This document shows positions 1 through 64,000 of a stretch of 64,000 nucleotides of DNA, piece by piece; positions within the stretch are counted from its first letter, which is position 1, and each line of letters starts with the position of its first letter. This DNA comes from Synechococcus sp. BIOS-U3-1 (GTDB lineage: Bacteria; Cyanobacteriota; Cyanobacteriia; PCC-6307; Cyanobiaceae). The notes under the pieces were generated by a model that saw only the letters and a list, made by a program, of their open reading frames with translations, searched no databases and had not been told where the DNA came from. Where the stretch lies: NCBI RefSeq assembly GCF_014279975.1, contig NZ_CP047936.1, forward strand, positions 248,001-312,000, in the 5' to 3' direction. The translations under genes and the position numbers were made by a program.

Positions 1-1082
1 ACCAATTCACGGTGCTTGATGATCACTTCATGTGGTCGATTGAGGGAAGCGAGTTGAGCTTGGGCTGTTTGAAGCTCTCCTCGTAAAAGGCCCATGGTCT
101 GTTGATTGATCACAAGAGTGAGAGATCGGCGCTGGCGTTGTAAGGCCCGAATGCTGGGGTCTGATGGAAGTAGTAGTGATGATTTCTCCTGGAGACTGGC
201 TTCGATCGATTGAAGTTGTCCGTAGAGCTCAGCATTTGCCACTAACTGGGGGGCCACATACACGCGATTGCTACCACTCACTTTTGCATCATTGAGCTGT
301 TGTTGAAGCGCATTCACCTTGTTTTGCGCAGCATTGCGGGCATTTTCAATTGAAGATTCACCAGAATCACCTGATGTACCAATGGCGCTTGCGCCAAGTC
401 CATCTTTCACGCCGAGGTCATTGGCAAGACCGTAATTCTGCGCTGCGCGCATCGAACTGTTTGCTTCTGGGGTCAGCTTGATAATTTGTTGTTCGAGATA
501 AGCCACAGCACTATTCAGTCCGCGGGTGCGATCGCGATCTGAATAAGCCTGATAAGCCTTGGAGATGCGATCAATCACTGGGAGGATCAAGTCTTCCTGG
601 GTGTCGCGGTAGGCGATTTCCAGTACTGAAGTCCCCTTGGCGAGTTCAATTGTGAGGTTGCTCTTAGCCCAATCTGAATAGCGCCAATCGCTGACATCGT
701 CTCCAGCTTTAGTTTTGCTGGCTTTAACGAAATCGAAAACGGGTTTGAGTACCGACGGGCTTTCGAGAATTTTGACCTCTGTTTCCAGTTGACTTTCGCC
801 ACTACCGGAGCCGATCAAACCGGCTAAGGCTGGATTGTTTTGCAGCAGGGCTGCTGCCCCACTGGAAGGCTGTTCATTGTTTTGAAGCACAATCTGAAAT
901 TGCCCTTCCCAGACCGGCTTTCGGGTGAAGGCATACAGGGTGGAAAGTACAAGTGCAGATCCGGCAACAGCTCCAATCAGGCCCTTGTGGCGCAGGAGTG
1001 CTCCTCCCAGTTGCCTTAGGTCAACCTCATCCTCCCTGGAAGTGCTCTCAATTAATGATTGAGTAGTTTTCGAGTGCGTCAC
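1..1082 (-). CDS. Polysaccharide chain-length determinant (Wzz/BY-kinase adaptor type), 3' part outside window
   Basis: About 360 codons are visible and read without a stop off the left edge. The start is GTG at 1082, 3 bases after the stop of the export-protein gene, so the two are probably cotranscribed. The protein has a short charged N-terminus, a membrane segment at about residues 33-52, a periplasmic Wzz-like domain, and a long Gln/Ala/Leu-rich region likely to form coiled coil (runs such as NQQTMGLLRGELQTAQAQL). Wzz-family proteins sit in the inner membrane, contact the outer-membrane export channel and set polymer length. A C-terminal kinase domain, if present, lies outside the window. 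Family assignment rests on architecture and the neighbouring export gene. Confidence 0.85.
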   Translation of the reverse strand, partial: MTHSKTTQSLIESTSREDEVDLRQLGGALLRHKGLIGAVAGSALVLSTLYAFTRKPVWEGQFQIVLQNNEQPSSGAAALLQNNPALAGLIGSGSGESQLETEVKILESPSVLKPVFDFVKASKTKAGDDVSDWRYSDWAKSNLTIELAKGTSVLEIAYRDTQEDLILPVIDRISKAYQAYSDRDRTRGLNSAVAYLEQQIIKLTPEANSSMRAAQNYGLANDLGVKDGLGASAIGTSGDSGESSIENARNAAQNKVNALQQQLNDAKVSGSNRVYVAPQLVANAELYGQLQSIEASLQEKSSLLLPSDPSIRALQRQRRSLTLVINQQTMGLLRGELQTAQAQLASLNRPHEVIIKHREL

Positions 1083-1085
1083 TGG

Positions 1086-2291
1086 TTAGAAATCATTGAA
1101 AATGGAGTAAACGCTGTAAATCCCTACAATAGGAGCTGCAAATTCATTAAGCATTTCGGCCGTCGCGCTAAGGGGGGACTCGCGCAAATTTATTAAGTCG
1201 CCGGACATTAAAACAGGATTTCTGTAGTCATCTGATGGTGCATTGGGATTGTAATTAAAGATTCTGCGATCAATCTCTCCCTCACGGGTAAAACGAATGA
1301 ACTCTACTTTTCCGCTAAGAAGTTTTCGCCCACCAGCAAGTGCTATGGCTTGGTTCATTGCAGACCCTTGAGGTACTACAACGCCGCCAGGGCTCTGCAC
1401 TCTGCCACTCACGAAAACGCTCATGAATTGAGGGGAGAGATTCGTTTGCCCAGCCTGCAACAACTGTTCTTTCATTACGATGTTGCTCTTCGTTACTCTC
1501 ACCACATCGCCGTCAAATAGGCGAATATTTTGCGATTCGTCCCCCCCAGTAATTAATGAAAGAAAATTAAGGTTTGCACGGATGCGGCCACCACCCAAAT
1601 TTAGTGCACGTTTGCGAGTTACCTGTACTTTTGAAAGATTGGAGTAAGGAGTAATCCCCTCGGCGCTACGAATTGCGTCAAATACAGTGGGAAATAGTGC
1701 CCCAGATGTGCTCAGGCCATTGCTAGGAGCTGATGTTGTTAGTCCTCCAGGTACTTGCCCTAAGCCTGGACGTATCGTCGTTGTGGAGGTACCACGTCGG
1801 GCCTGAGCAATATCAGCTGTCGTACTCAAATTTTGACGTTCAGTATTTCCACTAAGTGTATAATAACCAGGCCTTTTGACTTCTCCACTTACGTAAATAC
1901 GGATCGGGCGGTAGATCACCGGTCTCACATAAATCTGAGGATCACGCACATAAGCTCTGAATTGCTCAGTGAGAAAATAACGCAGCTCTTCTACGGTGAG
2001 ACCTTCGACGTAGAGAGCGCGCAGTCGTGGCAAGTAAAGGGTCCCGTCTGGACCGATCGAAAATGTGCCGCTTAGCTCAGGCAGATCAAGCAACTCAATC
2101 TGAAGCCCATCACCGGGTCCAAGAATGTATGCGTCATATGTGATTTGTGCCCGCTGTTTCAAAGGCAGTGGTTGTTGCTGTCTAGTCGTCGGCTCTTCGA
2201 TTTCAATGAGCTGCTGAGCACCCACCCTGACGGCCTGGAGGGTTAGCAAGGCTCCTGCAGTGATTGCCCATAGGTAACGGGTATTCAGCAA
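1086..2291 (-). CDS. Outer-membrane polysaccharide export protein (Wza/KpsD type, SLBB domains)
   Basis: 401 aa. An N-terminal hydrophobic stretch ending near VGAQQ looks like a signal peptide. The polysaccharide export (PES) domain follows from about residue 53 (YILGPGDGLQIELLDLPELS), then a first SLBB-like segment (YRPIRIYVSGEVKRPGYYTL) and a second (SVFVSGRVQSPGGVVVPQGS) with the usual G-x-V-x-x-P-G pattern. Family members form the outer-membrane and periplasmic channel for capsule or exopolysaccharide. The gene lies directly upstream of the chain-length determinant, the standard pairing in Wzy-dependent systems. The C-terminus is hydrophobic. Confidence 0.9.
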   Translation of the reverse strand: MLNTRYLWAITAGALLTLQAVRVGAQQLIEIEEPTTRQQQPLPLKQRAQITYDAYILGPGDGLQIELLDLPELSGTFSIGPDGTLYLPRLRALYVEGLTVEELRYFLTEQFRAYVRDPQIYVRPVIYRPIRIYVSGEVKRPGYYTLSGNTERQNLSTTADIAQARRGTSTTTIRPGLGQVPGGLTTSAPSNGLSTSGALFPTVFDAIRSAEGITPYSNLSKVQVTRKRALNLGGGRIRANLNFLSLITGGDESQNIRLFDGDVVRVTKSNIVMKEQLLQAGQTNLSPQFMSVFVSGRVQSPGGVVVPQGSAMNQAIALAGGRKLLSGKVEFIRFTREGEIDRRIFNYNPNAPSDDYRNPVLMSGDLINLRESPLSATAEMLNEFAAPIVGIYSVYSIFNDF

Positions 2292-2433
2292 TGCTGAGTC
2301 TGCCTAGATCACTTCGAATTTATGGCATTTCCTTTGCGTGGGGAAGCGGGTAGTAGCCAGGCAACGGATTGGGCTGCTGAAAGGTGACTTCCCGTCATGC
2401 TGGTTTCACCTAAGAAAAGTAGGCGCGATTCAG

Positions 2434-2946
2434 CTGCAGAGCCTTCTAGGCATGGTCGACTTTCTATTTGATCGGACTCGCCGTTAATAAACGGTGGAGG
2501 CATTGGCTTGTGTTTATGTCCTGGCTTCGGGTCGAGGAGATTCGGACTCCTTTGCTTTTAATGACCGATCTCTTCGCTCGAGGGCTTGGTGAAGCTAGTG
2601 GCGTGGTTGTTAAGGAGATGTACTCCTCCCGGGATCGTGGTTAACGCTCTTTCACTCTGCGTCCTGAGGGAAACGCCTTGGTTGTGCTCGCAGCATTGCA
2701 AAAAGGCCAACTGAGTCATGAGGCTCAGACGCTCTGGTATTCAGCGTCCATGCTCCGCTAGGAGGTTACCTAAGCAGGATGTCAGCGCCATTTTTATCAG
2801 ATCGGCGTTGAATTTCTTGGAGTCAGTAATGTTCGCATTGATGTTGAAGTGACCGCATTAGCTTGTGCTTTCTTCATGAGCTCGGGGTATCCGGGTTAAA
2901 ACACCAGATCAACAGCCTTCGCATGCTGGAGGATCGTCGCCGGTGA
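2434..2946 (+). pseudogene. hisS: Decayed 5' fragment of hisS (histidyl-tRNA synthetase)
   Basis: Conceptual translation, changing frame as needed, gives a recognisable HisS N-terminal half: [13 protein letters not shown], then [61 protein letters not shown] and finally NSLRMLEDRRR. These match the conserved HisS blocks EIRTP, LFARGIGE, TLRPEGT, RQFHQIGVE and INSLG.PEDR in the right order. The reading is broken by tandem TAA codons near 2485, a stop at 2642, several more near 2760-2775, and at least two frame changes. The rest of the gene is absent. This is a dead fragment. An intact hisS must lie elsewhere, because the gene is essential. Confidence 0.85.
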
Positions 2947-2968
2947 CGGCCAGCGCAGTCGTTTTGGG

Positions 2969-4870
2969 ATGTTTTTCGTCATGACGATCAGAAGTAAGTC
3001 TGCAATTTCCTTGTTGGACTCAGTGCTGGGGCTGACGCCGCTGCAGCGCCGGCTTCTATTAATCACTGCCGATGCACTGCTAATGCCCTTGGCTTTGTGG
3101 TTGAGTTTCTGGCTGCGGCTCGCCCATCCCTTTCATCTCAACTTCACTATTACTGGTTTTTGGTTGTTGCCAGCTCTATGGCTGATTGGTTTGCCGCTGT
3201 ATGCCTTCAGTGGCCAATACAAAGGTCTTACTCGCTATGTGGGCAGCCGATCTCTATACCAGCTGGCGCTACGCAATGGCCTGCTAGTGATGATGTTGGC
3301 GGCCCTTGGTTGGCTGTTGCTCCTACCTATGCCGCCGCGTAGCAGCTGGTTGTTGCTCTGGTTGCTGCTTACTGGCTGTACCGGCGCGGTACGTTTTGCC
3401 TTGCGAGATCTGCTGCTGAGTTTGCACAACAAACCACGGCAGGTACTTAATCGGGTGGCGATCTATGGCGCTGGAGCTGCTGGGGTTCAGCTGGCGGCGG
3501 CCCTGCGCTTGGCCAAAACTCACAGCGTGCAGCTGTTTGTAGACGACGAACCGGCCCTCTGGAGCCGATCAATTAACGGCGTGCCAATCAAGCCACCGCA
3601 GGTAATAAAACAGCGCGCTGACGATCTTGATCAGGTGTTGCTAGCGATTCCCTCGCTACGCCGTAGCCGGCGGCGCCAGATTGTCGATGGCTTGCAGGAG
3701 AGTGGCATCACTGTGCTGCAGATCGCCTCAATGGAGGAGATCACCAGCGGACGCGCTCGCATCGATGCTCTGCGTCCTATTCAGGTTGAGGAGCTGCTTG
3801 GGCGTGATCCGGTGCCCCCCGATCCCCAGCTGCTTGGACCAGCTATTGGTGGGGCGTCGGTCTGCGTCACTGGAGCGGGTGGTTCGATTGGCTCAGAACT
3901 TTGTCGCCAAATTCTGGCTTTAAAGCCTAGGCGGCTGGTACTTCTCGAACTCAGCGAACCAAGCCTTTATGCCATCCACCAGAATCTGAGCGGTCTGCTG
4001 CCTGCGGGAGTGGAGGTTGTTCCTGTGCTTGGGAATGCCGCCAATGCTCCCTTGGTGGAGCGTTGCTTCAAGGAGCATGGTGTGGAGGTGGTGTTCCATG
4101 CAGCTGCTTATAAGCATGTGCCGTTGGTGGAAGCCAATCCCCTGGCGGGGTTGGCCAACAACGTCTTGAGTACCCGCGTAGTTTGCGAGGCAGCCCGGAG
4201 GTGTGGATCACGGCATCTGCTGCTGATCTCCACTGACAAGGCGGTTCGGCCCACCAATGTGATGGGGGCTAGCAAACGCCTGGCGGAACTCGTCGTGCAG
4301 GCACAGCCTCCTGGTCAGACTCGTTTCGCAATAGTGCGCTTTGGAAATGTGCTGGGCTCTTCTGGCTCAGTGGTGCCCTTGTTTCGGAGTCAGATAAATG
4401 CTGGTGGACCAATCACGCTGACGCATCCGGAGATCATTCGTTATTTCATGACTATCCCCGAGGCGGCCCAGCTGGTGCTGCAGGCGGCTGTGCTCGCCGA
4501 AGGAGGTGATGTGCTGCTGCTGGACATGGGCGAACCGGTGAGGATCAAGGCCCTTGCGGAGCAGATGGTGCGGCTGAGTGACCTTTCCCTCAAGGACGCC
4601 AGCAACCCCCACGGTGATATTGAAATTGTCTGCACGGGTCTGCGACCCGGTGAGAAGCTTTTCGAAGAGTTGTTGATTGATGCCGAGAGCGAGTCGACGG
4701 CCCATCCTTTGATCTTCAGGGCTAAGGAGCGAGCACTTAATCCGGAACAGCTCTGGCCGCTTTTGGATGACTTGGAGGAAGCAATTTCCCTGCAGGATGG
4801 CCAGGCTGCTTTAGCGGTCTTGACCGCTTTAGTTAAAGAGTGGCGGCAGGAGAAGGTAGATAACAAATGA
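2969..4870 (+). CDS. FlaA1/CapD-type membrane nucleoside-diphosphate-sugar 4,6-dehydratase (copy 1)
   Basis: 633 aa (629 aa if translation starts at the ATG at 2981). An N-terminal block of hydrophobic helices (about residues 25-150) precedes a CoA-binding-like Rossmann domain (VAIYGAGAAGVQLAAALRLA) and a C-terminal SDR domain with the NAD motif VTGAGGSIGSELCRQI near residue 300. The catalytic region reads STDKAVRPTNVMGASK, with Met where classical SDRs have Tyr, as in the WbpM/PglF group. These enzymes convert UDP-GlcNAc to a 4-keto-6-deoxy sugar at the membrane. A paralogue of exactly the same length lies at 42748-44649. This copy is intact although both flanks hold dead genes. Confidence 0.9.
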   Translation: MFFVMTIRSKSAISLLDSVLGLTPLQRRLLLITADALLMPLALWLSFWLRLAHPFHLNFTITGFWLLPALWLIGLPLYAFSGQYKGLTRYVGSRSLYQLALRNGLLVMMLAALGWLLLLPMPPRSSWLLLWLLLTGCTGAVRFALRDLLLSLHNKPRQVLNRVAIYGAGAAGVQLAAALRLAKTHSVQLFVDDEPALWSRSINGVPIKPPQVIKQRADDLDQVLLAIPSLRRSRRRQIVDGLQESGITVLQIASMEEITSGRARIDALRPIQVEELLGRDPVPPDPQLLGPAIGGASVCVTGAGGSIGSELCRQILALKPRRLVLLELSEPSLYAIHQNLSGLLPAGVEVVPVLGNAANAPLVERCFKEHGVEVVFHAAAYKHVPLVEANPLAGLANNVLSTRVVCEAARRCGSRHLLLISTDKAVRPTNVMGASKRLAELVVQAQPPGQTRFAIVRFGNVLGSSGSVVPLFRSQINAGGPITLTHPEIIRYFMTIPEAAQLVLQAAVLAEGGDVLLLDMGEPVRIKALAEQMVRLSDLSLKDASNPHGDIEIVCTGLRPGEKLFEELLIDAESESTAHPLIFRAKERALNPEQLWPLLDDLEEAISLQDGQAALAVLTALVKEWRQEKVDNK

Positions 4871-4902
4871 TGCGAGATATGCCTGACTTGACACCTGCCA
4901 TA

Positions 4903-6009
4903 ACAGCACTTTCACCGGCATCATCGTGAAAGACGTGAGCTATCTAGCGGAGGTGTTCTCTGAGAAGGGCTACAACGTTCAAGGAATCAAGGGGAGCGCA
5001 AGCAGCTTCAAAACTACCCGGATTGATCACCTTTACCAAGATCAGATCCCCACGAAACTGGTGAGTATGGCCAGCCACCTCGCCTCACCCTTCACTACGG
5101 AGACCTTACCGATAGAACCAATCTGATATGAATCATCCAGTAGGTGTAGCCGGATGAGATCTACAACCTTGGTGTTCAGAGTCATGTGGCCGTTAGCTTT
5201 GAGTCACCGGAATACATCGCAAATAGCCGCGCCCTGGGCAGGTTGCGGATCCTTGAGGTGGTTCGGATCTTGGCGTTAGTAGGAACACCCGTATTTATCA
5301 GGTAAGCACTTCCGAGCTCTACGGCTTGGTACAAGAAACTACTCAGAAGGAAAGCACACCCTTCTAGCCGGGCAGCCCCTACAGAGTGGCCAAGCTTTAT
5401 GCCTACTGGATACTGTGAACTACCGCGAGGCCTACGGTATGTATGCATGCAACGGAGTTGTGTTTAATCATGAATCACAGCGTTGGGGTGAAACTTTTGC
5501 CACCCGCAAGAGCACTCCTGCCTGGCCCGCATTAATGCGGGCCAGGCAGGAGTGCCTATTTATTGGCAATCTCGATTTTCTTCGTGATTGGAACAATGCA
5601 CGAAATTATGTGGAAATGTAGTGGTGGATGTTGCAGCAATCCACCACTCCGAAAGACTTTGCGATCGCCACGGGCAGACAGGGATCTGTGCACTGTTTTA
5701 TTGAGCTCAAGGACTTTGCGTTGGGCTGGGGCCCATTCAGATTGGAAGAGTGAGTGGCGCAACGAAACTGGCTGAAGTAGTGCGGTTGAGGTAGTGGTGC
5801 GGATCGATCCGCGTTATTTCCGTCCGACTGAAGTGGAAACTCTCTTAGGCGATCCCAGCAAAGCTCACCAAAAGCTTGGCTGGACTCCAATCATCACTCT
5901 CGAGGAGTAAGTGGCTGAGATTGTTGCAGCTGATCGCCAAGAAGCCACCAAGGAGGCCACCCTCAAACTTAAGAGCTTCAACGTGTTTGGCTCGATGGAT
6001 AACCCAACC
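4903..6009 (+). pseudogene. gmd: Decayed gmd (GDP-mannose 4,6-dehydratase)
   Basis: Ordered blocks of Gmd can be read along almost the whole gene in shifting frames: [124 protein letters not shown], and near the end [14 protein letters not shown] and GWTP-like text. The N-terminal TGxxGxxG region is corrupted and there are multiple stops and frameshifts, so no full product is possible. Gmd makes GDP-4-keto-6-deoxymannose for GDP-fucose or related sugars. The next remnant is fcl, so the whole GDP-fucose module died here. Confidence 0.88.
5512..5555. repeat. Perfect 44-bp palindrome inside the dead gmd
   Basis: The 21-base left arm at 5512-5532 (begins GCACTCCTGCC) is exactly reverse-complementary to the right arm at 5535-5555. 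The two central bases are TA, so the whole 44 bases are a perfect palindrome with a GC-rich stem. It lies in codons that in intact Gmd encode the segment before ECLYIGNLDSLRDW. It is not followed by a clear T-run, so a terminator role is doubtful. Confidence 0.9.
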
Positions 6010-6042
6010 CCTGGTCGTTGCCGCCACTTCAAAAAAGGGCTA

Positions 6043-6303
6043 ATGGATTATCTGATCAACTGCAAAGACCGTATCTTTATTACTGGCCACGGCGCATGGC
6101 CGGCGGCGCCATCTGTCGCCCTCTATACCGGGCGCGCTACACCATTTTGCTCACAGCCACTCATGCGCAGCTTGATTTGGAAGACAGCCTGGCCGTGCAG
6201 CTCTGGTTTGCTCAATATCAGCCCTCGGCGGTGGTGCTGGCGGCGGCCGCGAACACCGATGCTTTGTTCATGACTGTAGCCGTATTTCAAAGACTCGCAG
6301 CAA
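6043..6303 (+). pseudogene. fcl: Decayed 5' fragment of fcl/wcaG (GDP-L-fucose synthase)
   Basis: The segment starts as DRIFITGH in one frame and continues as RMAGGAICRPLYRARYT, then TATHAQLDLED, AVQLWFAQYQPSAVVLAAA in another. This is the N-terminal Rossmann region of GDP-fucose synthase (normally ITGHRGMVGSAI..L and LDL.D...V..FF....P..V.LAAA), with a frameshift at the glycine motif. After about 80 codons the similarity ends just before the ABC exporter gene, so the rest has been deleted. It directly follows the gmd remnant, in the normal gmd-fcl order. Confidence 0.82.
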
Positions 6304-6307
6304 TTTG

Positions 6308-8113
6308 ATGAGACAGCGTGTAACCAATCCAGACCAGAAATCCACCCGCATTTTGCTGCTGGGCATCTTGAGCTATCTCAGTCGCCGTCGCCGCATTCAA
6401 CTTGGCTTGCTGTTTGTGGTGATGCTCGCTTCTGGGGTGGTGGAGTTGGTGTCTTTAGGAGCAGTCCTGCCGTTCCTGGCGGTGCTGAGTGACCCGGAGC
6501 GTCTGTGGCAGCAACCATTGGTACAGGCATTTGCGGCTCAAGTGGGCTTCACCACGGCGACTCAGCTAATAATCCCGACGACTCTGATGTTTGCGTTCGC
6601 AGCAGTTTTTGCAGCTCTAATCCGGCTAACGAACCTCTGGTTAAATGGACGATTTGTTGCGGCACTGGGTTCCGACTTGAGCTGTGAGGCCTATCTGCGG
6701 ACTCTCAATCAGCCATATGTCGTGCATGTGCAGCGCAACAGTGCGGCTTTAATCGTAGACCTAACCGCCAACATTAATTTGACGGTGATATCTTTACGTG
6801 CTCTACTTCAGTTGATCACATCTGCTTTGGTTGCTGCAGGTCTGTTTACGGGTTTGCTTCTGATTGATGCACAGCTTGCTGTTTCTGTTGCTGCGCTATT
6901 TGGAAGTTCTTACGTAATTTTAGCAACTACCTTAAGGCGAGAGCTTCGCATCAACGGTCAAAAAATCAAAGATGCTGTAAGCACCCAGCTCAAAGCAGTG
7001 CAAGAAGGACTAGGAGCCATTCGTGATGTGCTACTAGATGGAAGTCAACGTACTTATTTAAGGATTTACCGAAAGGCTGATCGACCCCATAGGCAGTTGA
7101 CAGCTAAAAATTTATTTATTGGCGCTTTTCCACGCTATGCACTGGAGGCTGTGGGAATGGTCGCTATTGCTCTGCTAGGGGGAGTGTTGGTCTTGCAGCG
7201 AGGAAGCGGGGCTGAAGTAATTCCTTTGTTGGGTGCTTTGGCCTTAGGGGCGCAACGTTTGTTGCCTGCTTTACAACAAATTTATAGTAGTTGGGTGTCC
7301 TTGAAGAGCAACAATGCTGCAATACAGGGGGTGTTGACCATGCTCAATCAACCTTTACCGCTCATGGAAAGTTCTGCTGAGCTGCTACCGTTGTGCGAAA
7401 AAATCACCCTTGAAAAGGTACATTTCCGATATGAGCTTAAGCAGCAGGAGGTGCTGCAGGGCCTGCATTTAGAGATATATCGTGGTGAGCGCATCGGCAT
7501 AATTGGTAGTACTGGCAGTGGCAAGAGCACCACTGTCGATCTCTTGATGGGCTTACTCGCTCCCTCTTCAGGCAGATTATTAGTGGATGGTGCAGATATG
7601 CACGATCCGATGTATCCAGAGCGCCAGGCTGCCTGGCGGTCGTCGATAGCCCATGTGCCGCAGAGTATTTACCTTGCCGATAGCTCGATCGCAGAGAATA
7701 TTGCTTTCGGTGTGCCTCGCTCGCAGATCGACTTAGCTCGTGTGAGGCAAGCGGCTGCCCAGGCACAGATTGCCAACTTTATTGAATCCAGCTCGGAGGG
7801 TTATGCGAGCTTTGTGGGAGAGCGGGGCATACGCCTCAGTGGCGGACAACGTCAGCGCATCGGCATTGCCCGAGCGCTCTACAAGCAGGTGCAGGTGCTT
7901 GTCTTGGATGAGGCCACTAGTGCACTTGACACTGCTACTGAGCAGGCTCTGATGGATGCTATTAATAATTTTAGCAAGGAGATTACTATTGTGATGATTG
8001 CTCACCGGCTCAGCACTGTCCAGCAGTGTGATCGGGTGATCCGCTTAGAGAGGGGCAGAGTGGTTGCTGACGGCTCGCCGGAACAGGTTTTGATTGGTGA
8101 TCGTTTCAACTAA
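6308..8113 (+). CDS. ABC exporter, fused membrane and ATPase domains (polysaccharide/lipid-linked sugar flippase type)
   Basis: 601 aa from the ATG at 6308 (a TTG lies one codon upstream). The N-terminal half is a six-helix exporter domain (LGLLFVVMLASGVVELVSLG onwards). The ATPase domain from about residue 360 has Walker A GSTGSGKST, Q-loop VPQS, signature LSGGQRQR and Walker B VLVLDEATS, followed by the H-loop IAHRLST. All catalytic motifs are intact. Within a glycan locus such MsbA/PglK-like half-transporters usually flip lipid-linked oligosaccharides or export glycolipid. The substrate cannot be read from sequence. Confidence 0.9.
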   Translation: MRQRVTNPDQKSTRILLLGILSYLSRRRRIQLGLLFVVMLASGVVELVSLGAVLPFLAVLSDPERLWQQPLVQAFAAQVGFTTATQLIIPTTLMFAFAAVFAALIRLTNLWLNGRFVAALGSDLSCEAYLRTLNQPYVVHVQRNSAALIVDLTANINLTVISLRALLQLITSALVAAGLFTGLLLIDAQLAVSVAALFGSSYVILATTLRRELRINGQKIKDAVSTQLKAVQEGLGAIRDVLLDGSQRTYLRIYRKADRPHRQLTAKNLFIGAFPRYALEAVGMVAIALLGGVLVLQRGSGAEVIPLLGALALGAQRLLPALQQIYSSWVSLKSNNAAIQGVLTMLNQPLPLMESSAELLPLCEKITLEKVHFRYELKQQEVLQGLHLEIYRGERIGIIGSTGSGKSTTVDLLMGLLAPSSGRLLVDGADMHDPMYPERQAAWRSSIAHVPQSIYLADSSIAENIAFGVPRSQIDLARVRQAAAQAQIANFIESSSEGYASFVGERGIRLSGGQRQRIGIARALYKQVQVLVLDEATSALDTATEQALMDAINNFSKEITIVMIAHRLSTVQQCDRVIRLERGRVVADGSPEQVLIGDRFN

Positions 8114-8137
8114 CAGTATTGAATAAGATTCAGTATG

Positions 8138-8166
8138 TTTAACTTCAATTAATAATTGAAGTTAAA
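8138..8166. terminator. Symmetrical hairpin between convergent genes
   Basis: A 13-base arm at 8138-8150 (TTTAACTTCAATT) pairs perfectly with 8154-8166, leaving a 3-base loop. It sits 24 bases after the ABC exporter stop and 2 bases from the stop of the opposing gene. A/T tracts at both stem ends suggest a bidirectional terminator. Confidence 0.65.
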
Positions 8167-8168
8167 AG

Positions 8169-9296
8169 CTAATCGTAGATATTTCGTAGAATGTGCTGAG
8201 CACATGCATTAAGCATTAGATAGAGAGCCAGGCAGCTCATGTTGATAAGGCAAAAGCTTGAAAGAGACATCATATTTTGGCCGAATAAACTAAGAATTAG
8301 CAATGAAAAGAAAGAAGTTGCGAAGAATGCAGACTTGGCTAACAAGCTGAAGTATGGAAAATGTGTTTCCAGGACGAGCTCAATTGATGAATATCTAAGC
8401 GATAAATAACTTATCGGCAAGGCTAGGATAGAAATCAGCATTGATTCAATCAACGAAAATTGCAGAAAAAAGCAGAAAGCGATTACTCCAATCGGAGGCA
8501 AAAATACTAGTGAAGACCTGAACTTAGTAAGATGGGTATTATTATTCAGTGCAGATTTGGCTGTTGAGCCTTGAGAAATAAAATGTAAATATTTAGGCAA
8601 GTAAATTATGTATTCAAGACGTAATGACATCTGAACTACCAATGAGAGTGACCAAGCTGCAACAAGTGAAGGTGCTACTGTTCCAAGTAAGGAGAAACAT
8701 ATGAATGAACCAAAACGAGGTAAAATATTTAAGAAAGAAGATATGAGGCTAAATGAGCGGAAATGATAGAATTTGGACTTAGCAATTCGATCAGATTTTA
8801 ACTTCCAGAGAGCTAGACAACATAGAGCAATAGCAGGGATTGCAAAAAAATATGGTTTTAGGGTTGTATCTGATCTTAAAAATATTCCGTAGACAAGTAA
8901 ACCTATATACAGAATTGGATTGCCATGCAGAAGAGTTAATAAGCGTTGACGGCCAGTACATGCTAATGCGTGACAGGTGTATTCAGATATCAGGAAAAAT
9001 GCTGAAAAAGTGATTGTATCAATTAAGCCAATATCGAGATTGCGGTATTTAAAAAAATATGAAAGAAATACCAGTAGTAATATATGTGGGAAAACATTAA
9101 TTGGCTTAGGAAAAAATATTCTCGATCTTGTGATTGAAAATGGTAAATTAAGAAGAGATACTCCACCAATGAATCTAGATGAAGCAAGTAGAACTAATAC
9201 ACTTGAGAAGTGCGTCTGAACTTCGAAAAAAGCAAATAGCGATAAGAGAGATGGTAAAAGTAATGCAATAATTCGAATGAAGAAGTAGAGGTTCAA
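8169..9296 (-). CDS. Polytopic membrane protein, possible Wzx-like repeat-unit flippase
   Basis: 375 aa, hydrophobic almost throughout, with many predicted membrane helices separated by short basic loops (for example FFEVQTHFSSVLVLLASSRF, then SFICFSLLGTVAPSLVAAWS). The usual start codons are absent upstream; a TTG at 9296, one base after the preceding stop, is the likely start. I see no catalytic motif. The length, topology and position after glycosyltransferase and polymerase genes fit a Wzx/MATE-like flippase, although 375 aa is short for one. A polymerase-like role is the alternative. The function is inferred from context. Confidence 0.55.
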   Translation of the reverse strand: MNLYFFIRIIALLLPSLLSLFAFFEVQTHFSSVLVLLASSRFIGGVSLLNLPFSITRSRIFFPKPINVFPHILLLVFLSYFFKYRNLDIGLIDTITFSAFFLISEYTCHALACTGRQRLLTLLHGNPILYIGLLVYGIFLRSDTTLKPYFFAIPAIALCCLALWKLKSDRIAKSKFYHFRSFSLISSFLNILPRFGSFICFSLLGTVAPSLVAAWSLSLVVQMSLRLEYIIYLPKYLHFISQGSTAKSALNNNTHLTKFRSSLVFLPPIGVIAFCFFLQFSLIESMLISILALPISYLSLRYSSIELVLETHFPYFSLLAKSAFFATSFFSLLILSLFGQNMMSLSSFCLINMSCLALYLMLNACAQHILRNIYD

Positions 9297-9297
9297 A

Positions 9298-10071
9298 TTA
9301 ATAAAGTAGCAGCTTTCGTTTTAAAAGGATTAAAGAATGAATTAGAATGATCAAGCGTGTAATTAGTTTGAGGAAGTAATTTCTATCATTTTTTGTAAGA
9401 TTATTTGAATGAATTCGACGATAAGTGATTACTGATGAAGTTCTAAGAAGTCCACCCTTGTATGTTGAAGCACAAAGCGAGAACCACTTATCATGTTCGT
9501 CAATGAGGGCTGGCAGAGGTAATGCAATATTCAGCAAATCCCTACTAAACAACATGGTGCTACCAAAGTAAGGCCTGCTTTTATCTGAGAATAACTGAGC
9601 TATTAGGACTTCGTAGAATCTCTCTTGTATAAGATATTCATCTTTAACAGAGCTTCTTGAAAATTGAGATAATTCTGAATTGTTTCTAAATTCTGTGAAA
9701 TTACCACATAACATCGAAGGATTAAATTTATTAAATACAAGCTGCGTATGCGAAACGCGAGTTAGTGGCCAAATATCATCTTGATCTGAGAAAAAAATGA
9801 AACTACCTCGACATTTAAGAAGGGCAATTTCGAAGGTTTTATTATGTCCTAAATTCGTAGAATTGCAAAAAATACGCAGAGGCATTGAGGTTGCGAGATC
9901 ATTTAAGATTTCAACAGAGTTATCAGTTGACTTGTCGTCAACACACACTAGTTCAAATGAGCTTTGCTTAGAAGCAAAATTAAATGCAGCATTAATAGAA
10001 TTAACCTGCTCTATTAAATAGCGTGAGCCATTATAAACAGCAATGGCAACCGAAAAAGTTGGAGCTTGCAT
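9298..10071 (-). CDS. Family 2 glycosyltransferase
   Basis: 257 aa from the ATG at 10071, which overlaps the stop of the polymerase gene by one base (TAATG). An upstream in-frame start at 10116 would overlap that gene by 46 bases and is less likely. GT-A fold motifs: FSVAIAVYNGSRYLIEQVNSI at the N-terminus, LVCVDDKSTDNS for nucleotide binding, and FFSDQDDIW as the DxD-type metal site. Such enzymes transfer a single sugar to the lipid-linked repeat unit in the cytoplasm. The C-terminus is basic and hydrophobic, which suggests membrane association. Donor and acceptor are unknown. Confidence 0.85.
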   Translation of the reverse strand: MQAPTFSVAIAVYNGSRYLIEQVNSINAAFNFASKQSSFELVCVDDKSTDNSVEILNDLATSMPLRIFCNSTNLGHNKTFEIALLKCRGSFIFFSDQDDIWPLTRVSHTQLVFNKFNPSMLCGNFTEFRNNSELSQFSRSSVKDEYLIQERFYEVLIAQLFSDKSRPYFGSTMLFSRDLLNIALPLPALIDEHDKWFSLCASTYKGGLLRTSSVITYRRIHSNNLTKNDRNYFLKLITRLIILIHSLILLKRKLLLY

Positions 10072-11267
10072 TAATTCGCAAAAGCCTTTGTATTTAAAAT
10101 ATATAGACCTGTGCATATATATACTGGAGCCATCTGAGTGCTACCAGAAGGGTTAAAAAGGCCTGCTATGATAAAAGGTAACATAAAAGATGCGGCCAAA
10201 GGCACGTTTAAATCGCTTCTGCTCTTGGCTATATAAATTGATTTGAGTTCTGTAAACAATTTATATAGAGTGTTAATGTAAAATGCAAATAGTGGGACAA
10301 CAAATATCCCTAATTTATGAACTAGGTTAAGGTAAATTAATTCTATACTATACGGGAGTCCACCTCGGGGCTCTACATCAGCAAAACCGGCACCAAGTCC
10401 ATGCCCTAACAAATTAAATTCTTTCGTAATTAATCCAATTTGTTCTAGCCTTGGATCATTTTCTAAAAATGCGAAAGAACTTACATCAACATAAACTAGG
10501 GAAAAGCAAGAAGCAACTAGCAAAATTACAGTGACTAATGCAAGAAGTAGAGGTCTTGATCTTCTAGTAAAAAAATGTGGGAGCATATAAAGGATCAATA
10601 GAATCATTATAATTGAGTAAGTGACTGAAGAAATATACCCAATGTAGGCTAAAATGAAGCACAAGCTAAATGTAATTCTGAAAGACTTAGACCATGATAT
10701 TGTATTTGGGGAAATCAACATCACTACAAAAGAAGGGATAGCTACATAAAACATTGGTGTATATAAATCGCTTATTATAAGTGCAAAATCAAGGTCGGTC
10801 AGTAGCATTAGGATGCTAATAGCTCCAATGACAAATGCTGAAAAGCAATAGGCATTTAATTTTAATATAATCTTGATGAACTTGACGTTTTCTGTCGGCT
10901 TTAATCCGAATACCATAAAATTATAGATGCCAAAAAGGGATAAAAAATTGAAATTAGATAGTATATAATTTAGATCTGTCATTTTGAATATTGAAACTGA
11001 AAATCCCCATAGCCAACTTAGTGATACCATTATGCATATCCAAGATGATATGTGAACTGGCTTTCTGTGTGTTAGCCAGGATTCAAGGGCAAGTATATTT
11101 CCAAATAAACTCCCTAAAAATAATGGAAGAAAGATTCCTGTTGATTTGATTAATTCTGTTGGTATCTGTGAATTTATAGGTATAGCGTGAACTCTAAACT
11201 CCCCCAAGTAGTTGAATGCTATGAGAAATGGTAGTAGATAAATGTATGCATTAAGAAGCTTTTTCAT
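10071..11267 (-). CDS. Wzy-like polysaccharide polymerase (O-antigen ligase/polymerase family)
   Basis: 398 aa with about ten to twelve hydrophobic helices. Between the late helices is a large outside loop containing GLITKEFNLLGHGLGAGF, and then YSIELIYLNLVHKLGIFVV; the G-x-G followed by E-x-x-Y-L-N-x-x-x-K-x-G pattern is typical of Wzy/O-antigen ligase proteins. The start ATG overlaps the stop of the upstream glycosyltransferase by 4 bases, and the downstream one overlaps by one base. It would link lipid-carried repeat units in the periplasm, with the Wzz-like protein at the left edge setting length. Ligase activity is the alternative. Confidence 0.72.
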   Translation of the reverse strand: MKKLLNAYIYLLPFLIAFNYLGEFRVHAIPINSQIPTELIKSTGIFLPLFLGSLFGNILALESWLTHRKPVHISSWICIMVSLSWLWGFSVSIFKMTDLNYILSNFNFLSLFGIYNFMVFGLKPTENVKFIKIILKLNAYCFSAFVIGAISILMLLTDLDFALIISDLYTPMFYVAIPSFVVMLISPNTISWSKSFRITFSLCFILAYIGYISSVTYSIIMILLILYMLPHFFTRRSRPLLLALVTVILLVASCFSLVYVDVSSFAFLENDPRLEQIGLITKEFNLLGHGLGAGFADVEPRGGLPYSIELIYLNLVHKLGIFVVPLFAFYINTLYKLFTELKSIYIAKSRSDLNVPLAASFMLPFIIAGLFNPSGSTQMAPVYICTGLYILNTKAFAN

Positions 11268-11998
11268 GATTCTGATTTAATTGCTCGATACACTTTGATG
11301 GCTAAGCGAAGTAAGTTGTGGATAAGTTTTGAAGCGTAAGCTTGAATAGGATTATATCCTAGCAAAGACAGGTTTTTAGAGTAATCATTCCAAAAATTAA
11401 GATCATAATTTGACTTACTGATTCCCGCGTAGTCATCATGTCGCGAAGTAACTAACATGCTGAAAGAATACGAGGTTGACTTGTAAAGCTTTAGATTTAA
11501 AAGAAAGTCTGCAAGAATTGCATACTTTGGATCGTATGAATTAGCAATAATGAATGATGCCTCGTAAAAAATTGACTGATGACAATTATTGAATATTGTC
11601 CTGCTAAAAGATTTATGAAGATGATGAATTCTTCTTCGCTTTGGCAGGTATGAGCGGCAAATTAGTGTTTTATTTATTGGTAGCTTTGGTAAAACATAAA
11701 GGCAATCAAAGCCGCCAAGGAATATTATATGAGAGCAGTTTTTATAAAGCAATGTGGACCCATGATTGTATGCATGATAAACACCACTCTTTGCTCTAGA
11801 AACTACGAGTGTTAGTTTGTCAATACCATAATATTCTGCAATATAATTTACTTTTCGCGAAGAAGTTTCCGGCGTGATAACTATGCAGATTTTTACAGGT
11901 TGAGTGGTAGAGGTTAACGCTGTTTTGATTGAATATATTGTGCAGGCAAGTCCCACAAGATCATCATGGATGGCTATAACTATGCCTAGAGCTTTCAA
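11264..11998 (-). CDS. Family 2 glycosyltransferase (WcaE-like)
   Basis: 244 aa. The only plausible start is TTG at 11998, since a TAG lies seven codons upstream. N-terminus LGIVIAIHDDLVGLACTIYS is the GT2 opening strand. Further on, SGVYHAYNHGS and HIIFLGGFDCL correspond to the GIYDAMNKG and FLNSDD blocks of WcaE-like enzymes, but the DxD equivalent reads GGFD, which is atypical. It is the first gene of a four-gene minus-strand operon (glycosyltransferase, polymerase, glycosyltransferase, flippase-like) with overlapping ends. The sugar donor is unknown. Confidence 0.75.
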   Translation of the reverse strand: MKALGIVIAIHDDLVGLACTIYSIKTALTSTTQPVKICIVITPETSSRKVNYIAEYYGIDKLTLVVSRAKSGVYHAYNHGSTLLYKNCSHIIFLGGFDCLYVLPKLPINKTLICRSYLPKRRRIHHLHKSFSRTIFNNCHQSIFYEASFIIANSYDPKYAILADFLLNLKLYKSTSYSFSMLVTSRHDDYAGISKSNYDLNFWNDYSKNLSLLGYNPIQAYASKLIHNLLRLAIKVYRAIKSES

Positions 11999-12313
11999 GG
12001 TAATGATTTTAGTAAACTACATCAAATTCTAATTCATCACAGCTGCATTTTCTGGGTACATGAGCTCGGAAATGGGACTCGTCTCAAGGAGGCTAGGTGG
12101 CAAGCAAAAGTAGTTGCAATTTTCCGTTTGCTATCATTTATTGCTTTAGAAATTTTGCTTGCGCTATTGCTTATGACCTTGCCTGTTTGGTTTGGAAAAC
12201 TCACTTGTTCTCGCTTAGAAGAGGATTTTGGCGCTGTTGTTTCGTCTGAAGGAGTAGGTGCAGATAATCCTGGCTCTCAAGAAATATATTTTGTTCTTGA
12301 AATTTAGATTTTA

Positions 12314-12338
12314 ACCAGCCGAATAATATTCGGTTGGT
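12314..12338. terminator. Hairpin after the 12011-12307 open frame
   Basis: Arms 12314-12325 (ACCAGCCGAATA) and 12327-12338 are complementary with one G-T wobble. It starts 7 bases after the TAG ending the plus-strand open frame. There is no convincing T-run, so termination is tentative. Confidence 0.4.
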
Positions 12339-12553
12339 AGGTTATGAGCCTTATGCCGATTTGTATGATTGTCGCTTGGCTGGTGCCACTGGTTTTCAGT
12401 AAATTCACTCCGGAATTAATGTTGGAGCTGGCTCAAATGACCAGAGTCTGTGTTTGACGATTTTATGTATTTGCATAAGCTTGTTCAAAACTTACTAGAA
12501 ACTGATGGTAAAGAATTCATTTATAAGTTCCTACTGTTTGGGATCATTTCACT

Positions 12554-12985
12554 TTGCCCTGTCCGTCTGTATCCGAATTCGGGAAGCTCAAGCAGGCATC
12601 AGAAGTACGAATGAGGAAAGGGCTTGATCGTTCCAAGCACCAGCTTGATACGCCTAATGCAGTAAGGATAAGGTCGAATTCTCGAAGATCGTCCAAAGAG
12701 CTACTGGTGATGCTTGAGCGCAGCTTGACGTACCACCTGATACTTGGCACAGTCGTGCACTCGCAAGATTTTCGCCCAGTTATACCCGCGGCATGTATGG
12801 CCTTGGAAGGAGGCGTGCAACTTGAATCAATTCATGGCTGTTTCAGATATCCTGGCGTCCCAGAGGTGACTATCGAGAGGATACGCGTGTCCCTTCATCT
12901 GCTCTCATTTGACATGCAGGCAGACAATTATCGGCATTGGCGCGAAACGTTAATCAATATTAAAAGTATCAGTAATTGGGTGTAG
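12554..12985 (+). CDS. Uncertain open frame, 143 codons, no recognised family
   Basis: The frame is open for 143 codons from an ATG at 12554, basic in its first half (many Arg/Lys/Ser), with no membrane segment, no repeated motif and no recognised domain. It stands alone in an orphan region and has no clear ribosome-binding site or operon partner. It may be spurious or a relic. It is listed only because it is the longest open frame in a stretch without other genes. Confidence 0.15.
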   Translation: MPCPSVSEFGKLKQASEVRMRKGLDRSKHQLDTPNAVRIRSNSRRSSKELLVMLERSLTYHLILGTVVHSQDFRPVIPAACMALEGGVQLESIHGCFRYPGVPEVTIERIRVSLHLLSFDMQADNYRHWRETLINIKSISNWV

Positions 12986-13165
12986 GCTTTCCTTTTTTTG
13001 CTTCTTGGCAATGAAAACATTTTCGCTGGAGCCAGATTATTTCTTTAGCCGCGTACCCAGGATTACTAAAATGAGTGATTTCGCTAATAAATTTGAATTA
13101 ATTGTGCTACGCAGATCTGAATTTATCTGTACTATTGTATGATAATGTGGCGAAGTTTAATCCTT

Positions 13166-14410
13166 TCATTTGGATTCTATTGCAGATAAATAGATCTTCT
13201 TGTACAAGCCTGCAATCCGTCTAGGGGCCCAGAGACATTCTGCCCGCTTACGAGCCGCAGCTCCTAAAGCATTTCGGCGCTTCGGATTCGCAAGAACCCA
13301 ACTAATCGCCGCCGCGAGGGACGCTGGCTCAAACGGCTCGGCAAGTGCGCCGGTGACACGGTCGTCGATGATGTCGGTAAGGCCTCCAGTATTGAATGCC
13401 ACAACCGGGGTGCCGCAGGCGTGGGCTTCTAGACCGGTGTTGGGTAAGTTGTCCTGGCGGGATGGCACCACCATCACATCAGCAGCGCTGTAGAGGACAC
13501 GCAAGCTGAGGTCATCGTGAAGATGGCCTGTGTAATGCACTGGGAAGCCAAGCTGAGGTGGCGACTGAGGTGCGAGCTGGCCGAACACCATGAGTCGAAG
13601 ATCTTGCAGATTGCCTTCAGTGCGCAGCTGGGTGAGGGCCGTAAGAAGAAGATCCATTCCTTTACGGTGATCGTTGCCCCCGCCTATGGCGCCGAACAAC
13701 AACAGCGGGCAGTCCTGTGGCAACTCAAGCAAATGACGTGCCAAACGCTGCTCAATCGGTTGCCAACGATTGGTGTCAACTGGATATGGCACCACTGCCA
13801 CGGGCCAGTCAGCCATCAGAGCGCTGGCGTGTACGCAATCTGCTAACCACTGACTGGGGCAGACGATCTGCAGCGGCCGGCGCCAGTGCTTCCGCTTCCG
13901 CTGCCAGGTGGTGCGGTTGAGATCAAAACCGCTTTCATGGTCGGGGCGATTGTCTGAGCGATAACCATCACGCCAGCGGTGATCGGTGGTGTAATGCTCA
14001 GCGCCGCAGAAGGCCCACATGTCGTGAAGGGTCCACACGATCGGTTTGCGGATGCGGGCAATGTCGGTAATGGAGAGCATCTCGTTCTGAACCCAATGCA
14101 GGTGCACCACATCGGCATCGGAGACATTTAGGCGATCCGGCCAACCAGAAGGCACCAGAGATGGTGAGTGAAGAATCGGGTTTTCGGTGTGCAGAAGCTG
14201 GCGCAAGGGGGTGACAAGTTGGTGGCGTACGCGGCCGATTGCCTTCGACCTTTTGCTTGTGGGGCCTTGCACCGACCAATCGCCCGAGGCGGCCACATTC
14301 ACAAGCATCCGTGAGTCGATTCCTGAATTATGTAGAGCGTGATGGATCCGGTAAGCCGCACGTGCGGCGCCGCCGTTGATGTCCGAATGGTTGAGATGGA
14401 ATATTTTCAC
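13166..14410 (-). CDS. Family 4 glycosyltransferase (WcaC-like)
   Basis: 414 aa from a GTG at 14410. The N-terminal domain begins FHLNHSDINGGAARAAYRIH, the donor-cleft opening of WcaC-like GT4 enzymes, with VVHLHW and TLHDMWAFCGAEHY typical of the same group. The C-terminal GT-B domain has GGGNDHRKGMDLLL, YSAADVMVVPSRQDNLPNTG and the E-x7-E region GLEAHACGTPVVAF. It is far more GC-rich than the genes on both sides, so it probably has a different origin or was acquired separately. The acceptor and donor are not identifiable. Confidence 0.88.
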   Translation of the reverse strand: MKIFHLNHSDINGGAARAAYRIHHALHNSGIDSRMLVNVAASGDWSVQGPTSKRSKAIGRVRHQLVTPLRQLLHTENPILHSPSLVPSGWPDRLNVSDADVVHLHWVQNEMLSITDIARIRKPIVWTLHDMWAFCGAEHYTTDHRWRDGYRSDNRPDHESGFDLNRTTWQRKRKHWRRPLQIVCPSQWLADCVHASALMADWPVAVVPYPVDTNRWQPIEQRLARHLLELPQDCPLLLFGAIGGGNDHRKGMDLLLTALTQLRTEGNLQDLRLMVFGQLAPQSPPQLGFPVHYTGHLHDDLSLRVLYSAADVMVVPSRQDNLPNTGLEAHACGTPVVAFNTGGLTDIIDDRVTGALAEPFEPASLAAAISWVLANPKRRNALGAAARKRAECLWAPRRIAGLYKKIYLSAIESK

Positions 14411-14480
14411 TTGTCTAAAGGTTTTGATCTCCTATCAAGTAAGGCCTTGACTCTGCTGACTATGGGTTCAAGATTTTGCT

Positions 14481-15425
14481 TCATATTAATTTTTTTAGTG
14501 GAATAGAAGTGATTCCAAATCCAGTAGATCCATAACCATTCCCATTGTGGAAGATGTAAAGATTGTTGTTATAGACAAAGGGGTAAGAATAGCAAACCAT
14601 TTCAGAAGCCCACTCACAGTTAAAATTACTATGCAACGAGAGTTCACTGCTGTTTTCCATAGGCCCCCAATTTTTTCCGTCAACAGAATATACATGGTGT
14701 ATTGAATATTCAGTCTTAGGTGATTTTTTGGAGTACCACATGTGAAATCCATTTTTTGTTTTAATCACAGATGGTCTTGCTAGTGATGTTATCTCTTCAG
14801 TATTATCTAAGCATACACATATATTTTGATCCCAATGTTTTCCATCGCTGGATTCAGCATACTTTATATTATAACAAGGCGTGTCCGGACTTTTCCATCC
14901 TGTTCCTGACACGTACCACATACGAAATATTGAAGATTTTTTATCAAATAAGACCCATGGAGCAGTAAGAACATGAAAAGGCTCACTGTCTGACAGTGTA
15001 AAGATTGGGGCTCTGCTCACTCTCGTATATTTGTTTCCCGCGATTTGTATTGCTAGGCCCCCAAATAATCCAAATCTGACAGTTGATCTAGGTTTCCAAC
15101 CTATATAGTAAAGCAATTTTGTAATATTTTCACTGCTGACCACAGACGATGGTGAGACTCCATTATCATCAAAACATCCCAATTCTCCTGGCTGAAATAC
15201 TGTTTCTACGCTTTTTCCAGATATGTGTGGAAAAGGTTCCATATCTATATGAATTCGTCTTATGAATGATCGGTTTTTTGCGTCTCTGTCCGCGAAAAGT
15301 ACTGCTATAACTGAATTTTGAATTGATTCTACTACCGGGAGCATGAAGTGCTGAATATCAGTATCAAATTTATTTTTCACTATTTCACGGGAAACAATTG
15401 GTTTGTCTGCAAGTTTGAATTTCAT
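14481..15425 (-). CDS. Glycosidase-like five-bladed beta-propeller protein (GH32/43 fold)
   Basis: 314 aa, no signal peptide, so probably cytoplasmic. Repeated blade-like segments are visible: HVLTAPWVLFDKKSSIFRMW, IKYAESSDGKHW, TSLARPSVIKTKNGFHMWYS, HHVYSVDGKNWG and CYSYPFVYNNNLYIFHNGNG. The pattern of hydrophobic-x-x-DG..W and RP.V is that of the arabinanase/levansucrase/invertase superfamily. Proteins of this kind occur inside nonulosonic-acid loci of other bacteria, where their role is not established. It is the last gene of the pseB-to-neuD operon, 6 bases after the acetyltransferase gene. Hydrolase activity is not shown by the sequence. Confidence 0.65.
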   Translation of the reverse strand: MKFKLADKPIVSREIVKNKFDTDIQHFMLPVVESIQNSVIAVLFADRDAKNRSFIRRIHIDMEPFPHISGKSVETVFQPGELGCFDDNGVSPSSVVSSENITKLLYYIGWKPRSTVRFGLFGGLAIQIAGNKYTRVSRAPIFTLSDSEPFHVLTAPWVLFDKKSSIFRMWYVSGTGWKSPDTPCYNIKYAESSDGKHWDQNICVCLDNTEEITSLARPSVIKTKNGFHMWYSKKSPKTEYSIHHVYSVDGKNWGPMENSSELSLHSNFNCEWASEMVCYSYPFVYNNNLYIFHNGNGYGSTGFGITSIPLKKLI

Positions 15426-15431
15426 TTGTTA

Positions 15432-16097
15432 TCAAAAGATATTTGCTGTGGACGAGTCACTTGAGATTATTCTGCCAGGTAGACCCATGACAACTGATGA
15501 AGAAGGTATATCCCTCAAGATGTTTGCTCCTGCACCAATCACAGCCCTTTCTCCAATATGGAGGCCATCTCTAATTGTACTATTGACTCCTATAAAGCAT
15601 GATTCTCCGATAGTGCACCTCCCACTAATTACAACATGGGATGTCACGAATGAGTGAGATTCAAGCTTTGAATGATGTCCAAAATGATTTCCACTCCACA
15701 TAATTACATTATTTCCGATCTCTGCAAAGTGTTGTATAACATTGTTTTCTAATATAAAACAGTTTTCCCCAACCTTTGCTGTTGAAAAAATAAGTGCATG
15801 CGGGCTTATATAAGATATAAAGTTATACCCTTTTGTTTTTGCTGTCATATAACGACTTTTTCTTGTTTCATTCACTTCTCTTGAACTCATAACAATAAGC
15901 ATTTTGCAGCTCTCGGGCGGAACTTTTTTCTCAATAGTTTCAAATTCATATAAAGGTAATCCAAAATAAGCTTCCTCAGAGATATAATTCGAATCGCATG
16001 TAAAACCAACTACTTCATAGCGCGGATCTGCCTTTAAATAAGTATATACAATTTCGGCCATTTGGCCATTTCCATAAATCAATATTCGTTCAACCAT
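15432..16097 (-). CDS. NeuD-family sugar O/N-acetyltransferase (left-handed beta-helix)
   Basis: 221 aa. An N-terminal PglD/NeuD-like nucleotide-binding segment (RILIYGNGQMAEIVYTYL) precedes a left-handed beta-helix built from hexapeptide repeats (VGENCFILENNVIQHFAEIG, IGESCFIGVNSTIRDGLHIG, IGAGANIL). The catalytic-type His falls in the SGNHFGHHSK segment. NeuD-like enzymes acetylate sialic acid or related sugars. This is the only acetyltransferase in the pse-type operon, so it could O-acetylate the product or stand in for the missing PseH. Its start overlaps the aminotransferase gene by 8 bases. Confidence 0.82.
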   Translation of the reverse strand: MVERILIYGNGQMAEIVYTYLKADPRYEVVGFTCDSNYISEEAYFGLPLYEFETIEKKVPPESCKMLIVMSSREVNETRKSRYMTAKTKGYNFISYISPHALIFSTAKVGENCFILENNVIQHFAEIGNNVIMWSGNHFGHHSKLESHSFVTSHVVISGRCTIGESCFIGVNSTIRDGLHIGERAVIGAGANILRDIPSSSVVMGLPGRIISSDSSTANIF

Positions 16098-17169
16098 AGT
16101 TTAGGAAACCTGTGATAACTTTAATCGTAGATTTTAGCTCATCGCTTTTTCCGTTGTTGATTGGAAAGTTCAATATACGATTCGTGAAATCCGTCGCTTG
16201 CGACTTTTCTTTCTGATGAAACCCTAATATAAGAGGTAGAGAGGGATAAAGCTTATTGGCACTTAAATCACAAGCCCACAATCTTTGAAGCAATTCATCC
16301 CTAGAATTTTTTGATTTCATTAAAATCGAAAACCTCCATAAAACATCAGTGTCTTTTGAATCTAAGATTCTTATTTGGCCTGAGTATGGTTTTAATAGGG
16401 TTGTTACATATCTAGTTGTTTTTTTGTATTGAGCACAAATCTCATTTACAGTTTGCAATTTTCTTTCTATATCTTGTTTTTTTGCTGGATCCCCATTATG
16501 TGTATAGTACTCACTCCATTTAAGCATCAGTCGGTACATCTCCTTTTTACTGCATACATCCTCATCCTTGTCTGTAATTAAATTAAGTAGTCTATAGTAT
16601 TCATCACGAAAAGCAGTATTTCCATTATTAGCGGAATTGTACTTTTTATTTTCAGGTTTAATTGCGAAATTCGACAATCTTGTTTTAATTAAGCCTCCAC
16701 CTCCTAGGTTTATTTGCTTTGAGCTTCCAAAGCTATAAACTGCAAAGTCGCCATAAGAGCCCATTAAATCATTGGTTTTACATCTGTATTCCGAGAGAAC
16801 GGATTGAGCACAATCTTCCAATATGAATACACCATATTTATCGCATATATATTTAATTTTCCCCATATCCTGTACTATTCCGTTTATGTGAGCGCAAAAT
16901 AGTATTATTTGCTTTGTTTCTTTGATTGGCATGTCCCTTAATCTTTCTGATAGCGAATCTATGCTCATGTTGCCTGTATTTATATCTGTATCAATAAATT
17001 CATACATCACCTTGGCTTGCCATATTGCCATTAAAACCTGAAAGCATATATTGCAAGGCAGGATTACTATTGTTTGACTTTCTCTCTCTCTCATCCACCG
17101 AAGAATATGATAAATTCCATTCGTCGCAGATTTCGTTAATATAGAGTTTTTAGGAAAGACTTTCAACAT
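16090..17169 (-). CDS. DegT/DnrJ/EryC1-family PLP sugar aminotransferase, divergent
   Basis: 359 aa. The fold type I PLP pattern is visible: LPCNICFQVLMAIWQAKVMY, then GVFILEDCAQSVLSEY with the cofactor-binding Asp, and YSFGSSKQINLGGGGLI, where the Lys probably forms the Schiff base. The SSKQ context differs from the usual SFHPTK and the sequence is divergent from the PseC-like aminotransferase of this operon, so it probably acts on another sugar. It overlaps pseI by 20 bases and the acetyltransferase gene by 8 bases. The substrate is unknown. Confidence 0.78.
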   Translation of the reverse strand: MLKVFPKNSILTKSATNGIYHILRWMRERESQTIVILPCNICFQVLMAIWQAKVMYEFIDTDINTGNMSIDSLSERLRDMPIKETKQIILFCAHINGIVQDMGKIKYICDKYGVFILEDCAQSVLSEYRCKTNDLMGSYGDFAVYSFGSSKQINLGGGGLIKTRLSNFAIKPENKKYNSANNGNTAFRDEYYRLLNLITDKDEDVCSKKEMYRLMLKWSEYYTHNGDPAKKQDIERKLQTVNEICAQYKKTTRYVTTLLKPYSGQIRILDSKDTDVLWRFSILMKSKNSRDELLQRLWACDLSANKLYPSLPLILGFHQKEKSQATDFTNRILNFPINNGKSDELKSTIKVITGFLNYG

Positions 17170-18175
17170 CTTCTTTCGTTAATGGTGTTCCAGTTTTAAT
17201 ATCTTTTTTCGCGCGCAGTCCTATTACTTTTTCCAGCATACATGGATGTAAGCCGTTAGCGGGTCTTATAGAGCGAAGATCTTCTCGTTGAATTATATCA
17301 CCCTTCATTATGTCATTTACTACATACAATGACCTCCTATATTTATACGCTGTTTTCTCACTTTCTGTAGGACCAAATTCTTTTCTCCCTATGGTCTTAG
17401 AATATTCTTTAATCATATATACTAATTCTTTGAATTCAGCCGGTGTTAGGGAAAAAGCAGAGTCAAGAGCACCATCGCTACGTTCTAGTGTGATGTGTTT
17501 CTCAAATACCCTTGCTCCTGCGCCCATGGCTATCAAAGGAAGGTGAATTCCAAGGGAGTGATCAGATAGTCCAACGTTACATTCATATCTTTTTATTAGT
17601 TCAGGTATTCTTGCAATATTTGCATCTGTTAGAGGTGCCGGATAAGCGGCAGTACACTGTAAAAGCGTTAGATCTTTACAATTTGAAGCCAAATAACTAG
17701 TGTATATTCTTTCTATCTCCTCAATTGAAGCCATTCCCAGTGATACCAGGCATTTTTTAGCGTTTTTTAGCACATATCTCACGAATTCAATGTCATTTGC
17801 TTCTGATGATGCTACTTTGAGATTCTTGCAACCAATTGATACTATTTCATCAGTTGTTCTTGAGTCGAATGGCGTACAAATAAAATCTATTTTGTTTTCT
17901 TGGCAGTATTTTTTTATTCTTCCTTGCCACTCGAAATGCATAGCACCCTCGGTATAGATATCGAACAATGTTCTACCCTGCCATAATGTATCACGAAGCA
18001 AAAATTCCGACCTATTTGATTCAATTGTAATCGATTCTGGCCTGTAATGTTGCGTTTTAATGGCATTTACATTCGCCCATTTGCAACTATCTAGAAGTCG
18101 AAGACATCGTTCCCAGCTATTGCCATGATTTCCTGAAATCTCTGCGATGACATAACAGGTTTCCATTGTTTTCAT
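17150..18175 (-). CDS. pseI: Nonulosonic (pseudaminic/sialic) acid synthase, PseI/NeuB family
   Basis: 341 aa from the ATG at 18175, which overlaps the stop of the WbqC-like gene by one base; a longer frame to 18223 is unlikely. The TIM-barrel synthase domain starts YVIAEISGNHG and contains AIKTQHYRP, FICTPFD, KVASSEANDIEFV, LLQCTAAYP and VGLSDHSLG. A C-terminal SAF/antifreeze-like domain starts near residue 285 (YVVNDIMKGDIIQREDLRSI). The family condenses phosphoenolpyruvate with a 6-carbon sugar to make a 9-carbon acid. The product is probably pseudaminic-type because pseB, pseC and a pseG-like gene are in the same operon, but sequence alone does not exclude legionaminate. Confidence 0.9.
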   Translation of the reverse strand: MKTMETCYVIAEISGNHGNSWERCLRLLDSCKWANVNAIKTQHYRPESITIESNRSEFLLRDTLWQGRTLFDIYTEGAMHFEWQGRIKKYCQENKIDFICTPFDSRTTDEIVSIGCKNLKVASSEANDIEFVRYVLKNAKKCLVSLGMASIEEIERIYTSYLASNCKDLTLLQCTAAYPAPLTDANIARIPELIKRYECNVGLSDHSLGIHLPLIAMGAGARVFEKHITLERSDGALDSAFSLTPAEFKELVYMIKEYSKTIGRKEFGPTESEKTAYKYRRSLYVVNDIMKGDIIQREDLRSIRPANGLHPCMLEKVIGLRAKKDIKTGTPLTKEDVESLS

Positions 18176-18906
18176 TACTTTATCTGTCTTAATGTGCTTG
18201 AGGCTTGAATAAGACTTAGCCATTCCGATTTATCGGCGTGCAACATAAGATCTAACACACTTAAATTAGGAATGAAATTTGTATTGCTAGGATACTCTTT
18301 TTGTTCATAGCTTATTGAATAAGTCTTGCACCCTTTATTCCAGAATTTATTGATAAGCGGTTGTGCATAGTCAAGTGACCTTGATGGCATTATATAGTCA
18401 GTTCCACTAGTAATTTCTAAGATGTCAATTAGTCGGTCAACAGGGGTTTCATACATCGTATCACTATTTTCAAGCGATGATGCCATTATCATTTCTACCT
18501 GTATTCCTAAGGACCTTAGACTCTCCTTTATCAACGATACATTTAATTGGACCAATTTGGTGTATTTATAGTTGATTATTTGAATGATGTTTTCAAGAAC
18601 TTCGTGGTTGATGATTTTCTTTGCAGGAAAATCTATTCTTAATCTCGATACGAGATTCTTTGGGTATTTGTCGGTTCTTATTTCGATATCCTTTATTAAC
18701 TTTGAATCTACGTGCTTATGGTATACCGGAACTGTGTAAGTTACCTTTTGTCCTTTGTGATTCATAAAAAATCTGTTCTGCGCACCTCCTTTTGAAAAAT
18801 TTACCACATCTAATATTACTAGTAAATCTACATTCATCGCTAGTGAAAAAAAACCACCCCACGGTATCAGAGCAGGTTGCATAATTCCGATTCTACGGGA
18901 TTTCAT
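18175..18906 (-). CDS. WbqC family protein
   Basis: 243 aa. It begins IGIMQPALIPWGGFFSLAMN and continues LLVILDVVNFSKGGAQNRFF, the hallmark MQP...G.F and D.V.F.K....NR blocks of the WbqC family. DYIMPSRSLDYAQP and FIPNLSVLDLMLH near the C-terminus are also typical. Members occur in O-antigen and nonulosonate loci. Their reaction is not firmly established; an acyl or amino-acid transfer to sugars has been proposed. The start overlaps the methyltransferase stop by 4 bases and its stop overlaps the pseI start by one. Confidence 0.8.
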   Translation of the reverse strand: MKSRRIGIMQPALIPWGGFFSLAMNVDLLVILDVVNFSKGGAQNRFFMNHKGQKVTYTVPVYHKHVDSKLIKDIEIRTDKYPKNLVSRLRIDFPAKKIINHEVLENIIQIINYKYTKLVQLNVSLIKESLRSLGIQVEMIMASSLENSDTMYETPVDRLIDILEITSGTDYIMPSRSLDYAQPLINKFWNKGCKTYSISYEQKEYPSNTNFIPNLSVLDLMLHADKSEWLSLIQASSTLRQIK

Positions 18907-19853
18907 AATTCCTCTGACTCAGTAATTCTATCTTGAATTAAGCTTTCGAGTAACTCATTTTGTGAAATTTTCTTAGATTTAGCTTCTTTTACAATCCAAC
19001 TTTTTAATTCTGGATTTATTCCATCTAATTTCCCATGGTATCTCTTATGCATGGTTCCACCTCGAGGACTCTTGTGCCTAATATTGGGATTAATTTTTAG
19101 TGTATTCATTAGCTTTGTAAATTTAATCATATAGAAGCAATTTCTAACAATATACTCACAAGTTACATTTGTTGCGTTTATTGGTATTTGTGTAATTGGA
19201 GCACTGTGGGCATAAAGGGAGTTATTTTCTATGACCATTTTTCCTATATCTGTGTTCCTTAACCATGGGGCTACTGACTCATCTGAAAATACTACTACTC
19301 CGTCCTGTGGCTTAACGCATCTTGCCATCTCGTCAATTGCCTTTTCAATGTTTGCAAAACGATTTATTCCACCGAAATGATGTATATAATCAAATTCATC
19401 ATTATTTAAAGGAAGGCAGCAGGCATCTCCATTGAAAATTATTATTTTATTGCCTTTACTTGAATGCTTTTCTAGGATTTCATTGCCGATATTTTCATAG
19501 ATATGTTGTATAAAGACGCTTGAAATGTCCTGAGCCACAATTGTACAATTTTTTCTTTCTTGATCAGATATTATTTTTAGGATTTCTATTAATTCATGGC
19601 CAAGCCCTACACCTGTTATTAGTATCTTCATGCCATCTATTGTTTCTAGGTATTTGAACAGTTCATGGCGGAGTTCTTTGTCTGTCATGCAGAATGTTCC
19701 GTAAAACCATTCCAAATAGTTTTGATAAAAATCAATACTACTTTGAAGCATATACTCTATTTGACCAGTTGTAAGCTTTTCTTGACTTTCTTCTTCAAAG
19801 AAATATCTTGTCAATATTTTTTTCGATTCCGACTTCAATGTGTATTTGAACAT
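18903..19853 (-). CDS. SAM-dependent class I methyltransferase
   Basis: 316 aa. A Rossmann methyltransferase core is visible: MKILITGVGLGHELIEILKI (SAM-binding G-x-G-x-G variant), CTIVAQDISSVFI (acidic residue on strand 2), IIIFNGDACCLPLNNDEFDY and ARCVKPQDGVVVFSD. The N-terminal 85 residues and C-terminal basic tail (KSKKISQNELLESLIQD) are accessory. Its place between the pseG-like and wbqC-like genes, with only 3 bases and a 4-base overlap, suggests it methylates the nonulosonic acid or its precursor, but the target cannot be deduced. Confidence 0.8.
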   Translation of the reverse strand: MFKYTLKSESKKILTRYFFEEESQEKLTTGQIEYMLQSSIDFYQNYLEWFYGTFCMTDKELRHELFKYLETIDGMKILITGVGLGHELIEILKIISDQERKNCTIVAQDISSVFIQHIYENIGNEILEKHSSKGNKIIIFNGDACCLPLNNDEFDYIHHFGGINRFANIEKAIDEMARCVKPQDGVVVFSDESVAPWLRNTDIGKMVIENNSLYAHSAPITQIPINATNVTCEYIVRNCFYMIKFTKLMNTLKINPNIRHKSPRGGTMHKRYHGKLDGINPELKSWIVKEAKSKKISQNELLESLIQDRITESEEL

Positions 19854-19856
19854 TGT

Positions 19857-20810
19857 CTATTCTGATAGTAGGTTTATGATCGCTTCTTTGATAGGGCGAC
19901 CACTCATGACATTATAATACTGTTCTTCAGGCCACTCTTTAAATGAGGCCTTCATGCCACACTTCACAAATGTATTTAATACATCGGAGCTTAATTCACC
20001 AATCATGCATGAATCTACTGACGTTTGGGTTTCGAAAGCACTGTTAGCTCTTCTATGGTGTTGATCTGGATGAATAAGATAAAGTTTTTTCCTATTCAAT
20101 GTACCGTCATATTTGATTAGGCCACTAGAGCTTATCATATGTGTCGAATTTTGAATGTATTTGAAGAAGTCTTGGCCGATATCTTTTGCAAATTTAAATT
20201 GTGATTTATCGAAATTGTATGTTGTTGCTGGAGATGAAGTATAATAGACGATTACACTATTTCTTAGTTCATTGCATTTTTGTATGCCTGTCAAAACCTC
20301 TCTTGTTATACTCGCTGGATCACTATATCCTGCTGATAACAGTATTTTATGCTTACCTTTTGCTCTCTGATCATATAGCTTCGATTTACCATCCCATGTT
20401 AGTCCTCCATAAGTGTGTAAATGTGGACCATAAATTGTGTTTTGTAGGTCGTGGCATTTCAGCTCTTCTTTATTAATGCAGTATGGCAATATAGTTTTGA
20501 TATTTTCGCAAAAGAGATCTGCAATATGCCTATCTTGAGCTAACCCCTCAATTGCAATGACTTTCCTATAGTTAGAGTTTTTGACAAAGAACTTTTTCTT
20601 TGGTAATTGCCTATAGAACTTAGGCGAGCACACATCTAAAATTATGTTTAAATTTATATTTGTCTTTAGTATTTGCTTTAAGTCATTATAGTTTTTTGCT
20701 TGATAGATCTTGGGATCGTTGTCCCTCATTAATCTTCTAATTCTATTGAGCCTTGTGACATGTCCGCTTCCATATGTCATTGCATCTAGTCCGATCATCA
20801 CTACTTGCAT
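19857..20810 (-). CDS. pseG: PseG-like UDP-sugar hydrolase (GT-B fold)
   Basis: 317 aa. The N-terminal motif YGSGHVTRLNRIRRL matches the G-x-G-H-x-x-R of PseG, whose His is catalytic, and KHKILLSAGYSDPASI corresponds to the GGSDP segment that opens the second Rossmann domain. SSGLIKYDGTLNRKKLYLI matches the nucleotide-binding TSSG region. PseG removes UDP from UDP-2,4-diacetamido-trideoxy-altropyranose before the PseI condensation. Sequence is divergent from Campylobacter PseG, so a related hydrolase or GT28-like transferase remains possible. The location between pseC and pseI supports the PseG role. Confidence 0.68.
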   Translation of the reverse strand: MQVVMIGLDAMTYGSGHVTRLNRIRRLMRDNDPKIYQAKNYNDLKQILKTNINLNIILDVCSPKFYRQLPKKKFFVKNSNYRKVIAIEGLAQDRHIADLFCENIKTILPYCINKEELKCHDLQNTIYGPHLHTYGGLTWDGKSKLYDQRAKGKHKILLSAGYSDPASITREVLTGIQKCNELRNSVIVYYTSSPATTYNFDKSQFKFAKDIGQDFFKYIQNSTHMISSSGLIKYDGTLNRKKLYLIHPDQHHRRANSAFETQTSVDSCMIGELSSDVLNTFVKCGMKASFKEWPEEQYYNVMSGRPIKEAIINLLSE

Positions 20811-20994
20811 TTATAGCCTTTTTTGAATATAAGACTATTTCAGCGATCTTCCCTTTTTTTGTCAAGCTATTTGCTATGTTCTGCTGTTTTTTGTCATGCT
20901 GGCTATTTCTCCTGGATGCTAATTTATCTTTATATCTTTGGTCGTTGTTAGATCGTTATACTTTTACAGGCTTTGCGTATAATTCTTAATTTAA

Positions 20995-21900
20995 CTATTT
21001 TGTCTTTGGTTTCCATGTTCGAGGATCCAAAAAGTCTGATTCGATATTTATTTTTCGAATTTCTGCTGATTGATCCCAGTCGTTATTAGTATTCCATGAC
21101 CTGTATATGCCATCAAGTTGTTTCTTGCTACATATACCGATGACTACAGCTTCAATCATTTGCAATGATCTAGCAAAACCCAGGCAAGTGTCTAGCATTG
21201 TTTTCCCAATTGATGCAGAATAAATTTCTAAGGCTCTAAAATGCTTAATTACTTCCCTTGGTGTCTCTAATGGCCAATTTGATGAAGGAGTTAATAAAAG
21301 TCCTTGGAGAAAGATGCTTCTTGCATGTACGGCTATACCATTATCGGTTAATTTTTTAATCGTACCGTCTCTAATTAGACGTTGATCTAAAACTGATAGC
21401 GGCAGTTGTACGATATCAATATACTTAAGATTGATATCCTTCAAATCATCACTTGTATATATTGAGATTCCAATGCGCTTAGTTAGCCCCTCTGACTTAA
21501 TCTTATTAAGCCAATTTAGTAAATATTCATTTCCTTCTTTCCTTAAGTCATTGACCGAATGAAGTAGCAATGAATCAAGTGAGGCTACACATAGTTTATT
21601 AAGTGAGTTATTTAAACTTGTATCCCAATCCTTTGTGTGGTTCTCGTTGAAAACCATCTCGTTTTGCGGTGATAATTTGCTTATTATTTTAAATTTATCA
21701 TTTATTAAACCGCTTTTGCCTAATATTTCTTCGGCACATCCATAAGACTGTGCACTATCAATTATATCAATGCCCATATCGTGTGCATGAGTCAAAATTT
21801 CTTTGACATTTTCAAATGCCACTTGCCCTAGGTTGTTCGTAACACCATAGTTTGATCCAAATTGTGCCGTTCCTAGGCATATGGCAGGCACTTTACTCAT
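20995..21900 (-). CDS. Aldo/keto reductase family protein
   Basis: 301 aa. The AKR barrel is recognisable from LGTAQFGSNYGVTNN, MGIDIIDSAQSYGCAEEILG (Asp and Tyr of the catalytic tetrad), KIISKLSP with the Lys, and DSLLLHSVNDL with the His. These reductases are frequent members of pseudaminate and legionaminate loci without an assigned step; reduction of a keto sugar is the obvious possibility. Its start overlaps the pseC stop by 4 bases. A gap of 184 bases separates it from the pseG-like gene, in which I see no gene or clear hairpin. Confidence 0.88.
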   Translation of the reverse strand: MSKVPAICLGTAQFGSNYGVTNNLGQVAFENVKEILTHAHDMGIDIIDSAQSYGCAEEILGKSGLINDKFKIISKLSPQNEMVFNENHTKDWDTSLNNSLNKLCVASLDSLLLHSVNDLRKEGNEYLLNWLNKIKSEGLTKRIGISIYTSDDLKDINLKYIDIVQLPLSVLDQRLIRDGTIKKLTDNGIAVHARSIFLQGLLLTPSSNWPLETPREVIKHFRALEIYSASIGKTMLDTCLGFARSLQMIEAVVIGICSKKQLDGIYRSWNTNNDWDQSAEIRKINIESDFLDPRTWKPKTK

Positions 21901-23060
21901 AGTAACCCTTTTAGGTTTTCTACTACTAAGTCTTGTTTTTCATCACTTAGCCCAGGATATAACGGTATGCTCATAGCCGATTTTCCATATAACTCAGAAT
22001 TAGGAAATTCACCTTTCTTGAACCCTTGTTTTTGATAGTAAGGCTGCATGTGTACCGGAAAATAGTGCAATTGCACTCCTATGTTTCTCTTACGCATTTC
22101 TTCAAATATAGCATCTCTCTTTTGATGTTCACCAATCAATATTACCGAAAGATGTCCAGCACTTTTAACAGCAGGTGGAATATTCATCGTCGATATTGGC
22201 ATACCTTTAAGTTTCTCGGCGTAGTATTCCAGTAGTTTATTTCTTTCTTCAACAATGTTATCCAGTCTCTTTAGTTGACTAAGTCCTAAGGCGGCTTGTA
22301 TATCAGTTAATCTGTAGTTATACCCCAGTGATGTTTGTTCGTAGTACCACGATGCCATATTTTTTCTTTTCTGTCTCCAGCTATCTTTTATTATGCCATG
22401 GCTTCTTAGGTCACGCATTTTTTCCGCTAATCCACTATTATTGGTCGCACAAATACCCCCTTCTCCTGTAGTTATTATTTTTACAGGATGAAAGCTAAAT
22501 ACTGTGATATCACTGAATTTACAATTTCCTACATATTTCTCTTTGTATTTTCCACCTATTGCATGACTCGCATCTTCAATAATTTTGAAACCATATTTTC
22601 TACTCAGCATTGCGATTTCTTCCATATCACAGCTGCTCCCAGCTAGGTGTACAGGTATAACTACTTTTGGCAACCTTCCCTCATTCTCAGCTATTTTCAA
22701 TTTTCTTTTAAGTGACTCAATATCCATCAGCCCCGTTTTGATATTGATATCAACAAAGTCAACTTTTGCTCCGCAATATAATGCACAGTTCGCTGAAGCT
22801 ACAAAAGTAATGGGAGATGTCCACAACCAATCTCCTTTGCCCAAGCCTAGTGACAAGCATGCAAGATGAAGCCCACTTGTTGCACTCGATGTAGCAACGC
22901 TGTAATTAGCTCCTACTTTATTCGAAATGGCATTTTCGAAATCTTGTACTACTGGACCTTGCGTTAAGTACGTCCCCCTTAATATTTGCACTACTGCATC
23001 TATATCATCATTTGTTACATTCTGTTTACCGTAAGGAATAAATGATTCGTTAGATTTCAT
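21897..23060 (-). CDS. pseC: UDP-4-keto-6-deoxy-sugar aminotransferase, PseC type
   Basis: 387 aa, the length expected for PseC. Key blocks: FIPYGKQNVTNDDIDAVVQI, LTQGPVVQDFE, VATSSATSGLHLACLSLGLG, WTSPITFVASANCALYCGA, VVIPVHLAGSSCDM, IIEDASHAIGGKY and VFSFHPVKIITTGEGG, with Lys in SFHPVK as the PLP-binding residue. It converts the PseB product into UDP-4-amino-4,6-dideoxy-N-acetyl-altrosamine. It overlaps pseB by 4 bases and the reductase by 4 bases. This is a close match to the family and the firmest pathway call here together with pseB. Confidence 0.93.
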   Translation of the reverse strand: MKSNESFIPYGKQNVTNDDIDAVVQILRGTYLTQGPVVQDFENAISNKVGANYSVATSSATSGLHLACLSLGLGKGDWLWTSPITFVASANCALYCGAKVDFVDINIKTGLMDIESLKRKLKIAENEGRLPKVVIPVHLAGSSCDMEEIAMLSRKYGFKIIEDASHAIGGKYKEKYVGNCKFSDITVFSFHPVKIITTGEGGICATNNSGLAEKMRDLRSHGIIKDSWRQKRKNMASWYYEQTSLGYNYRLTDIQAALGLSQLKRLDNIVEERNKLLEYYAEKLKGMPISTMNIPPAVKSAGHLSVILIGEHQKRDAIFEEMRKRNIGVQLHYFPVHMQPYYQKQGFKKGEFPNSELYGKSAMSIPLYPGLSDEKQDLVVENLKGLL

Positions 23061-24061
23061 ACCGGATCAAAATTAGGGTCAATGTTGATTTTTATCAGTT
23101 CTCTTATTTCATCTATAGACAGCTTTTGCGGGTTAGTTCCCGAATCGTAAGCAAACCCTGGTTCAACATGTGAGAACTTGACGGCTTTCTCTTTGTAAAA
23201 ATCAAGTATCCTAGTCTCAGCAGGGATAATGACATAAAAGTCCTTAAGCCTGATTGTCATTGGAGCGTCTGATCTTGTTATCATATCTTCATGTAGCTTT
23301 TCACCGGGCCTTATCCCAATAATTTTTTTATTACAGTTTGGACCAATTGCTTCAGCCAGGTCCATTATCCCATAGCTTGGAATTCTTGGAACAAATATTT
23401 CACCTCCAAAGCTATTGTTCAATGCGAATAGTACCATTTTTACACTATCTTTCAACGTTATCGTAAACCTTGTCATTTTAGGATCTGTAATTGGAAGTAT
23501 TCCTTTTTGCGCAGATTTCATGAAGAAGGGTATAACTGAACCTCTCGATCCCATTACATTACCATATCTTACTACAGAAAATTTTATTGATCTTCCTCCT
23601 CTAATATTGTTTGCAGCTACAAAAAGTTTGTCTGAACATAACTTTGTCGCGCCATATAAATTTATTGGTGCCGCTGCTTTGTCAGTGCTTAGAGCAACCA
23701 CATTAGTTACCCCTGTATCTAGACATGCTCGAACAACGTTTTCAGCACCAATTACATTAGTGTTAATATATTCAATTGGGTTATATTCTGCAGTCGGTAC
23801 TTGCTTTAATGCTGCTGCGTGCACAACTGTATCTACGTTTTCTAGTGCCCTTCTTAGACGCTCTTGATCTCTAACATCACCCAAAAAAAATCTTAATTGT
23901 GGAAACTTATCAGGCGGATATAAGCATTGTAATTCCCACTGTTTTAGTTCGTCTCTACTATATATAACCAATCTTTCAAGATCATTTATATCTCGAAGCG
24001 CAGCACTAACAAACTCTTTCCCAAAGCTTCCTGTTCCCCCAGTTATTAGAATTCTTTTCAT
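23057..24061 (-). CDS. pseB: UDP-GlcNAc 4,6-dehydratase (inverting), PseB
   Basis: 334 aa from the ATG at 24061 (MKRILITGGTGSFGKEF); an earlier in-frame start at 24076 would add five residues. NAD-binding GGTGSFG, VIYSRDELKQWELQ, FFLGDVRDQERL and VVHAAALKQVPTAEYNPIE are typical of PseB. The catalytic site is STDKAAAPINLYGATK with the canonical Tyr-x-x-x-Lys, unlike the two long membrane dehydratases of this window. It makes UDP-2-acetamido-2,6-dideoxy-arabino-hexos-4-ulose, the first pseudaminate step. It is the first gene of the minus-strand operon, divergent from the plus-strand block across about 0.9 kb. Confidence 0.93.
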   Translation of the reverse strand: MKRILITGGTGSFGKEFVSAALRDINDLERLVIYSRDELKQWELQCLYPPDKFPQLRFFLGDVRDQERLRRALENVDTVVHAAALKQVPTAEYNPIEYINTNVIGAENVVRACLDTGVTNVVALSTDKAAAPINLYGATKLCSDKLFVAANNIRGGRSIKFSVVRYGNVMGSRGSVIPFFMKSAQKGILPITDPKMTRFTITLKDSVKMVLFALNNSFGGEIFVPRIPSYGIMDLAEAIGPNCNKKIIGIRPGEKLHEDMITRSDAPMTIRLKDFYVIIPAETRILDFYKEKAVKFSHVEPGFAYDSGTNPQKLSIDEIRELIKINIDPNFDPV

Positions 24062-24947
24062 TTTACTAGGACTCATGCTTTTTTACCTCTCTACATCCTA
24101 GCATCTAAGCAACAACTTTATATTCTTATTAACTTATTATCCCAGCAGCCTGTTTCTCTCCAATTTGCACTGGCAATCATTACTTTATAAATGCGATAGC
24201 TTTATGTTTTTTTGTTTCTAATGCCTATAACCTCCCCCCTTTGATCATTCTCCTTTTTGCCTGGCAGCGACCTTTCAAATCTTTTTCTAGATTCTCTACC
24301 TTCGAGTAATTATTTATTCGTTGCATCTACCAAGTATGCTTAATACATAGTCACTTAGATTTGTCTCTGTTTTAGTTTTTCGTTTTGCCTCTATGTATTG
24401 CTTTGTACTCTATACTTTTGCTTAATAATTTTTTGACTTCTAATTTATTGGGGCTTCACTTATATCAACCTTTTTTTTACTTCATAGATTTTTGATTCTT
24501 TTTCTATTTTCTTTTGCTCGTTAATCTCTTGTTGACTGCATTAGTGGTTACTCTTTTCTCAGCTTCACCGTTGATTTTTCTTTGTATGTCCGTTTTCTCT
24601 GTCTTGGTAGCTTTATTTAGTATCCTTCAATTGTTTTTGCGTAATACAAAGTTTCATTATTGTGCCAGCGATTACCTTTGGCATCATTAACCTATACTTT
24701 TTTCTGACGCCCTTTCCCTGCTATTTATTTTACTGATGATTTTTCATTGAATCCAACGAATGGTCTTTCTATCGTTGTATATTTAATAATACTAAGTGAG
24801 CTTTGTGTTATCATTTGCATATTTGACACTTTGCCTTGACCTTAGCCATTTAGGATCATTGATTCCCTCAGCTTTTATCCAATATTGTACTTCTCTTTGA
24901 ATTACTCTTCTTTTGGCTAAAACGGCTTTTCCTTTTTCGATATCATT
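24062..24947. promoter_or_regulatory. Divergent intergenic region, strongly T-biased on the plus strand
   Basis: 886 bases between pseB (minus) and the dioxygenase-like gene (plus) with no coding feature that I recognise. Both operons must start here, so promoters are expected, but I could not identify specific elements. The base composition is extreme: at 24361-24420 I count 35 T and 6 A. No long inverted or tandem repeat was noticed. Confidence 0.45.
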
Positions 24948-25697
24948 ATGAATTGGCTGCGAAATTTCCATTTAGTTGATTTACCATCTTCTTTGCCTTG
25001 TTTTTCACCTGAAAAGGTATCTATTGACAATATAAGAACCGTTATTTCCAATAATATACCGTGTGCAATCGTTAAGAATTTTTATCCATCCAATCTTTCT
25101 CTTGCAGCTGCGAACGAAATTGAGCAGTGGGCATTTACTTTACCACCCCATAATACGAGACTTGAGCCTGATCGCACATCATCTAATTTTTGGAGCCTTG
25201 ATATTTTACCCCGATCTGTCTTAACTAATAGAGTTATGCGGGATTTTATGCTTGGCGATCTTTCTAGTTCTTCATTTCAATTTTCAGATACTTACAAGCT
25301 TTTTGACAAACTAAATTCATTTCATTTTTCTCATGTACTCAACAATGATGTAAATGCTATTCAAGCCTTTAAATATGCTCCTCAAATCTTACATATTCCT
25401 GAGGGTGGAGGATTCTTTGATTGGCATGTTCACTCCAGGTACCCTCAAAACTACGGCTTTCTGTTAATGATTAAATCTAACACGATTGTTGAGAGTTCAA
25501 ATGCCCCGGCTTCTATGATAGTGAAGTTTGATGATATCATTTATTCTACTCAAGGTGTACTATCCCCTGGCGATCTTTTTATTTTCAGATATGACTTGCT
25601 CCATGCAATTACTCCACATCTTCCACTAAATGATCTCAATCTTTCACACAGTGGGGCTTATTTTGCTGTAAATCCTCTTATCAAGCCTTGTTCTTAA
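24948..25697 (+). CDS. Fe(II)/2-oxoglutarate-dioxygenase-like protein
   Basis: 249 aa. The C-terminal half has the layout of a double-stranded beta-helix oxygenase: GGGFFDWHVHSRYPQNYGFL with His160-Val-His162, and SPGDLFIFRYDLLHAITPH with His219 as the distal metal ligand. The usual first ligand pair is His-x-Asp/Glu, so His-x-His is unusual. The N-terminal half contains a segment with NIPCAIVKNFYP, typical of hydroxylase openings. It is the first gene of the plus-strand operon and could hydroxylate a sugar or lipid in the glycan. The family assignment rests on motif spacing only. Confidence 0.55.
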   Translation: MNWLRNFHLVDLPSSLPCFSPEKVSIDNIRTVISNNIPCAIVKNFYPSNLSLAAANEIEQWAFTLPPHNTRLEPDRTSSNFWSLDILPRSVLTNRVMRDFMLGDLSSSSFQFSDTYKLFDKLNSFHFSHVLNNDVNAIQAFKYAPQILHIPEGGGFFDWHVHSRYPQNYGFLLMIKSNTIVESSNAPASMIVKFDDIIYSTQGVLSPGDLFIFRYDLLHAITPHLPLNDLNLSHSGAYFAVNPLIKPCS

Positions 25698-25828
25698 ATT
25701 CTCAGCTAATTTTGACTATCATTGTTTTTTATTTTTGATTGTTTCCTGCTACATTTCACTTCTTTAGTTTTGCCACCTCCCAAATTTTAGACTCTTTACT
25801 ACCAAGCCTTCCTAATTGATAATATACA

Positions 25829-27208
25829 ATGTCTTTTCAACAACTTTGTGAGTCTTCACCTTATAACTTTATTTCTTCCTCTAATATTAAATTAATTGCC
25901 TCTCTTTCTCTCTCTCTCCAGTCTGCATTGGCCAGTACCTTATCTATACAATCCTCATATTCTGTTTTTACTGGCAATGAGGAGAAATGTTATTTATGGT
26001 ATCTACTTACCTATGTTGAATCTTGTCAATCGTGTCTTCCAGAACCCCGCGCATACCCTTCTAATTTTTCACTTAGCATAGCTAGTTTAGATTTAGAATC
26101 TACTTCTACTTCTACTTCCTCCTCTCTTTCTTTTAAAAGGCGACTGCCTCTTTTCTTCAAGCGTTTTTTACTCCATCTTCCTGACAAGCTTTTTCATATC
26201 CACAAGCTTCGAAAATTCAATCTTTTTCACTATTCCTCACACCTGTCTGGCAGCTCTAAGGTTTGTCGAAATTTTACATATCTTTTTGCATCTCACCTAT
26301 CTGATCGTCATTCGCCTCGATTACGTTCAATATTTTTGAATAATCTCTTGTCATATGGTCTTTCACCTATTATTGCTCATTCAATAGTTAATTCATTTCC
26401 ACTAAGCCACCTGGAGCATTATTTTTATTTTTCTTCCCACTATTTACACAAAACATGTCATGTTTCTTCGTATTTTGCCTCTATTTATGGAATTCTTGAA
26501 GATCCTCTTTTGAGTTATCTCGCAAGAAATTCTTCGGTTTCCTTATATTATGTTGCTCATGGAGGCGGATATGGTCTCCACCCAAACCTACTTTTGCATT
26601 ATATTGAATCGACTGGGTGTAGCGAACTCATCTTGTGGTGTTTCGGTAGATTTCCAATTCGACAAACTCGTTTCCCAAAAAAAATTATTAAACATAAAGT
26701 TCCAATCATTGCTTTTGTTTTAAGTGTTGGTGCCAATCCGCAATGTATCAGTTATTTTACTCGTTTATCTCATCAAATAAATTATATGTTACGCAATTCT
26801 GGCTTTACTTCAAAAGTTTTTCTTCATCCAAACTCTTTACATATTAACGAATTTATCCATCTGGATGTTGGCGTCTCCCATAAACTTCATTCCTCTTACT
26901 CTCTTGTTGTCTATGACAATATAGGTCATACACTTATGTGGGATCGTATTGAGAACAATTTGGCTTTCCTTATCGTTGATTACGATCATCCTATTGACTA
27001 CGATCTTTTGGACAAAGATGTTATGAATTTTGTTAAGTTTCTTTCTGGTTTAAAGATATTACTTGGTTCAGATCAAGTACTCGGAGAGATTTTATATCTT
27101 ATTCATTCAATGATTGAACTTGAGCCATTTCCAGAACGTTATGTAAGGTTGAATGCATGGTACCAGTCTTTTCCCGATTTATTTGAGTTAGCTTCTTCTC
27201 TGGCATAG
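25829..27208 (+). CDS. Putative sugar transferase of the LIC12162-like group
   Basis: 459 aa, unusually rich in Ser, Leu, Phe and His, matching the T-rich coding strand. There is no signal peptide. A central YYVAHGGGYGLHPN (His244) resembles the HGGGYG motif of the putative transferases found in nonulosonate loci of Leptospira and others. After it come PIIAFVLSVGA, VFLHPNSLHI, SYSLVVYDNIGHT and LGSDQVLGEILYLI, compatible with the C-terminal half of a GT-B fold. It may attach the nonulosonic acid or a related sugar. The similarity is weak and function unproven. Confidence 0.45.
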   Translation: MSFQQLCESSPYNFISSSNIKLIASLSLSLQSALASTLSIQSSYSVFTGNEEKCYLWYLLTYVESCQSCLPEPRAYPSNFSLSIASLDLESTSTSTSSSLSFKRRLPLFFKRFLLHLPDKLFHIHKLRKFNLFHYSSHLSGSSKVCRNFTYLFASHLSDRHSPRLRSIFLNNLLSYGLSPIIAHSIVNSFPLSHLEHYFYFSSHYLHKTCHVSSYFASIYGILEDPLLSYLARNSSVSLYYVAHGGGYGLHPNLLLHYIESTGCSELILWCFGRFPIRQTRFPKKIIKHKVPIIAFVLSVGANPQCISYFTRLSHQINYMLRNSGFTSKVFLHPNSLHINEFIHLDVGVSHKLHSSYSLVVYDNIGHTLMWDRIENNLAFLIVDYDHPIDYDLLDKDVMNFVKFLSGLKILLGSDQVLGEILYLIHSMIELEPFPERYVRLNAWYQSFPDLFELASSLA

Positions 27209-27324
27209 CCTGTTTACTTTGCGATTTTCTTTAGAATATTTTTTATCAATATTTATTTGATTTTTTTTATTTTTTTCGTGGCTTCAGTGAAAATGGTAAA
27301 ATTGATAAATTGTTTTTGCTCCGT

Positions 27325-28629
27325 ATGTCTATTGAGAGATGGAGACGCGCTTTAAAGGTCATTCCCGGAGGTAATTCACTTCTTTCTAAGAGACCTAATC
27401 TTTTTGCTCCCACAAATTGGCCAACATATTTTAGTAAATCTAAGGGTTGTTATGTATGGGACCTTGAAGGTAAACAGTATTTAGATATGTCTATTATGGG
27501 TATAGGCCCCAATACACTCGGTTACGCCAACAGTAACGTTGACCGTGAAGTTATTAGTGCCATCAATAATGGAACAATGTCTACCCTTAATGCTTTTGAA
27601 GAAGTACTTTTAGCTGAAAAGCTTGTTGATTTACATCCCTGGTCCGACATGGCCAGATTTGCAAAATCCGGCGGTGAGGCTAACGCGATTTCTGTTCGAA
27701 TTGCTCGAGCGGCTACTGGTCGCGAGATCATTTTATTTTGTGGATATCATGGTTGGCATGATTGGTACTTAGCTTCTCAGCATTCTAGTGATTCACTTAG
27801 ATCTCATCTTTTTAGTGACACTGGTATTGCCGGTGTACCTCATTCCTTAAGCGGCACCTCTTATCCGTTTGAATGGAATAATATTAAATCCCTCGAAAAC
27901 TTGTTACGTCAACATTCATCTAATGTCGCCGCTATTAAAATGGAAGTTACTAGAAATATCTTGCCGATGCCAGGTTTTCTTGAATCTGTTCGTCACTTAT
28001 GTGATAAGTATGGTGTTGTTCTTATATTTGATGAATGTACATCTGGTTTTCGTGAATCATATGGTGGTTTGCATCTTAAATATTCTGTTTCTCCTGACTT
28101 AGCTGTTTTCGGGAAGGCTCTCGGTAACGGTTATCCAATTACTGCTGTGATAGGCCGAGAATCAATTATGAAGTCTGCCACGAATACTTTTTTAAGCAGT
28201 ACCTTTTGGTCTGACCGTATTGGTTTTGTTGCTGCTCTTGCGACTCTTGATGAAATGTATCGCACTAAAAGCTGGGCTGTCATAACAGATGTTGGAAAAC
28301 GTGTTCAATCCATATGGTTCAATGCTGCTTCTCGGTATCAGATTTCCATTGATTGCGGTGTTATTCCAGCCATTAGTAATTTACAGTTTTTAAATACTCC
28401 ACGCGCTATTGAATATAGAAGTTATTTTACCCAAGTTATGCTTGAAAATAATATCTTAGGTGGGACTCTGTTTTTTGCATCCACAGCTCACCAAGATGTC
28501 AACTTGAAACTCTATGAGTCTTTGATTGATTCCATTTTTCTTCAAATATCAAAAAGAGAGTCTGATCTCTTGCCCCCACTTGTTCGTGAGGACCAGCTTG
28601 TTGCTACTACTTTTAAGCGCCTTAACTAA
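27325..28629 (+). CDS. Class III PLP aminotransferase/aminomutase (glutamate-semialdehyde-aminomutase-like)
   Basis: 434 aa from the ATG at 27325; a TTG five codons earlier is possible. It opens RRALKVIPGGNSLLSKRP, as in GsaM-like proteins. Other blocks are ARFAKSGGEANAISVRIARA, ILFCGYHGWHDWY, VVLIFDECTSGFRESYGG with the cofactor Asp, and LAVFGKALGNGYPITAVIG with the PLP Lys. It is not the heme-pathway HemL, because it ends two bases before pseF in a sugar operon and the C-terminus differs. Such proteins occur beside cytidylyltransferases in nonulosonate loci, perhaps to aminate the sugar or a side-group precursor. Confidence 0.82.
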   Translation: MSIERWRRALKVIPGGNSLLSKRPNLFAPTNWPTYFSKSKGCYVWDLEGKQYLDMSIMGIGPNTLGYANSNVDREVISAINNGTMSTLNAFEEVLLAEKLVDLHPWSDMARFAKSGGEANAISVRIARAATGREIILFCGYHGWHDWYLASQHSSDSLRSHLFSDTGIAGVPHSLSGTSYPFEWNNIKSLENLLRQHSSNVAAIKMEVTRNILPMPGFLESVRHLCDKYGVVLIFDECTSGFRESYGGLHLKYSVSPDLAVFGKALGNGYPITAVIGRESIMKSATNTFLSSTFWSDRIGFVAALATLDEMYRTKSWAVITDVGKRVQSIWFNAASRYQISIDCGVIPAISNLQFLNTPRAIEYRSYFTQVMLENNILGGTLFFASTAHQDVNLKLYESLIDSIFLQISKRESDLLPPLVREDQLVATTFKRLN

Positions 28630-28631
28630 CT

Positions 28632-29327
28632 ATGCGTCTTCTTATCACTGTTTTGGCACGCGGTGGCTCTAGAAGAGTACCAAGAAAAAACATCCGCCTT
28701 CTCTCTGGTGTCCCTGTTATCTTTCATACTTTAAATGTCATTCGCGATTCTAATATTTCTTCAGATATTGTCGTATCAACAGAAGATCCTGAGATTTCAC
28801 AACTTATTGCTACCTCATCTTTTAGCTCCTCTCTAAGGCTTCGACCTCATTATTTGTCCTCTGATACAACTCCCTCATTTGCTGTAATTCAGCACATACT
28901 TGACTCGGAGGATTCTTCTGGCTGCAACTTCACTCATGTGTTAAATATTCCTCCTACTGCAGCACTTATACGTGTAGATGATTTATGGAATCTATGTTCA
29001 TTTGCCACCAAATTTCCAACATCTTCTATTATTAGTGTGAAGCCTTTTAATGTTCCTTTTGAGTCCTCTTACATAATGTCTGATGAGTTAGATCTTTTGC
29101 CTAATCGCCCAGATTTGTTTACCTCTAATACGCAAAGTTTTGCACGCAGTTATTACGATTGTGGGCTTTATTCTTTAATCCCAGTCAAGTATATTCGATC
29201 TTGGCCATCTTATGAATTCTATAAGGTATCGTTAAAAGGTCTTTCAATTAATCATCCATGTGTTGATGTGGATGATGAGTCTGACTGGGATGATCTTGTA
29301 TCTCTGTTTCAAGCTTTTTCTTCCTAG
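28632..29327 (+). CDS. pseF: CMP-pseudaminic/sialic acid cytidylyltransferase (PseF/NeuA family)
   Basis: 231 aa. N-terminal ITVLARGGSRRVPRKNIRLL is the CTP-binding signature (A-R-x-G-S-x-x-x-P-x-K-N). Other family blocks are SDIVVSTEDPEIS, LSSDTTPSFAVIQHIL, LNIPPTAALIRVDD, YYDCGLYSL and HPCVDVDDESDWD. It activates the nonulosonic acid as its CMP derivative before transfer. It starts two bases after the aminotransferase stop. It supplies the activation step for the pseI product encoded on the opposite strand across the divergent gap. PseF versus NeuA/LegF specificity is inferred from the accompanying pse genes. Confidence 0.85.
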   Translation: MRLLITVLARGGSRRVPRKNIRLLSGVPVIFHTLNVIRDSNISSDIVVSTEDPEISQLIATSSFSSSLRLRPHYLSSDTTPSFAVIQHILDSEDSSGCNFTHVLNIPPTAALIRVDDLWNLCSFATKFPTSSIISVKPFNVPFESSYIMSDELDLLPNRPDLFTSNTQSFARSYYDCGLYSLIPVKYIRSWPSYEFYKVSLKGLSINHPCVDVDDESDWDDLVSLFQAFSS

Positions 29328-29479
29328 TCTTGTTTTTGTACACGATTCCACTTCTTTCCCTGTGTTGCTTCTCCCCACCCACCCATTCTATTGTTTCTTT
29401 CGCTGACTTTTTTGTTTTCCTAGTGTTTTGATTTTGAGCATATTGCTCTATTTCTTTTTTACCTTACCCTGATCTCTTT

Positions 29480-30607
29480 ATGTACAAAATCTGCTCACGA
29501 ACCGTAATGGATACTAGTGATACTCGTATCACTTTTAATGACGAAGGTGTTTGCGATCATGCTATTGATTTTTATGAAAATGTATTGCCTAATTGGCATG
29601 TAGGCCAGCAAGGCCAAGAATATATTCACAGCGTCATACAAAAAATCAAGCATGATGGCCTTAATCGTGAATTTGATTGCATTCTGGGTCTTAGTGGTGG
29701 TGTTGATAGTTCTTACATGCTGCATCTCGCTGTTAAGGAATATGGTTTGAGGCCTCTTGTTTTTCATGTTGACGGGGGTTGGAATTCTGAATTGGCTGTA
29801 CATAATATTCATGTTTTGGTTGAGAAGTTGGGTCTCGACCTTTTTACTGAGGTTATCAACTGGGAGGAAATGCGCGATTTCCAACTTGCTTGGTTTAAGT
29901 CTGGAGTACCTCATATAGACCTTCCCCAGGACCACGCTTTTGTCGCTACACTTTATAATTTTGCTGCTAAGCATGGAATTAGATATATCCTTAATGGTGG
30001 CAATATTTCTACGGAGTGTGTAAGAAATCCTATGGAGTATTTTTATTACGGCACCGATATGATTCACATTAAAGACATTATCAGACGTTTTGGTCAGGTA
30101 CAAATGCAAACATATCCCTTCAGCTCTATCCTGCGCCATAAAATCTACTTGCGTTATTTCCGCAGGATAAAAGTCTTTCGGCTTCTCAATCATCGGGAAT
30201 ATATCAAATCTGATGCTGTCAAACTCCTCCAGAGAGAATATGATTGGAAGTCTTATCCGCAAAAACACTTCGAATCGCGTTTTACTAAGTTCTACGAGTC
30301 TTATTGGCTCCCTGAGCGTTTTGGCTTTGATCCCCGTCGAGTTCAATTCTCAAGTTTGATCCTCACGGGTCAAATGTCTCGTGATGACGCACTGAGTTGC
30401 CTGAAGAAGCCTGCTTACGATTCTTCCACTATTGGTCTAGATTTTGAGTATGTAGCTACCAAACTTCGTATAAGCATAGATGAGCTGACTCATTACTTAA
30501 GGATGCCTAAGCGGTTCTATTGGGATTACAGGAATCAAGAAAAACTTTTCAACACCGGTGCCCATATTCTCAAGGCTATTGGGCTGGAGACTTCGATTAA
30601 GCGATGA
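29480..30607 (+). CDS. N-acetyl-sugar amidotransferase (PseA/WbpG/LegA family)
   Basis: 375 aa. The PP-loop ATP-binding motif ILGLSGGVDSSYM lies near residue 76, followed by LVFHVDGGWNSELA and ILNGGNISTEC, all typical of the family. With the two downstream proteins it would form an acetamidino group on a sugar. The N-terminus (ICSRT, VCDHA) keeps Cys5 and Cys25, but the second Cys of each expected C-x-x-C pair is Thr8 or Ala28. It overlaps the HisH2 gene by 4 bases. The acetamidino group could go onto the nonulosonate (as with PseA) or onto an aminouronate (as with WbpG). Confidence 0.88.
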   Translation: MYKICSRTVMDTSDTRITFNDEGVCDHAIDFYENVLPNWHVGQQGQEYIHSVIQKIKHDGLNREFDCILGLSGGVDSSYMLHLAVKEYGLRPLVFHVDGGWNSELAVHNIHVLVEKLGLDLFTEVINWEEMRDFQLAWFKSGVPHIDLPQDHAFVATLYNFAAKHGIRYILNGGNISTECVRNPMEYFYYGTDMIHIKDIIRRFGQVQMQTYPFSSILRHKIYLRYFRRIKVFRLLNHREYIKSDAVKLLQREYDWKSYPQKHFESRFTKFYESYWLPERFGFDPRRVQFSSLILTGQMSRDDALSCLKKPAYDSSTIGLDFEYVATKLRISIDELTHYLRMPKRFYWDYRNQEKLFNTGAHILKAIGLETSIKR

Positions 30608-31218
30608 TTACTATTGTTGATTACGGTCTAGGTAACGTTAAGGCGATTGCTAACATTTATAATAGGCTTGGTATTGCTTGCTCGATAGCGCGTGACCCTG
30701 ATGAGTTGATACGCTCGAAACGATTAATTTTGCCTGGTGTTGGCGCTTTCGATTGGGCAATTAAGCGACTGGAGGCTTCTCGTTTGCGTCCCGTTCTTGA
30801 TGAGCTTGTCATTAATCGGCGGGTCCCAGTTCTAGGTATCTGCGTTGGTATGCAGATTATGGCTAATCGAAGTGAAGAAGGCCTTCTTCCTGGTCTGGGT
30901 TGGATACCCGGTGACGTCAAGCGTTTTGATGAGAACTTGCTGTCGTCAAAGATATGCTTGCCTCATATAGGATGGAATAATGTTATTGCGAACGATCATT
31001 CATTGTTTGGCAATATCTTGGATCCACGCTTTTATTTTTTGCATTCATATTATTTCCTGCCATGTTCTGTAGATCTGATTTTGGCCAAAACTCATTATGG
31101 TTTACCTTTTGCCTCCGCAGTCTGCCTTGATCATGTGATCGGTGTTCAGTTTCATCCTGAGAAGAGTCATCGCTGGGGTACTCAGCTTCTGCAAAACTTT
31201 GCTCAATTTGAGGTTTAG
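30604..31218 (+). CDS. hisH2: HisH2: glutaminase subunit of sugar acetamidino synthesis
   Basis: 204 aa. Class I glutamine amidotransferase: VDYGLGNVKAI at the N-terminus, LPGVGAF as oxyanion strand, nucleophile Cys in PVLGICVGMQIM, HSYYF, and His/Glu in GVQFHPEKSH. It is related to HisH of histidine biosynthesis. The operon position, between the sugar amidotransferase and HisF2 genes, argues for sugar amidation: it supplies ammonia from glutamine. The ATG overlaps the upstream stop by 4 bases, and the next gene starts 8 bases downstream. Confidence 0.87.
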   Translation: MITIVDYGLGNVKAIANIYNRLGIACSIARDPDELIRSKRLILPGVGAFDWAIKRLEASRLRPVLDELVINRRVPVLGICVGMQIMANRSEEGLLPGLGWIPGDVKRFDENLLSSKICLPHIGWNNVIANDHSLFGNILDPRFYFLHSYYFLPCSVDLILAKTHYGLPFASAVCLDHVIGVQFHPEKSHRWGTQLLQNFAQFEV

Positions 31219-31226
31219 CTCTTTCC

Positions 31227-31997
31227 ATGTTGCGCGCTCGAATTATTCCATGTCTCTTGGTTCATAATGGTGGCTTGGTTAAGACCACCCGCTTCGGTGG
31301 CTCGAAATATATTGGAGACCCTCTGAATGCTGTTCGAATTTTTAACGAGAAGCAAGTCGACGAGCTGATTGTTGTCGATATTGATGCCACAACTAAGGAT
31401 CTTGAACCCAATTATGGCTTAATTGCTAATCTTGCTGCCGAATGTCGGATGCCATTGTGCTACGGCGGTGGTGTTAGAACTGTTGAGCAGATTGAGCGAA
31501 TAGTAAGTCTTGGCGTCGAAAAGGTCAGTCTTGGTAGTGCAGCAGCCTATAACCCTGGCCTGATTAAGCTGGCGTCTCAGCGAGTTGGAAGCCAGAGCAT
31601 CGTCGCTGTTATGGATGTGAAAAAGAGTAGTTTCCGTGGCCGCTATGAAGTTCTCACGCATAACGGCTCTAAAAAGACAGGCTGTAATCCTGTTGAGATG
31701 GCTCGTCAGTTGCAAGCATTAGGGGCTGGTGAAATTTTGCTTAACTCGATTGATCGCGACGGAACCATGAAGGGCTATGACCTAGGACTCATTGATGCCG
31801 TCAGAAAGGTCACTCGGCTACCGATGACGGTCATTGGCGGTGCGGGATCTTTCGATGATATGCGGGCATTGGTCATCCGCTACGGAGTGATTGGGGCTGC
31901 CGCCGGCAGCTTGTTTGTTTTCAAGGGTAAGTATCGCGCTGTCTTGATCCAGTACCCACAGCCATCTGAAATAGATTTGTTATCAGCTGTCCTATGA
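31227..31997 (+). CDS. hisF2: HisF2 (AglZ/WbuZ family): partner in sugar acetamidino synthesis
   Basis: 256 aa TIM barrel related to HisF. The opening RIIPCLLVHNGGLVKTTRFG has Leu where the histidine-pathway enzyme has catalytic Asp11, the substitution seen in the WbuZ/AglZ group. Other blocks include ELIVVDIDATTKD, PLCYGGGVRTVEQ, GVEKVSLGSAA, VAVMDVKKSSF, EILLNSIDRDGTMKGYDL and PMTVIGGAGSFDDM. With HisH2 and the PP-loop amidotransferase it forms the standard trio that converts an acetamido to an acetamidino group. It is the last gene of the divergent plus-strand operon or read through into the next. Confidence 0.88.
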   Translation: MLRARIIPCLLVHNGGLVKTTRFGGSKYIGDPLNAVRIFNEKQVDELIVVDIDATTKDLEPNYGLIANLAAECRMPLCYGGGVRTVEQIERIVSLGVEKVSLGSAAAYNPGLIKLASQRVGSQSIVAVMDVKKSSFRGRYEVLTHNGSKKTGCNPVEMARQLQALGAGEILLNSIDRDGTMKGYDLGLIDAVRKVTRLPMTVIGGAGSFDDMRALVIRYGVIGAAAGSLFVFKGKYRAVLIQYPQPSEIDLLSAVL

Positions 31998-32050
31998 CGT
32001 TTTGACGCTTAGCCGATCCGAGCAATCTTCTCGTTGCTGATAGTTCACCT

Positions 32051-34150
32051 GTGAAACAACTCCTCCATTCTCTCGCCACCGGTGCCAGCGAACTTCCTGA
32101 GCTTCCAGCACCCGTTGTTCCTCGTGGGCATTTGTTGATTCGCAGTTCTTGCTCACTCGTTTCTGCAGGAACGGAGCGCATGTTGGTGGATTTTGGCAGT
32201 GCTAACTGGATCGGTAAGGCCCGTCAGCAGCCAGCCAAGGTTCAGCAGGTATTGGAGAAAGCCCGCACTGATGGTCCCTTAACCACTTTAGATGCGGTGC
32301 GTAGCAAGCTGGATCAACCCTTGCCTCTTGGTTACTGCAACGTGGGAACTGTAGTAGCCGTTGGCTCCGAAGTTTCAGGCTTTCAGATTGGCGATAAAGT
32401 TGCTTCCAATGGAGCTCATGCTGAGCTCGTATCTGTATCACATCTCCTATGTGCCGTCATCCCGACTGAGGTAAGTGATGAGGCTGCTGCTTTCACTGTT
32501 CTCTCCTCTATTGGTCTGCAGGGAACACGTTTAGCCAATCCGACTCTGGGTGAAACCTTTGTGGTTAGTGGTTTGGGCCTGATTGGTCTGCTCACAGGTC
32601 AGCTCCTCGCCGCCCAGGGTTGTCGTGTGTTAGGTCTCGATCCGGATCCCTCGAAGTGCGCTCTCGCCGAAACGTTGGGCATCATGGCTCTCCATCTTTC
32701 CAGCGGGGTGGATCCAGTGGCTTGGTGTCTTGATCACACTGCAGGTATTGGTGTTGATGGCGTGTTGATCACAGCAGCCACCTCCTCTACTGAGCCAGTT
32801 CATGTTGCAGCCGGGGCCTGCCGCCAGCGGGGCCGCATCGTGTTGGTGGGAGTCACCGGCCTGGAACTGCGCCGTGATCTTTTCTACAAAAAAGAGCTTT
32901 CCTTCCAGGTGAGCTGCTCGTATGGCCCCGGGCGCTATGACCCAGCTTATGAGCAACAAGGCCACGACTATCCCATTGGTTTCGTGCGCTGGACGCAACA
33001 GCGCAACTTTCAGGCTGTGCTCCACGCTCTGGCCAGCGGTGCCCTACGTACCGAGCCGCTCATCTCCCATCGTTTTTCATTCGAGCAGGCCTCAGACGCC
33101 TACGAACTGCTCAGCAGTGCCGAACCCTCTCTCGGTATTCTGCTGCGTTACCCCGAAACAGCCGATCCCGAGCAGCGTCTGATTCAGCTGCCGGCAGCTG
33201 CCGAAGATGTGGCTTCTACTAAGCCGCTGCTGAGCGTTATTGGAGCTGGCAATTTCGCTAGCCGCGTGCTGATTCCCGCTTTCACCAAGGTCGGGGCCGG
33301 CTTCTATACCATCGCCGCCTCCAGCGGCATCGGACCGGTGCACTTGGGCCGGAAATTCGGTTTCCGTCAGGCCAGTACCGATGTGCCCGCTCTCCTGGTC
33401 GACCCCAATTACAACACTTTAGTAATCGCCACTCGCCACGACAGCCATGCTCTTCTTGTTCAGCAAGCTCTGGCAGCCGGTAAGAATGTTTTTGTGGAGA
33501 AGCCCCTCTGCCTCACAGTCGAGGAGCTGAGTTCTATCCAAGCGGCCTTTACTGGTGAGCAGTTGTTGATGGTGGGTTACAACCGCCGCTTTGCGCCGCT
33601 ATCAGTTCTTCTACAGCAGCAGCTCTCCCGTTCGCAGGGCCCCAAGGCCTTTGTGTATACCTGCAATGCTGGTGCCATACCTGTTGATCATTGGACTCAA
33701 GATCCATCCGCCGGTGGCGGCCGCATGCTCGGTGAGGCATGCCACTTCGTGGACCTGCTGCGCCACTTGGCTGCCAGCCCCATCGAAGACCTCCAGCTAT
33801 TCAGTGCCGCAGACAGCAAACCCTGTCCAGACACTTTCTCCCTTCAGCTTCGCTTTGCTGACGGCTCGATTGGGACCGTTCACTACTTCGCCAATGGCAG
33901 TAAGGCCTTCCCAAAAGAGCGCCTTGAGGTTTTTGTCGATGGCAAAATATTTCGTCTCGATAATTATCTAAAGCTCAAGGCCTGGGGCATCCCTGGCTTC
34001 CGCACCCGTCGCTTGCTCCAACAAGACAAGGGACAAGTGGCTTGTTGTGCAGCTTTCCTTACAGCCATTGAAACCGGCGGGTCACCGCCGATCCCCACTT
34101 GCGAGATCTTTGAAGTGCAGCGGTGGCTTTTGGAGGCTGTGAATCAGTGA
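32051..34150 (+). CDS. Bidomain oxidoreductase: zinc-type alcohol dehydrogenase fused to Gfo/Idh/MocA domain
   Basis: 699 aa from a GTG at 32051. Residues 1-370 are an MDR alcohol-dehydrogenase-like domain with VVSGLGLIGLLTGQLLAAQG as NADP-binding motif. Residues 395-699 are a Gfo/Idh/MocA oxidoreductase with VIGAGNFASRVLIPAF and GKNVFVEKPLCLTVEE (the EKP motif). This fusion recurs in polysaccharide loci next to heparinase-like and WcaI-like genes, as here. The reaction, probably oxidation or reduction of a sugar or linker, is not known. The GC content rises sharply from this gene onwards. Confidence 0.87.
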   Translation: MKQLLHSLATGASELPELPAPVVPRGHLLIRSSCSLVSAGTERMLVDFGSANWIGKARQQPAKVQQVLEKARTDGPLTTLDAVRSKLDQPLPLGYCNVGTVVAVGSEVSGFQIGDKVASNGAHAELVSVSHLLCAVIPTEVSDEAAAFTVLSSIGLQGTRLANPTLGETFVVSGLGLIGLLTGQLLAAQGCRVLGLDPDPSKCALAETLGIMALHLSSGVDPVAWCLDHTAGIGVDGVLITAATSSTEPVHVAAGACRQRGRIVLVGVTGLELRRDLFYKKELSFQVSCSYGPGRYDPAYEQQGHDYPIGFVRWTQQRNFQAVLHALASGALRTEPLISHRFSFEQASDAYELLSSAEPSLGILLRYPETADPEQRLIQLPAAAEDVASTKPLLSVIGAGNFASRVLIPAFTKVGAGFYTIAASSGIGPVHLGRKFGFRQASTDVPALLVDPNYNTLVIATRHDSHALLVQQALAAGKNVFVEKPLCLTVEELSSIQAAFTGEQLLMVGYNRRFAPLSVLLQQQLSRSQGPKAFVYTCNAGAIPVDHWTQDPSAGGGRMLGEACHFVDLLRHLAASPIEDLQLFSAADSKPCPDTFSLQLRFADGSIGTVHYFANGSKAFPKERLEVFVDGKIFRLDNYLKLKAWGIPGFRTRRLLQQDKGQVACCAAFLTAIETGGSPPIPTCEIFEVQRWLLEAVNQ

Positions 34151-35355
34151 GTACTTGCTGTGTCCTTGGTCTCGGATATATCGGCTTGCCTACTGCTGCT
34201 GTACTCGCACGTTCTGGCCATCGGGTGGTTGGAGTAGATGTGAGTTCCAAAGTTGTGGCCATTGTCAATCAGGGCCAGATCCATATTTTGGAGCCAGATC
34301 TCGATCAAGCGGTGGCGGCTGCCGTTGCCTCTGGAGCCCTCATGGCTCAGTTGACTCCTGCAGCTGCTGATGTGTTTCTGATTGCTGTACCAACACCTTT
34401 CCGCGGTGGGGCCCATGGCATCCCCCAGCCCAACATTGACTACGTGCTTGCCGCAGCCCGCGCGATCGCAACAGTGCTGCGGCCAGGCAATCTCGTACTG
34501 ATCGAATCCACTTCGCCGGTGGGTACCACCGAAAAGGTTGCAGATGAGCTTCGCAAGATTTCCGGCTTCAATAGTGATCAGATTCATATCGCCTACTGCC
34601 CTGAGCGGGTCCTGCCTGGCCGGATCCTGCAGGAGCTGATCGCCAATGACCGCGTCATTGGTGGTCTTACCCCAGCTGCTGCTGAAGCAGGACAGGCCTT
34701 CTATGCCAGCTTCTGCCAGGGCCAATTGATTACAACCAACTCACGCACCGCTGAGCTGGTCAAGCTCACTGAGAACAGTTTCCGCGATGTGAACATCGCC
34801 TTCGCCAATGAACTCTCGCTGGTGTGCGATCACTTAGAGATCAATCCGCGTGAGCTAATTCGCTTGGCCAATCACCACCCCCGCGTGAATGTGCTGCAGC
34901 CCGGTTGCGGCGTGGGAGGCCACTGCATCGCCATTGACCCCTGGTTTATTGCCTCCGCCGCCCCCCATTGCACACCTCTGATTCAAACTTCACGCCACGT
35001 GAATGACGGCAAGAGCCGCTGGGTGATAGAGCAGGTGCAGGCCCGCGCAGCAGCCCTGGAAGATCAGCTCGGCCGCACCGCCCGTATCGGCTGCCTGGGC
35101 CTCGCTTTCAAGCCGAATGTAGACGATTTGCGCGAATCCCCCGCCCTCCACATCACCACTGAGCTGCTCGTTGCTGGCCTCGACGTGCTTGCTTGCGAAC
35201 CCAATCTTCACGACCACCCAATCATCAAATTAGATACTCTCAAGCGGGTGCTCGAGGATGCCGATCTGTTGGTGTTTCTAGTCGCTCATACCGCCTTCAA
35301 AGGTCTTGATTTGGATGGCCGCTCTGTATTCGATCTCTGCGGTGTAACCAAGTAG
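34147..35355 (+). CDS. wecC: UDP-N-acetyl-D-mannosamine dehydrogenase (WecC type)
   Basis: 402 aa from the GTG at 34147, whose GTGA overlaps the upstream stop; an in-frame start at 34123 would overlap more. NAD-binding CVLGLGYIGLPTAAVLA opens the protein. IAVPTPFRG, CPERVLPGRILQEL, ELVKLTENSFRDVNIAFANE and GCGVGGHCIAIDPWF (catalytic Cys) follow, with GLAFKPNVDDLRESPA in the C-terminal domain. It oxidises UDP-ManNAc twice to UDP-ManNAcA. A UDP-GlcNAc dehydrogenase (WbpA type) is the alternative. A 2-epimerase gene was not seen in this window. Confidence 0.88.
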   Translation: MSTCCVLGLGYIGLPTAAVLARSGHRVVGVDVSSKVVAIVNQGQIHILEPDLDQAVAAAVASGALMAQLTPAAADVFLIAVPTPFRGGAHGIPQPNIDYVLAAARAIATVLRPGNLVLIESTSPVGTTEKVADELRKISGFNSDQIHIAYCPERVLPGRILQELIANDRVIGGLTPAAAEAGQAFYASFCQGQLITTNSRTAELVKLTENSFRDVNIAFANELSLVCDHLEINPRELIRLANHHPRVNVLQPGCGVGGHCIAIDPWFIASAAPHCTPLIQTSRHVNDGKSRWVIEQVQARAAALEDQLGRTARIGCLGLAFKPNVDDLRESPALHITTELLVAGLDVLACEPNLHDHPIIKLDTLKRVLEDADLLVFLVAHTAFKGLDLDGRSVFDLCGVTK

Positions 35356-35357
35356 AC

Positions 35358-37319
35358 GTGCAGGTGATCTCCCAGTTGCGCATCATCAAGCGGCTGGGTT
35401 GGCGCAATTGCGCTGCCGTCGCAGCGCACCGAGTAGCACTGCGGACTGGCCTCTACGTACGCCAGTTGCCGCTAATGCCGTGCCCCATCCCTGAGCGGCT
35501 TAACGGCCAGCCCCACCCGGCTCCGTTCTCCGCCGATGGATGGTCGGCGACATCGCTTAATGGCTGTCTCGCAGCGGCTGATGCCCTGCTGGCAGGTACG
35601 GCCACCTGGTTCAGCCATGAGAGTCATGCCGTTGGCTCACCTCCGGAATGGTTTTTTGATCCCGCTTCGGGCCAGCGTTTCACGGATGGCAGCCAGCACT
35701 GGAGCTGCTGTCGCCCATTCGCCGGGGCTGATATCAAGCGCTGCTGGGAGCTCTCCCGTTGGGCTTGGGCTCCTCTGCTGATCCGTGCCTGGCGCCTCAG
35801 CGGCGACCACCGCTACCGCGATGGCTTCAACAGCTGGTGCCTGAGCTGGTGCCAGGCCAACCCCGTGAATGGCGGCAGCAATTGGGTCTGTGGCCAGGAG
35901 GCTTCCATGCGCCTGCTCCATGCCCTGCAGGCTTGGCAGCTTGCCGATGCTCCCGCTCAGCTGCCTGATCCCAGGCCCCAGCGGGCAGCATTTGTGGCGG
36001 CGCATCTGCAGCGCATCGCCGCCACCGAGCGCTATGCCCAGGCGCAAGACAACAACCACTGGATCTCAGAAGCCGCCGCCCTATTCATCGGCGGCAGCTG
36101 GTTGGAGGCTTCCGCCAGCGCCCATGCCTCGGAAGCCCAGCGCTGGGCTTCTGAAGGTCGACGCGCTCTGGAGCGCAGCGTGGCGCGGCTGGTGATGGCA
36201 GATGGCTCCTTCGCTCAACACTCGCTTACCTACCACCGTCTGCTGCTCGACACCCTCGCCCAGGTGGAACTGTGCCGCCGTTGGCTGGATCTGCCCGGCT
36301 TCTCGCAGCGCTTTCGGGAGCGCTGTCGGGCGGCTACCCATTGGTTTGCTGCGCTGGTGGATCCCTGCAGTGGTGATGGTCCCAATCTGGGCAGCAACGA
36401 CGGGGTCTTTGTCTATCAGCTGCACAGTCAGCCCTACCGCGATTTCCGGCCCACCTTGCAGCTCGCCTCGGTCTTGTTTGCAGGCCAGCGAGCCCTGGAG
36501 CCGGGTCCCTGGGATGAGCCTCTCCATTGGTTCGAGCTGATCAGTTCGTCAGCAGAAGGTCTTGATGCATCATCACCGCAAGCACCGAAGGCTCCTTCGC
36601 TTAAGCCCTCACAAGCAGTTGAGCTCTTTGCCGATGGGGGCTATGGGCTGTTGCGACCTACCTCCAGAACTTGGGCTTTGCTGAGGCTCCCTAATTACCG
36701 CTTCCGGCCGGCTCATGCCGACCCGCTGCACCTCGATCTCTGGCATGAGGGCGTGAATCTGCTGCGCGATGGCGGCAGTTACGCCTACAACTCTGATGCT
36801 GCTGATCTGGCCTACTTCCCAGGTATCGCCAGCCATAACAGTGTGCAGTTCGATGGCGCTGAGCCTATGCCCCGCCTCGGTCGCTTCCTCTGGGGCGACT
36901 GGCTTCAGCTGGTAGACCCGCCACTGGTTGAGTCGGGTAAAGCTTGCTCGTCGATCACCGCGGCCTACCGCTCCCCCCACGGTCGCCATAAGCGCCAGGT
37001 GCAGGTGGACCCAAGCGGTCTGGGGTGGATCATCACCGACCATTGCTCCTCGTTTCGCCATCGCCTGCTCCTGCGCTGGCGCCTCTGCCCGGCCGACTGG
37101 CAGCTGTTGACTGAAGGTGCGACAGCTCAGCTATTCAGCTCCCGTGCCCAGATCAGCCTTGAGACCAATTTTCCTATCCAGCGCCTAGAGGTGGTGGAGG
37201 GCTGGGAGTCGCTGCTCTATGCACAAAAAACAACACTTCCTGTCTTGGAGATTGAAGTGGCCGCAAGTTCAAGCCCTGCTTTGATCATCACCAACATCGC
37301 CCTGCCGGTGCCGCCATGA
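35358..37319 (+). CDS. Heparinase II/III family protein
   Basis: 653 aa from a GTG 2 bases after the WecC stop. The N-terminal alpha/alpha toroid is visible in HYRYRDGFNSWCLSW, NNHWISEAAALFIGGSWL and ADGSFAQHSLTYHRLLLDTL. The C-terminal beta-sandwich contains RPAHADPLHLDLWHEGVN, LRDGGSYAYN and ASHNSVQFDG. No signal peptide is evident. Heparinase-like lyases cut uronic-acid polysaccharides. In O-antigen and capsule loci they accompany the bidomain oxidoreductase and a WcaI-like glycosyltransferase and may modify or trim the polymer. The substrate is unknown. Confidence 0.85.
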   Translation: MQVISQLRIIKRLGWRNCAAVAAHRVALRTGLYVRQLPLMPCPIPERLNGQPHPAPFSADGWSATSLNGCLAAADALLAGTATWFSHESHAVGSPPEWFFDPASGQRFTDGSQHWSCCRPFAGADIKRCWELSRWAWAPLLIRAWRLSGDHRYRDGFNSWCLSWCQANPVNGGSNWVCGQEASMRLLHALQAWQLADAPAQLPDPRPQRAAFVAAHLQRIAATERYAQAQDNNHWISEAAALFIGGSWLEASASAHASEAQRWASEGRRALERSVARLVMADGSFAQHSLTYHRLLLDTLAQVELCRRWLDLPGFSQRFRERCRAATHWFAALVDPCSGDGPNLGSNDGVFVYQLHSQPYRDFRPTLQLASVLFAGQRALEPGPWDEPLHWFELISSSAEGLDASSPQAPKAPSLKPSQAVELFADGGYGLLRPTSRTWALLRLPNYRFRPAHADPLHLDLWHEGVNLLRDGGSYAYNSDAADLAYFPGIASHNSVQFDGAEPMPRLGRFLWGDWLQLVDPPLVESGKACSSITAAYRSPHGRHKRQVQVDPSGLGWIITDHCSSFRHRLLLRWRLCPADWQLLTEGATAQLFSSRAQISLETNFPIQRLEVVEGWESLLYAQKTTLPVLEIEVAASSSPALIITNIALPVPP

Positions 37320-39208
37320 AGGTTCTCTACTTCCACCAGTATTTCTCCACGCCTGCAGGTTCCAATGGGACCCGTTCTTATGAACTTGCACGCGATCTCG
37401 TTAACCACGGTCATCAAGTGACCATGGTTTGTTTGAGGACAGATCGGTCAGCGACTGGTTTGGAAGGGGATAGATGGAATGGACGCCGCCATGGTTCTGT
37501 CGATGGCATCGAGGTGATTGAGTTTGACCTGCCTTACTCCAATCACGCCGGCATGTTGGAACGTGCGTTGGTGTTTCTGCGCTACAGCTGGGAGAGCCTG
37601 CTGCTGGCGCTAGGCGCCGAAGTTGATCTTATTTTCGCCACCACTACTCCGCTGACGGCGGGTATCCCAGGAATAGCTGCCCGCTGGTTGCGGGGGATTC
37701 CTTTCGTTCTCGAGGTTCGTGACCTTTGGCCCGAGCTCCCCCGAGCCATGGGTGTGGTGCGTAATCCTTTTTTATTGAAGGTGTTATCAGTACTGGAGTG
37801 GAGTAGCTACCACTCTGCAGATGCCTGCATCGGTCTGGCCCCTGGCATCTGCGAGGGCATTGCGGATAGGGGGATCCCTCCAGACCGCATTACTAGTATT
37901 CCCAATGCCTGTGATCTTGAGCTGTTCAAACCCCTAAAGGCGCAACAGTCCAAGCAGCCAGAGCTAATTAGAGGCTTGGCTTCACCCATGCCAGCTGGAT
38001 CCTTTGTTGCTGCTTTTACAGGGGCTCATGGTCTGGCTAATGGCCTTGATGCAGTCCTCGATGCAGCTTCCGAATTACAGAGGCGAGGTCGCCACGACAT
38101 TCGACTGCTCTTTATCGGTGATGGCCGCTGCAAGCATGCCCTTCAGCAACGTGTAAAAGCTGAAAGTCTGGAAAACTGCCATTTTCTTCCTCCGCTCCCT
38201 AAGTCCCAACTCGCCCGAAGCCTGGGGCTGTCGGTGCATGTGGGCCTCATGGTGCTTGATGACATACCGGCTTTCTACCGCGGTACTTCCCCAAATAAGT
38301 TTTTTGACTACATCTCCTGCGGATTGCCAGTGGTGAATAATTACCCTGGCTGGTTGGCTGAGCTCATTCGTGATCACCAATTGGGTATCCCCGTCCCCCC
38401 ACGCGATCCGAATGCTTTCGCGGAAGCACTAATCACCTTGAAAGATGATCCAGACCTGCGAGAGGCTGCAGGTGCTAATGCGCGCAGCCTCGCTGAATCC
38501 CATTTTTCTCGTCTTGTGTTGGCAGGGCAATGGCGAAATATTTTGACCACGACAGCAGTTCGTAACCGATGGCGAACAAACAGATATTTATGGCGTTTTA
38601 TTTACTTTACTTTCAAAAATATTGCTGATCGTCTCGCTGCCCTACTGGCGTTGCTGCTGCTGTCGCCGCTATTGCTTTTTGTGTCTCTGCTGGTGCGCTG
38701 GCGCCTAGGTGCCCCGGTGTTGTTCCGTCAGCCCCGCCCCGGTTACGGCGAAAGTCAGTTCCAGCTTCTCAAGTTCCGCACAATGACCAACCAACGTGAT
38801 ACCGATGGGGATTTGCTTTCCGATGCCCAGCGCCTCACACCTTTTGGCCGTTGGTTGCGCGCTATGTCTATTGATGAATTGCCAGGGTTGATCAATATTC
38901 TGCGCGGCGAGATGAGCTTCATTGGGCCTCGCCCTCTGCTGATGCAATATTTGTCGCTTTATTCTTTTGAGCAAGCTCGCCGTCACGACGTGAAACCAGG
39001 TTTCAGTGGCTGGGCCCAGATTAATGGACGTAATGCCCTCTCCTGGAAGGAAAAACTCCGCCGCGACGTCTGGTATGTGGATCACCAAAGTCTCTGGCTT
39101 GATCTCCGCATTTTTCTGATCACGATTTGGAAAGTGATCAGTCGAGAGGGTATCAGCGCCCCGGGAAATGTCACCATGCCCCCCTTCCGTGGTGACGAAA
39201 ATGCCTAA
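37316..39208 (+). CDS. Fusion of GT4 glycosyltransferase (WbuB/WcaI type) and initiating sugar-phosphate transferase (WcaJ/PglC type)
   Basis: 630 aa, ATGA overlap with the upstream stop. Residues 1 to about 410 form a GT-B glycosyltransferase: HQYFSTPAGSNGTRSYELA, LVLEVRDLWPELP-like text, FIGDGRCKHALQQR and SPNKFFDYISCGLPVV. A membrane helix (LAALLALLLLSPLLLFVSLL) and a polyprenyl-phosphate sugar transferase domain follow: PVLFRQPRPGYG, LLKFRTMTNQ, LRAMSIDELPGLINIL, MSFIGPRPLL and GFSGWAQINGRN. The second domain loads the first sugar onto undecaprenyl phosphate and the first probably adds the next, so one polypeptide may carry out both early assembly steps. Confidence 0.9.
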   Translation: MKVLYFHQYFSTPAGSNGTRSYELARDLVNHGHQVTMVCLRTDRSATGLEGDRWNGRRHGSVDGIEVIEFDLPYSNHAGMLERALVFLRYSWESLLLALGAEVDLIFATTTPLTAGIPGIAARWLRGIPFVLEVRDLWPELPRAMGVVRNPFLLKVLSVLEWSSYHSADACIGLAPGICEGIADRGIPPDRITSIPNACDLELFKPLKAQQSKQPELIRGLASPMPAGSFVAAFTGAHGLANGLDAVLDAASELQRRGRHDIRLLFIGDGRCKHALQQRVKAESLENCHFLPPLPKSQLARSLGLSVHVGLMVLDDIPAFYRGTSPNKFFDYISCGLPVVNNYPGWLAELIRDHQLGIPVPPRDPNAFAEALITLKDDPDLREAAGANARSLAESHFSRLVLAGQWRNILTTTAVRNRWRTNRYLWRFIYFTFKNIADRLAALLALLLLSPLLLFVSLLVRWRLGAPVLFRQPRPGYGESQFQLLKFRTMTNQRDTDGDLLSDAQRLTPFGRWLRAMSIDELPGLINILRGEMSFIGPRPLLMQYLSLYSFEQARRHDVKPGFSGWAQINGRNALSWKEKLRRDVWYVDHQSLWLDLRIFLITIWKVISREGISAPGNVTMPPFRGDENA

Positions 39209-40196
39209 TGCGATTCCCACCGGAATCCTGATCACATCGGCGGGGCGAAGGGGGGAGCTTATTAAAATTTGGAAAAAAAGTGCTCTTTCAACTTTAGGGT
39301 CTGAAGCTAGAATATATTCTTGTGACCTTAATCCTTCTCTTTCAGCAGCTTGCCAGCTCGCTGATCAGTCATTTAAGAGTGTCCAGTGTACGGAGCCTGA
39401 TTATCCTGCTCAGATTCTTGAGCTCTGCCTGGCCAATGATATAAAAATGGTCATACCTACAATAGACACAGAATTGCAAGTTCTAGCTGAATCTAGAGAA
39501 GCTTTTGATGCCGCAGGTGTGCAACTAGTTGTTAGTGATCCTGGTTTAGTTCGCCTATGTAGGGATAAGCGTCGCACAGCTGATTTATTTGCATCGCTAT
39601 CAATACTAACTCCCAAGATTCTTGATCCTGAAAGACTCATATTTCCTTGCTTTATGAAGCCAGTGGGCGGCAGCTGCAGTCAAGGAATTAAAACAATACT
39701 ATCTGCAGATCACTTGGCGCCTGTTGACACTAGCGATTCAAATAATCTTTTCCAAGAACTTGTTCCCAATCATTGGATCGAGTATACAGTTGATCTTTGC
39801 TATTCAAAATCAGGTGATCTGCTCGGTTGTGTCCCGAGACAACGTCTGGAAGTTCGAGGCGGTGAAATCAGCAAAGGAGCGACTCGTAAGGATAACGTGC
39901 TGCGAACCTTGAAGAAGCGCCTTGGCACATTGAAGGGTGCTAGAGGTGTTATTACTCTGCAGATCTTTGTGGATCCCAGCAGAGATAAGATGCTTGGTAT
40001 TGAAATCAACCCACGCTTTGGTGGTGGGTATCCGATGAGCCATGCGGCGGGTGCCGACTATCCATCCCTCTTGATCAGGGAATATTTGCTTGCTGAATCA
40101 ATCGGCTATGAGGAAGCGTGGGAGGCTAATCTTATATTGCTCCGCTATGACACCATGGAGTTTTACTCATCTCCTATGCCAACCGGAATTCAATGA
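39201..40196 (+). CDS. ATP-grasp enzyme (carbamoyl-phosphate-synthase-like)
   Basis: 331 aa from the ATG at 39201, overlapping the upstream stop by 8 bases; an earlier start at 39168 would overlap by 41. N-terminus ILITSAGRRGELIKIWKK resembles the CarB-like pre-ATP-grasp domain. ATP-grasp signatures are FPCFMKPVGGSCSQGI, FQELVPNHWIEYTVDL and MLGIEINPRFGGGYP. Such proteins ligate a carboxylate to an amine and occur in sugar-modification loci, often beside an HAD protein as here. The next gene overlaps by 4 bases. Substrate unknown. Confidence 0.82.
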   Translation: MPNAIPTGILITSAGRRGELIKIWKKSALSTLGSEARIYSCDLNPSLSAACQLADQSFKSVQCTEPDYPAQILELCLANDIKMVIPTIDTELQVLAESREAFDAAGVQLVVSDPGLVRLCRDKRRTADLFASLSILTPKILDPERLIFPCFMKPVGGSCSQGIKTILSADHLAPVDTSDSNNLFQELVPNHWIEYTVDLCYSKSGDLLGCVPRQRLEVRGGEISKGATRKDNVLRTLKKRLGTLKGARGVITLQIFVDPSRDKMLGIEINPRFGGGYPMSHAAGADYPSLLIREYLLAESIGYEEAWEANLILLRYDTMEFYSSPMPTGIQ

Positions 40197-40879
40197 ATCT
40201 CGACGATTGGGTGGTCGTTTTTGATTTAGACGACACATTGATTTCTGAGCTTGAATATCAACGTTCTGGAATCTCTGCAGTTGAAAAAGTTATTTTTTCA
40301 ATCTATGGTATTCCTTTTGACGGCCGCATTCAAAGCGCATCTGAGAGGGGTGTTGAGGATGTTTGGGGCTGGGCTTGTGAGCAGCTAAACCTTCCGTTCG
40401 AGGTGAAAACAAGTTTTTTGTGGCTTTACAGACTTCATAGGCCTGCAATTCAGCTTGCATCAGGAATTCGTGATACTTTGGATGTACTTTCAGATTTAAA
40501 TGCAAATCTTGCTATACTGTCTGATGGTCGATCTGTTACCCAACGTCTCAAGTTAGCTGCCGTTGGCCTTGGTTCAATACCTCTTTTTGTCTCTGAAGAC
40601 TATCAGTGTGAAAAGCCAAGTCCTGAGCGTTTTGTTGCTATTGAGAAGCGATGGCCTGACTGTCGTTATGTATATGTTGCTGATAATCCTGTCAAGGATT
40701 TCCTGGCTCCAAATGAAAGGGGGTGGCTCACCCTTGGAAGCAATTGGGTCAAGACTAGGGTTCATCAGATTGATCCCTCATTTTTAGGTGTCGACTATCA
40801 GCCGTCGTATTGGCTTTCTGAACCCATCGAAGTTATTCGTCAGATTCAAGCAGCTCAAAAGCATGTTCTGGCCACCTAA
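40193..40879 (+). CDS. HAD-family hydrolase
   Basis: 228 aa. Motif I VVVFDLDDTLISE holds the nucleophile Asp. Motif II is AILSDGRSVTQRLKLAAVGL, motif III Lys is in CEKPSPERFVA and motif IV is YVADNPVKDFLAP. All catalytic residues are present, with an alpha-helical cap between motifs I and II. It starts inside the end of the ATP-grasp gene (ATGA overlap), so the pair is probably coexpressed and acts on one substrate, for example dephosphorylating a sugar or activated intermediate. The substrate cannot be inferred. Confidence 0.85.
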   Translation: MNLDDWVVVFDLDDTLISELEYQRSGISAVEKVIFSIYGIPFDGRIQSASERGVEDVWGWACEQLNLPFEVKTSFLWLYRLHRPAIQLASGIRDTLDVLSDLNANLAILSDGRSVTQRLKLAAVGLGSIPLFVSEDYQCEKPSPERFVAIEKRWPDCRYVYVADNPVKDFLAPNERGWLTLGSNWVKTRVHQIDPSFLGVDYQPSYWLSEPIEVIRQIQAAQKHVLAT

Positions 40880-40884
40880 GTCCG

Positions 40885-41070
40885 ATGAAGTTGAAAAAAA
40901 TACTTGTTCATTACGCTGAATATTCTCTTTTGAATTTGATACTATCTCTGATGCCTGTTGATATTCATCTTGTGTTTTTGAAAGGCTTCTCGATGTACGA
41001 TGCCGGTATGTTTTTTAGAAGCATTTGTCAGCAGCAGCTAAAGGCTCCAATTCTTAATGCACCTAAGTAG
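40885..41070 (+). CDS. Small open frame, 61 aa, possibly a gene remnant
   Basis: ATG 5 bases after the HAD stop and open for 61 codons. It starts basic (MKLKKILVHYAEYSLLN) and has one hydrophobic stretch (LILSLMPVDIHLVFLKG). It has no recognised domain. The stop overlaps a short inverted repeat (CACCTA/TAGGTG). It is followed by about 500 bases without genes, so it is more likely the N-terminal piece of a decayed gene than a functional small protein, but the tight spacing leaves translation possible. Confidence 0.3.
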   Translation: MKLKKILVHYAEYSLLNLILSLMPVDIHLVFLKGFSMYDAGMFFRSICQQQLKAPILNAPK

Positions 41071-41572
41071 GTGAGCGACGAATTTCGCTGTGCCAATTTT
41101 TGCTCGAGCTAAGTTTTTCGGATTTACTTCTTCTCATGTAGTGTGAATTTGCTTGTTGCGAAGAGGCTGAGTACGCTCGATTCGTGATCAGTTAAGGAGA
41201 AGGATGTTTGAATCTTCATCCATTAATATGTTGCTTGTTGATGTTCGATGGTGATTTGGCTGTTGTTTTTCGATGTTGTAAAGCTTCCTGATTGCCAGGC
41301 TCTTTTGATCCAGCTGATCCTTTTGTTGTGATGTCTGGTCAGGATGTTTTTCTGTCTGCTAAATATTTGCTCTTAGGCTTTATGGCCCAGGTAGTGAGAT
41401 TTTTCCGCCGACCCAAGTTGGTGTGAGTGAGGCTTCTTCGGCTATTCTGTAGCAAGTTAAAATTGTTCCGAAGAGTCAATAAGTCGAATGTGAATCTTTG
41501 CTCTTCCCTCAAATTGATTTTTCAGCTTTGTATGCGAGTTGATGGCGTAATGCTCACCCGTAAAGATTGAAC
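41071..41572. other. Gene-free stretch of about 500 bases
   Basis: T-rich, with stops in all frames; the plus-strand text around 41220-41460 has short open pieces but I recognise no protein family. It may be the decayed remainder of the gene that begins at 40885. No clear hairpin or promoter was identified. Confidence 0.4.
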
Positions 41573-42751
41573 ATGTCACTTCGATCCAAGCTGGCCCCCT
41601 GGCCCCAGTTCGACTCTGATCAGATCGATGTCGCCACTAGTGTGCTCTCCTCTGGCAAGGTCAATTCTTGGACAGGACACGAGACCACCGCCTTTGAGAA
41701 GGAGTTCGCCAGCTGGTGCGGCAATGCCCATGCCATCGCCAGCGCAAATGGATCCTTGGCTCTCTCGACTGCTTACTTGTCGATTGGGCTCGCCCCTGGC
41801 GATGAGCTGATCACTACCCCGCGGACGTTCATCGCTACCGCTTCGAGTGCTGTATTGCTCGGTGCCAAGCCTATTTTCGCCGACGTAGATGCCGAATCTG
41901 GTGCCATTACTGCTCGCGCTATCGAGCCACTGATCACTTCCCAGACCAAGGCAATATCAGTCGTGCATTTAGGTGGCTGGCCTGCCGACATGCCCTCGAT
42001 ACTCGATCTGGCGCTGAATCACGGCATTGCCGTGATCGAAGATTGTGCTCAGGCTCATGGCGCTCGTATCAATGGCCAGTCTGTTGGCAGCTTCGGAGAC
42101 GTGTCCGCTTGGAGTTTCTGCCAGGACAAGATCATCTCTACGGCTGGTGAAGGTGGCATGGTCACCACCAATCGAGAGGAGTTATGGGATGCGGTATGGG
42201 CCTTTAAAGATCATGGCAAAACTCATGAGGCTGTCTATGGGCGCGAACACCCATCCGGCTTCCGCTGGCTCCACGAGCGTTTCGGCTCTAACTTCCGCCT
42301 CACCGAGCTACAAAGCGCAATAGGTCGCGTTCAGCTAAAGCGTCTCCCTGAGTGGACTGACACACGCACTCGAAATGCACTTCTCTTAGCAGAAGCCTTG
42401 GCTGATTGCTGTGCTGTGCGTGTGCCTTTGCCGCCTGAGAGCATCACCCATGCCTGGTACAAGTTCTATGCCTTCGTTAATCCATATGCATTGGCAGAGG
42501 GCTGGAGCCGTGATCGAATCCTTGCCGAGATTGCTGCCCTGGGGTATCCCGCTCTATCTGGTAGTTGCAGCGAGATCTACTTGGAGAAGTGCTTCCAGCA
42601 GGCTGGTCTGGCTCCTGCCGAACGCCTTCCTGTGTCTCGCGAGCTCGGGGAGACCAGCCTGATGTTCCTGGTGCATCCCACCATCACTCCAGAGCAAATG
42701 GATGGCTACGTCGAGGCTGTGAGGTCGGTGGTGTTGCGGGCTTGTCGATGA
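41573..42751 (+). CDS. DegT/DnrJ/EryC1/StrS-family sugar aminotransferase
   Basis: 392 aa from the ATG at 41573 (a TTG lies two codons upstream). Fold type I PLP enzyme: SGKVNSWTGHETTAFEKEFA, AIASANGSLALSTAYLSIGL, ITTPRTFIATASSAVLLGA, VIEDCAQAHGARING with the cofactor Asp, and WSFCQDKIISTAGEGGMVTT with the Schiff-base Lys. The overall pattern is that of aminotransferases acting on UDP-4-keto-6-deoxyhexoses. It overlaps the second FlaA1/CapD-like dehydratase gene by 4 bases, so the dehydratase product is the likely substrate, giving a UDP-amino-dideoxyhexose. Confidence 0.9.
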   Translation: MSLRSKLAPWPQFDSDQIDVATSVLSSGKVNSWTGHETTAFEKEFASWCGNAHAIASANGSLALSTAYLSIGLAPGDELITTPRTFIATASSAVLLGAKPIFADVDAESGAITARAIEPLITSQTKAISVVHLGGWPADMPSILDLALNHGIAVIEDCAQAHGARINGQSVGSFGDVSAWSFCQDKIISTAGEGGMVTTNREELWDAVWAFKDHGKTHEAVYGREHPSGFRWLHERFGSNFRLTELQSAIGRVQLKRLPEWTDTRTRNALLLAEALADCCAVRVPLPPESITHAWYKFYAFVNPYALAEGWSRDRILAEIAALGYPALSGSCSEIYLEKCFQQAGLAPAERLPVSRELGETSLMFLVHPTITPEQMDGYVEAVRSVVLRACR

Positions 42752-44649
42752 AGCTTTTTTCATTACGCCAGGTCATTCGGTTGTCCCCTCTTGCCCGTCG
42801 GCTGCTGCTGATAGCGATCGACGCTCTGTTAGTCCCTTTGTCGGTGTGGCTGAGCTTCTGGCTTCGGTTGGCCCATCCTCTCCATCCCAGTTTTCAGGCT
42901 GCCGGACTGTGGATGCTTTCAGCAGTGCTGCTGTTCGGCCTGCCCCTATATGCGCTCACAGGACAGTACCAAGGTCTGACGCGTTATGTCGGCAGTCGAG
43001 CTTTTTACCAGCTCGCCGGCCGCAATGCACTGTTGGTGTTTCTGTTGGTGGCCACCGGCGTATTGCTGCGCCTGCCGATGCCGCCACGCAGCAGCTGGAT
43101 CCTGCTCTGGTTATTGCTCACCGGCTTCACCGGATTGGTGCGCTTTGCCCTGCGTGATCTGCTCCTGTCGCTGCGGTCGGTGTCGCACAAACAGATGGTT
43201 CGTGTTGCCATTTATGGCGCCGGTGAGGCCGGTGCCCAGCTTGCCGCCGCTCTCCGCCTGGCCGGTAATCATCAGATTATTACGTTCCTCGATGATGCGC
43301 CGACCCTATGGCGGCGCACGATCAACGGCATACCGATTCAGCCGCCCCAGGTACTTAGCCAGATCCTGGATCAGCTCGATCAGGTGTTGCTGGCAATTCC
43401 CTCAATGCCCCGAGTTGAACGCCGTCGCATCGTGGCTGAGCTCCAACGCCAGGCGATTCCGGTGTTGCAGATTCCCTCGGTTGATGACATCACGGCAGGG
43501 CGGGCGCGCATCGATTCGCTTCGCCCTGTCGCCATTGAAGACCTGCTCGGCCGTGATCCTGTGCCGCCTGTGCGGGAGCTGCTTGGCCCTGGCCTGCGCG
43601 ATGCAGTGGTGTGCGTCACCGGTGCCGGTGGCTCGATCGGTTCCGAGCTCTGCCGCCAAATTCTGCAGCTGTACCCCAAAGTCTTGATCCTGCTCGAGAT
43701 CAGTGAACCGTCGCTTTATGCCGTCGAGGAGGAGCTGCGCCAACAACTGCCCGCTTCGGTGACCTTGCTTCCTGTGCTTGGCAGCGCCACCGATCCGGCT
43801 CTGGTGCAATGGCTTTTTGCAGGCCATGGTGTGCAGACCGTCTTCCACGCCGCTGCCTACAAGCACGTGCCCCTGGTGGAAGCGAATCCGCTGGCGGGCC
43901 TCGCCAACAACGTGGGATCCACTCGAGTGCTGTGCCAGGCCGCCATATCGGTTGGTGTGAGTGAAGTGGTGTTGATCTCCACCGATAAAGCGGTGCGACC
44001 CACCAATGTGATGGGCGCCAGCAAACGTCTGGCTGAGCTGGTGGTGCAGGCCACGGCGCAAGAGCTTTCTCAGAGTGCCAAGGGCGCAGGCCAGCTGCGC
44101 ACTCGTTTTGCAATGGTGCGCTTTGGCAACGTGCTGGGGTCTTCTGGCTCAGTGGTCCCTCTGTTCCGTAGACAGATAGCCGCTGGAGGACCGATCACCC
44201 TTACCCACCCAGAGATCATCCGCTACTTCATGACTATCCCGGAGGCGGCCGAGCTGGTGCTTCAAGCTGCCACTCTTGCCAAGGGCGGTGATGTCTTCTT
44301 GCTGGACATGGGCGAACCTGTGCGTATCAAAGCTCTGGCCGAGCAGATGATCCGGCTCAGTGGTCTTTCCTTGCGGGATGCCCAGAATCCCTGCGGCGAT
44401 ATCGAGATTGCATGCACTGGCTTGCGCCCGGGCGAGAAGCTCTACGAAGAACTACTCATCGATGCCGAATCTGAAGCAACCCAACACCCCCTGATCTTCC
44501 GCGCCCAGGAACGGGTCTTCCCTCCTGAGGTGCTGTGGCCTCTGTTGGATGCACTCAATGCAGCGATCGAAGTACATGATGCGGAGGCCGCTCTGCCCTT
44601 GCTTGCTGAGCTGGTGCCCGAGTGGGAGCGGGGTGAAGTATCTAATTGA
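42748..44649 (+). CDS. FlaA1/CapD-type membrane nucleoside-diphosphate-sugar 4,6-dehydratase (copy 2)
   Basis: 633 aa from the ATG at 42748, which overlaps the aminotransferase stop; the frame is open further upstream but only inside that gene. Architecture is the same as copy 1: N-terminal membrane helices, middle Rossmann domain (VAIYGAGEAGAQLAAALRLA) and C-terminal SDR domain (VTGAGGSIGSELCRQI; STDKAVRPTNVMGASK with Met replacing Tyr). Compared with copy 1 it has a short insertion after LAELVVQA (about eleven residues, QELSQSAKGAG region). The overlap with an aminotransferase suggests a two-step route from UDP-GlcNAc to an amino-dideoxy sugar. Confidence 0.92.
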   Translation: MKLFSLRQVIRLSPLARRLLLIAIDALLVPLSVWLSFWLRLAHPLHPSFQAAGLWMLSAVLLFGLPLYALTGQYQGLTRYVGSRAFYQLAGRNALLVFLLVATGVLLRLPMPPRSSWILLWLLLTGFTGLVRFALRDLLLSLRSVSHKQMVRVAIYGAGEAGAQLAAALRLAGNHQIITFLDDAPTLWRRTINGIPIQPPQVLSQILDQLDQVLLAIPSMPRVERRRIVAELQRQAIPVLQIPSVDDITAGRARIDSLRPVAIEDLLGRDPVPPVRELLGPGLRDAVVCVTGAGGSIGSELCRQILQLYPKVLILLEISEPSLYAVEEELRQQLPASVTLLPVLGSATDPALVQWLFAGHGVQTVFHAAAYKHVPLVEANPLAGLANNVGSTRVLCQAAISVGVSEVVLISTDKAVRPTNVMGASKRLAELVVQATAQELSQSAKGAGQLRTRFAMVRFGNVLGSSGSVVPLFRRQIAAGGPITLTHPEIIRYFMTIPEAAELVLQAATLAKGGDVFLLDMGEPVRIKALAEQMIRLSGLSLRDAQNPCGDIEIACTGLRPGEKLYEELLIDAESEATQHPLIFRAQERVFPPEVLWPLLDALNAAIEVHDAEAALPLLAELVPEWERGEVSN

Positions 44650-44784
44650 TTTTTTTCAAAATCTCTCCGTTAAGGCTCTCGCCACAACAGTGCTAGCCAT
44701 CTTGAAGACCACCACCTAGGGCCGTTTCGCCTCTAAGAATCAGCGATAACCTTCCAGCGTTTGACGGCTTAGCCCCACCACTAA

Positions 44785-46227
44785 ATGCCTGTTGCTTCAA
44801 TTCGCTCTATTTGTTGCATCGGTGCTGGCTACGTAGGCGGACCAACCATGGCGGTCATCGCCGATCGCTGCCCTGACGTTCAGGTCACAGTCGTTGATAT
44901 CAACCAGACCCGCATCGATGCCTGGAACAACAGTGATCTGAGCAGGCTGCCGGTGTACGAGCCAGGCTTGGATGCCGTTGTTAGGCGTGCGCGAGGCCGC
45001 AACCTGCATTTCTCAACGGCTGTGGAAGAGGCGATCGCCGCAGCAGACATGGTGTTCATTTCGGTGAACACACCCACCAAAACCAAAGGGCTTGGTGCCG
45101 GTCAGGCCAGCGATCTACGTTGGGTGGAAGCCTGTGCCCGTCAGGTGACCAAATCGGCAACGGGCCACACGATTGTGGTGGAGAAAAGCACTCTCCCAGT
45201 TCGCACCGCGGAAGCAGTGAAGGCCATTCTGGCCTCTGCGGAGCAATCTTCTGATGGCTCCCAGGTCACGTTCGCGGTGTTGTCTAACCCTGAATTTCTG
45301 GCGGAAGGCACAGCAATCCAAGATCTTGAGTCCCCTGACCGGGTGTTGATCGGCGGAGAAGATCCTGATGCCATCGATTCTTTGGTATCTGTTTACAGCC
45401 ATTGGGTCCCTCAAGAACGGATTCTGCGCACCAACCTTTGGAGCAGCGAGCTCTCCAAGCTCACGGCAAATGCATTTCTGGCCCAGAGGATCAGCTCGAT
45501 CAATTCCGTTGCAGCCCTTTGTGAAGCCACTGGCGCTGATGTGCGTGAGGTGGCCCGGGCAATTGGCAGCGACAGCCGCATTGGTGCGAAATTTTTGCAG
45601 GCAGGCCCAGGTTTTGGTGGCAGTTGCTTCCAGAAAGACATCCTCAACCTTGTTTATCTCTGCAGGCATTTCGGGCTTCCCGATGTGGCCAACTATTGGG
45701 AATCGGTGGTGCAGCTGAATAGCTGGCAGCAGCACCGCATTGCTCGCACTGTGGTGCAGAAACTGTTCGGCACCGTCACCGGCAAACACGTGGCCATCCT
45801 GGGTTTTGCTTTCAAGGCTGACACCAACGACACCCGTGAAGCGCCGGCAATCCGAATTGCCAAGGACCTCCTGGAAGAGGGCGCTCAGCTCGCTATCCAC
45901 GACCCCAAGGTGGATTCGGAGCAAATTGCCCGTGACTTGCAGCTGCCCGCCAGCACAGAACCTGATGTGGAGTCAGGTCTTACTCGGGCGGCACTGAGTG
46001 GTGAGGGCACCTGGTGGCCCAGTGACGACATCGCCTCTGCGATCAAGGGAGCTGATGCCGTAATCATCCTCACGGAGTGGAATCAATATCGAGAGCTCAA
46101 TTGGGCGGTACTGGCTCCATTAATGCGTCAGCCCGCCTGGGTGTTTGATGCCCGGTCTGTCGTCACACCTTCTGAGATTCAAGCTGCTGGTCTGAACCTC
46201 TGGCGCGTGGGTGAAGGCCAGCCATGA
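44785..46227 (+). CDS. UDP-glucose 6-dehydrogenase (eukaryote-like clade)
   Basis: 480 aa. NAD-binding ICCIGAGYVGGPTMAVIA, FISVNTPTKTKGLG, EKSTLPVRTAEAV, FAVLSNPEFLAEGTAI, SSELSKLTANAFLAQRISSI, and the active site GPGFGGSCFQKDILNL with catalytic Cys. The C-terminal domain has ILGFAFKADTNDTREAPA. The GGPTMAVIA and NTPTKTKG motifs resemble animal and plant UDP-glucose dehydrogenases rather than the shorter bacterial Ugd. It makes UDP-glucuronate, and its 3' end overlaps the downstream epimerase gene by 4 bases. Confidence 0.92.
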   Translation: MPVASIRSICCIGAGYVGGPTMAVIADRCPDVQVTVVDINQTRIDAWNNSDLSRLPVYEPGLDAVVRRARGRNLHFSTAVEEAIAAADMVFISVNTPTKTKGLGAGQASDLRWVEACARQVTKSATGHTIVVEKSTLPVRTAEAVKAILASAEQSSDGSQVTFAVLSNPEFLAEGTAIQDLESPDRVLIGGEDPDAIDSLVSVYSHWVPQERILRTNLWSSELSKLTANAFLAQRISSINSVAALCEATGADVREVARAIGSDSRIGAKFLQAGPGFGGSCFQKDILNLVYLCRHFGLPDVANYWESVVQLNSWQQHRIARTVVQKLFGTVTGKHVAILGFAFKADTNDTREAPAIRIAKDLLEEGAQLAIHDPKVDSEQIARDLQLPASTEPDVESGLTRAALSGEGTWWPSDDIASAIKGADAVIILTEWNQYRELNWAVLAPLMRQPAWVFDARSVVTPSEIQAAGLNLWRVGEGQP

Positions 46228-47246
46228 CCCTTCCAGTTTTGGTGACAGGTGCCGCCGGTTTCATCGGAGCAGCCCTCAGCTTGCGGTTGCTTGAGCGAGG
46301 GGAGAAAGTGGTCGGTGTCGATAACCTCAACAGCTACTACGACCCCCAACTCAAACGTGCGCGCCTTGCACGGATTGAGGAAGTAGCTCCACCAGATGCC
46401 TGGCGGTTTGAGCAGCTGGCACTGGAGGATGGTGAAGCCTTGATGCCATTGTTCGCGTCAGAGCAGCCACGGGTGGTGGTCAACCTGGCAGCACAAGCTG
46501 GTGTTCGCTATTCACTGGAGAATCCAGCTGCCTACATCCAGAGCAATCTGGTGGGTTTTGGGCAAATCCTTGAAGGTTGCCGCCATCACGGAGTGGAGAA
46601 CCTGGTCTACGCCTCCAGCAGTTCGGTGTATGGCGGCAATCGCAACCTGCCGTTCCATGAACGCCAGCCTGTCAATCACCCGGTGAGCCTCTACGCCGCA
46701 AGCAAGAAAGCTAACGAGCTGATGGCTCACACTTACAGCCACCTCTATGGCTTGCCTGCAACCGGACTGCGTTTTTTCACCGTCTATGGCCCCTGGGGCC
46801 GGCCGGATATGGCACCGATGCTGTTTGCCAAGGCAATTCTTGCGGGCGATCCGATCAAGGTGTTCAACCACGGAAAGATGCAGCGTGATTTCACCTACAT
46901 CGACGACATCGTCGAAGGGGTCCTTCGCTGCTGCGATAAACCAGCAACAGCCAATCCCGACTTCGATCCGCTTCAGCCTGATCCGGCATCGGCCGCAGCC
47001 CCGCATCGGTTGTTCAACATCGGTAACAGCCAGCCCACTGAATTGCTGCGCTTCATTGAGGTGATGGAGCAAGCGCTGGGCAAAGAAGCGATCAAGGATT
47101 TCCAGCCGATGCAGCCTGGTGATGTGGTGGCGACTGCTGCGGATACCCAGGCTCTTGAGGAGTGGGTGAGCTTTCGTCCCAGCACTCCGATCGAAGAAGG
47201 TGTGGATCGCTTTGCACGTTGGTATCGGGAGTTTTACGACGTCTGA
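46224..47246 (+). CDS. UDP-glucuronate 4-epimerase-type SDR
   Basis: 340 aa. Extended SDR: VLVTGAAGFIGAALSLRLLE, GVDNLNSYYDPQLKRARL, VNLAAQAGVRYSLENP, YASSSSVYGG, SLYAASKKANELMAH (catalytic Tyr-x-x-x-Lys) and FFTVYGPWGRPDMAP. DNLNSYYD plus AGVRYSL and GPWGRPDMAP are the features of the GlcA 4-epimerase group. Directly after UDP-glucose dehydrogenase with overlapping ends, it would give UDP-galacturonate. The combined pair is common in capsule loci and supplies an acidic sugar, matching the heparinase-like gene. Confidence 0.92.
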   Translation: MTLPVLVTGAAGFIGAALSLRLLERGEKVVGVDNLNSYYDPQLKRARLARIEEVAPPDAWRFEQLALEDGEALMPLFASEQPRVVVNLAAQAGVRYSLENPAAYIQSNLVGFGQILEGCRHHGVENLVYASSSSVYGGNRNLPFHERQPVNHPVSLYAASKKANELMAHTYSHLYGLPATGLRFFTVYGPWGRPDMAPMLFAKAILAGDPIKVFNHGKMQRDFTYIDDIVEGVLRCCDKPATANPDFDPLQPDPASAAAPHRLFNIGNSQPTELLRFIEVMEQALGKEAIKDFQPMQPGDVVATAADTQALEEWVSFRPSTPIEEGVDRFARWYREFYDV

Positions 47247-47275
47247 GTTTGATCGCCACTGGCCCGAACTCTTCT

Positions 47276-48043
47276 ATGGCCATCTGGCTGAGCAAAATCC
47301 TGCCGTTTGCTCTGTTGCCAATTGGCCTCAGTTTGATTCTGCTTTTTGTGGGCTTGATCGGTCGCTGGCGCTGGCCAGTGATCACGGCTGTGGTCTTGCT
47401 TTGGCTGTTTTCGCTGGGGCTGGTGAGCCAGATCCTCTGGCGTTTGTTGGAAGCACCCTGGCAACGCCAATCGGCAGCCAAGGCTGAGAATGCTGATGCG
47501 ATCGTTGTGCTCAGTGGCGGACGTCACCCGGCTCCCGGCGCTGCGAAGGTCAGCGAGTGGCATGACCCAGATCGCTTTCTCGCAGGACTCGATCTGTATC
47601 GCAAGGGCAAAGCGCCGCGCTTGCTGTTTACCGGCGGTGCCAGTCCGTTCAGCCCAGGCCAGCCACTGGAAGGGGAGCGTTACTCAGAGGAAGCCAAGCA
47701 GTTCGGCATTCCTGCTGCGGCGATGCAGAGCACACCGCCCGTGGTCAACACAGCGCAGGAAGCCATTGGGATTCGCAAGCTGCTTCAGAGTCCTGATCGC
47801 TCAGCCAGCATCCAAAGAATTCTCTTTGTCACCAGTGCATTTCATATGCGCAGAGCCCAACGCTTGTTCGAACGCCAGGGGGTGAAGGTGATTCCATTCC
47901 CGGTGGATTTCCAGGCCCGTGGCCACTGGGCAGGGCCGATTTGGCGCGATCCCACCCAGTGGCTTCCGACCGCTGCGGCTCTTGATGGCAGCTCACGGGC
48001 CTTGCGTGAGTTGCTTGGCAGACTGGCTTATCGGGCCTGGTAG
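47276..48043 (+). CDS. YdcF-like (DUF218) membrane protein
   Basis: 255 aa from the ATG at 47276; an upstream in-frame start would overlap the epimerase gene by 85 bases and is unlikely. Two N-terminal membrane helices (ILPFALLPIGLSLILLFVGL; WPVITAVVLLWLFSLGLVSQ) precede the DUF218 domain: ADAIVVLSGGRHPAPG, RLLFTGGASPFSPGQP, STPPVVNTAQEAIGIRKLL and RILFVTSAFHMRRAQRLF. Members of the family are linked to envelope metabolism; the biochemical activity is not settled. It lies at the boundary of the glycan island and the core genes. Confidence 0.85.
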   Translation: MAIWLSKILPFALLPIGLSLILLFVGLIGRWRWPVITAVVLLWLFSLGLVSQILWRLLEAPWQRQSAAKAENADAIVVLSGGRHPAPGAAKVSEWHDPDRFLAGLDLYRKGKAPRLLFTGGASPFSPGQPLEGERYSEEAKQFGIPAAAMQSTPPVVNTAQEAIGIRKLLQSPDRSASIQRILFVTSAFHMRRAQRLFERQGVKVIPFPVDFQARGHWAGPIWRDPTQWLPTAAALDGSSRALRELLGRLAYRAW

Positions 48044-48078
48044 CTCTTCGTTTCCGGGATGGGTTTTCCTTTTACAGC

Positions 48079-48142
48079 AGTCAGGCTTGTTCGGGAGGTA
48101 TTGGTTAAGTGAATTACATGTAGCCTGACTTTGTAATTCACT
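48079..48142 (+). promoter_or_regulatory. Two interleaved inverted repeats before vapBC (operator or RNA pseudoknot)
   Basis: Arms A 48079-48087 (AGTCAGGCT) and A' 48122-48130 are exact complements. Arms B 48108-48118 (AGTGAATTACA) and B' 48132-48142 are exact complements. The order is A, B, A', B'. The inner pair B/B' ends 9 bases before the TTG start of the antitoxin, the usual site of an AbrB-type operator. The interleaved order could also fold as a pseudoknot in RNA. Confidence 0.5.
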
Positions 48143-48151
48143 GGTTGGGTC

Positions 48152-48385
48152 TTGAGAAGCGCGATCACCTCGCGTGGCCAAACCGTTATCCCAGTTGCGA
48201 TTCGTGAGCGCTTTGATCTGGGTCCATCTCAACGCTTGGAGTGGTTGGTTGAAGAGGACGGTTCGATTCGAGTGGTGCCTGTGGTGGCATCTCCCGTGCA
48301 GACCTTTCGCGGACAGGGTCGTGCAGGTGGCTCTACAGCGAGGCTCCTGGCAGATCGGGAGCTCGATCGAAACGCTGAAGGGTGA
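48152..48385 (+). CDS. vapB: AbrB/MazE-fold antitoxin (VapB type)
   Basis: 77 aa from a TTG at 48152; no ATG or GTG is available downstream of the in-frame stop until well into the domain. The swapped-hairpin DNA-binding segment is complete: SAITSRGQTVIPVAIRERFD, then LGPSQRLEWLVEEDGSIRVV. The C-terminal 30 residues (AGGSTARLLADRELDRN) would bind the toxin. It overlaps the toxin gene, the standard antitoxin-toxin order, and the inverted repeats just upstream are probable autoregulatory sites. Confidence 0.88.
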   Translation: MRSAITSRGQTVIPVAIRERFDLGPSQRLEWLVEEDGSIRVVPVVASPVQTFRGQGRAGGSTARLLADRELDRNAEG

Positions 48386-48771
48386 TGCCAGCTTTTTGCC
48401 TCGATACCTCAGCAATCATTACCTTGCGAGATGACGAGCCAGGCGCAGAGCGCGTCGCCACGTTGTTGGAAGGACCTGATCTCTGTCTCGCCTGTTTCAT
48501 CACGCTCATGGAGGTGCTCTACCGGGTTTGGAAAGACGAAGGAGAGAGGAGTGGGCGTCTTGCTTATGAACAGTTGCAATCTTTGCAAATCCAATGGGTT
48601 GACCAGACAGAACCCTTGTTACATGAGGCCTCTCGAATCAAGGCGTCGCATCCACTTTCCGTTGCTGATGCCTGGATCGCTGCCACGGCGATCCTCAGTC
48701 GGGCAACGCTGCTGCATAAGGTCCCAGGATTTGAGGCCATGACTGAGCTGGATCAGGATTGGTTGGCTTGA
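48385..48771 (+). CDS. vapC: PIN-domain toxin (VapC type ribonuclease)
   Basis: 128 aa from the ATG at 48385, overlapping the antitoxin TGA; a GTG at 48382 is also possible. PIN active-site acids are visible: Asp in FCLDTSAIITL, Glu in FITLMEVLYRVW, and Asp in HPLSVADAWIAATAIL, with the C-terminal acidic patch before DQDWLA. VapC-type toxins cleave specific RNAs when the antitoxin is degraded. The complete acid set suggests an active toxin. It sits at the edge of the glycan island, between YdcF-like and photosystem genes. Confidence 0.88.
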   Translation: MPAFCLDTSAIITLRDDEPGAERVATLLEGPDLCLACFITLMEVLYRVWKDEGERSGRLAYEQLQSLQIQWVDQTEPLLHEASRIKASHPLSVADAWIAATAILSRATLLHKVPGFEAMTELDQDWLA

Positions 48772-48850
48772 AGACCATTGATGGCAAGAGCAGATCTTCG
48801 AGGGCTGCTCTGAGGGGGAGAGCGATTTCAGTTGATCGAACCAGCAGTTT

Positions 48851-49320
48851 TCAGCAGCGGTCGTAATAGCGCTTGCCATCCTCCCGTTTCTGGCGGTGTC
48901 GCCCTGCTTCTCTGCGGGAGTACTCGCTTGCTGTGGGTTTGGTCACGATCGGATCCTCATGCGCCACTTGTTGCCATAGCTTCCAGGGCGCCCAGCGCAC
49001 CGTGTGATTCACGCGGTTGTGCTTAATCAAATGGCACCAGTGCAAGCATCCGCACTTGGGGCAATACAACTCTTCTAGCCACTCATTCTCAGCACCAGAA
49101 CTGGATAGGCGTTGATGATCAGCTGGGCGCGTTTGGCTGAGATACCTCGCTGATGGAGTTGTTACGGCTGCAGTAGGTGCAGGTAGTGCTTTCTGCCGTT
49201 ACCTTCGATGTGCTGCTCTGGGTGGGCTGGGCAAAACAGTTGCCGCTTCTTGGCGCGGCGATTGCGCTTGGGCGAGTTCGAAACCTTGAAGGCGGCTGGC
49301 TTCCGGGTAAGAAGAACCAT
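48851..49320 (-). pseudogene. Broken cyanobacterial zinc-ribbon protein gene
   Basis: From ATG 49320 the frame reads basic text (SNSPKRNRRAKKRQLFCPAH, EQHIEGNGRKHYLHLLQP), reaches a TAA, continues in the same frame as QLHQRGISAKRAQLIINAYP, VLVL, and then needs a frame change to continue as NEWLEELYCPKCGCLHWCH, HNRVNHTVRWAPWKLWQQVA and EYSRREAGRHRQKREDGKRY. The parts form one continuous protein with Cys-x-x-Cys and Trp-rich zinc-ribbon features, as in small conserved picocyanobacterial proteins. One nonsense codon and one frameshift make it a pseudogene, unless they are sequencing errors. Confidence 0.75.
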
Positions 49321-49451
49321 CAGAGACTGCCTTTCCCCTCAACCGTATGCCGGCGAGGTGGCCTTTGTCTGTTGCCTATGCATGAACTGCATTGTTGGGA
49401 TCAAAGCTGATTGGATGGATTGATCCGCTGGGATGAATCTGCAAAAAACCA

Positions 49452-49475
49452 CAAAAAAACCGGGTGTGAACCCGG
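49452..49475 (-). terminator. Rho-independent terminator of the psbEFLJ operon
   Basis: The stem CCGGGT (49460-49465) pairs with ACCCGG (49470-49475) around a 4-base loop. On the minus strand it is followed by a run of seven T (plus-strand A at 49453-49459). It lies about 30 bases beyond the psbJ stop. Confidence 0.88.
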
Positions 49476-49506
49476 AACTTTGTTTAAAAAATAAGTGCCG
49501 AACAAT

Positions 49507-49707
49507 TCAGGCGGAACCAACACCGGTGTAAGACCCGTAGAAGAACAATCCGACAACAAAGATTGCAGCCATCCCTCCTGCAGTCGCGATCAGCCATAGA
49601 GGCAATGTGCCTTCTGTCCAGCGAGAGCGCCAAGCAACTGCTGGGCGACCATCGGGTAAACGATCGGGAATACGACCGTCGGGAAGACCTGATTTCTTAC
49701 CACTCAT
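49507..49707 (-). CDS. psbJ: Photosystem II reaction-center protein J
   Basis: 66 aa. The membrane helix [20 protein letters not shown] and the C-terminal GSYTGVGSA are typical of PsbJ. The N-terminus is extended ([20 protein letters not shown]) as in marine picocyanobacteria. The protein supports photosystem II assembly and electron flow in the thylakoid membrane. It is the last gene of psbE-psbF-psbL-psbJ, followed by the terminator at 49452-49475. Confidence 0.95.
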
Positions 49708-49717
49708 GATTCAGACC

Positions 49718-49837
49718 TCAGTTGAAGAAGTAGCTGGAGAACAGAATGCCTGTGACGAACACAAACAGAAGACCCAGATAAAGGCTGGTCCGGTTGAGTT
49801 CAACCGGCAAGGTATTGGGATTTTTGTTGCGCTCCAT
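49718..49837 (-). CDS. psbL: Photosystem II reaction-center protein L
   Basis: 39 aa. N-terminal [20 protein letters not shown] and the single helix [19 protein letters not shown] are near-invariant PsbL features. The ATG is at 49837 and the TGA at 49718-49720, 10 bases before the psbJ start. PsbL helps stabilise the photosystem II dimer and the quinone A site. Its size is typical. Confidence 0.96.
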
Positions 49838-49860
49838 GGTGTCTCAGAACTGGTGGGAAA

Positions 49861-49998
49861 TCAGCGGCGAATGAATTGCATGGCGGCCAAAGCGCCAATA
49901 AAGAACACCGCGGGTACTCCCAGGGTGTGAAGGGCAAGCCAGCGAACCGTAAAGATCGGATAAACGCGGGGTTTTGAGGAGGTGGGTGTCTGCGTCAT
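49861..49998 (-). CDS. psbF: Cytochrome b559 beta subunit
   Basis: 45 aa. The helix reads [20 protein letters not shown] and then LAAMQFIRR; the His in WLALHTLG is the axial heme ligand. The N-terminus is [16 protein letters not shown]. The protein pairs with PsbE to hold the b559 heme in photosystem II. It sits between psbE (9 bases upstream) and psbL. Confidence 0.96.
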
Positions 49999-50007
49999 GG
50001 AAAATCC

Positions 50008-50256
50008 TTATTTCAGGCGTAAGTCAAGATCCGACTTGCCTTCGAAGCGCTGACCAACCACAGGAGCTTTGCTCTCACTGGCTTGGTAATACGAGTCAGG
50101 GCGTGGGGTTCCGAAAGCGTCGTAGGCCAGGCCTGTAGACACAAACAGGAATCCAGCAAGGAAGATGGAAGGCAACGTGATTGCGTGGATCACCCAATAG
50201 CGAATACTGGTAATGATCTCGAAAAACGGACGTTCCCCGGTTGAGCCGGCGGCCAT
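50008..50256 (-). CDS. psbE: Cytochrome b559 alpha subunit
   Basis: 82 aa. The N-terminus [20 protein letters not shown] precedes the helix [20 protein letters not shown] with the heme-ligand His, and [10 protein letters not shown] on the lumenal side is the family signature. It is the first gene of psbEFLJ. Together with PsbF it is essential for assembling photosystem II. About 108 bases separate it from ycf48 upstream; a promoter there is expected but I could not identify one. Confidence 0.96.
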
Positions 50257-50364
50257 GACTTCGGGTGTAACAGCTCAGTGATCTTAAGGGCAGGGGTCCG
50301 GCGACTGCGCCGGCTCCTGCCAGTTGGTTACAGAGCGTTGTTCGCCAAGCGGCCCCAGTCGCTC

Positions 50365-51375
50365 TCAGCTCGACGCTGACCAGCGCAGCATCAACCCGCG
50401 CTCACCTAGCAGAAACGCATGCTTCTGATTGCCTGTGTCGTCGAAAGCAAAGCGATTGAAGTTGGTTGGTGCTTGCACGCTCTCAGGGTCGCGCTCCCAG
50501 CTGTTGCCCTCATCTCGGCTGACCAACAGGGTGCCGTTACCACCGCTGGCCCAAATCGCTCCGTCATCAGACCAGGCCATGTCCATGTAGCCATAGCCGT
50601 TGGTGATGGGGATGATCGGCTTGCTCCAGTTCTCTTTGTCGGCTGCATCCTCGTTGAAGCGGATCTGTGCCCCACGAGCCACCATCCACAGCCGGCCGTC
50701 GGGCTGGTATCCAATGCTCTGCAGCCTTTGGCTGCTGACCCGCTGATGGACTTGCCAGACCGTCTGGCCTGGATCCCAGGTGGCGTAGAAGTTGCCCAAG
50801 CTGCTGACGCTGACGTAGGCGCCATCAGGACTCCGCCGCAGATCGCGAATGGAACCTGCGGCATCACTCACCTCAGCGTCCCAGCTGCCACCGCCGTCGC
50901 TGGTTCGGTACACAGCTCCCACATTGGTGGCTAGTTCCGCACTGTTTGGCCCAATGGCAGTGATCAGATAAGGCTCGCCTGGAAGCTTGGTATCCAAGAA
51001 CAAGCGCGTCCAGTTCTGCCCACCATCGGTGGTGTGCATCAGCAGTCCAGGTTGACCTGCAATCCAGCCGTCATCACCTTCGAAAGCGATGCTGATCAGG
51101 CGGAAGTTTTCTTCTTCTGGCAGATCCAGGCTGCGTTCATTCCAGCTGGCGCCACCGTCATTCGTTTCAAGAATTAGGCGGTTGCTGCCCACCAAATAGC
51201 CATGGTCGGCGCTGGTAAAGGCAACATCCAGCGGATTGGCCTGGGTGTTGAGATCGATCACCTGCCAGGGGCTTGCTGTTGCAGTGGGAACCTTGGTGGT
51301 GACGCAACCGCCGAGACCGAAGCCGATGCAGACCACGAGTGCCAACTTGGCCAGGGATTTGATCAGGGAATTCAT
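50365..51375 (-). CDS. ycf48: Photosystem II assembly factor Ycf48 (HCF136 homologue)
   Basis: 336 aa from the ATG at 51375. An upstream in-frame start at 51459 is rejected because the true N-terminus, SLIKSLAKLALVVCIGFGLGG followed by Cys, is a lipoprotein signal with LGGC lipobox. The mature part is a seven-bladed propeller with repeated TNDGGASWNE, TTDGGQNWTR, TSDGGGSWDA and SRDEGNSWER turns. Ycf48 binds precursor D1 during photosystem II assembly. The gene lies between rubredoxin and psbE on the same strand, the conserved cyanobacterial order. Confidence 0.94.
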   Translation of the reverse strand: MNSLIKSLAKLALVVCIGFGLGGCVTTKVPTATASPWQVIDLNTQANPLDVAFTSADHGYLVGSNRLILETNDGGASWNERSLDLPEEENFRLISIAFEGDDGWIAGQPGLLMHTTDGGQNWTRLFLDTKLPGEPYLITAIGPNSAELATNVGAVYRTSDGGGSWDAEVSDAAGSIRDLRRSPDGAYVSVSSLGNFYATWDPGQTVWQVHQRVSSQRLQSIGYQPDGRLWMVARGAQIRFNEDAADKENWSKPIIPITNGYGYMDMAWSDDGAIWASGGNGTLLVSRDEGNSWERDPESVQAPTNFNRFAFDDTGNQKHAFLLGERGLMLRWSASS

Positions 51376-51418
51376 GCCGGATTGAGAACGAAGGCAGGCT
51401 TGGAGCAATGCGGGTGAT

Positions 51419-51919
51419 CTAGCGCAGTGAATACAACGAGAGGAAGAAGGCAAATCCAAGAGCCAAGCTGCCGAAGATCAGCACATTCTTCTGTCCTGGG
51501 GTCAAACGATTGACGCCCAGGCCGAAATCGAGATTCTCTTCGAACCCACTGGCCTTGGAGCGAGGTCCAATGTCGCGGAAGGCGCCAACTCTGCTGCGGC
51601 AGACCGGGCAGCGGAACGCCAAAGCATCCAGCTGCTGAAAAGCAGTGCCCGATTCGATGCGCAGTTTTTTGACGCCTTCTTCAGGGTCGTAGACGAATCC
51701 GCAGCTACGGCATTCGAAACGGTGCGTGAGTGGATCACTTGGTTGTTCCGCCAGAGTCTTTTCTGGGGCGCGCACCTTTGTATCTGTTGAAGTCTCGACT
51801 GAAGGATCAGCTTCAGAGACTTGCTCCACCTCGTTGTCAGCAATTTCGGAAGCAGCAATTTTGGAACCAGAAATTGTCTGATTCGCAGGGTCCTGCGGTG
51901 CTTGTGGTTCGTCGCTCAC
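51419..51919 (-). CDS. rubA: Membrane-anchored rubredoxin (RubA type)
   Basis: 166 aa from the GTG at 51919; a longer frame to 51988 is open but has no conserved content. A low-complexity acidic N-terminal part (SDEPQAPQDPANQ..., EVEQVSEADPS) precedes the rubredoxin domain, with iron ligands in FECRSCGFVYDPEEGV and FRCPVCRSRVGAF. A single C-terminal helix (NVLIFGSLALGFAFFLSLYS) anchors it. Membrane rubredoxins of this type are needed for photosystem assembly. The gene is divergent from ndhC about 100 bases away and followed on the same strand by ycf48. Confidence 0.92.
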   Translation of the reverse strand: MSDEPQAPQDPANQTISGSKIAASEIADNEVEQVSEADPSVETSTDTKVRAPEKTLAEQPSDPLTHRFECRSCGFVYDPEEGVKKLRIESGTAFQQLDALAFRCPVCRSRVGAFRDIGPRSKASGFEENLDFGLGVNRLTPGQKNVLIFGSLALGFAFFLSLYSLR

Positions 51920-52021
51920 CGCTGATTGACCCAAGGGGGATACCACTCTATCGACGCCAGCTGGCCAAACGTCAGCTAAAGGCTGCAAATGCCAGACTGC
52001 ATGTCATTCCGATCAGCCCAG

Positions 52022-52384
52022 ATGTTTGTCCTTCCGGGGTACGACGCTTTCCTCGGCTTCCTGCTGATTGCAGCGGCTGTGCCTGTGTTGGCCCTGGTGA
52101 CGAACAAGCTTGTGTCTCCCCGGAGTCAGGTTGGCGAGCGTGAACTCACCTATGAGTCGGGCATGGAGCCAATTGGCGGAGCCTGGATCCAGTTCAACAT
52201 CCGCTACTACATGTTTGCGTTGGTCTTCGTGATCTTCGATGTGGAAACGGTTTTCCTCTATCCATGGGCCGTGGCATTCCACCGGCTAGGTATTTTGGCT
52301 TTCATAGAAGCCTTGGTGTTCATTGCCATCCTTGTGGTGGCTTTGGCCTATGCCTGGCGCAAGGGCGCCCTGGAGTGGAGCTGA
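52022..52384 (+). CDS. ndhC: NAD(P)H-quinone oxidoreductase subunit 3
   Basis: 120 aa from the ATG at 52022; an upstream start adds eleven non-conserved residues. Three hydrophobic helices: [40 protein letters not shown] and [20 protein letters not shown]. The conserved loop [20 protein letters not shown] lies between helices 1 and 2. NdhC is a membrane-arm subunit of the NDH-1 complex in thylakoids. The next gene, ndhK, starts 4 bases after the stop. Confidence 0.95.
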
Positions 52385-52388
52385 TCCC

Positions 52389-53162
52389 ATGACCTCATCC
52401 ATTGAACGTGCTGCAACAACAGGAGAACCCCCCTCGATTCAGGCGGTCCGCGATCTGAGGGAATCCAGCTGCGGACCTGTGGCTGGCGCTGCGGATGGTG
52501 TGCCGACCGTCACTCAGGACCTCAGCGAAAACATCATTCTCACGAGCTTGGATGATCTGCACAACTGGGCACGACTGAGCAGTCTTTGGCCACTTCTCTA
52601 TGGAACGGCTTGCTGCTTCATTGAATTCGCTGCCTTGCTGGGCTCACGTTTTGATTTCGATCGTTTCGGTCTTGTGCCGCGCAGTTCACCGCGTCAGGCC
52701 GATCTCTTGCTCGTCGCTGGCACGGTCACGATGAAGATGGCGCCAGCGCTGGTGCGTCTCTATGAGCAGATGCCTGAGCCCAAATATGTGATCGCCATGG
52801 GTGCCTGCACCATCACCGGTGGCATGTTCAGCTCAGACTCCACGACCGCCGTTCGCGGAGTGGACAAGCTGATTCCCGTTGACCTCTACTTGCCCGGCTG
52901 TCCCCCCAGGCCTGAAGCGATCTTCGATGCGGTGATCAAGCTGCGTAAGAAAGTGGCCAACGAATCCGTGGCAGATCGTCGTCTGCTAATTCAGACCCAT
53001 CGCTACTGCACGGTGGAGCATGCGATGACTCCTGTTGAGCCGATCGTCACCGGTGCTTACTTGCGTGCTGAAACTCAGGTTGCTGCACTCAAACCTGGCG
53101 CAGGATTGCCGATGCCTGCTTTGGAGACAGCTGAACCCGTCAAGATCCCTGAGGAGTCATGA
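52389..53162 (+). CDS. ndhK: NAD(P)H-quinone oxidoreductase subunit K
   Basis: 257 aa from the ATG at 52389. The cluster N2 cysteines are visible: [15 protein letters not shown] (two adjacent Cys), [14 protein letters not shown] and [15 protein letters not shown]. The C-terminal extension with [18 protein letters not shown] is as in picocyanobacterial NdhK. The N-terminus (about 35 residues) is not conserved, so the precise start is uncertain, but 52389 fits the 4-base gap from ndhC. It overlaps ndhJ by 4 bases. Confidence 0.95.
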
Positions 53163-53707
53163 GCGCAACCCCTGAGAAGGAAACCAAGGCAGATGTTCCA
53201 GTTGCGACGGGACCGGATCCAGGGCCTGTCAGTCAATGGTTGAGTGAGCAAGGTTTTGATCACGCTGTGCTGGATCCTGACCATGTCGGGGTCGAGCAGA
53301 TCGGTGTGGAGGCGTTGTTTCTCCCTGTGATCGCAGCAGCTCTCAAAAGCCACGGTTTTGATCATTTGCAATGCCAAGGCGGCTACGACGAAGGGCCTGG
53401 CCAGCAATTGGTCAGCTTCTATCACTTCATCGCACTGGCAGAAGTTGCTGATGGTCTGGTGGATCAGCTACGCGAAGTACGTTTAAAGGTGTTTCTATCC
53501 AGGGAGGGAGAGCCCTCTATTCCCAGTCTCTACGGACTATTCCGAGGTGCCGACTGGCAGGAACGCGAGACTTTCGACATGTTCGGTATCAATTTTGAAG
53601 GCCATCCCCATCCCAAGCGGTTACTGATGCCTGAGGATTGGACCGGTTGGCCACTGCGCAAGGACTACGTGCAGCCTGATTTTTATGAGATGCAGGACGC
53701 TTATTAA
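53159..53707 (+). CDS. ndhJ: NAD(P)H-quinone oxidoreductase subunit J
   Basis: 182 aa. The C-terminal signature [20 protein letters not shown] and [19 protein letters not shown] is that of the 30-kDa complex I subunit. The start overlaps the ndhK stop by 4 bases, so ndhC-ndhK-ndhJ form one operon. The stop lies 11 bases from the convergent YvcK-like gene, with no hairpin visible between them. NdhJ is part of the hydrophilic arm of NDH-1. Confidence 0.95.
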
Positions 53708-53718
53708 GTCGGACTGTT

Positions 53719-55131
53719 TCAACTCATAGCAGACGTTCTTTCTGCTTTGTACCTTCTGTAAAAGCGCATCACTCCCAGGGCCAAGCTGCGGGGGTCATGA
53801 CGCAGGGTTGCTGTAGGCCGGCTGCCCTGCAGTGTTGCTTCCATCACGTCGTATCCCTCGGCTTCCAGTTCGCGGCGGTTGCAGGTCACCGGCTCAGCGC
53901 CGCGTGAGCGGTAATGCTTGATCAGCGGCGATTGCCGAATGGGCTCTTGAGCGAGCACAGCATCAAACAGTCGATGGCTGATGCCGAGTGAGGCCAATTG
54001 CGCTTCGATCGCTCTCAAATGTCCGCTCACATCCAGACCATCGGTTTCTCCGGGCTGCGTCATCAGATTGCAGATGTAAAGCCTGGGTGCGCGGCTGCGT
54101 TGGATGGCGCTCACCAGTTCAGGGACCAGCAGATTGGGCAGCAGTGAGGTGTAAAGGCTGCCTGGGCCCAGCAAAATCAGATCGGCTTGTGCAATGGCTT
54201 CAAGAGCCCTCGGGAGTGCTGGCGGACGTTCAGGCAAGCAGCCCAGACGAACGATGGGGCTCGGTGCCTTGCCGATCGCCGATTCGCCTTCTATGCGGCG
54301 ACCGTCTTCTAGTTCCGCCCAAAGCCGCACATCCACATTCGTGGCGGGCACCACCTGGCCCTGCACCGCCAGCACGCGGCTTGAGGCGGTGATCGCGGTT
54401 TCCAGGCTGCCGGTGATGGCCGTGAGTGCCGACAGGAACAGATTGCCGAAGCTATGACCTTCAAGACCGCCTCCGGCGGAGAACCGGTACTGGAACAGAC
54501 GGGTCAGCAGCGGTTCTTCGGTGGATAACGCGGCCAGACAGTTGCGGATGTCGCCAGGTGGCTGCACGCCCAGCTCTCGTCGCAGCACGCCGCTGCTGCC
54601 ACCATCGTCAGCCACGGTGACGATGGCCGTGATGTGGCTGCTGTAGCGCTTGAGGCCACTCAGCAGCGTGGAAAGCCCGGTGCCGCCGCCGATGGCGACG
54701 ATGTTTGGACCACGGTTGAGGCGGCTTTTGGCGCGCAGCGCATCCACCAGCACGGTGTCTTTTTCTGGAGCCAGGGCCTGCTGGATGGAGCCGAAGCTGC
54801 GGCTCTGCCCCCAGAGCAGCAGGCCGACTCCCACGAGCAGCACCAATGGTCCGGTAATGCCCCTTGGCATCACTCTTGTGATCCAGCTCAGGGATTCCTG
54901 GATGGCCCAGAGCATCCAGTAGATCGGCTGTAAGTCGGCCCAGACGGCAGCACCGAGCAGGGCCAACATCAGGCCAATCCCTGAGGTGAGTAGCCAGCGC
55001 TTCACGACCAGACCTGGTTGGAGCCAACGCACGGCTCGGCGGGAGCGCAGCATCAGATCGCGCTGCCGTTCGGCCTGCATGGCCCGGATGCGTTGACGGC
55101 GTCCGCGATGGCTGGGGCTGGTCAAGTGCAA
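53719..55131 (-). CDS. YvcK/CofD-like protein (gluconeogenesis factor) with membrane-bound N-terminus
   Basis: 470 aa. The first 110 residues hold two or three hydrophobic helices (LLTSGIGLMLALLGAAVWAD; GITGPLVLLVGVGLLLWGQ), an addition seen in cyanobacterial members. The CofD/YvcK domain starts NIVAIGGGTGLSTLLSGLKR, with VTVADDGGSSGVLRRELG, PPGDIRNCLAALS and LEGHSFGNLFLSALTAI, which match the nucleotide-sugar-binding motifs of YvcK. In Bacillus the protein affects cell-wall metabolism and binds UDP-GlcNAc; the cyanobacterial role is not established. The exact start among several Met and Val codons is uncertain. Confidence 0.88.
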   Translation of the reverse strand: MHLTSPSHRGRRQRIRAMQAERQRDLMLRSRRAVRWLQPGLVVKRWLLTSGIGLMLALLGAAVWADLQPIYWMLWAIQESLSWITRVMPRGITGPLVLLVGVGLLLWGQSRSFGSIQQALAPEKDTVLVDALRAKSRLNRGPNIVAIGGGTGLSTLLSGLKRYSSHITAIVTVADDGGSSGVLRRELGVQPPGDIRNCLAALSTEEPLLTRLFQYRFSAGGGLEGHSFGNLFLSALTAITGSLETAITASSRVLAVQGQVVPATNVDVRLWAELEDGRRIEGESAIGKAPSPIVRLGCLPERPPALPRALEAIAQADLILLGPGSLYTSLLPNLLVPELVSAIQRSRAPRLYICNLMTQPGETDGLDVSGHLRAIEAQLASLGISHRLFDAVLAQEPIRQSPLIKHYRSRGAEPVTCNRRELEAEGYDVMEATLQGSRPTATLRHDPRSLALGVMRFYRRYKAERTSAMS

Positions 55132-55206
55132 TCCGGGGCCAGGGTCGTCGCTTCCCTCGCGATAAGTGAACTGTACGGAAGTTGTTCCTGATGGCCATCC
55201 CTAATA

Positions 55207-56061
55207 GTGCAAACAGGGCAAGATGGGTCTGTAACGCGCAATCGCTCCGTGCAGACCAGGCTGGATTCAACATCTCCAGCAACCCAGACCCCAGTGGTGG
55301 AGATGCGTGGTCTCACGATGCAGTGGGGATCCAAGCCTGTTCTTGACGATGTGTCGCTCTCCATGCAGCCAGGAGAACGTATTGCTGTGGTGGGGCCTTC
55401 AGGAGCTGGCAAATCCACGGTGCTGCGATTGTTGGCTGGATTGCAGGTCCCTACAGCTGGTGAACTGCGCCTGTTTGGTGAATTGCAGGAGTACTTGCGC
55501 CTGGATCAGCGACGGCCGCCGGATGTGCGTCTGGTGTTTCAAAACCCTGCATTGCTGGCTTCGCTCACGGTTGAAGAAAACGTCGGCTTTCTATTGATGC
55601 GTCTTGGGCGCATGACAGCTCCCCAAATTCGTGAGCGCGTGCAGCAGTGTCTTGAGGCTGTTGGACTGAATGATGTGGCTGATCAATATCCGGGTCAGCT
55701 CAGTGGCGGCATGCAGAAACGAGTGAGCTTTGCCAGGGCTCTGATTGATGATCCCGATCGCGAAGAGGGCGCGATGCCTCTGCTGCTGTATGACGAGCCG
55801 ACGGCAGGGCTTGATCCTGTGGCCTCAACCCGCATTGAGGATCTGATCGTGAAGACCACCACCGTGGCCCGCGGCTGCTCGGTTGTGGTGAGTCATGTGC
55901 ACAGCACCATCGAGCGTTCAGCCGAACGGATTGTGATGCTCTATGGCGGCCGTTTCCAGTGGGACGGCTCGGTCGATGAGTATCGCTCCACCGATAACCC
56001 CTATGTCGTTCAGTTCAGGACGGGTAACCTGCGCGGACCGATGCAGCCCTCCGATCAATGA
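55207..56061 (+). CDS. ABC transporter ATPase of the Mla/TGD lipid-transport type (MlaF-like)
   Basis: 284 aa from a GTG at 55207; homologous sequence appears to begin later, near VVEMRGLTMQWGSKP, so the start is uncertain. Walker A GPSGAGKSTVLRLLAGL, Q-loop VFQNPALLASLTVEENV, signature LSGGMQKRVSFARAL, Walker B LLLYDEPTAGLDP and the H-loop SHVHSTIERSA are intact. The gene next to it encodes an MCE-domain protein, as in the lipid-asymmetry Mla system and in chloroplast TGD. A permease gene is not in the window. Confidence 0.88.
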   Translation: MQTGQDGSVTRNRSVQTRLDSTSPATQTPVVEMRGLTMQWGSKPVLDDVSLSMQPGERIAVVGPSGAGKSTVLRLLAGLQVPTAGELRLFGELQEYLRLDQRRPPDVRLVFQNPALLASLTVEENVGFLLMRLGRMTAPQIRERVQQCLEAVGLNDVADQYPGQLSGGMQKRVSFARALIDDPDREEGAMPLLLYDEPTAGLDPVASTRIEDLIVKTTTVARGCSVVVSHVHSTIERSAERIVMLYGGRFQWDGSVDEYRSTDNPYVVQFRTGNLRGPMQPSDQ

Positions 56062-56064
56062 GCC

Positions 56065-56994
56065 ATGCGCCGTAGTGTCCGTGAAGCCCTTGTGGGGTTT
56101 TCGATCGTTGGAGCGATTGCAGGATTTGCTGGCACCATGCTGTGGCTGAGAGGTGTGCGTCTGGGGTCGGAGACCTGGACTGTGACTGCAGACTTCGCCA
56201 ATGCCGGAGGACTGGCGGCCCGTTCCCCCGTGACCTTCCGGGGAATCATGGTGGGCACGGTCCGATCCGTTGATGTCACTCCGATGTCGGTGAAAGCAAC
56301 GCTTGAGATCAATGCCGATGACCTGAAGTTGCCTTTGCCCGTCAAGGCAACGGTCTCCTCGGCATCACTATTGGGGGGCGATTCACAGGTTGAACTGGTC
56401 ACAACCGGTGCGCCGCTCCCGAAGAACGCGCCAATGCCGAAATCTGGCGGTTGTCGTAACAGCGGAATCCTTTGCAACGGTGCAACCGTCCCTGGCGAGT
56501 CAGCGGCGAGTCTTTCCACCGTGACTGCCTCCCTGGAGCAGCTGCTCAATCAGGCTGAGAAGTCGAATCTGATCCCCCAGCTGGTGGAGTCCACCAAGCA
56601 GTTCGGGATCACCAGTCAGGACGCTTCCAAGTTTTTGAATACGGCTGATGTGGCGGCTGAAAATGTCGACACGCTGGTCCATCAGCTGCGCGCTGAAGTG
56701 GCCAGAGCCAAGCCCACCATTGAAAATCTGAATAGGGCCACTGCGGAGGCTGCCGCTGCTGCGGCCCATATCAACAACTTGGCAGGGGCCATCGATAACC
56801 CAGAAACAGTCAGTGATCTGAAGCAGACGGTGACCAATGCCCGTGAGCTCACAGCTCGCATCGACCAGGTGGGTGGTGATATCGAACAGCTCACCGATGA
56901 CCCCCGTTTCATGAAGGGTTTACGCAGCCTGATGATCGGACTCGGCACCCTGTTCGAGGAGGTCTATCCCGCCCAAACGGGTGGCTCGAAGTAG
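56065..56994 (+). CDS. MCE-domain lipid-transport protein (MlaD/TGD2-like)
   Basis: 309 aa. One N-terminal membrane helix (LVGFSIVGAIAGFAGTMLWL) is followed by the MCE domain (GLAARSPVTFRGIMVGTVRS, TPMSVKATLEINADDLKLP and ASLLGGDSQVELVTTG). The C-terminal half is rich in Ala, Glu, Asn and probably coiled coil (NLNRATAEAAAAAAHINNL). It starts 3 bases after the ATPase stop. It probably works with the ATPase to move lipids between membranes. It ends 9 bases from the convergent chlD gene. Confidence 0.9.
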   Translation: MRRSVREALVGFSIVGAIAGFAGTMLWLRGVRLGSETWTVTADFANAGGLAARSPVTFRGIMVGTVRSVDVTPMSVKATLEINADDLKLPLPVKATVSSASLLGGDSQVELVTTGAPLPKNAPMPKSGGCRNSGILCNGATVPGESAASLSTVTASLEQLLNQAEKSNLIPQLVESTKQFGITSQDASKFLNTADVAAENVDTLVHQLRAEVARAKPTIENLNRATAEAAAAAAHINNLAGAIDNPETVSDLKQTVTNARELTARIDQVGGDIEQLTDDPRFMKGLRSLMIGLGTLFEEVYPAQTGGSK

Positions 56995-57003
56995 GTCTGT
57001 AGA

Positions 57004-59145
57004 TCAGGTCACGGCGTTGATGGCATCCATGGCAATGGCCGCGATCGCTTGATCACTGGCCTTGGGGAGCTGCACGTATTTGCCCCCGGCGGCTTCGGCC
57101 AGGTCTTTGCCCATGCCACTGCCAATGAATTTGCGTTCGGTGTCGATCACTAAAAGCTTGATTCCCAGCATGCGGTAGCGCGTCGCTACATCCAGCACTT
57201 CCTGTTTGAGGTCAGGCTTCTCTTCGCCTTCCAGTTCAGGCTGGCCTAGGGAGGTGCTGAGGGGCACGTTGCCACGCCCATCGGTGATGGCCACCACTAC
57301 AACCTGGCCCAGATCGCCTGTTGCCAGGGCGTTAGCGCCAACACGGGCTGCCTGGGTCAGTCCGTGGGCTAACGGTGATCCGCCGCCGCAGGGCATCGAT
57401 TCCAGCCGCCGGCGCGCTGCGGTGATCGAGCGTGTGGGCGGCAGCAGCACCTCGGCCTGATCGCCTCGGAAGGGGATCAGCGCCACTTCGTCGCGGTTTT
57501 CATAGGCCTCGGTGAGCAGCCGAATCACGGCACCTTTGGCGCTCTGCATGCGGTTCAGGGCCATGGAACCGCTTGCATCCACTAGGAAAATCACCAGGGC
57601 ACCGGCCTGGCGCTGCAACAGCTTGGCGCGCAGATCGGATTCCTCAACGATCACGTTGCGCCCTGGCTGGCGTTCGCGCCTTGCCTTTTGATAGGGCGCC
57701 GCCGCGCGCAGCGTGGCATCCACGGCGATGCGCCGTACGGGCCCCCTGGGCAGCATCGGTTTCACATAGCGGCCGCGGCTGTCGCTGAGCACCACCGAAC
57801 GACTGCCGCTGCTTCCGCTTTTGCTCTTGGCTGCATTGAACAGCAGCAGGTCGGGATCGATGGACACCGCCTCCGGATCGAGCATGAATTCCTCTGGAAC
57901 CGAGGGCGGTGCTTCGTCCTGGTCCGACTCGTCATCGTCCTCGTCGCGATTGTCGTCTTCGCGGTTCTCGTCTTCGTCGTTGGAGTCGTCTTCGGGCGAG
58001 TCGCTCTGATCCTGATCAGTGCCTTGCGGCGGAGGCGGTTGGTTTTCCGGGTTCTGCTCCCCTGCGTCCGGTGGCGGCGGTGGCTCCATCTGTTGATCTG
58101 GCGGTGGCAGTTGCGACGCACGCGGGGCGATGACCAGGGCTACAGCCACCTGCAGGTCGTCTGCTTCGACCTGTTCACGGCCACTGAGGGCTGCATGGGC
58201 TCTGGCGACGCGTACGGCATAGAGCTCGGATCGGTGGCCTTCCACACCACCGCGAAGCGCTTCGGTCACGAGGTACTCGATTTGCTCGCGGCTGATGCGC
58301 ACGTCCGGCAGCCACTGACGGGCCAGTAGAAGCTGGGTGGCCAGAGCATCGGTCTCCTCTTTCCAGCGCTCGGAGAAACTGCGGCTGCACTGACCATGGC
58401 TCAGCACCGCATTGGTGATTTCGACGCGTTCCTCCGTGCTCACTAGTTGGTTGGCTGAGAGGGCGATCGCAAAGCGGTCGAGCAGGTGGTCGCGGACGTT
58501 GCCCTCCTCGGGGTTGTAGGTGGCGATCAGCAGCGGCCTGCAGGGGTGGCTGAGGCTGAGGCCTTCCCGTTCCACCTGGTTTTCGCCAGCGCCGACCGCT
58601 GCCAGCAAAAGATTGATGATGCCGTCATCGAGCAGGTTGAGCTCATCGACGTACAGCACTCCGCGGTGAGCTTCTGCGAGCAACCCCGGCTGGAAGACAG
58701 CGCTGCCGCTGGCCAGTGATGCGGCCACGTCGACGGCGCCGACTAGGCGGTCTTCGGTGATGCCGAGGGGCACCTGCACGAAGGGAGCCGGAATCACCTT
58801 GGAGGGTGGTTCGTGGCTCAGCCGCTCGCGCCAGTTCTCATCCCATTCCTCGGGTCGGGTCGGGTCGAGGTTGAGACCTGGTCCTGCAGGCACATAGGCG
58901 CTGTCTTGATCCAGCACCTCGATCGGTGGCAGCAGGGCGTGCAAGCCTCGTGCCAGAACCGATTTGCCGGTTCCTCGCCCTCCGGCGATGATCACGCCTC
59001 CCAGAGCCGGGTCCACCGCTGCCAGCATCAGCGATAGTTTCAACGTTCCATGGCCTGTGATGGCTGCCAGTGGGAAGGCACGGCTTGCCTGTTCCTGAGC
59101 AGCTGTGCTGGCTAGTCCGCTGGCGACCCCTCCACCTGAAACCAT
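57004..59145 (-). CDS. chlD: Magnesium chelatase subunit D
   Basis: 713 aa from the ATG at 59145; an earlier open frame reaches 59277 but overlaps the divergent folK gene. The N-terminal AAA+ domain has [19 protein letters not shown] and [20 protein letters not shown] Pro- and Asp/Glu-rich linker ([19 protein letters not shown] and [20 protein letters not shown]) precedes the C-terminal von Willebrand A domain with MIDAS motif [15 protein letters not shown]. With ChlI and ChlH it inserts magnesium into protoporphyrin IX, the first chlorophyll-specific step. Length and domain order are as expected. Confidence 0.94.
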
Positions 59146-59166
59146 GAATGTTTGCCGGCCCAGGGT

Positions 59167-59676
59167 GTGAGCGCCAGTCTCGCTGATCAGGCTCATTGTC
59201 TTGCGATCGCTCTTGGGGCGAACCTCCCCAGTGCCGTGGGTACGCCTCGTCAGACGCTGATCACAGTGCGTCCTCAAGTGGAGCAGCTTGTGATCGCTTG
59301 GGCCAGGTCAGCCGCGGGAGAACTTCGCTGCTCCTGGTCACCATTGTTTGAGACGGTTCCTGTGGGTGGGCCTTCAGGTCAGCCGCTGTACTGCAATGCC
59401 GTGGTGCTCATCAAAGGAGTCCAACGCCCTGTCGTTGAGGCCGCGGCGTTGGAGCTGCTTATGGAGCTGCATCAGCTGGAGCGACGTTTCGGCCGAGATC
59501 GAGGCCAGGAGTTGCCATGGGGTCCGCGCAGTCTCGATTTGGATCTTTTGTTCTGGGGGGAATGGCGTCTCGAACATCCGCGTCTGGTCTTACCTCACCC
59601 CCGCCTGCACCTGCGCCAATTTGTTCTCGAGCCCCTGTTGGCAGCCATGCAGCGATCAGTCGACTGGCGTCCCTAA
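59167..59676 (+). CDS. folK: 2-amino-4-hydroxy-6-hydroxymethyldihydropteridine pyrophosphokinase
   Basis: 169 aa from a GTG at 59167; TTG at 59152 is the alternative. [20 protein letters not shown] opens the HPPK fold. [40 protein letters not shown] (the family signature has RWGPRxxDLDLL) and [13 protein letters not shown] with [18 protein letters not shown] follow. It transfers pyrophosphate from ATP to the pterin in folate synthesis. The gene is divergent from chlD with about 21 bases between starts, and ends convergent on the ABC exporter gene at 59678. Confidence 0.92.
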
Positions 59677-59677
59677 A

Positions 59678-61423
59678 TCAGATCTTGATCACTGCAGAGG
59701 CCAGTTCGATCACCACATCGGCTTGCTTCAGCAGAGCCGGGTCGTGGCTGCTGATCAGCACTAGTCGCTCTCGCGACCTTTCATGGATTACATCACGCAC
59801 TATCTGGCTGGCGCTGGCATCGAGAAATGCTGTGGGCTCATCCAGCACTTCGACCGGTCGGCTCCGCAGCCAGGCACGCAATAGGCCGAGTCGATGCAGT
59901 TCACCACCTGAGAAGGGCATCTGGGCGAGCGACATGGGGGAACTGAGCCCGTCTTGCCGGTCGAGCAGATGGCTGAGGCCTAAGCGATGCAGCCATTCCT
60001 CAATGATCTGGTCTGGAAGATCAGCGCCAAGCAGCAGGTTGTCGCGCAGGCTTGCTTCCAACAGCACCGCATGTTGTGGTGCACAGGCGATGAGGCCTCG
60101 CAGCTGCTGAGCAGCGGGCAGACCAGAGAGCCGCAACGTCTGCTCATGGCAGTGGATTGACCAGCAGCTGTTTTCTTCGTCTCCAAGTCCGCTGAATCGA
60201 TCCAGAAGCTTGGTTTTGCCACAGCCTGAAGCCCCTGTGATCACGACCAGGCGCTGCGGTTGAAGACTGATCGATGTCGGCTCAAGGGCTTCAGGGTCCG
60301 TGCTTTGCCAGTGAAGCTGGCTCCAGCGTTCCAGTTCGAGTCTTGGCAGAGAGTGTTCGCTTAGAGGAGTGCCACTGGTCTGTGCAGGATTGGACCGCAG
60401 TTGATGGCGACGCTCACGCAGAGCCTCATATCCAGGCAGATTTCCGAGGCACAGGCGTCGGGCTAGCACCACTGCACTGAGGGATGTGCCGGCTCGGTAG
60501 GACAGCACCAGTGTTGTGGCCAGCACTTCAGCCGTGAGCGCATCCCCCTGCCTCAGCATCCAGATGCCAGCAATGGCCACCACCAGCGTGTCGCGCCAGG
60601 CGTTGTAGCCCGCTCGTCTGCGCACGCGTTCTTTCAGCAACCAGCGGCCTTTGGCCGTCTCCTGCGCAAAGCGGTTTAGGAGCCAGTCTTCAGCGGCAGC
60701 GGCACGCAAGGCTTTGAGTCCATGTAGGCCATCCCCAACGGTGCGTTGCAGGGCTGCATTCAGACGGCTCTGGATCCTGCCTAGTCCCCAACTGCCGGAC
60801 CGCCTCAGCAGGGCCGCGCCGGCGGTTGCCGCCAGCGCCAGCAGCAGCGGCCAGGCTGCAGTGCGCCCCACGAACAGCACGCTGATGAGGTAAATCAGCA
60901 TCGCCAGCAAGGCCTGAACCATGCGCAAGGCTTGATCCAGGCTCATGGCAGAGCGAGTGATGTCGGCCATCAGTAGCGCCAGTAGATCACCTCGGCCAAG
61001 CCGATCAAGCTGCCGGGAGGAGGCTGAGAACACCTCGTGTAGCAACTGCTGCCGAAGCCGGTCGGTGAAACCGGAACGCAGCCATTCCCTGCTGATGGCC
61101 ACGCGGGCCTGAATCAGACCCCGAGCAAGGATCAGGCTTACCAGCAGGGCCAGGCTGGACGACAGGGGCAGCCCTTTGAGCAGCGTCGGTGATGCAGCGG
61201 ATTCTGTCCCCGAGTTCAGCAAGAGGCTGATGGCCAGCCCAAGTCCAGCGATATCCAGCAGGCTGCTGACCACGCTCAACATGGATTGCAACATCAGATG
61301 TCGCCATCCCGCTTCCTGCGCCAAAGCTTTCAGGAGCTGCAGCTGCTGCAGCAGTGCTTGATCAGTCAGTGCGATGCGGAATGAAGCAAAAGTCGTCCGT
61401 CGATCCTGACGCTCAACCGCCAT
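59678..61423 (-). CDS. ABC exporter half-transporter with altered signature motif
   Basis: 581 aa from the ATG at 61423 (MAVERQDRR). Six membrane helices occupy residues 45-320 (for example LVSLILARGLIQARVAISRE; LALAATAGAALLRRSGSW). The ATPase domain has Walker A GASGCGKTKLL, a Q-loop in ACAPQHAVLL, signature FSGGELHRLGLLRAWL instead of LSGGQ, and Walker B VEVLDEPTAFLD, with the H-loop LISSHDP. Important catalytic residues are present. The substrate is unknown. It is divergent from the NUDIX gene. Confidence 0.85.
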   Translation of the reverse strand: MAVERQDRRTTFASFRIALTDQALLQQLQLLKALAQEAGWRHLMLQSMLSVVSSLLDIAGLGLAISLLLNSGTESAASPTLLKGLPLSSSLALLVSLILARGLIQARVAISREWLRSGFTDRLRQQLLHEVFSASSRQLDRLGRGDLLALLMADITRSAMSLDQALRMVQALLAMLIYLISVLFVGRTAAWPLLLALAATAGAALLRRSGSWGLGRIQSRLNAALQRTVGDGLHGLKALRAAAAEDWLLNRFAQETAKGRWLLKERVRRRAGYNAWRDTLVVAIAGIWMLRQGDALTAEVLATTLVLSYRAGTSLSAVVLARRLCLGNLPGYEALRERRHQLRSNPAQTSGTPLSEHSLPRLELERWSQLHWQSTDPEALEPTSISLQPQRLVVITGASGCGKTKLLDRFSGLGDEENSCWSIHCHEQTLRLSGLPAAQQLRGLIACAPQHAVLLEASLRDNLLLGADLPDQIIEEWLHRLGLSHLLDRQDGLSSPMSLAQMPFSGGELHRLGLLRAWLRSRPVEVLDEPTAFLDASASQIVRDVIHERSRERLVLISSHDPALLKQADVVIELASAVIKI

Positions 61424-61449
61424 GCTGGTGCCCAACGTCCTGAGAAGCC

Positions 61450-62010
61450 ATGGCCCCGCTGCCGGCTCCAGAGCCCTACGAGCTACTGGAGACCATCGAT
61501 GCCCTGGATGCGCGCAAGGTGCGCTTCGAACGCAACCGCATCAGGTTGCCGATGGGAGTGGAGGGCAGCTTTGGGATCATCCGGCATCCCGGTGCATCCC
61601 TTGCTGTGCCGATCACGAGTGAGGGTCAGGTGGTGGTGTTGCGTCAGTATCGCTTCGCCGTTCAGGCCAGGCTGCTGGAGTTCCCTGCTGGCACCCTTGA
61701 GGACGGAGAAGATCCTCTCGAGTCGATGAAGCGGGAGCTCGGGGAAGAAGCGGGCTATAGCGCCGCTCGCTGGGATGCCCTCGGTCCCATGCTGCCCTGC
61801 CCGGGGTACTCCGATGAGGTCATTCATTGCTTCTTGGCCAGGGATCTCATAGCGCTGGAGAATCCCCCCGCGGGAGACGACGATGAGGATCTGGAGGTCC
61901 TGCAGATGAGTCCTGCCGAACTGGATGCTCGCCTGAGTTCCGGCGAAGAGTGGCTCGATGGCAAGAGCGTCACCGCTTGGTATCGGGCCAAGCAATTGCT
62001 CGGTTTCTGA
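61450..62010 (+). CDS. NUDIX hydrolase (ADP-ribose pyrophosphatase-like)
   Basis: 186 aa. The full Nudix box is present: G-x5-E-x7-REL-x-EE-x-G in GTLEDGEDPLESMKRELGEE, followed by AGYSAARW. N-terminal NRIRLPMGVEGSFGIIRHPG and VVVLRQYRFAVQARLLEFPA fit the ADP-ribose pyrophosphatase subfamily. It would hydrolyse a nucleoside diphosphate sugar to protect the cell from reactive ADP-ribose, but the exact substrate cannot be read. It is followed 12 bases later by the photolyase gene. Confidence 0.88.
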   Translation: MAPLPAPEPYELLETIDALDARKVRFERNRIRLPMGVEGSFGIIRHPGASLAVPITSEGQVVVLRQYRFAVQARLLEFPAGTLEDGEDPLESMKRELGEEAGYSAARWDALGPMLPCPGYSDEVIHCFLARDLIALENPPAGDDDEDLEVLQMSPAELDARLSSGEEWLDGKSVTAWYRAKQLLGF

Positions 62011-62022
62011 ATTCAACTAAGG

Positions 62023-63501
62023 ATGAGTACCCCTCGCACGCTGTTCTGGCACCGCCGCGATCTGCGCTTGGCGGACAACTCAGGTCTTCAGGCGGCCGTA
62101 GCACTAGGCCCGGCTGTGACTGGCGTTTATGTGCTCGATCCGGCTCTGATCACTCCGCCACCCCAGCTGCCGCCGATGGCACCAGCCCGGTTGTGGTTTC
62201 TGGTGGAGAGCCTGGTCGAACTGCAACAGCGCTGGCGCCAGGCCGGTAGTCGCCTCCTGGTGTTGGCCGGTGATCCTGTTCAACTGTTGCCGCAGCTGGC
62301 AGATCTTCTGAACGCGCCCACTGTGGTCTGGAGTCGCGATGTAGAGCCCTATGCCCGCGAGCGTGACCGTCAGGTGGCCAAGGCCTTGCAGACCGATGGG
62401 CGCAAGCTGCTGGTCGACTGGGACCAGCTGCTAGTGGCGCCGGAGTCACTCAAAACTGGTGGTGGTGATCCTTATCGGGTGTATGGGCCATTCCTGCGCA
62501 ATTGGCGTGGTCAGGTCGAGCGCCTCGGCCCAAGCACCACAGAAGCTCCGCAAGGCCTGCAGGATCTGACGCAGTCCCAGCTTCAGCAGATCAGCTCTGC
62601 AGAAGGCGATCTTGGTCGGCTTTGTTCCCAGGGACAGTCTGAGCTTGAACGTCTGCGTAGCAACCATGGCTTCGCAGGTACCGACGTGTGCCCTTGCCGC
62701 CCTGGAGAAATCGCAGCAGGCGACCAGTTGGTGACGTTCGCTGACGGCCCCCTGCTTGGCTACGAGCCGGACCGCAATTTCCCGGGGCAGCAGGGGACTT
62801 CATCCTTAAGTGCGGCTCTGAGTGTTGGCACGGTCAGCCCCAGACAGGCTTGGTGTGCTGCTCAGAGCGCCAAAGAGATCGTGCGCAGTGATGAACAGCA
62901 GCATGCGATCACGGTGTGGGAGCAGGAGTTGGGCTGGCGTGAGTTTTACCAGCAGGCGTTGTTCCATTTTCCCGAATTGGCGGATGGTCCCTACCGCGAG
63001 CAGTGGCGACGCTTCCCCTGGGAGAACAACGAACAGTGGTTTGGCTTCTGGAGAGAGGGCCTAACGGGGATGCCGATCATCGATGCAGCGATGCGTCAGC
63101 TCAATCAGAGCGGTTGGATGCACAACCGCTGTCGCATGATTGTCGCTTCTTTTCTGGTTAAAGACCTGATCTGCGATTGGCGTTGGGGCGAGCGGGCGTT
63201 CATGGAGCTGGAGGTGGATGGCGACCTTGCGGCCAACAACGGTGGTTGGCAGTGGAGTGCCAGCAGTGGAATGGATCCCAAGCCCTTGCGAATTTTCAAT
63301 CCGGCGACACAGGCATCAAAGTTTGATGCCGATGGCGATTACATCCGTCACTGGTTGCCGGAGCTGCGCCATGTGAACACCAAGGATCTGATCAGTGGTG
63401 AGATCGGTGCATTGGAGCGACGCGGATATCCCGAGCTTCTGATCGATCACAAGAAACAGCAAGCCCACTTCAAGGCGCTGTATGCCACGATCCGATCCTG
63501 A
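62023..63501 (+). CDS. phrA: Deoxyribodipyrimidine photolyase (class I, CPD)
   Basis: 492 aa. The N-terminal antenna domain begins TLFWHRRDLRLADNSGLQAA. The FAD-binding domain includes GTSSLSAALSVGTVSPRQAW, VWEQELGWREFYQQALFHFP, WREGLTGMPIIDAAMRQLNQ, SGWMHNRCRMIVASFLVKDL and NGGWQWSASSGMDPKPLRIF. The tryptophan-rich FAD region and the NNGGWQW substrate-binding motif are intact. It repairs UV-induced cyclobutane dimers with blue light and probably carries a deazaflavin antenna as in other cyanobacteria. It is close to the NUDIX gene, perhaps cotranscribed. Confidence 0.93.
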   Translation: MSTPRTLFWHRRDLRLADNSGLQAAVALGPAVTGVYVLDPALITPPPQLPPMAPARLWFLVESLVELQQRWRQAGSRLLVLAGDPVQLLPQLADLLNAPTVVWSRDVEPYARERDRQVAKALQTDGRKLLVDWDQLLVAPESLKTGGGDPYRVYGPFLRNWRGQVERLGPSTTEAPQGLQDLTQSQLQQISSAEGDLGRLCSQGQSELERLRSNHGFAGTDVCPCRPGEIAAGDQLVTFADGPLLGYEPDRNFPGQQGTSSLSAALSVGTVSPRQAWCAAQSAKEIVRSDEQQHAITVWEQELGWREFYQQALFHFPELADGPYREQWRRFPWENNEQWFGFWREGLTGMPIIDAAMRQLNQSGWMHNRCRMIVASFLVKDLICDWRWGERAFMELEVDGDLAANNGGWQWSASSGMDPKPLRIFNPATQASKFDADGDYIRHWLPELRHVNTKDLISGEIGALERRGYPELLIDHKKQQAHFKALYATIRS

Positions 63502-63503
63502 GC

Positions 63504-64000
63504 TCAGGCGGCCACGCCGCAGGTTTGCGAGTCCAGTGGGGCGGTTTGGATGAGTAGCGAGCGAAGCACAGAAATGACCTGTTCTTGCTGTTCGTTGGAG
63601 AGCTCGGGGAAGATCGGCAGACTCAGCACCTCGCTGCACAACTGCTCGGTTACAGGTAGGCGGGTGCTTTGGTGTTGATCGGCGTAAGCCGGTTGGCAAT
63701 GTATGGGAATGGGGTAATAAATGATCGTGCTCACTCCCCGCTCCTGAAGGCTCTGTCTCAGCCAATCACGGCAATGACTGCTAGGTAGTCCGAACTCACT
63801 CGGGCGATGGCTGGCATTGGAGGAGACCTCAGTTGGACAGACCGTGACACGCACGACAAATTGATTCCAGCCATGGTCGTTGCAAGTCGACGCATCGGGT
63901 AGCAGCAGGCCTGGTATATCCTGGAGAGCTTCGCGGTAACGCTGGGCGATCTGCCGGCGCCGATCAACCCACTGGTTGAGTCGGGGCAGTTTCACGTTGA
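63504..64000 (-). CDS. DegT/DnrJ/EryC1/StrS-family aminotransferase, C-terminal part only
   Basis: About 165 codons from the right edge to the stop at 63504, open at the window border. It reads KLPRLNQWVDRRRQIAQRYR, NQFVVRVTVCPTEVSS, LQERGVSTIIYYPIPIHCQP, AYADQHQSTRLPVTEQLCSE and VLSLPIFPELSNEQQEQVIS, the C-terminal domain of sugar aminotransferases. The PLP Lys lies outside the window. Its stop and that of the photolyase lie in a 12-bp palindrome at 63497-63508 (CCTGAGCTCAGG). It hints at more surface-sugar genes to the right. Confidence 0.88.
   Translation of the reverse strand, partial: NVKLPRLNQWVDRRRQIAQRYREALQDIPGLLLPDASTCNDHGWNQFVVRVTVCPTEVSSNASHRPSEFGLPSSHCRDWLRQSLQERGVSTIIYYPIPIHCQPAYADQHQSTRLPVTEQLCSEVLSLPIFPELSNEQQEQVISVLRSLLIQTAPLDSQTCGVAA

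Follow-up and report, generated by a model that had tools for sequence, protein, structure and literature searches.

Two abutting sugar modules in one region

The 64-kb stretch of Synechococcus sp. BIOS-U3-1 DNA that we analysed (the window) contains a surface-polysaccharide region in which two abutting sugar modules are found, and we consider it likely that they act on two different sugars. Module 1 is a split, divergent Pse-type locus (14481-29327) with two divergent operons on both strands. Module 2 (29480-39208, plus strand) consists of an acetamidino trio (amidotransferase, HisH2 and HisF2) followed by a two-domain oxidoreductase (ADH-Gfo), WecC, a heparinase-like protein and a GT4 glycosyltransferase. 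The open reading frames named in an earlier sequence-only reading are all present where it had placed them. That reading had, however, joined the trio to the nonulosonate operon, whereas third-position GC content (GC3), gene linkage, trees and a terminator-like stem place it downstream. With two sugars probably behind the adjoining modules, the find is mostly ordinary. Its value is that an inviting prediction is put right: sugar cassettes that adjoin are not to be read as a single pathway. The window yielded neither a tRNA nor an Rfam match that reached the gathering score.

The border between the modules

The Pse locus ends after pseF, at position 29327. The trio (29480-31997) is assigned to the downstream cassette (32051-39208) and not to the nonulosonate operon because of its composition, the gene linkage in relatives, its tree position and the stem. 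Across the border, GC3 rises from 0.28 in pseF to 0.39, 0.39 and 0.47 in the trio and 0.57 in ADH-Gfo. The gap between pseF and the trio is 152 bases long, compared to 53 bases between the trio and ADH-Gfo, and bears the terminator-like stem of 5 base pairs only (29436..29448, plus strand; one found against a shuffle mean of 0.0, sd 0.1). Since the composition of the trio is intermediate and pseF lies immediately upstream of it on the same strand, read-through is possible. The trio is not embedded among pse genes; it sits at their edge, after pseF and before ADH-Gfo and WecC.

The divergent Pse-type locus

The divergent Pse-type locus is real because PseB, PseC and PseI, all encoded in the left operon on the minus strand, pass curated cut-offs, which bears out the earlier description of a divergent nonulosonate locus with extra genes. 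PseB, the inverting UDP-GlcNAc 4,6-dehydratase (23057..24076), reached 479.6 bits with TIGR03589 (cut-off 407.75) and retains 44 of the 45 columns that are invariant in 29 relatives. The 4-aminotransferase PseC (21897..23060) reached 528.3 bits with TIGR03588 (cut-off 423.5), and the pseudaminate synthase PseI (17150..18223) 350 bits with TIGR03586 (cut-off 340.25). With the NeuB model, PseI scored 226.6 bits, under that model's cut-off of 399.65; it matched PDB entry 8h2c with an E value of 2.7e-68, and a first scan of genome contigs with PseI as the sole query returned no relative. Also assigned to this locus are the aldo-keto reductase (AKR), the class III aminotransferase (AT3), a PglD-type acetyltransferase, a PseF that scores below threshold and a PseG-like protein with a very weak match.

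The other genes of the left operon are also on the minus strand. The AKR (20995..21900, PF00248) and the WbqC-like protein (18175..18906, PF08889, 132.8 bits) bear out the reductase and WbqC-like genes named before, and a WbqC relative adjoins pseI in a locus of the host family (L144). A SAM-dependent methyltransferase (18903..19853, PF13489/PF08241) and a divergent DegT-family aminotransferase (16090..17169, PF01041, 91.8 bits, best stretch 7-164) accompany them. The NeuD/PglD-type acetyltransferase (15432..16097) scored 178.4 bits with TIGR03570 (cut-off 160.8) and is a possible stand-in for PseH, for which no match above cut-off was found genome-wide (best 25.4 against 93.1 bits). The protein at 14481..15425 has no family match in NCBIfam or Pfam, and its former label as a propeller finds no backing there. 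It is matched by 32 plasmid records; the eight listed show 30-32% identity, seven being annotated as hypothetical and one unannotated.

The PseG call, for a putative, very divergent UDP-sugar hydrolase (19857..20810, minus strand), is weak. The protein carries GSGHVTR near its N-terminus and aligns collinearly with a home-made PseG profile, very weakly (10.5 bits, E value 8.6e-6 with one target). Pfam, NCBIfam and PHROGs gave no match, and hhalign against the PseG profile gave a probability of only 11.7%. Canonical PseG (TIGR03590) was not matched anywhere in the genome, and a plasmid search with the PseG-like protein gave nothing. Among 292 genomes of the phylum, it is present only in its own. 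A structure prediction made without homologues had a mean pLDDT of 31.6, too low for use.

Between the operons lies the T-rich intergenic region noted before (24077..24947, 871 bases; T 0.46, C 0.21, A 0.20, G 0.12). A promoter scan of 24060-24960 found two promoter-like sites against a shuffle mean of 3.0, that is, no excess. The right operon, on the plus strand, starts with a 249-residue protein (24948..25697) that had been called dioxygenase-like and matches no family in NCBIfam, Pfam or PHROGs. It is followed by a 459-residue protein absent from the earlier reading (25829..27208), without a match in these three collections or on plasmids; its structure prediction without homologues (mean pLDDT 35.5) was not used. 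Then come AT3 (27310..28629, PF00202) and, as the last gene of the module, the PseF-like CMP-nonulosonate synthetase (28632..29327). The PseF call is likewise weak: the protein is the sole TIGR03584 match in the genome and shares the motif ARGGSxRxPxKN with the cytidylyltransferases of the family in an alignment, but its 93.1 bits are below the cut-off of 205.7.

The acetamidino trio and its cassette

All three proteins of the contiguous trio score above their cut-offs, confirming the identities proposed before. The WbuX/WbpG-type N-acetyl sugar amidotransferase (29480..30607, plus strand) reached 285.8 bits with TIGR03573 (cut-off 203.2), the HisH2 glutaminase (30604..31218, plus strand) 198.3 bits with TIGR01855 (cut-off 105.4) and the HisF2/AglZ partner (31227..31997, plus strand) 368.4 bits with NF038364 (cut-off 310). 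A hisF that passes its own cut-off is located elsewhere (C1:678022-678786, 345.6 bits).

Downstream on the plus strand follow ADH-Gfo, a Zn-alcohol dehydrogenase joined to a Gfo/Idh/MocA domain (32051..34150, PF00107 and PF01408), and the UDP-ManNAc dehydrogenase WecC (34123..35355; NF008286, 511.8 bits, cut-off 459), while wecB is found elsewhere in the genome (C1:1931680-1932756). The cassette continues with the heparinase II/III-like protein (35358..37319, PF07940 and PF16889) and a protein in which a GT4 glycosyltransferase is joined to an initiating sugar-phosphate transferase (37316..39208, PF13579 and PF02397). A heparinase gene is required for opaque colonies in a Pseudoalteromonas capsule operon, where no amidotransferase is shown next to it (PMC10634453).

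Gene linkage and trees of the amidotransferases

Linkage was analysed in the best 80 of 572 confirmed amidotransferase relatives, found by alignment, with flanks of up to 10 kb. Among these 80 loci, ADH-Gfo is present in 52 and FnlA in 21, one or the other in 70; FnlA alone was counted because FnlB-like matches (24-30% identity) are possibly other reductases. The first classified gene downstream of the trio is ADH-Gfo in 47 and FnlA in 18, together 65 of the 80. A heparinase relative occurs in 17 of the 80. Both ADH-Gfo and FnlA are missing in 10 of the 80 loci, four of which end within 1.5 kb. Within this sample, the closest relative (L047, 71%) has the order WbuX-HisH2-HisF2-ADHGfo-Hepar-GT4. 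A NeuB-family gene was found in nine of the 80, and all nine have ADH-Gfo or FnlA as well; in one of them (Brevirhabdus, L057) the genes, AKR and AT3 included, are ordered as they are here. Some functional tie between the modules is therefore possible.

Trios are also embedded in Pse and Leg loci of the host family (L146, L155, L158-L161). In L146 the order is PseC-AKR-amidotransferase-HisH-HisF-cytidylyltransferase-AT3-PseG-PseI. The window's amidotransferase is only 24% identical to the L146 enzyme, compared to 49% over 370 residues with that of E. coli O118/O151, and the L146 type has no match in the source genome at an E value of 1e-10.

In a second tree, 19 amidotransferases retrieved with L146 lie on one side (support 100), and the window's enzyme falls within an ADH-Gfo/Fnl clade of 36 (support 99); both this tree and the larger first one, which agrees with it on the placement, were made by a quick method and carried long-branch warnings. 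The L146-type rows were picked by similarity to L146. L047, L070, L084 and L112, which had no reading frame inside the length and score limits, are in neither tree. The first tree leaves out a fragment of L126, and in it the additional copies from L058, L060 and L082 bore the locus label. The second omits loci that lack ADH-Gfo as well as Fnl, plasmid rows, second copies, a short L142 fragment, the 681-residue protein of L163 and, apart from six named loci, every second ADH-Gfo/Fnl row. The trees consist of locus amidotransferases, with no experimentally proven Campylobacter PseA or WbpG, and for the E. coli enzyme the comparison was by BLAST alone.

A grouping of the window's amidotransferase with the Pse- or Leg-embedded enzymes is thus contradicted by the trees. 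The choice between Pse and an aminouronate, which the sequence-only reading had left open, is largely closed by clade, linkage and the two identities. In the sense of clade and linkage, PseI and the amidotransferase belong to unrelated functional groups, which by the earlier reading's own terms counts against it. For this sample we suggest a rule: the amidotransferase clade, together with the neighbours (ADH-Gfo/FnlA or NeuB-family), separates likely hexosamine from likely nonulosonate use.

Predicted pathways and alternatives

In the source organism, PseB and PseC of module 1 would make a UDP-4-amino sugar, which the PglD-type enzyme probably acetylates. The PseG-like protein would release UDP, PseI would condense the product with PEP and the PseF-like protein would yield the CMP-sugar. 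AKR, AT3, the methyltransferase and WbqC may modify the sugar or its precursor in some manner. In module 2, ammonia from HisH2 and HisF2 would be used with ATP by the WbuX-type PP-loop enzyme, converting acetamido to acetamidino on a substrate predicted to be a UDP-hexosamine or hexosaminuronate. ADH-Gfo and WecC may oxidise either this sugar or a neighbouring one, which the GT4 protein would transfer. The probable role of the cassette beside the Pse locus is the introduction of acetamidino groups into ordinary amino sugars.

It is improbable that the trio acts on the nonulosonate with a PseA-type activity and yields acetamidino-pseudaminate. Such a role would fit its position directly after pseF on the same strand and the embedded trios of the host family, as well as the 14 of 33 L146-type enzymes that have a NeuB-family match within 10 kb, against 2 of 9 of the window's type (matches to the window's PseI at an E value of 1e-20, weaker relatives uncounted). 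The embedded enzymes, however, form another clade without a match in the source genome at an E value of 1e-10, and the window's relatives are accompanied by ADH-Gfo or FnlA in 70 of the 80 loci. In a Tannerella cluster with wecC and wecB, an AsnB-like amidotransferase is predicted to place an acetamidino group on Pse (PMC6120980), so a nearby WecC alone does not exclude acetamidino-Pse. Our results do not support acetamidino-pseudaminate; they support a Pse-like sugar and, apart from it, an acetamidino hexosamine or hexosaminuronate. We regard it as very unlikely that the trio and the right-hand cassette are no longer functional. The zinc positions of the amidotransferase read C, T, C, A, with T at 8 and A at 28 replacing cysteines of a motif called conserved (PMC10607449) and complete in 88 of 93 aligned amidotransferases. 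With two of the four cysteines missing, its activity is not assured, and the heparinase has diverged, retaining 107 of 129 invariant columns against at least 93% in its relatives. Yet the invariant columns of the trio are nearly intact (amidotransferase 81 of 82, HisH2 41 of 42, HisF2 72 of 73, from up to 40 relatives), and the four other enzymes of the 93 with losses in the zinc motif form one clade with HisH2 and HisF2 alongside.

Within module 1, third codon positions are 50-52% T in the right half (24948-29327) and 27-37% T in the left operon, as would be expected if the right half had arrived separately and did not serve the left operon. This is quite unlikely, as AT3 relatives (46% and 52% identity) are fused to the cytidylyltransferase inside the PseB-PseC-AKR-PseG-PseI loci L127 (677 residues) and L147 (703 residues), and neither a cytidylyltransferase-family match in the left operon nor a second PseF match in the genome was found. 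AKR relatives adjoin pseC in L146, L147, L127 and L057 and are one gene apart from it in L129. The AKR occurs in 13 of 201 host-family genomes, the source genome counted, and in 8 of these 13 a NeuB-family match lies no more than 10 kb away. AKR and AT3, recurring with pse genes, may represent a branch of the Pse pathway that is yet to be described. That this branch alters the nonulosonate itself, for instance by epimerising or by oxidising and aminating the side chain, is a tentative and rather unlikely proposal. If true, the product of the locus, and of related loci in the host family and the Rhodobacterales, would be not Pse5Ac7Ac but a Pse isomer or a triamino nonulosonate. As a recurring feature of pse loci, the pair offers a testable lead towards a new nonulosonate.

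Comparison with known systems

Campylobacter pseA adjoins hisH/hisF-like genes, so that acetamidino genes lie near nonulosonate genes as they do here, a likeness of gene order. The function of PseA is named in PMC13317340. WbpG is named for ManNAc3NAmA and the O145 WbuX for L-FucNAm (PMC10607449). By analogy to this WbuX, the O-antigen cassette amidotransferase-hisH-hisF2-fnlA-wbjC-wecB of E. coli O118/O151 would be of the FucNAm type. It has the same trio in the same order, but there FnlA, WbjC and WecB follow and here ADH-Gfo, WecC and the heparinase. In a colony-morphology screen of Sphingomonas, WbuX, HisF2 and HisH of the cell-associated polysaccharide cluster B were hit 12, 10 and 9 times (PMC11340318), which suggests, from the description, that trios of this kind are important for a surface polysaccharide. 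The widespread WbuX-HisH2-HisF2-ADHGfo-heparinase-GT4 cassette (for example in L047, L053, L055, L058 and L059) has the same set and order at up to 71% identity, whereas here WecC stands between ADH-Gfo and the heparinase.

For module 1, PseC, AKR, AT3, PseG, PseI and the cytidylyltransferase occur together in L127 (a Pseudosulfitobacter plasmid), L147, L146 and L057, a set resembling the one here with its putative PseG, and PseB was observed in L127 and L147. Those loci run in one direction, whereas here there are two divergent operons, AT3 and PseF are separate, and a methyltransferase, DegT and unassigned proteins are added. By its description, the Pse cluster of Vibrio sp. B9-25K2 also combines PseB and PseC with an aldo-keto reductase, and it has PseG. 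Unlike here, its reductase forms a fusion with an SpsF-like cytidylyltransferase, and the cluster includes a PseH homologue and a dehydrogenase; its product is considered a PseAc2 variant of different configuration (PMC7371886).

Gene content of the Pse-type locus and the probable acetamidino cassette

The window (G000:C1:248001-312000) belongs to a genome consisting of a single contig of 2.71 Mb, and the ORFs named in the sequence-only reading are present in it. The minus-strand operon (24076-14481) begins with the genes for PseB, PseC and an aldo-keto reductase (AKR, 20995-21900). Next come genes for a PseG-like protein, a methyltransferase, WbqC, PseI, a DegT aminotransferase and a NeuD/PglD acetyltransferase, and the last gene encodes a protein that matches no family. 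NCBIfam cut-offs were exceeded by PseB, PseC, PseI and NeuD/PglD. On the plus strand (24948-29327), two proteins without any family match are encoded together with a class III aminotransferase (AT3, 27310-28629) and a PseF-like cytidylyltransferase, which scored under its cut-off. The amidotransferase (29480-30607), HisH2 and HisF2, every one over its cut-off, are located after the PseF-like gene. Starting 53 bases past HisF2, the genes for a two-domain oxidoreductase (ADH-Gfo, 32051-34150), WecC, a heparinase II/III-like protein and a GT4-sugar transferase fusion follow. The sequence-only reading had described one divergent nonulosonate locus joined to the amidotransferase trio; its gene content largely held, and the joining did not. 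We conclude that a split pseudaminate-type (Pse) locus adjoins a common acetamidino-hexosamine-type cassette.

The Pse-type locus and its AKR-AT3 pair

Relatives of AT3 are fused to a cytidylyltransferase in the Pse loci L127 (677 aa, 46% identity) and L147 (703 aa, 52% identity), which ties the right half of the locus to its left half. Genome-wide, no second PseF turned up, the PseG model matched nothing and no PseH exceeded its cut-off; if the pathway works, the weak local candidates must therefore carry out these steps. Conserved columns, tested in proteins with enough close relatives (PseF, WbqC, PglD and DegT had too few), were retained at 44/45 in PseB, 6/6 in PseC, 19/20 in PseI, 33/34 in AKR and 57/60 in AT3.

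The AKR was found in 13 of 201 genomes of the host's family, including the present one, and 8 of the 13 have a NeuB-family match no more than 10 kb away from it. Among 31 loci examined, six carried an AKR relative; four of these also had an AT3 relative (L057, L127, L146, L147), and L102 and L129 had the AKR relative without it. PMC7371886 describes a Vibrio sp. Pse cluster that includes an AKR, and this paper alone was found in the literature linking pseudaminic acid, aldo-keto reductase and cytidylyltransferase. The recurrence of the pair in Pse loci and this report are the basis for reading AKR-AT3 as a possible undescribed branch of the Pse pathway. This is a lead, not a demonstration, and the best lead of the locus.

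Linkage of the trio in relatives

Species genomes were scanned with an alignment of eight amidotransferases, giving 572 confirmed relatives. Linkage was counted in the best 80 of the 572 (49-71% identity to the window's amidotransferase; flanks up to 10 kb; neighbours matched at E 1e-6). In these 80 loci, ADH-Gfo was present in 52 and FnlA in 21, with one or the other in 70; WecC was present in 28 and heparinase in 17. Up to 6 kb downstream, the nearest other plus-strand gene that could be classified was ADH-Gfo in 47 of the best 80, FnlA in 18, GT4 in 2 and LegC in 1, with none in 12. Ten of the 80 lacked both ADH-Gfo and FnlA, and in four of the ten the locus stops no more than 1.5 kb from the amidotransferase. 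A NeuB-family gene was present in nine of the 80, always together with ADH-Gfo or FnlA. The trio therefore travels with hexosamine-type cassettes, and nonulosonate genes, where near, are neighbours of the entire cassette. L057, from Brevirhabdus, is an example: its Pse genes, AKR and AT3 included, precede WbuX-HisH2-HisF2-ADH-Gfo. Since a single polysaccharide may contain both sugars, this recurrence is worth keeping in mind.

Judged on composition alone, the trio is intermediate between both sides. Third-position GC was 0.26-0.29 from the gene of the 249-aa protein through pseF; the three trio genes had 0.39, 0.39 and 0.47, and ADH-Gfo, WecC and heparinase spanned 0.57-0.69. Third-position T was 0.50-0.52 up to pseF; it was 0.45, 0.48 and 0.36 for the trio genes, and ADH-Gfo had 0.30. 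The gap between pseF and the amidotransferase is 152 bases, versus 53 between HisF2 and ADH-Gfo. A stem resembling a terminator, followed by a T-rich tail, was detected at 29436-29448 (one site, versus a shuffle mean of 0.0); it has only five pairs.

The sense strands of the plus-strand genes at 24948-29327 are rich in pyrimidines, with third-position T at 0.50-0.52, and the minus-strand operon (14481-24076) is purine-rich; third-position T of at least 0.48 occurred in only 10 of 131 low-GC ORFs of sixteen family loci. A second low-GC block (0.33-0.35) at 8169-11998 comprises four minus-strand ORFs, two without NCBIfam match, and a high-GC glycosyltransferase gene (13166-14410) stands between it and the pse operon.

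The probable acetamidino cassette

HisH2 and HisF2 would supply ammonia, with which the PP-loop enzyme would amidate an acetamido group, spending ATP as proposed in PMC10607449. WecC is over its cut-off and a wecB gene lies elsewhere in the genome, so UDP-ManNAcA could be made as a possible substrate. At the zinc tetracysteine positions the amidotransferase (29480-30607) has C, T, C and A, and thus two cysteines are lost, while 81/82 invariant columns are otherwise retained. All four cysteines are present in 88 of 93 rows; the remaining exceptions besides the window's enzyme are the four with losses in this motif, L071, L079, L087 and L098, which group in a single clade and are all labelled FnlA-linked. 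Of 129 columns that are invariant in 11 relatives, the heparinase-like protein (35358-37319) retains only 107, whereas the relatives themselves retain at least 93%.

Comparison with a second amidotransferase type and known systems

In L146 (G071), a locus from the host's family, the order is PseC-AKR-amidotransferase-HisH-HisF-cytidylyltransferase-AT3-PseG-PseI, and the trio is thus embedded among nonulosonate genes. This amidotransferase is 24% identical to that of the window. As a query it matched 33 places in 26 of the 201 family genomes and had no match in G000. A NeuB-family match lay within 10 kb in 14/33 of these places versus 2/9 window-type places outside G000, and several are Leg-type loci with LegC, NeuC and NeuB (L158-L161). 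In a tree of 63 rows, one side held the 19 L146-type rows (100*), and the window's enzyme fell in the clade of 36 ADH-Gfo/Fnl rows (99*); in a tree of 93 rows it fell within the corresponding clade of 79 (100*); both trees were built by a quick method and have long branches and some dropped rows, and the L146-type rows were chosen by similarity. Compared with the window, L146 and L152 (G135), both loci of the host's family, are stronger candidates for making acetamidino-pseudaminate.

Both loci hold an L146-type amidotransferase, AT3 and PseI together; HisH and HisF matches are present in L146, and none was seen in L152. Two different L146-type amidotransferases occur in L154 (G055; 4154-5308, 6797-8044) and likewise in L155 (G027; 2448-3578, 5066-6313).

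The solved Legionella enzyme 8wex matched the Leg-type L161 at E 5.8e-196 and the window's amidotransferase at only 6.6e-4. The E. coli O118/O151 amidotransferase, which adjoins fnlA-wbjC-wecB, is 49% identical to the window's over 370 aa; with the four L146-type enzymes compared, it shares 24-28% identity across 125-176 aa. According to PMC10607449, WbpG makes ManNAc3NAmA and O145 WbuX makes L-FucNAm. Likened to the cassette by description rather than by sequence are a Sphingomonas polysaccharide cluster, where a colony-morphology screen is reported with 12 insertions in WbuX, 10 in HisF2 and 9 in HisH (PMC11340318), and a Pseudoalteromonas capsule operon, whose heparinase gene is reported as needed for opaque colonies (PMC10634453).
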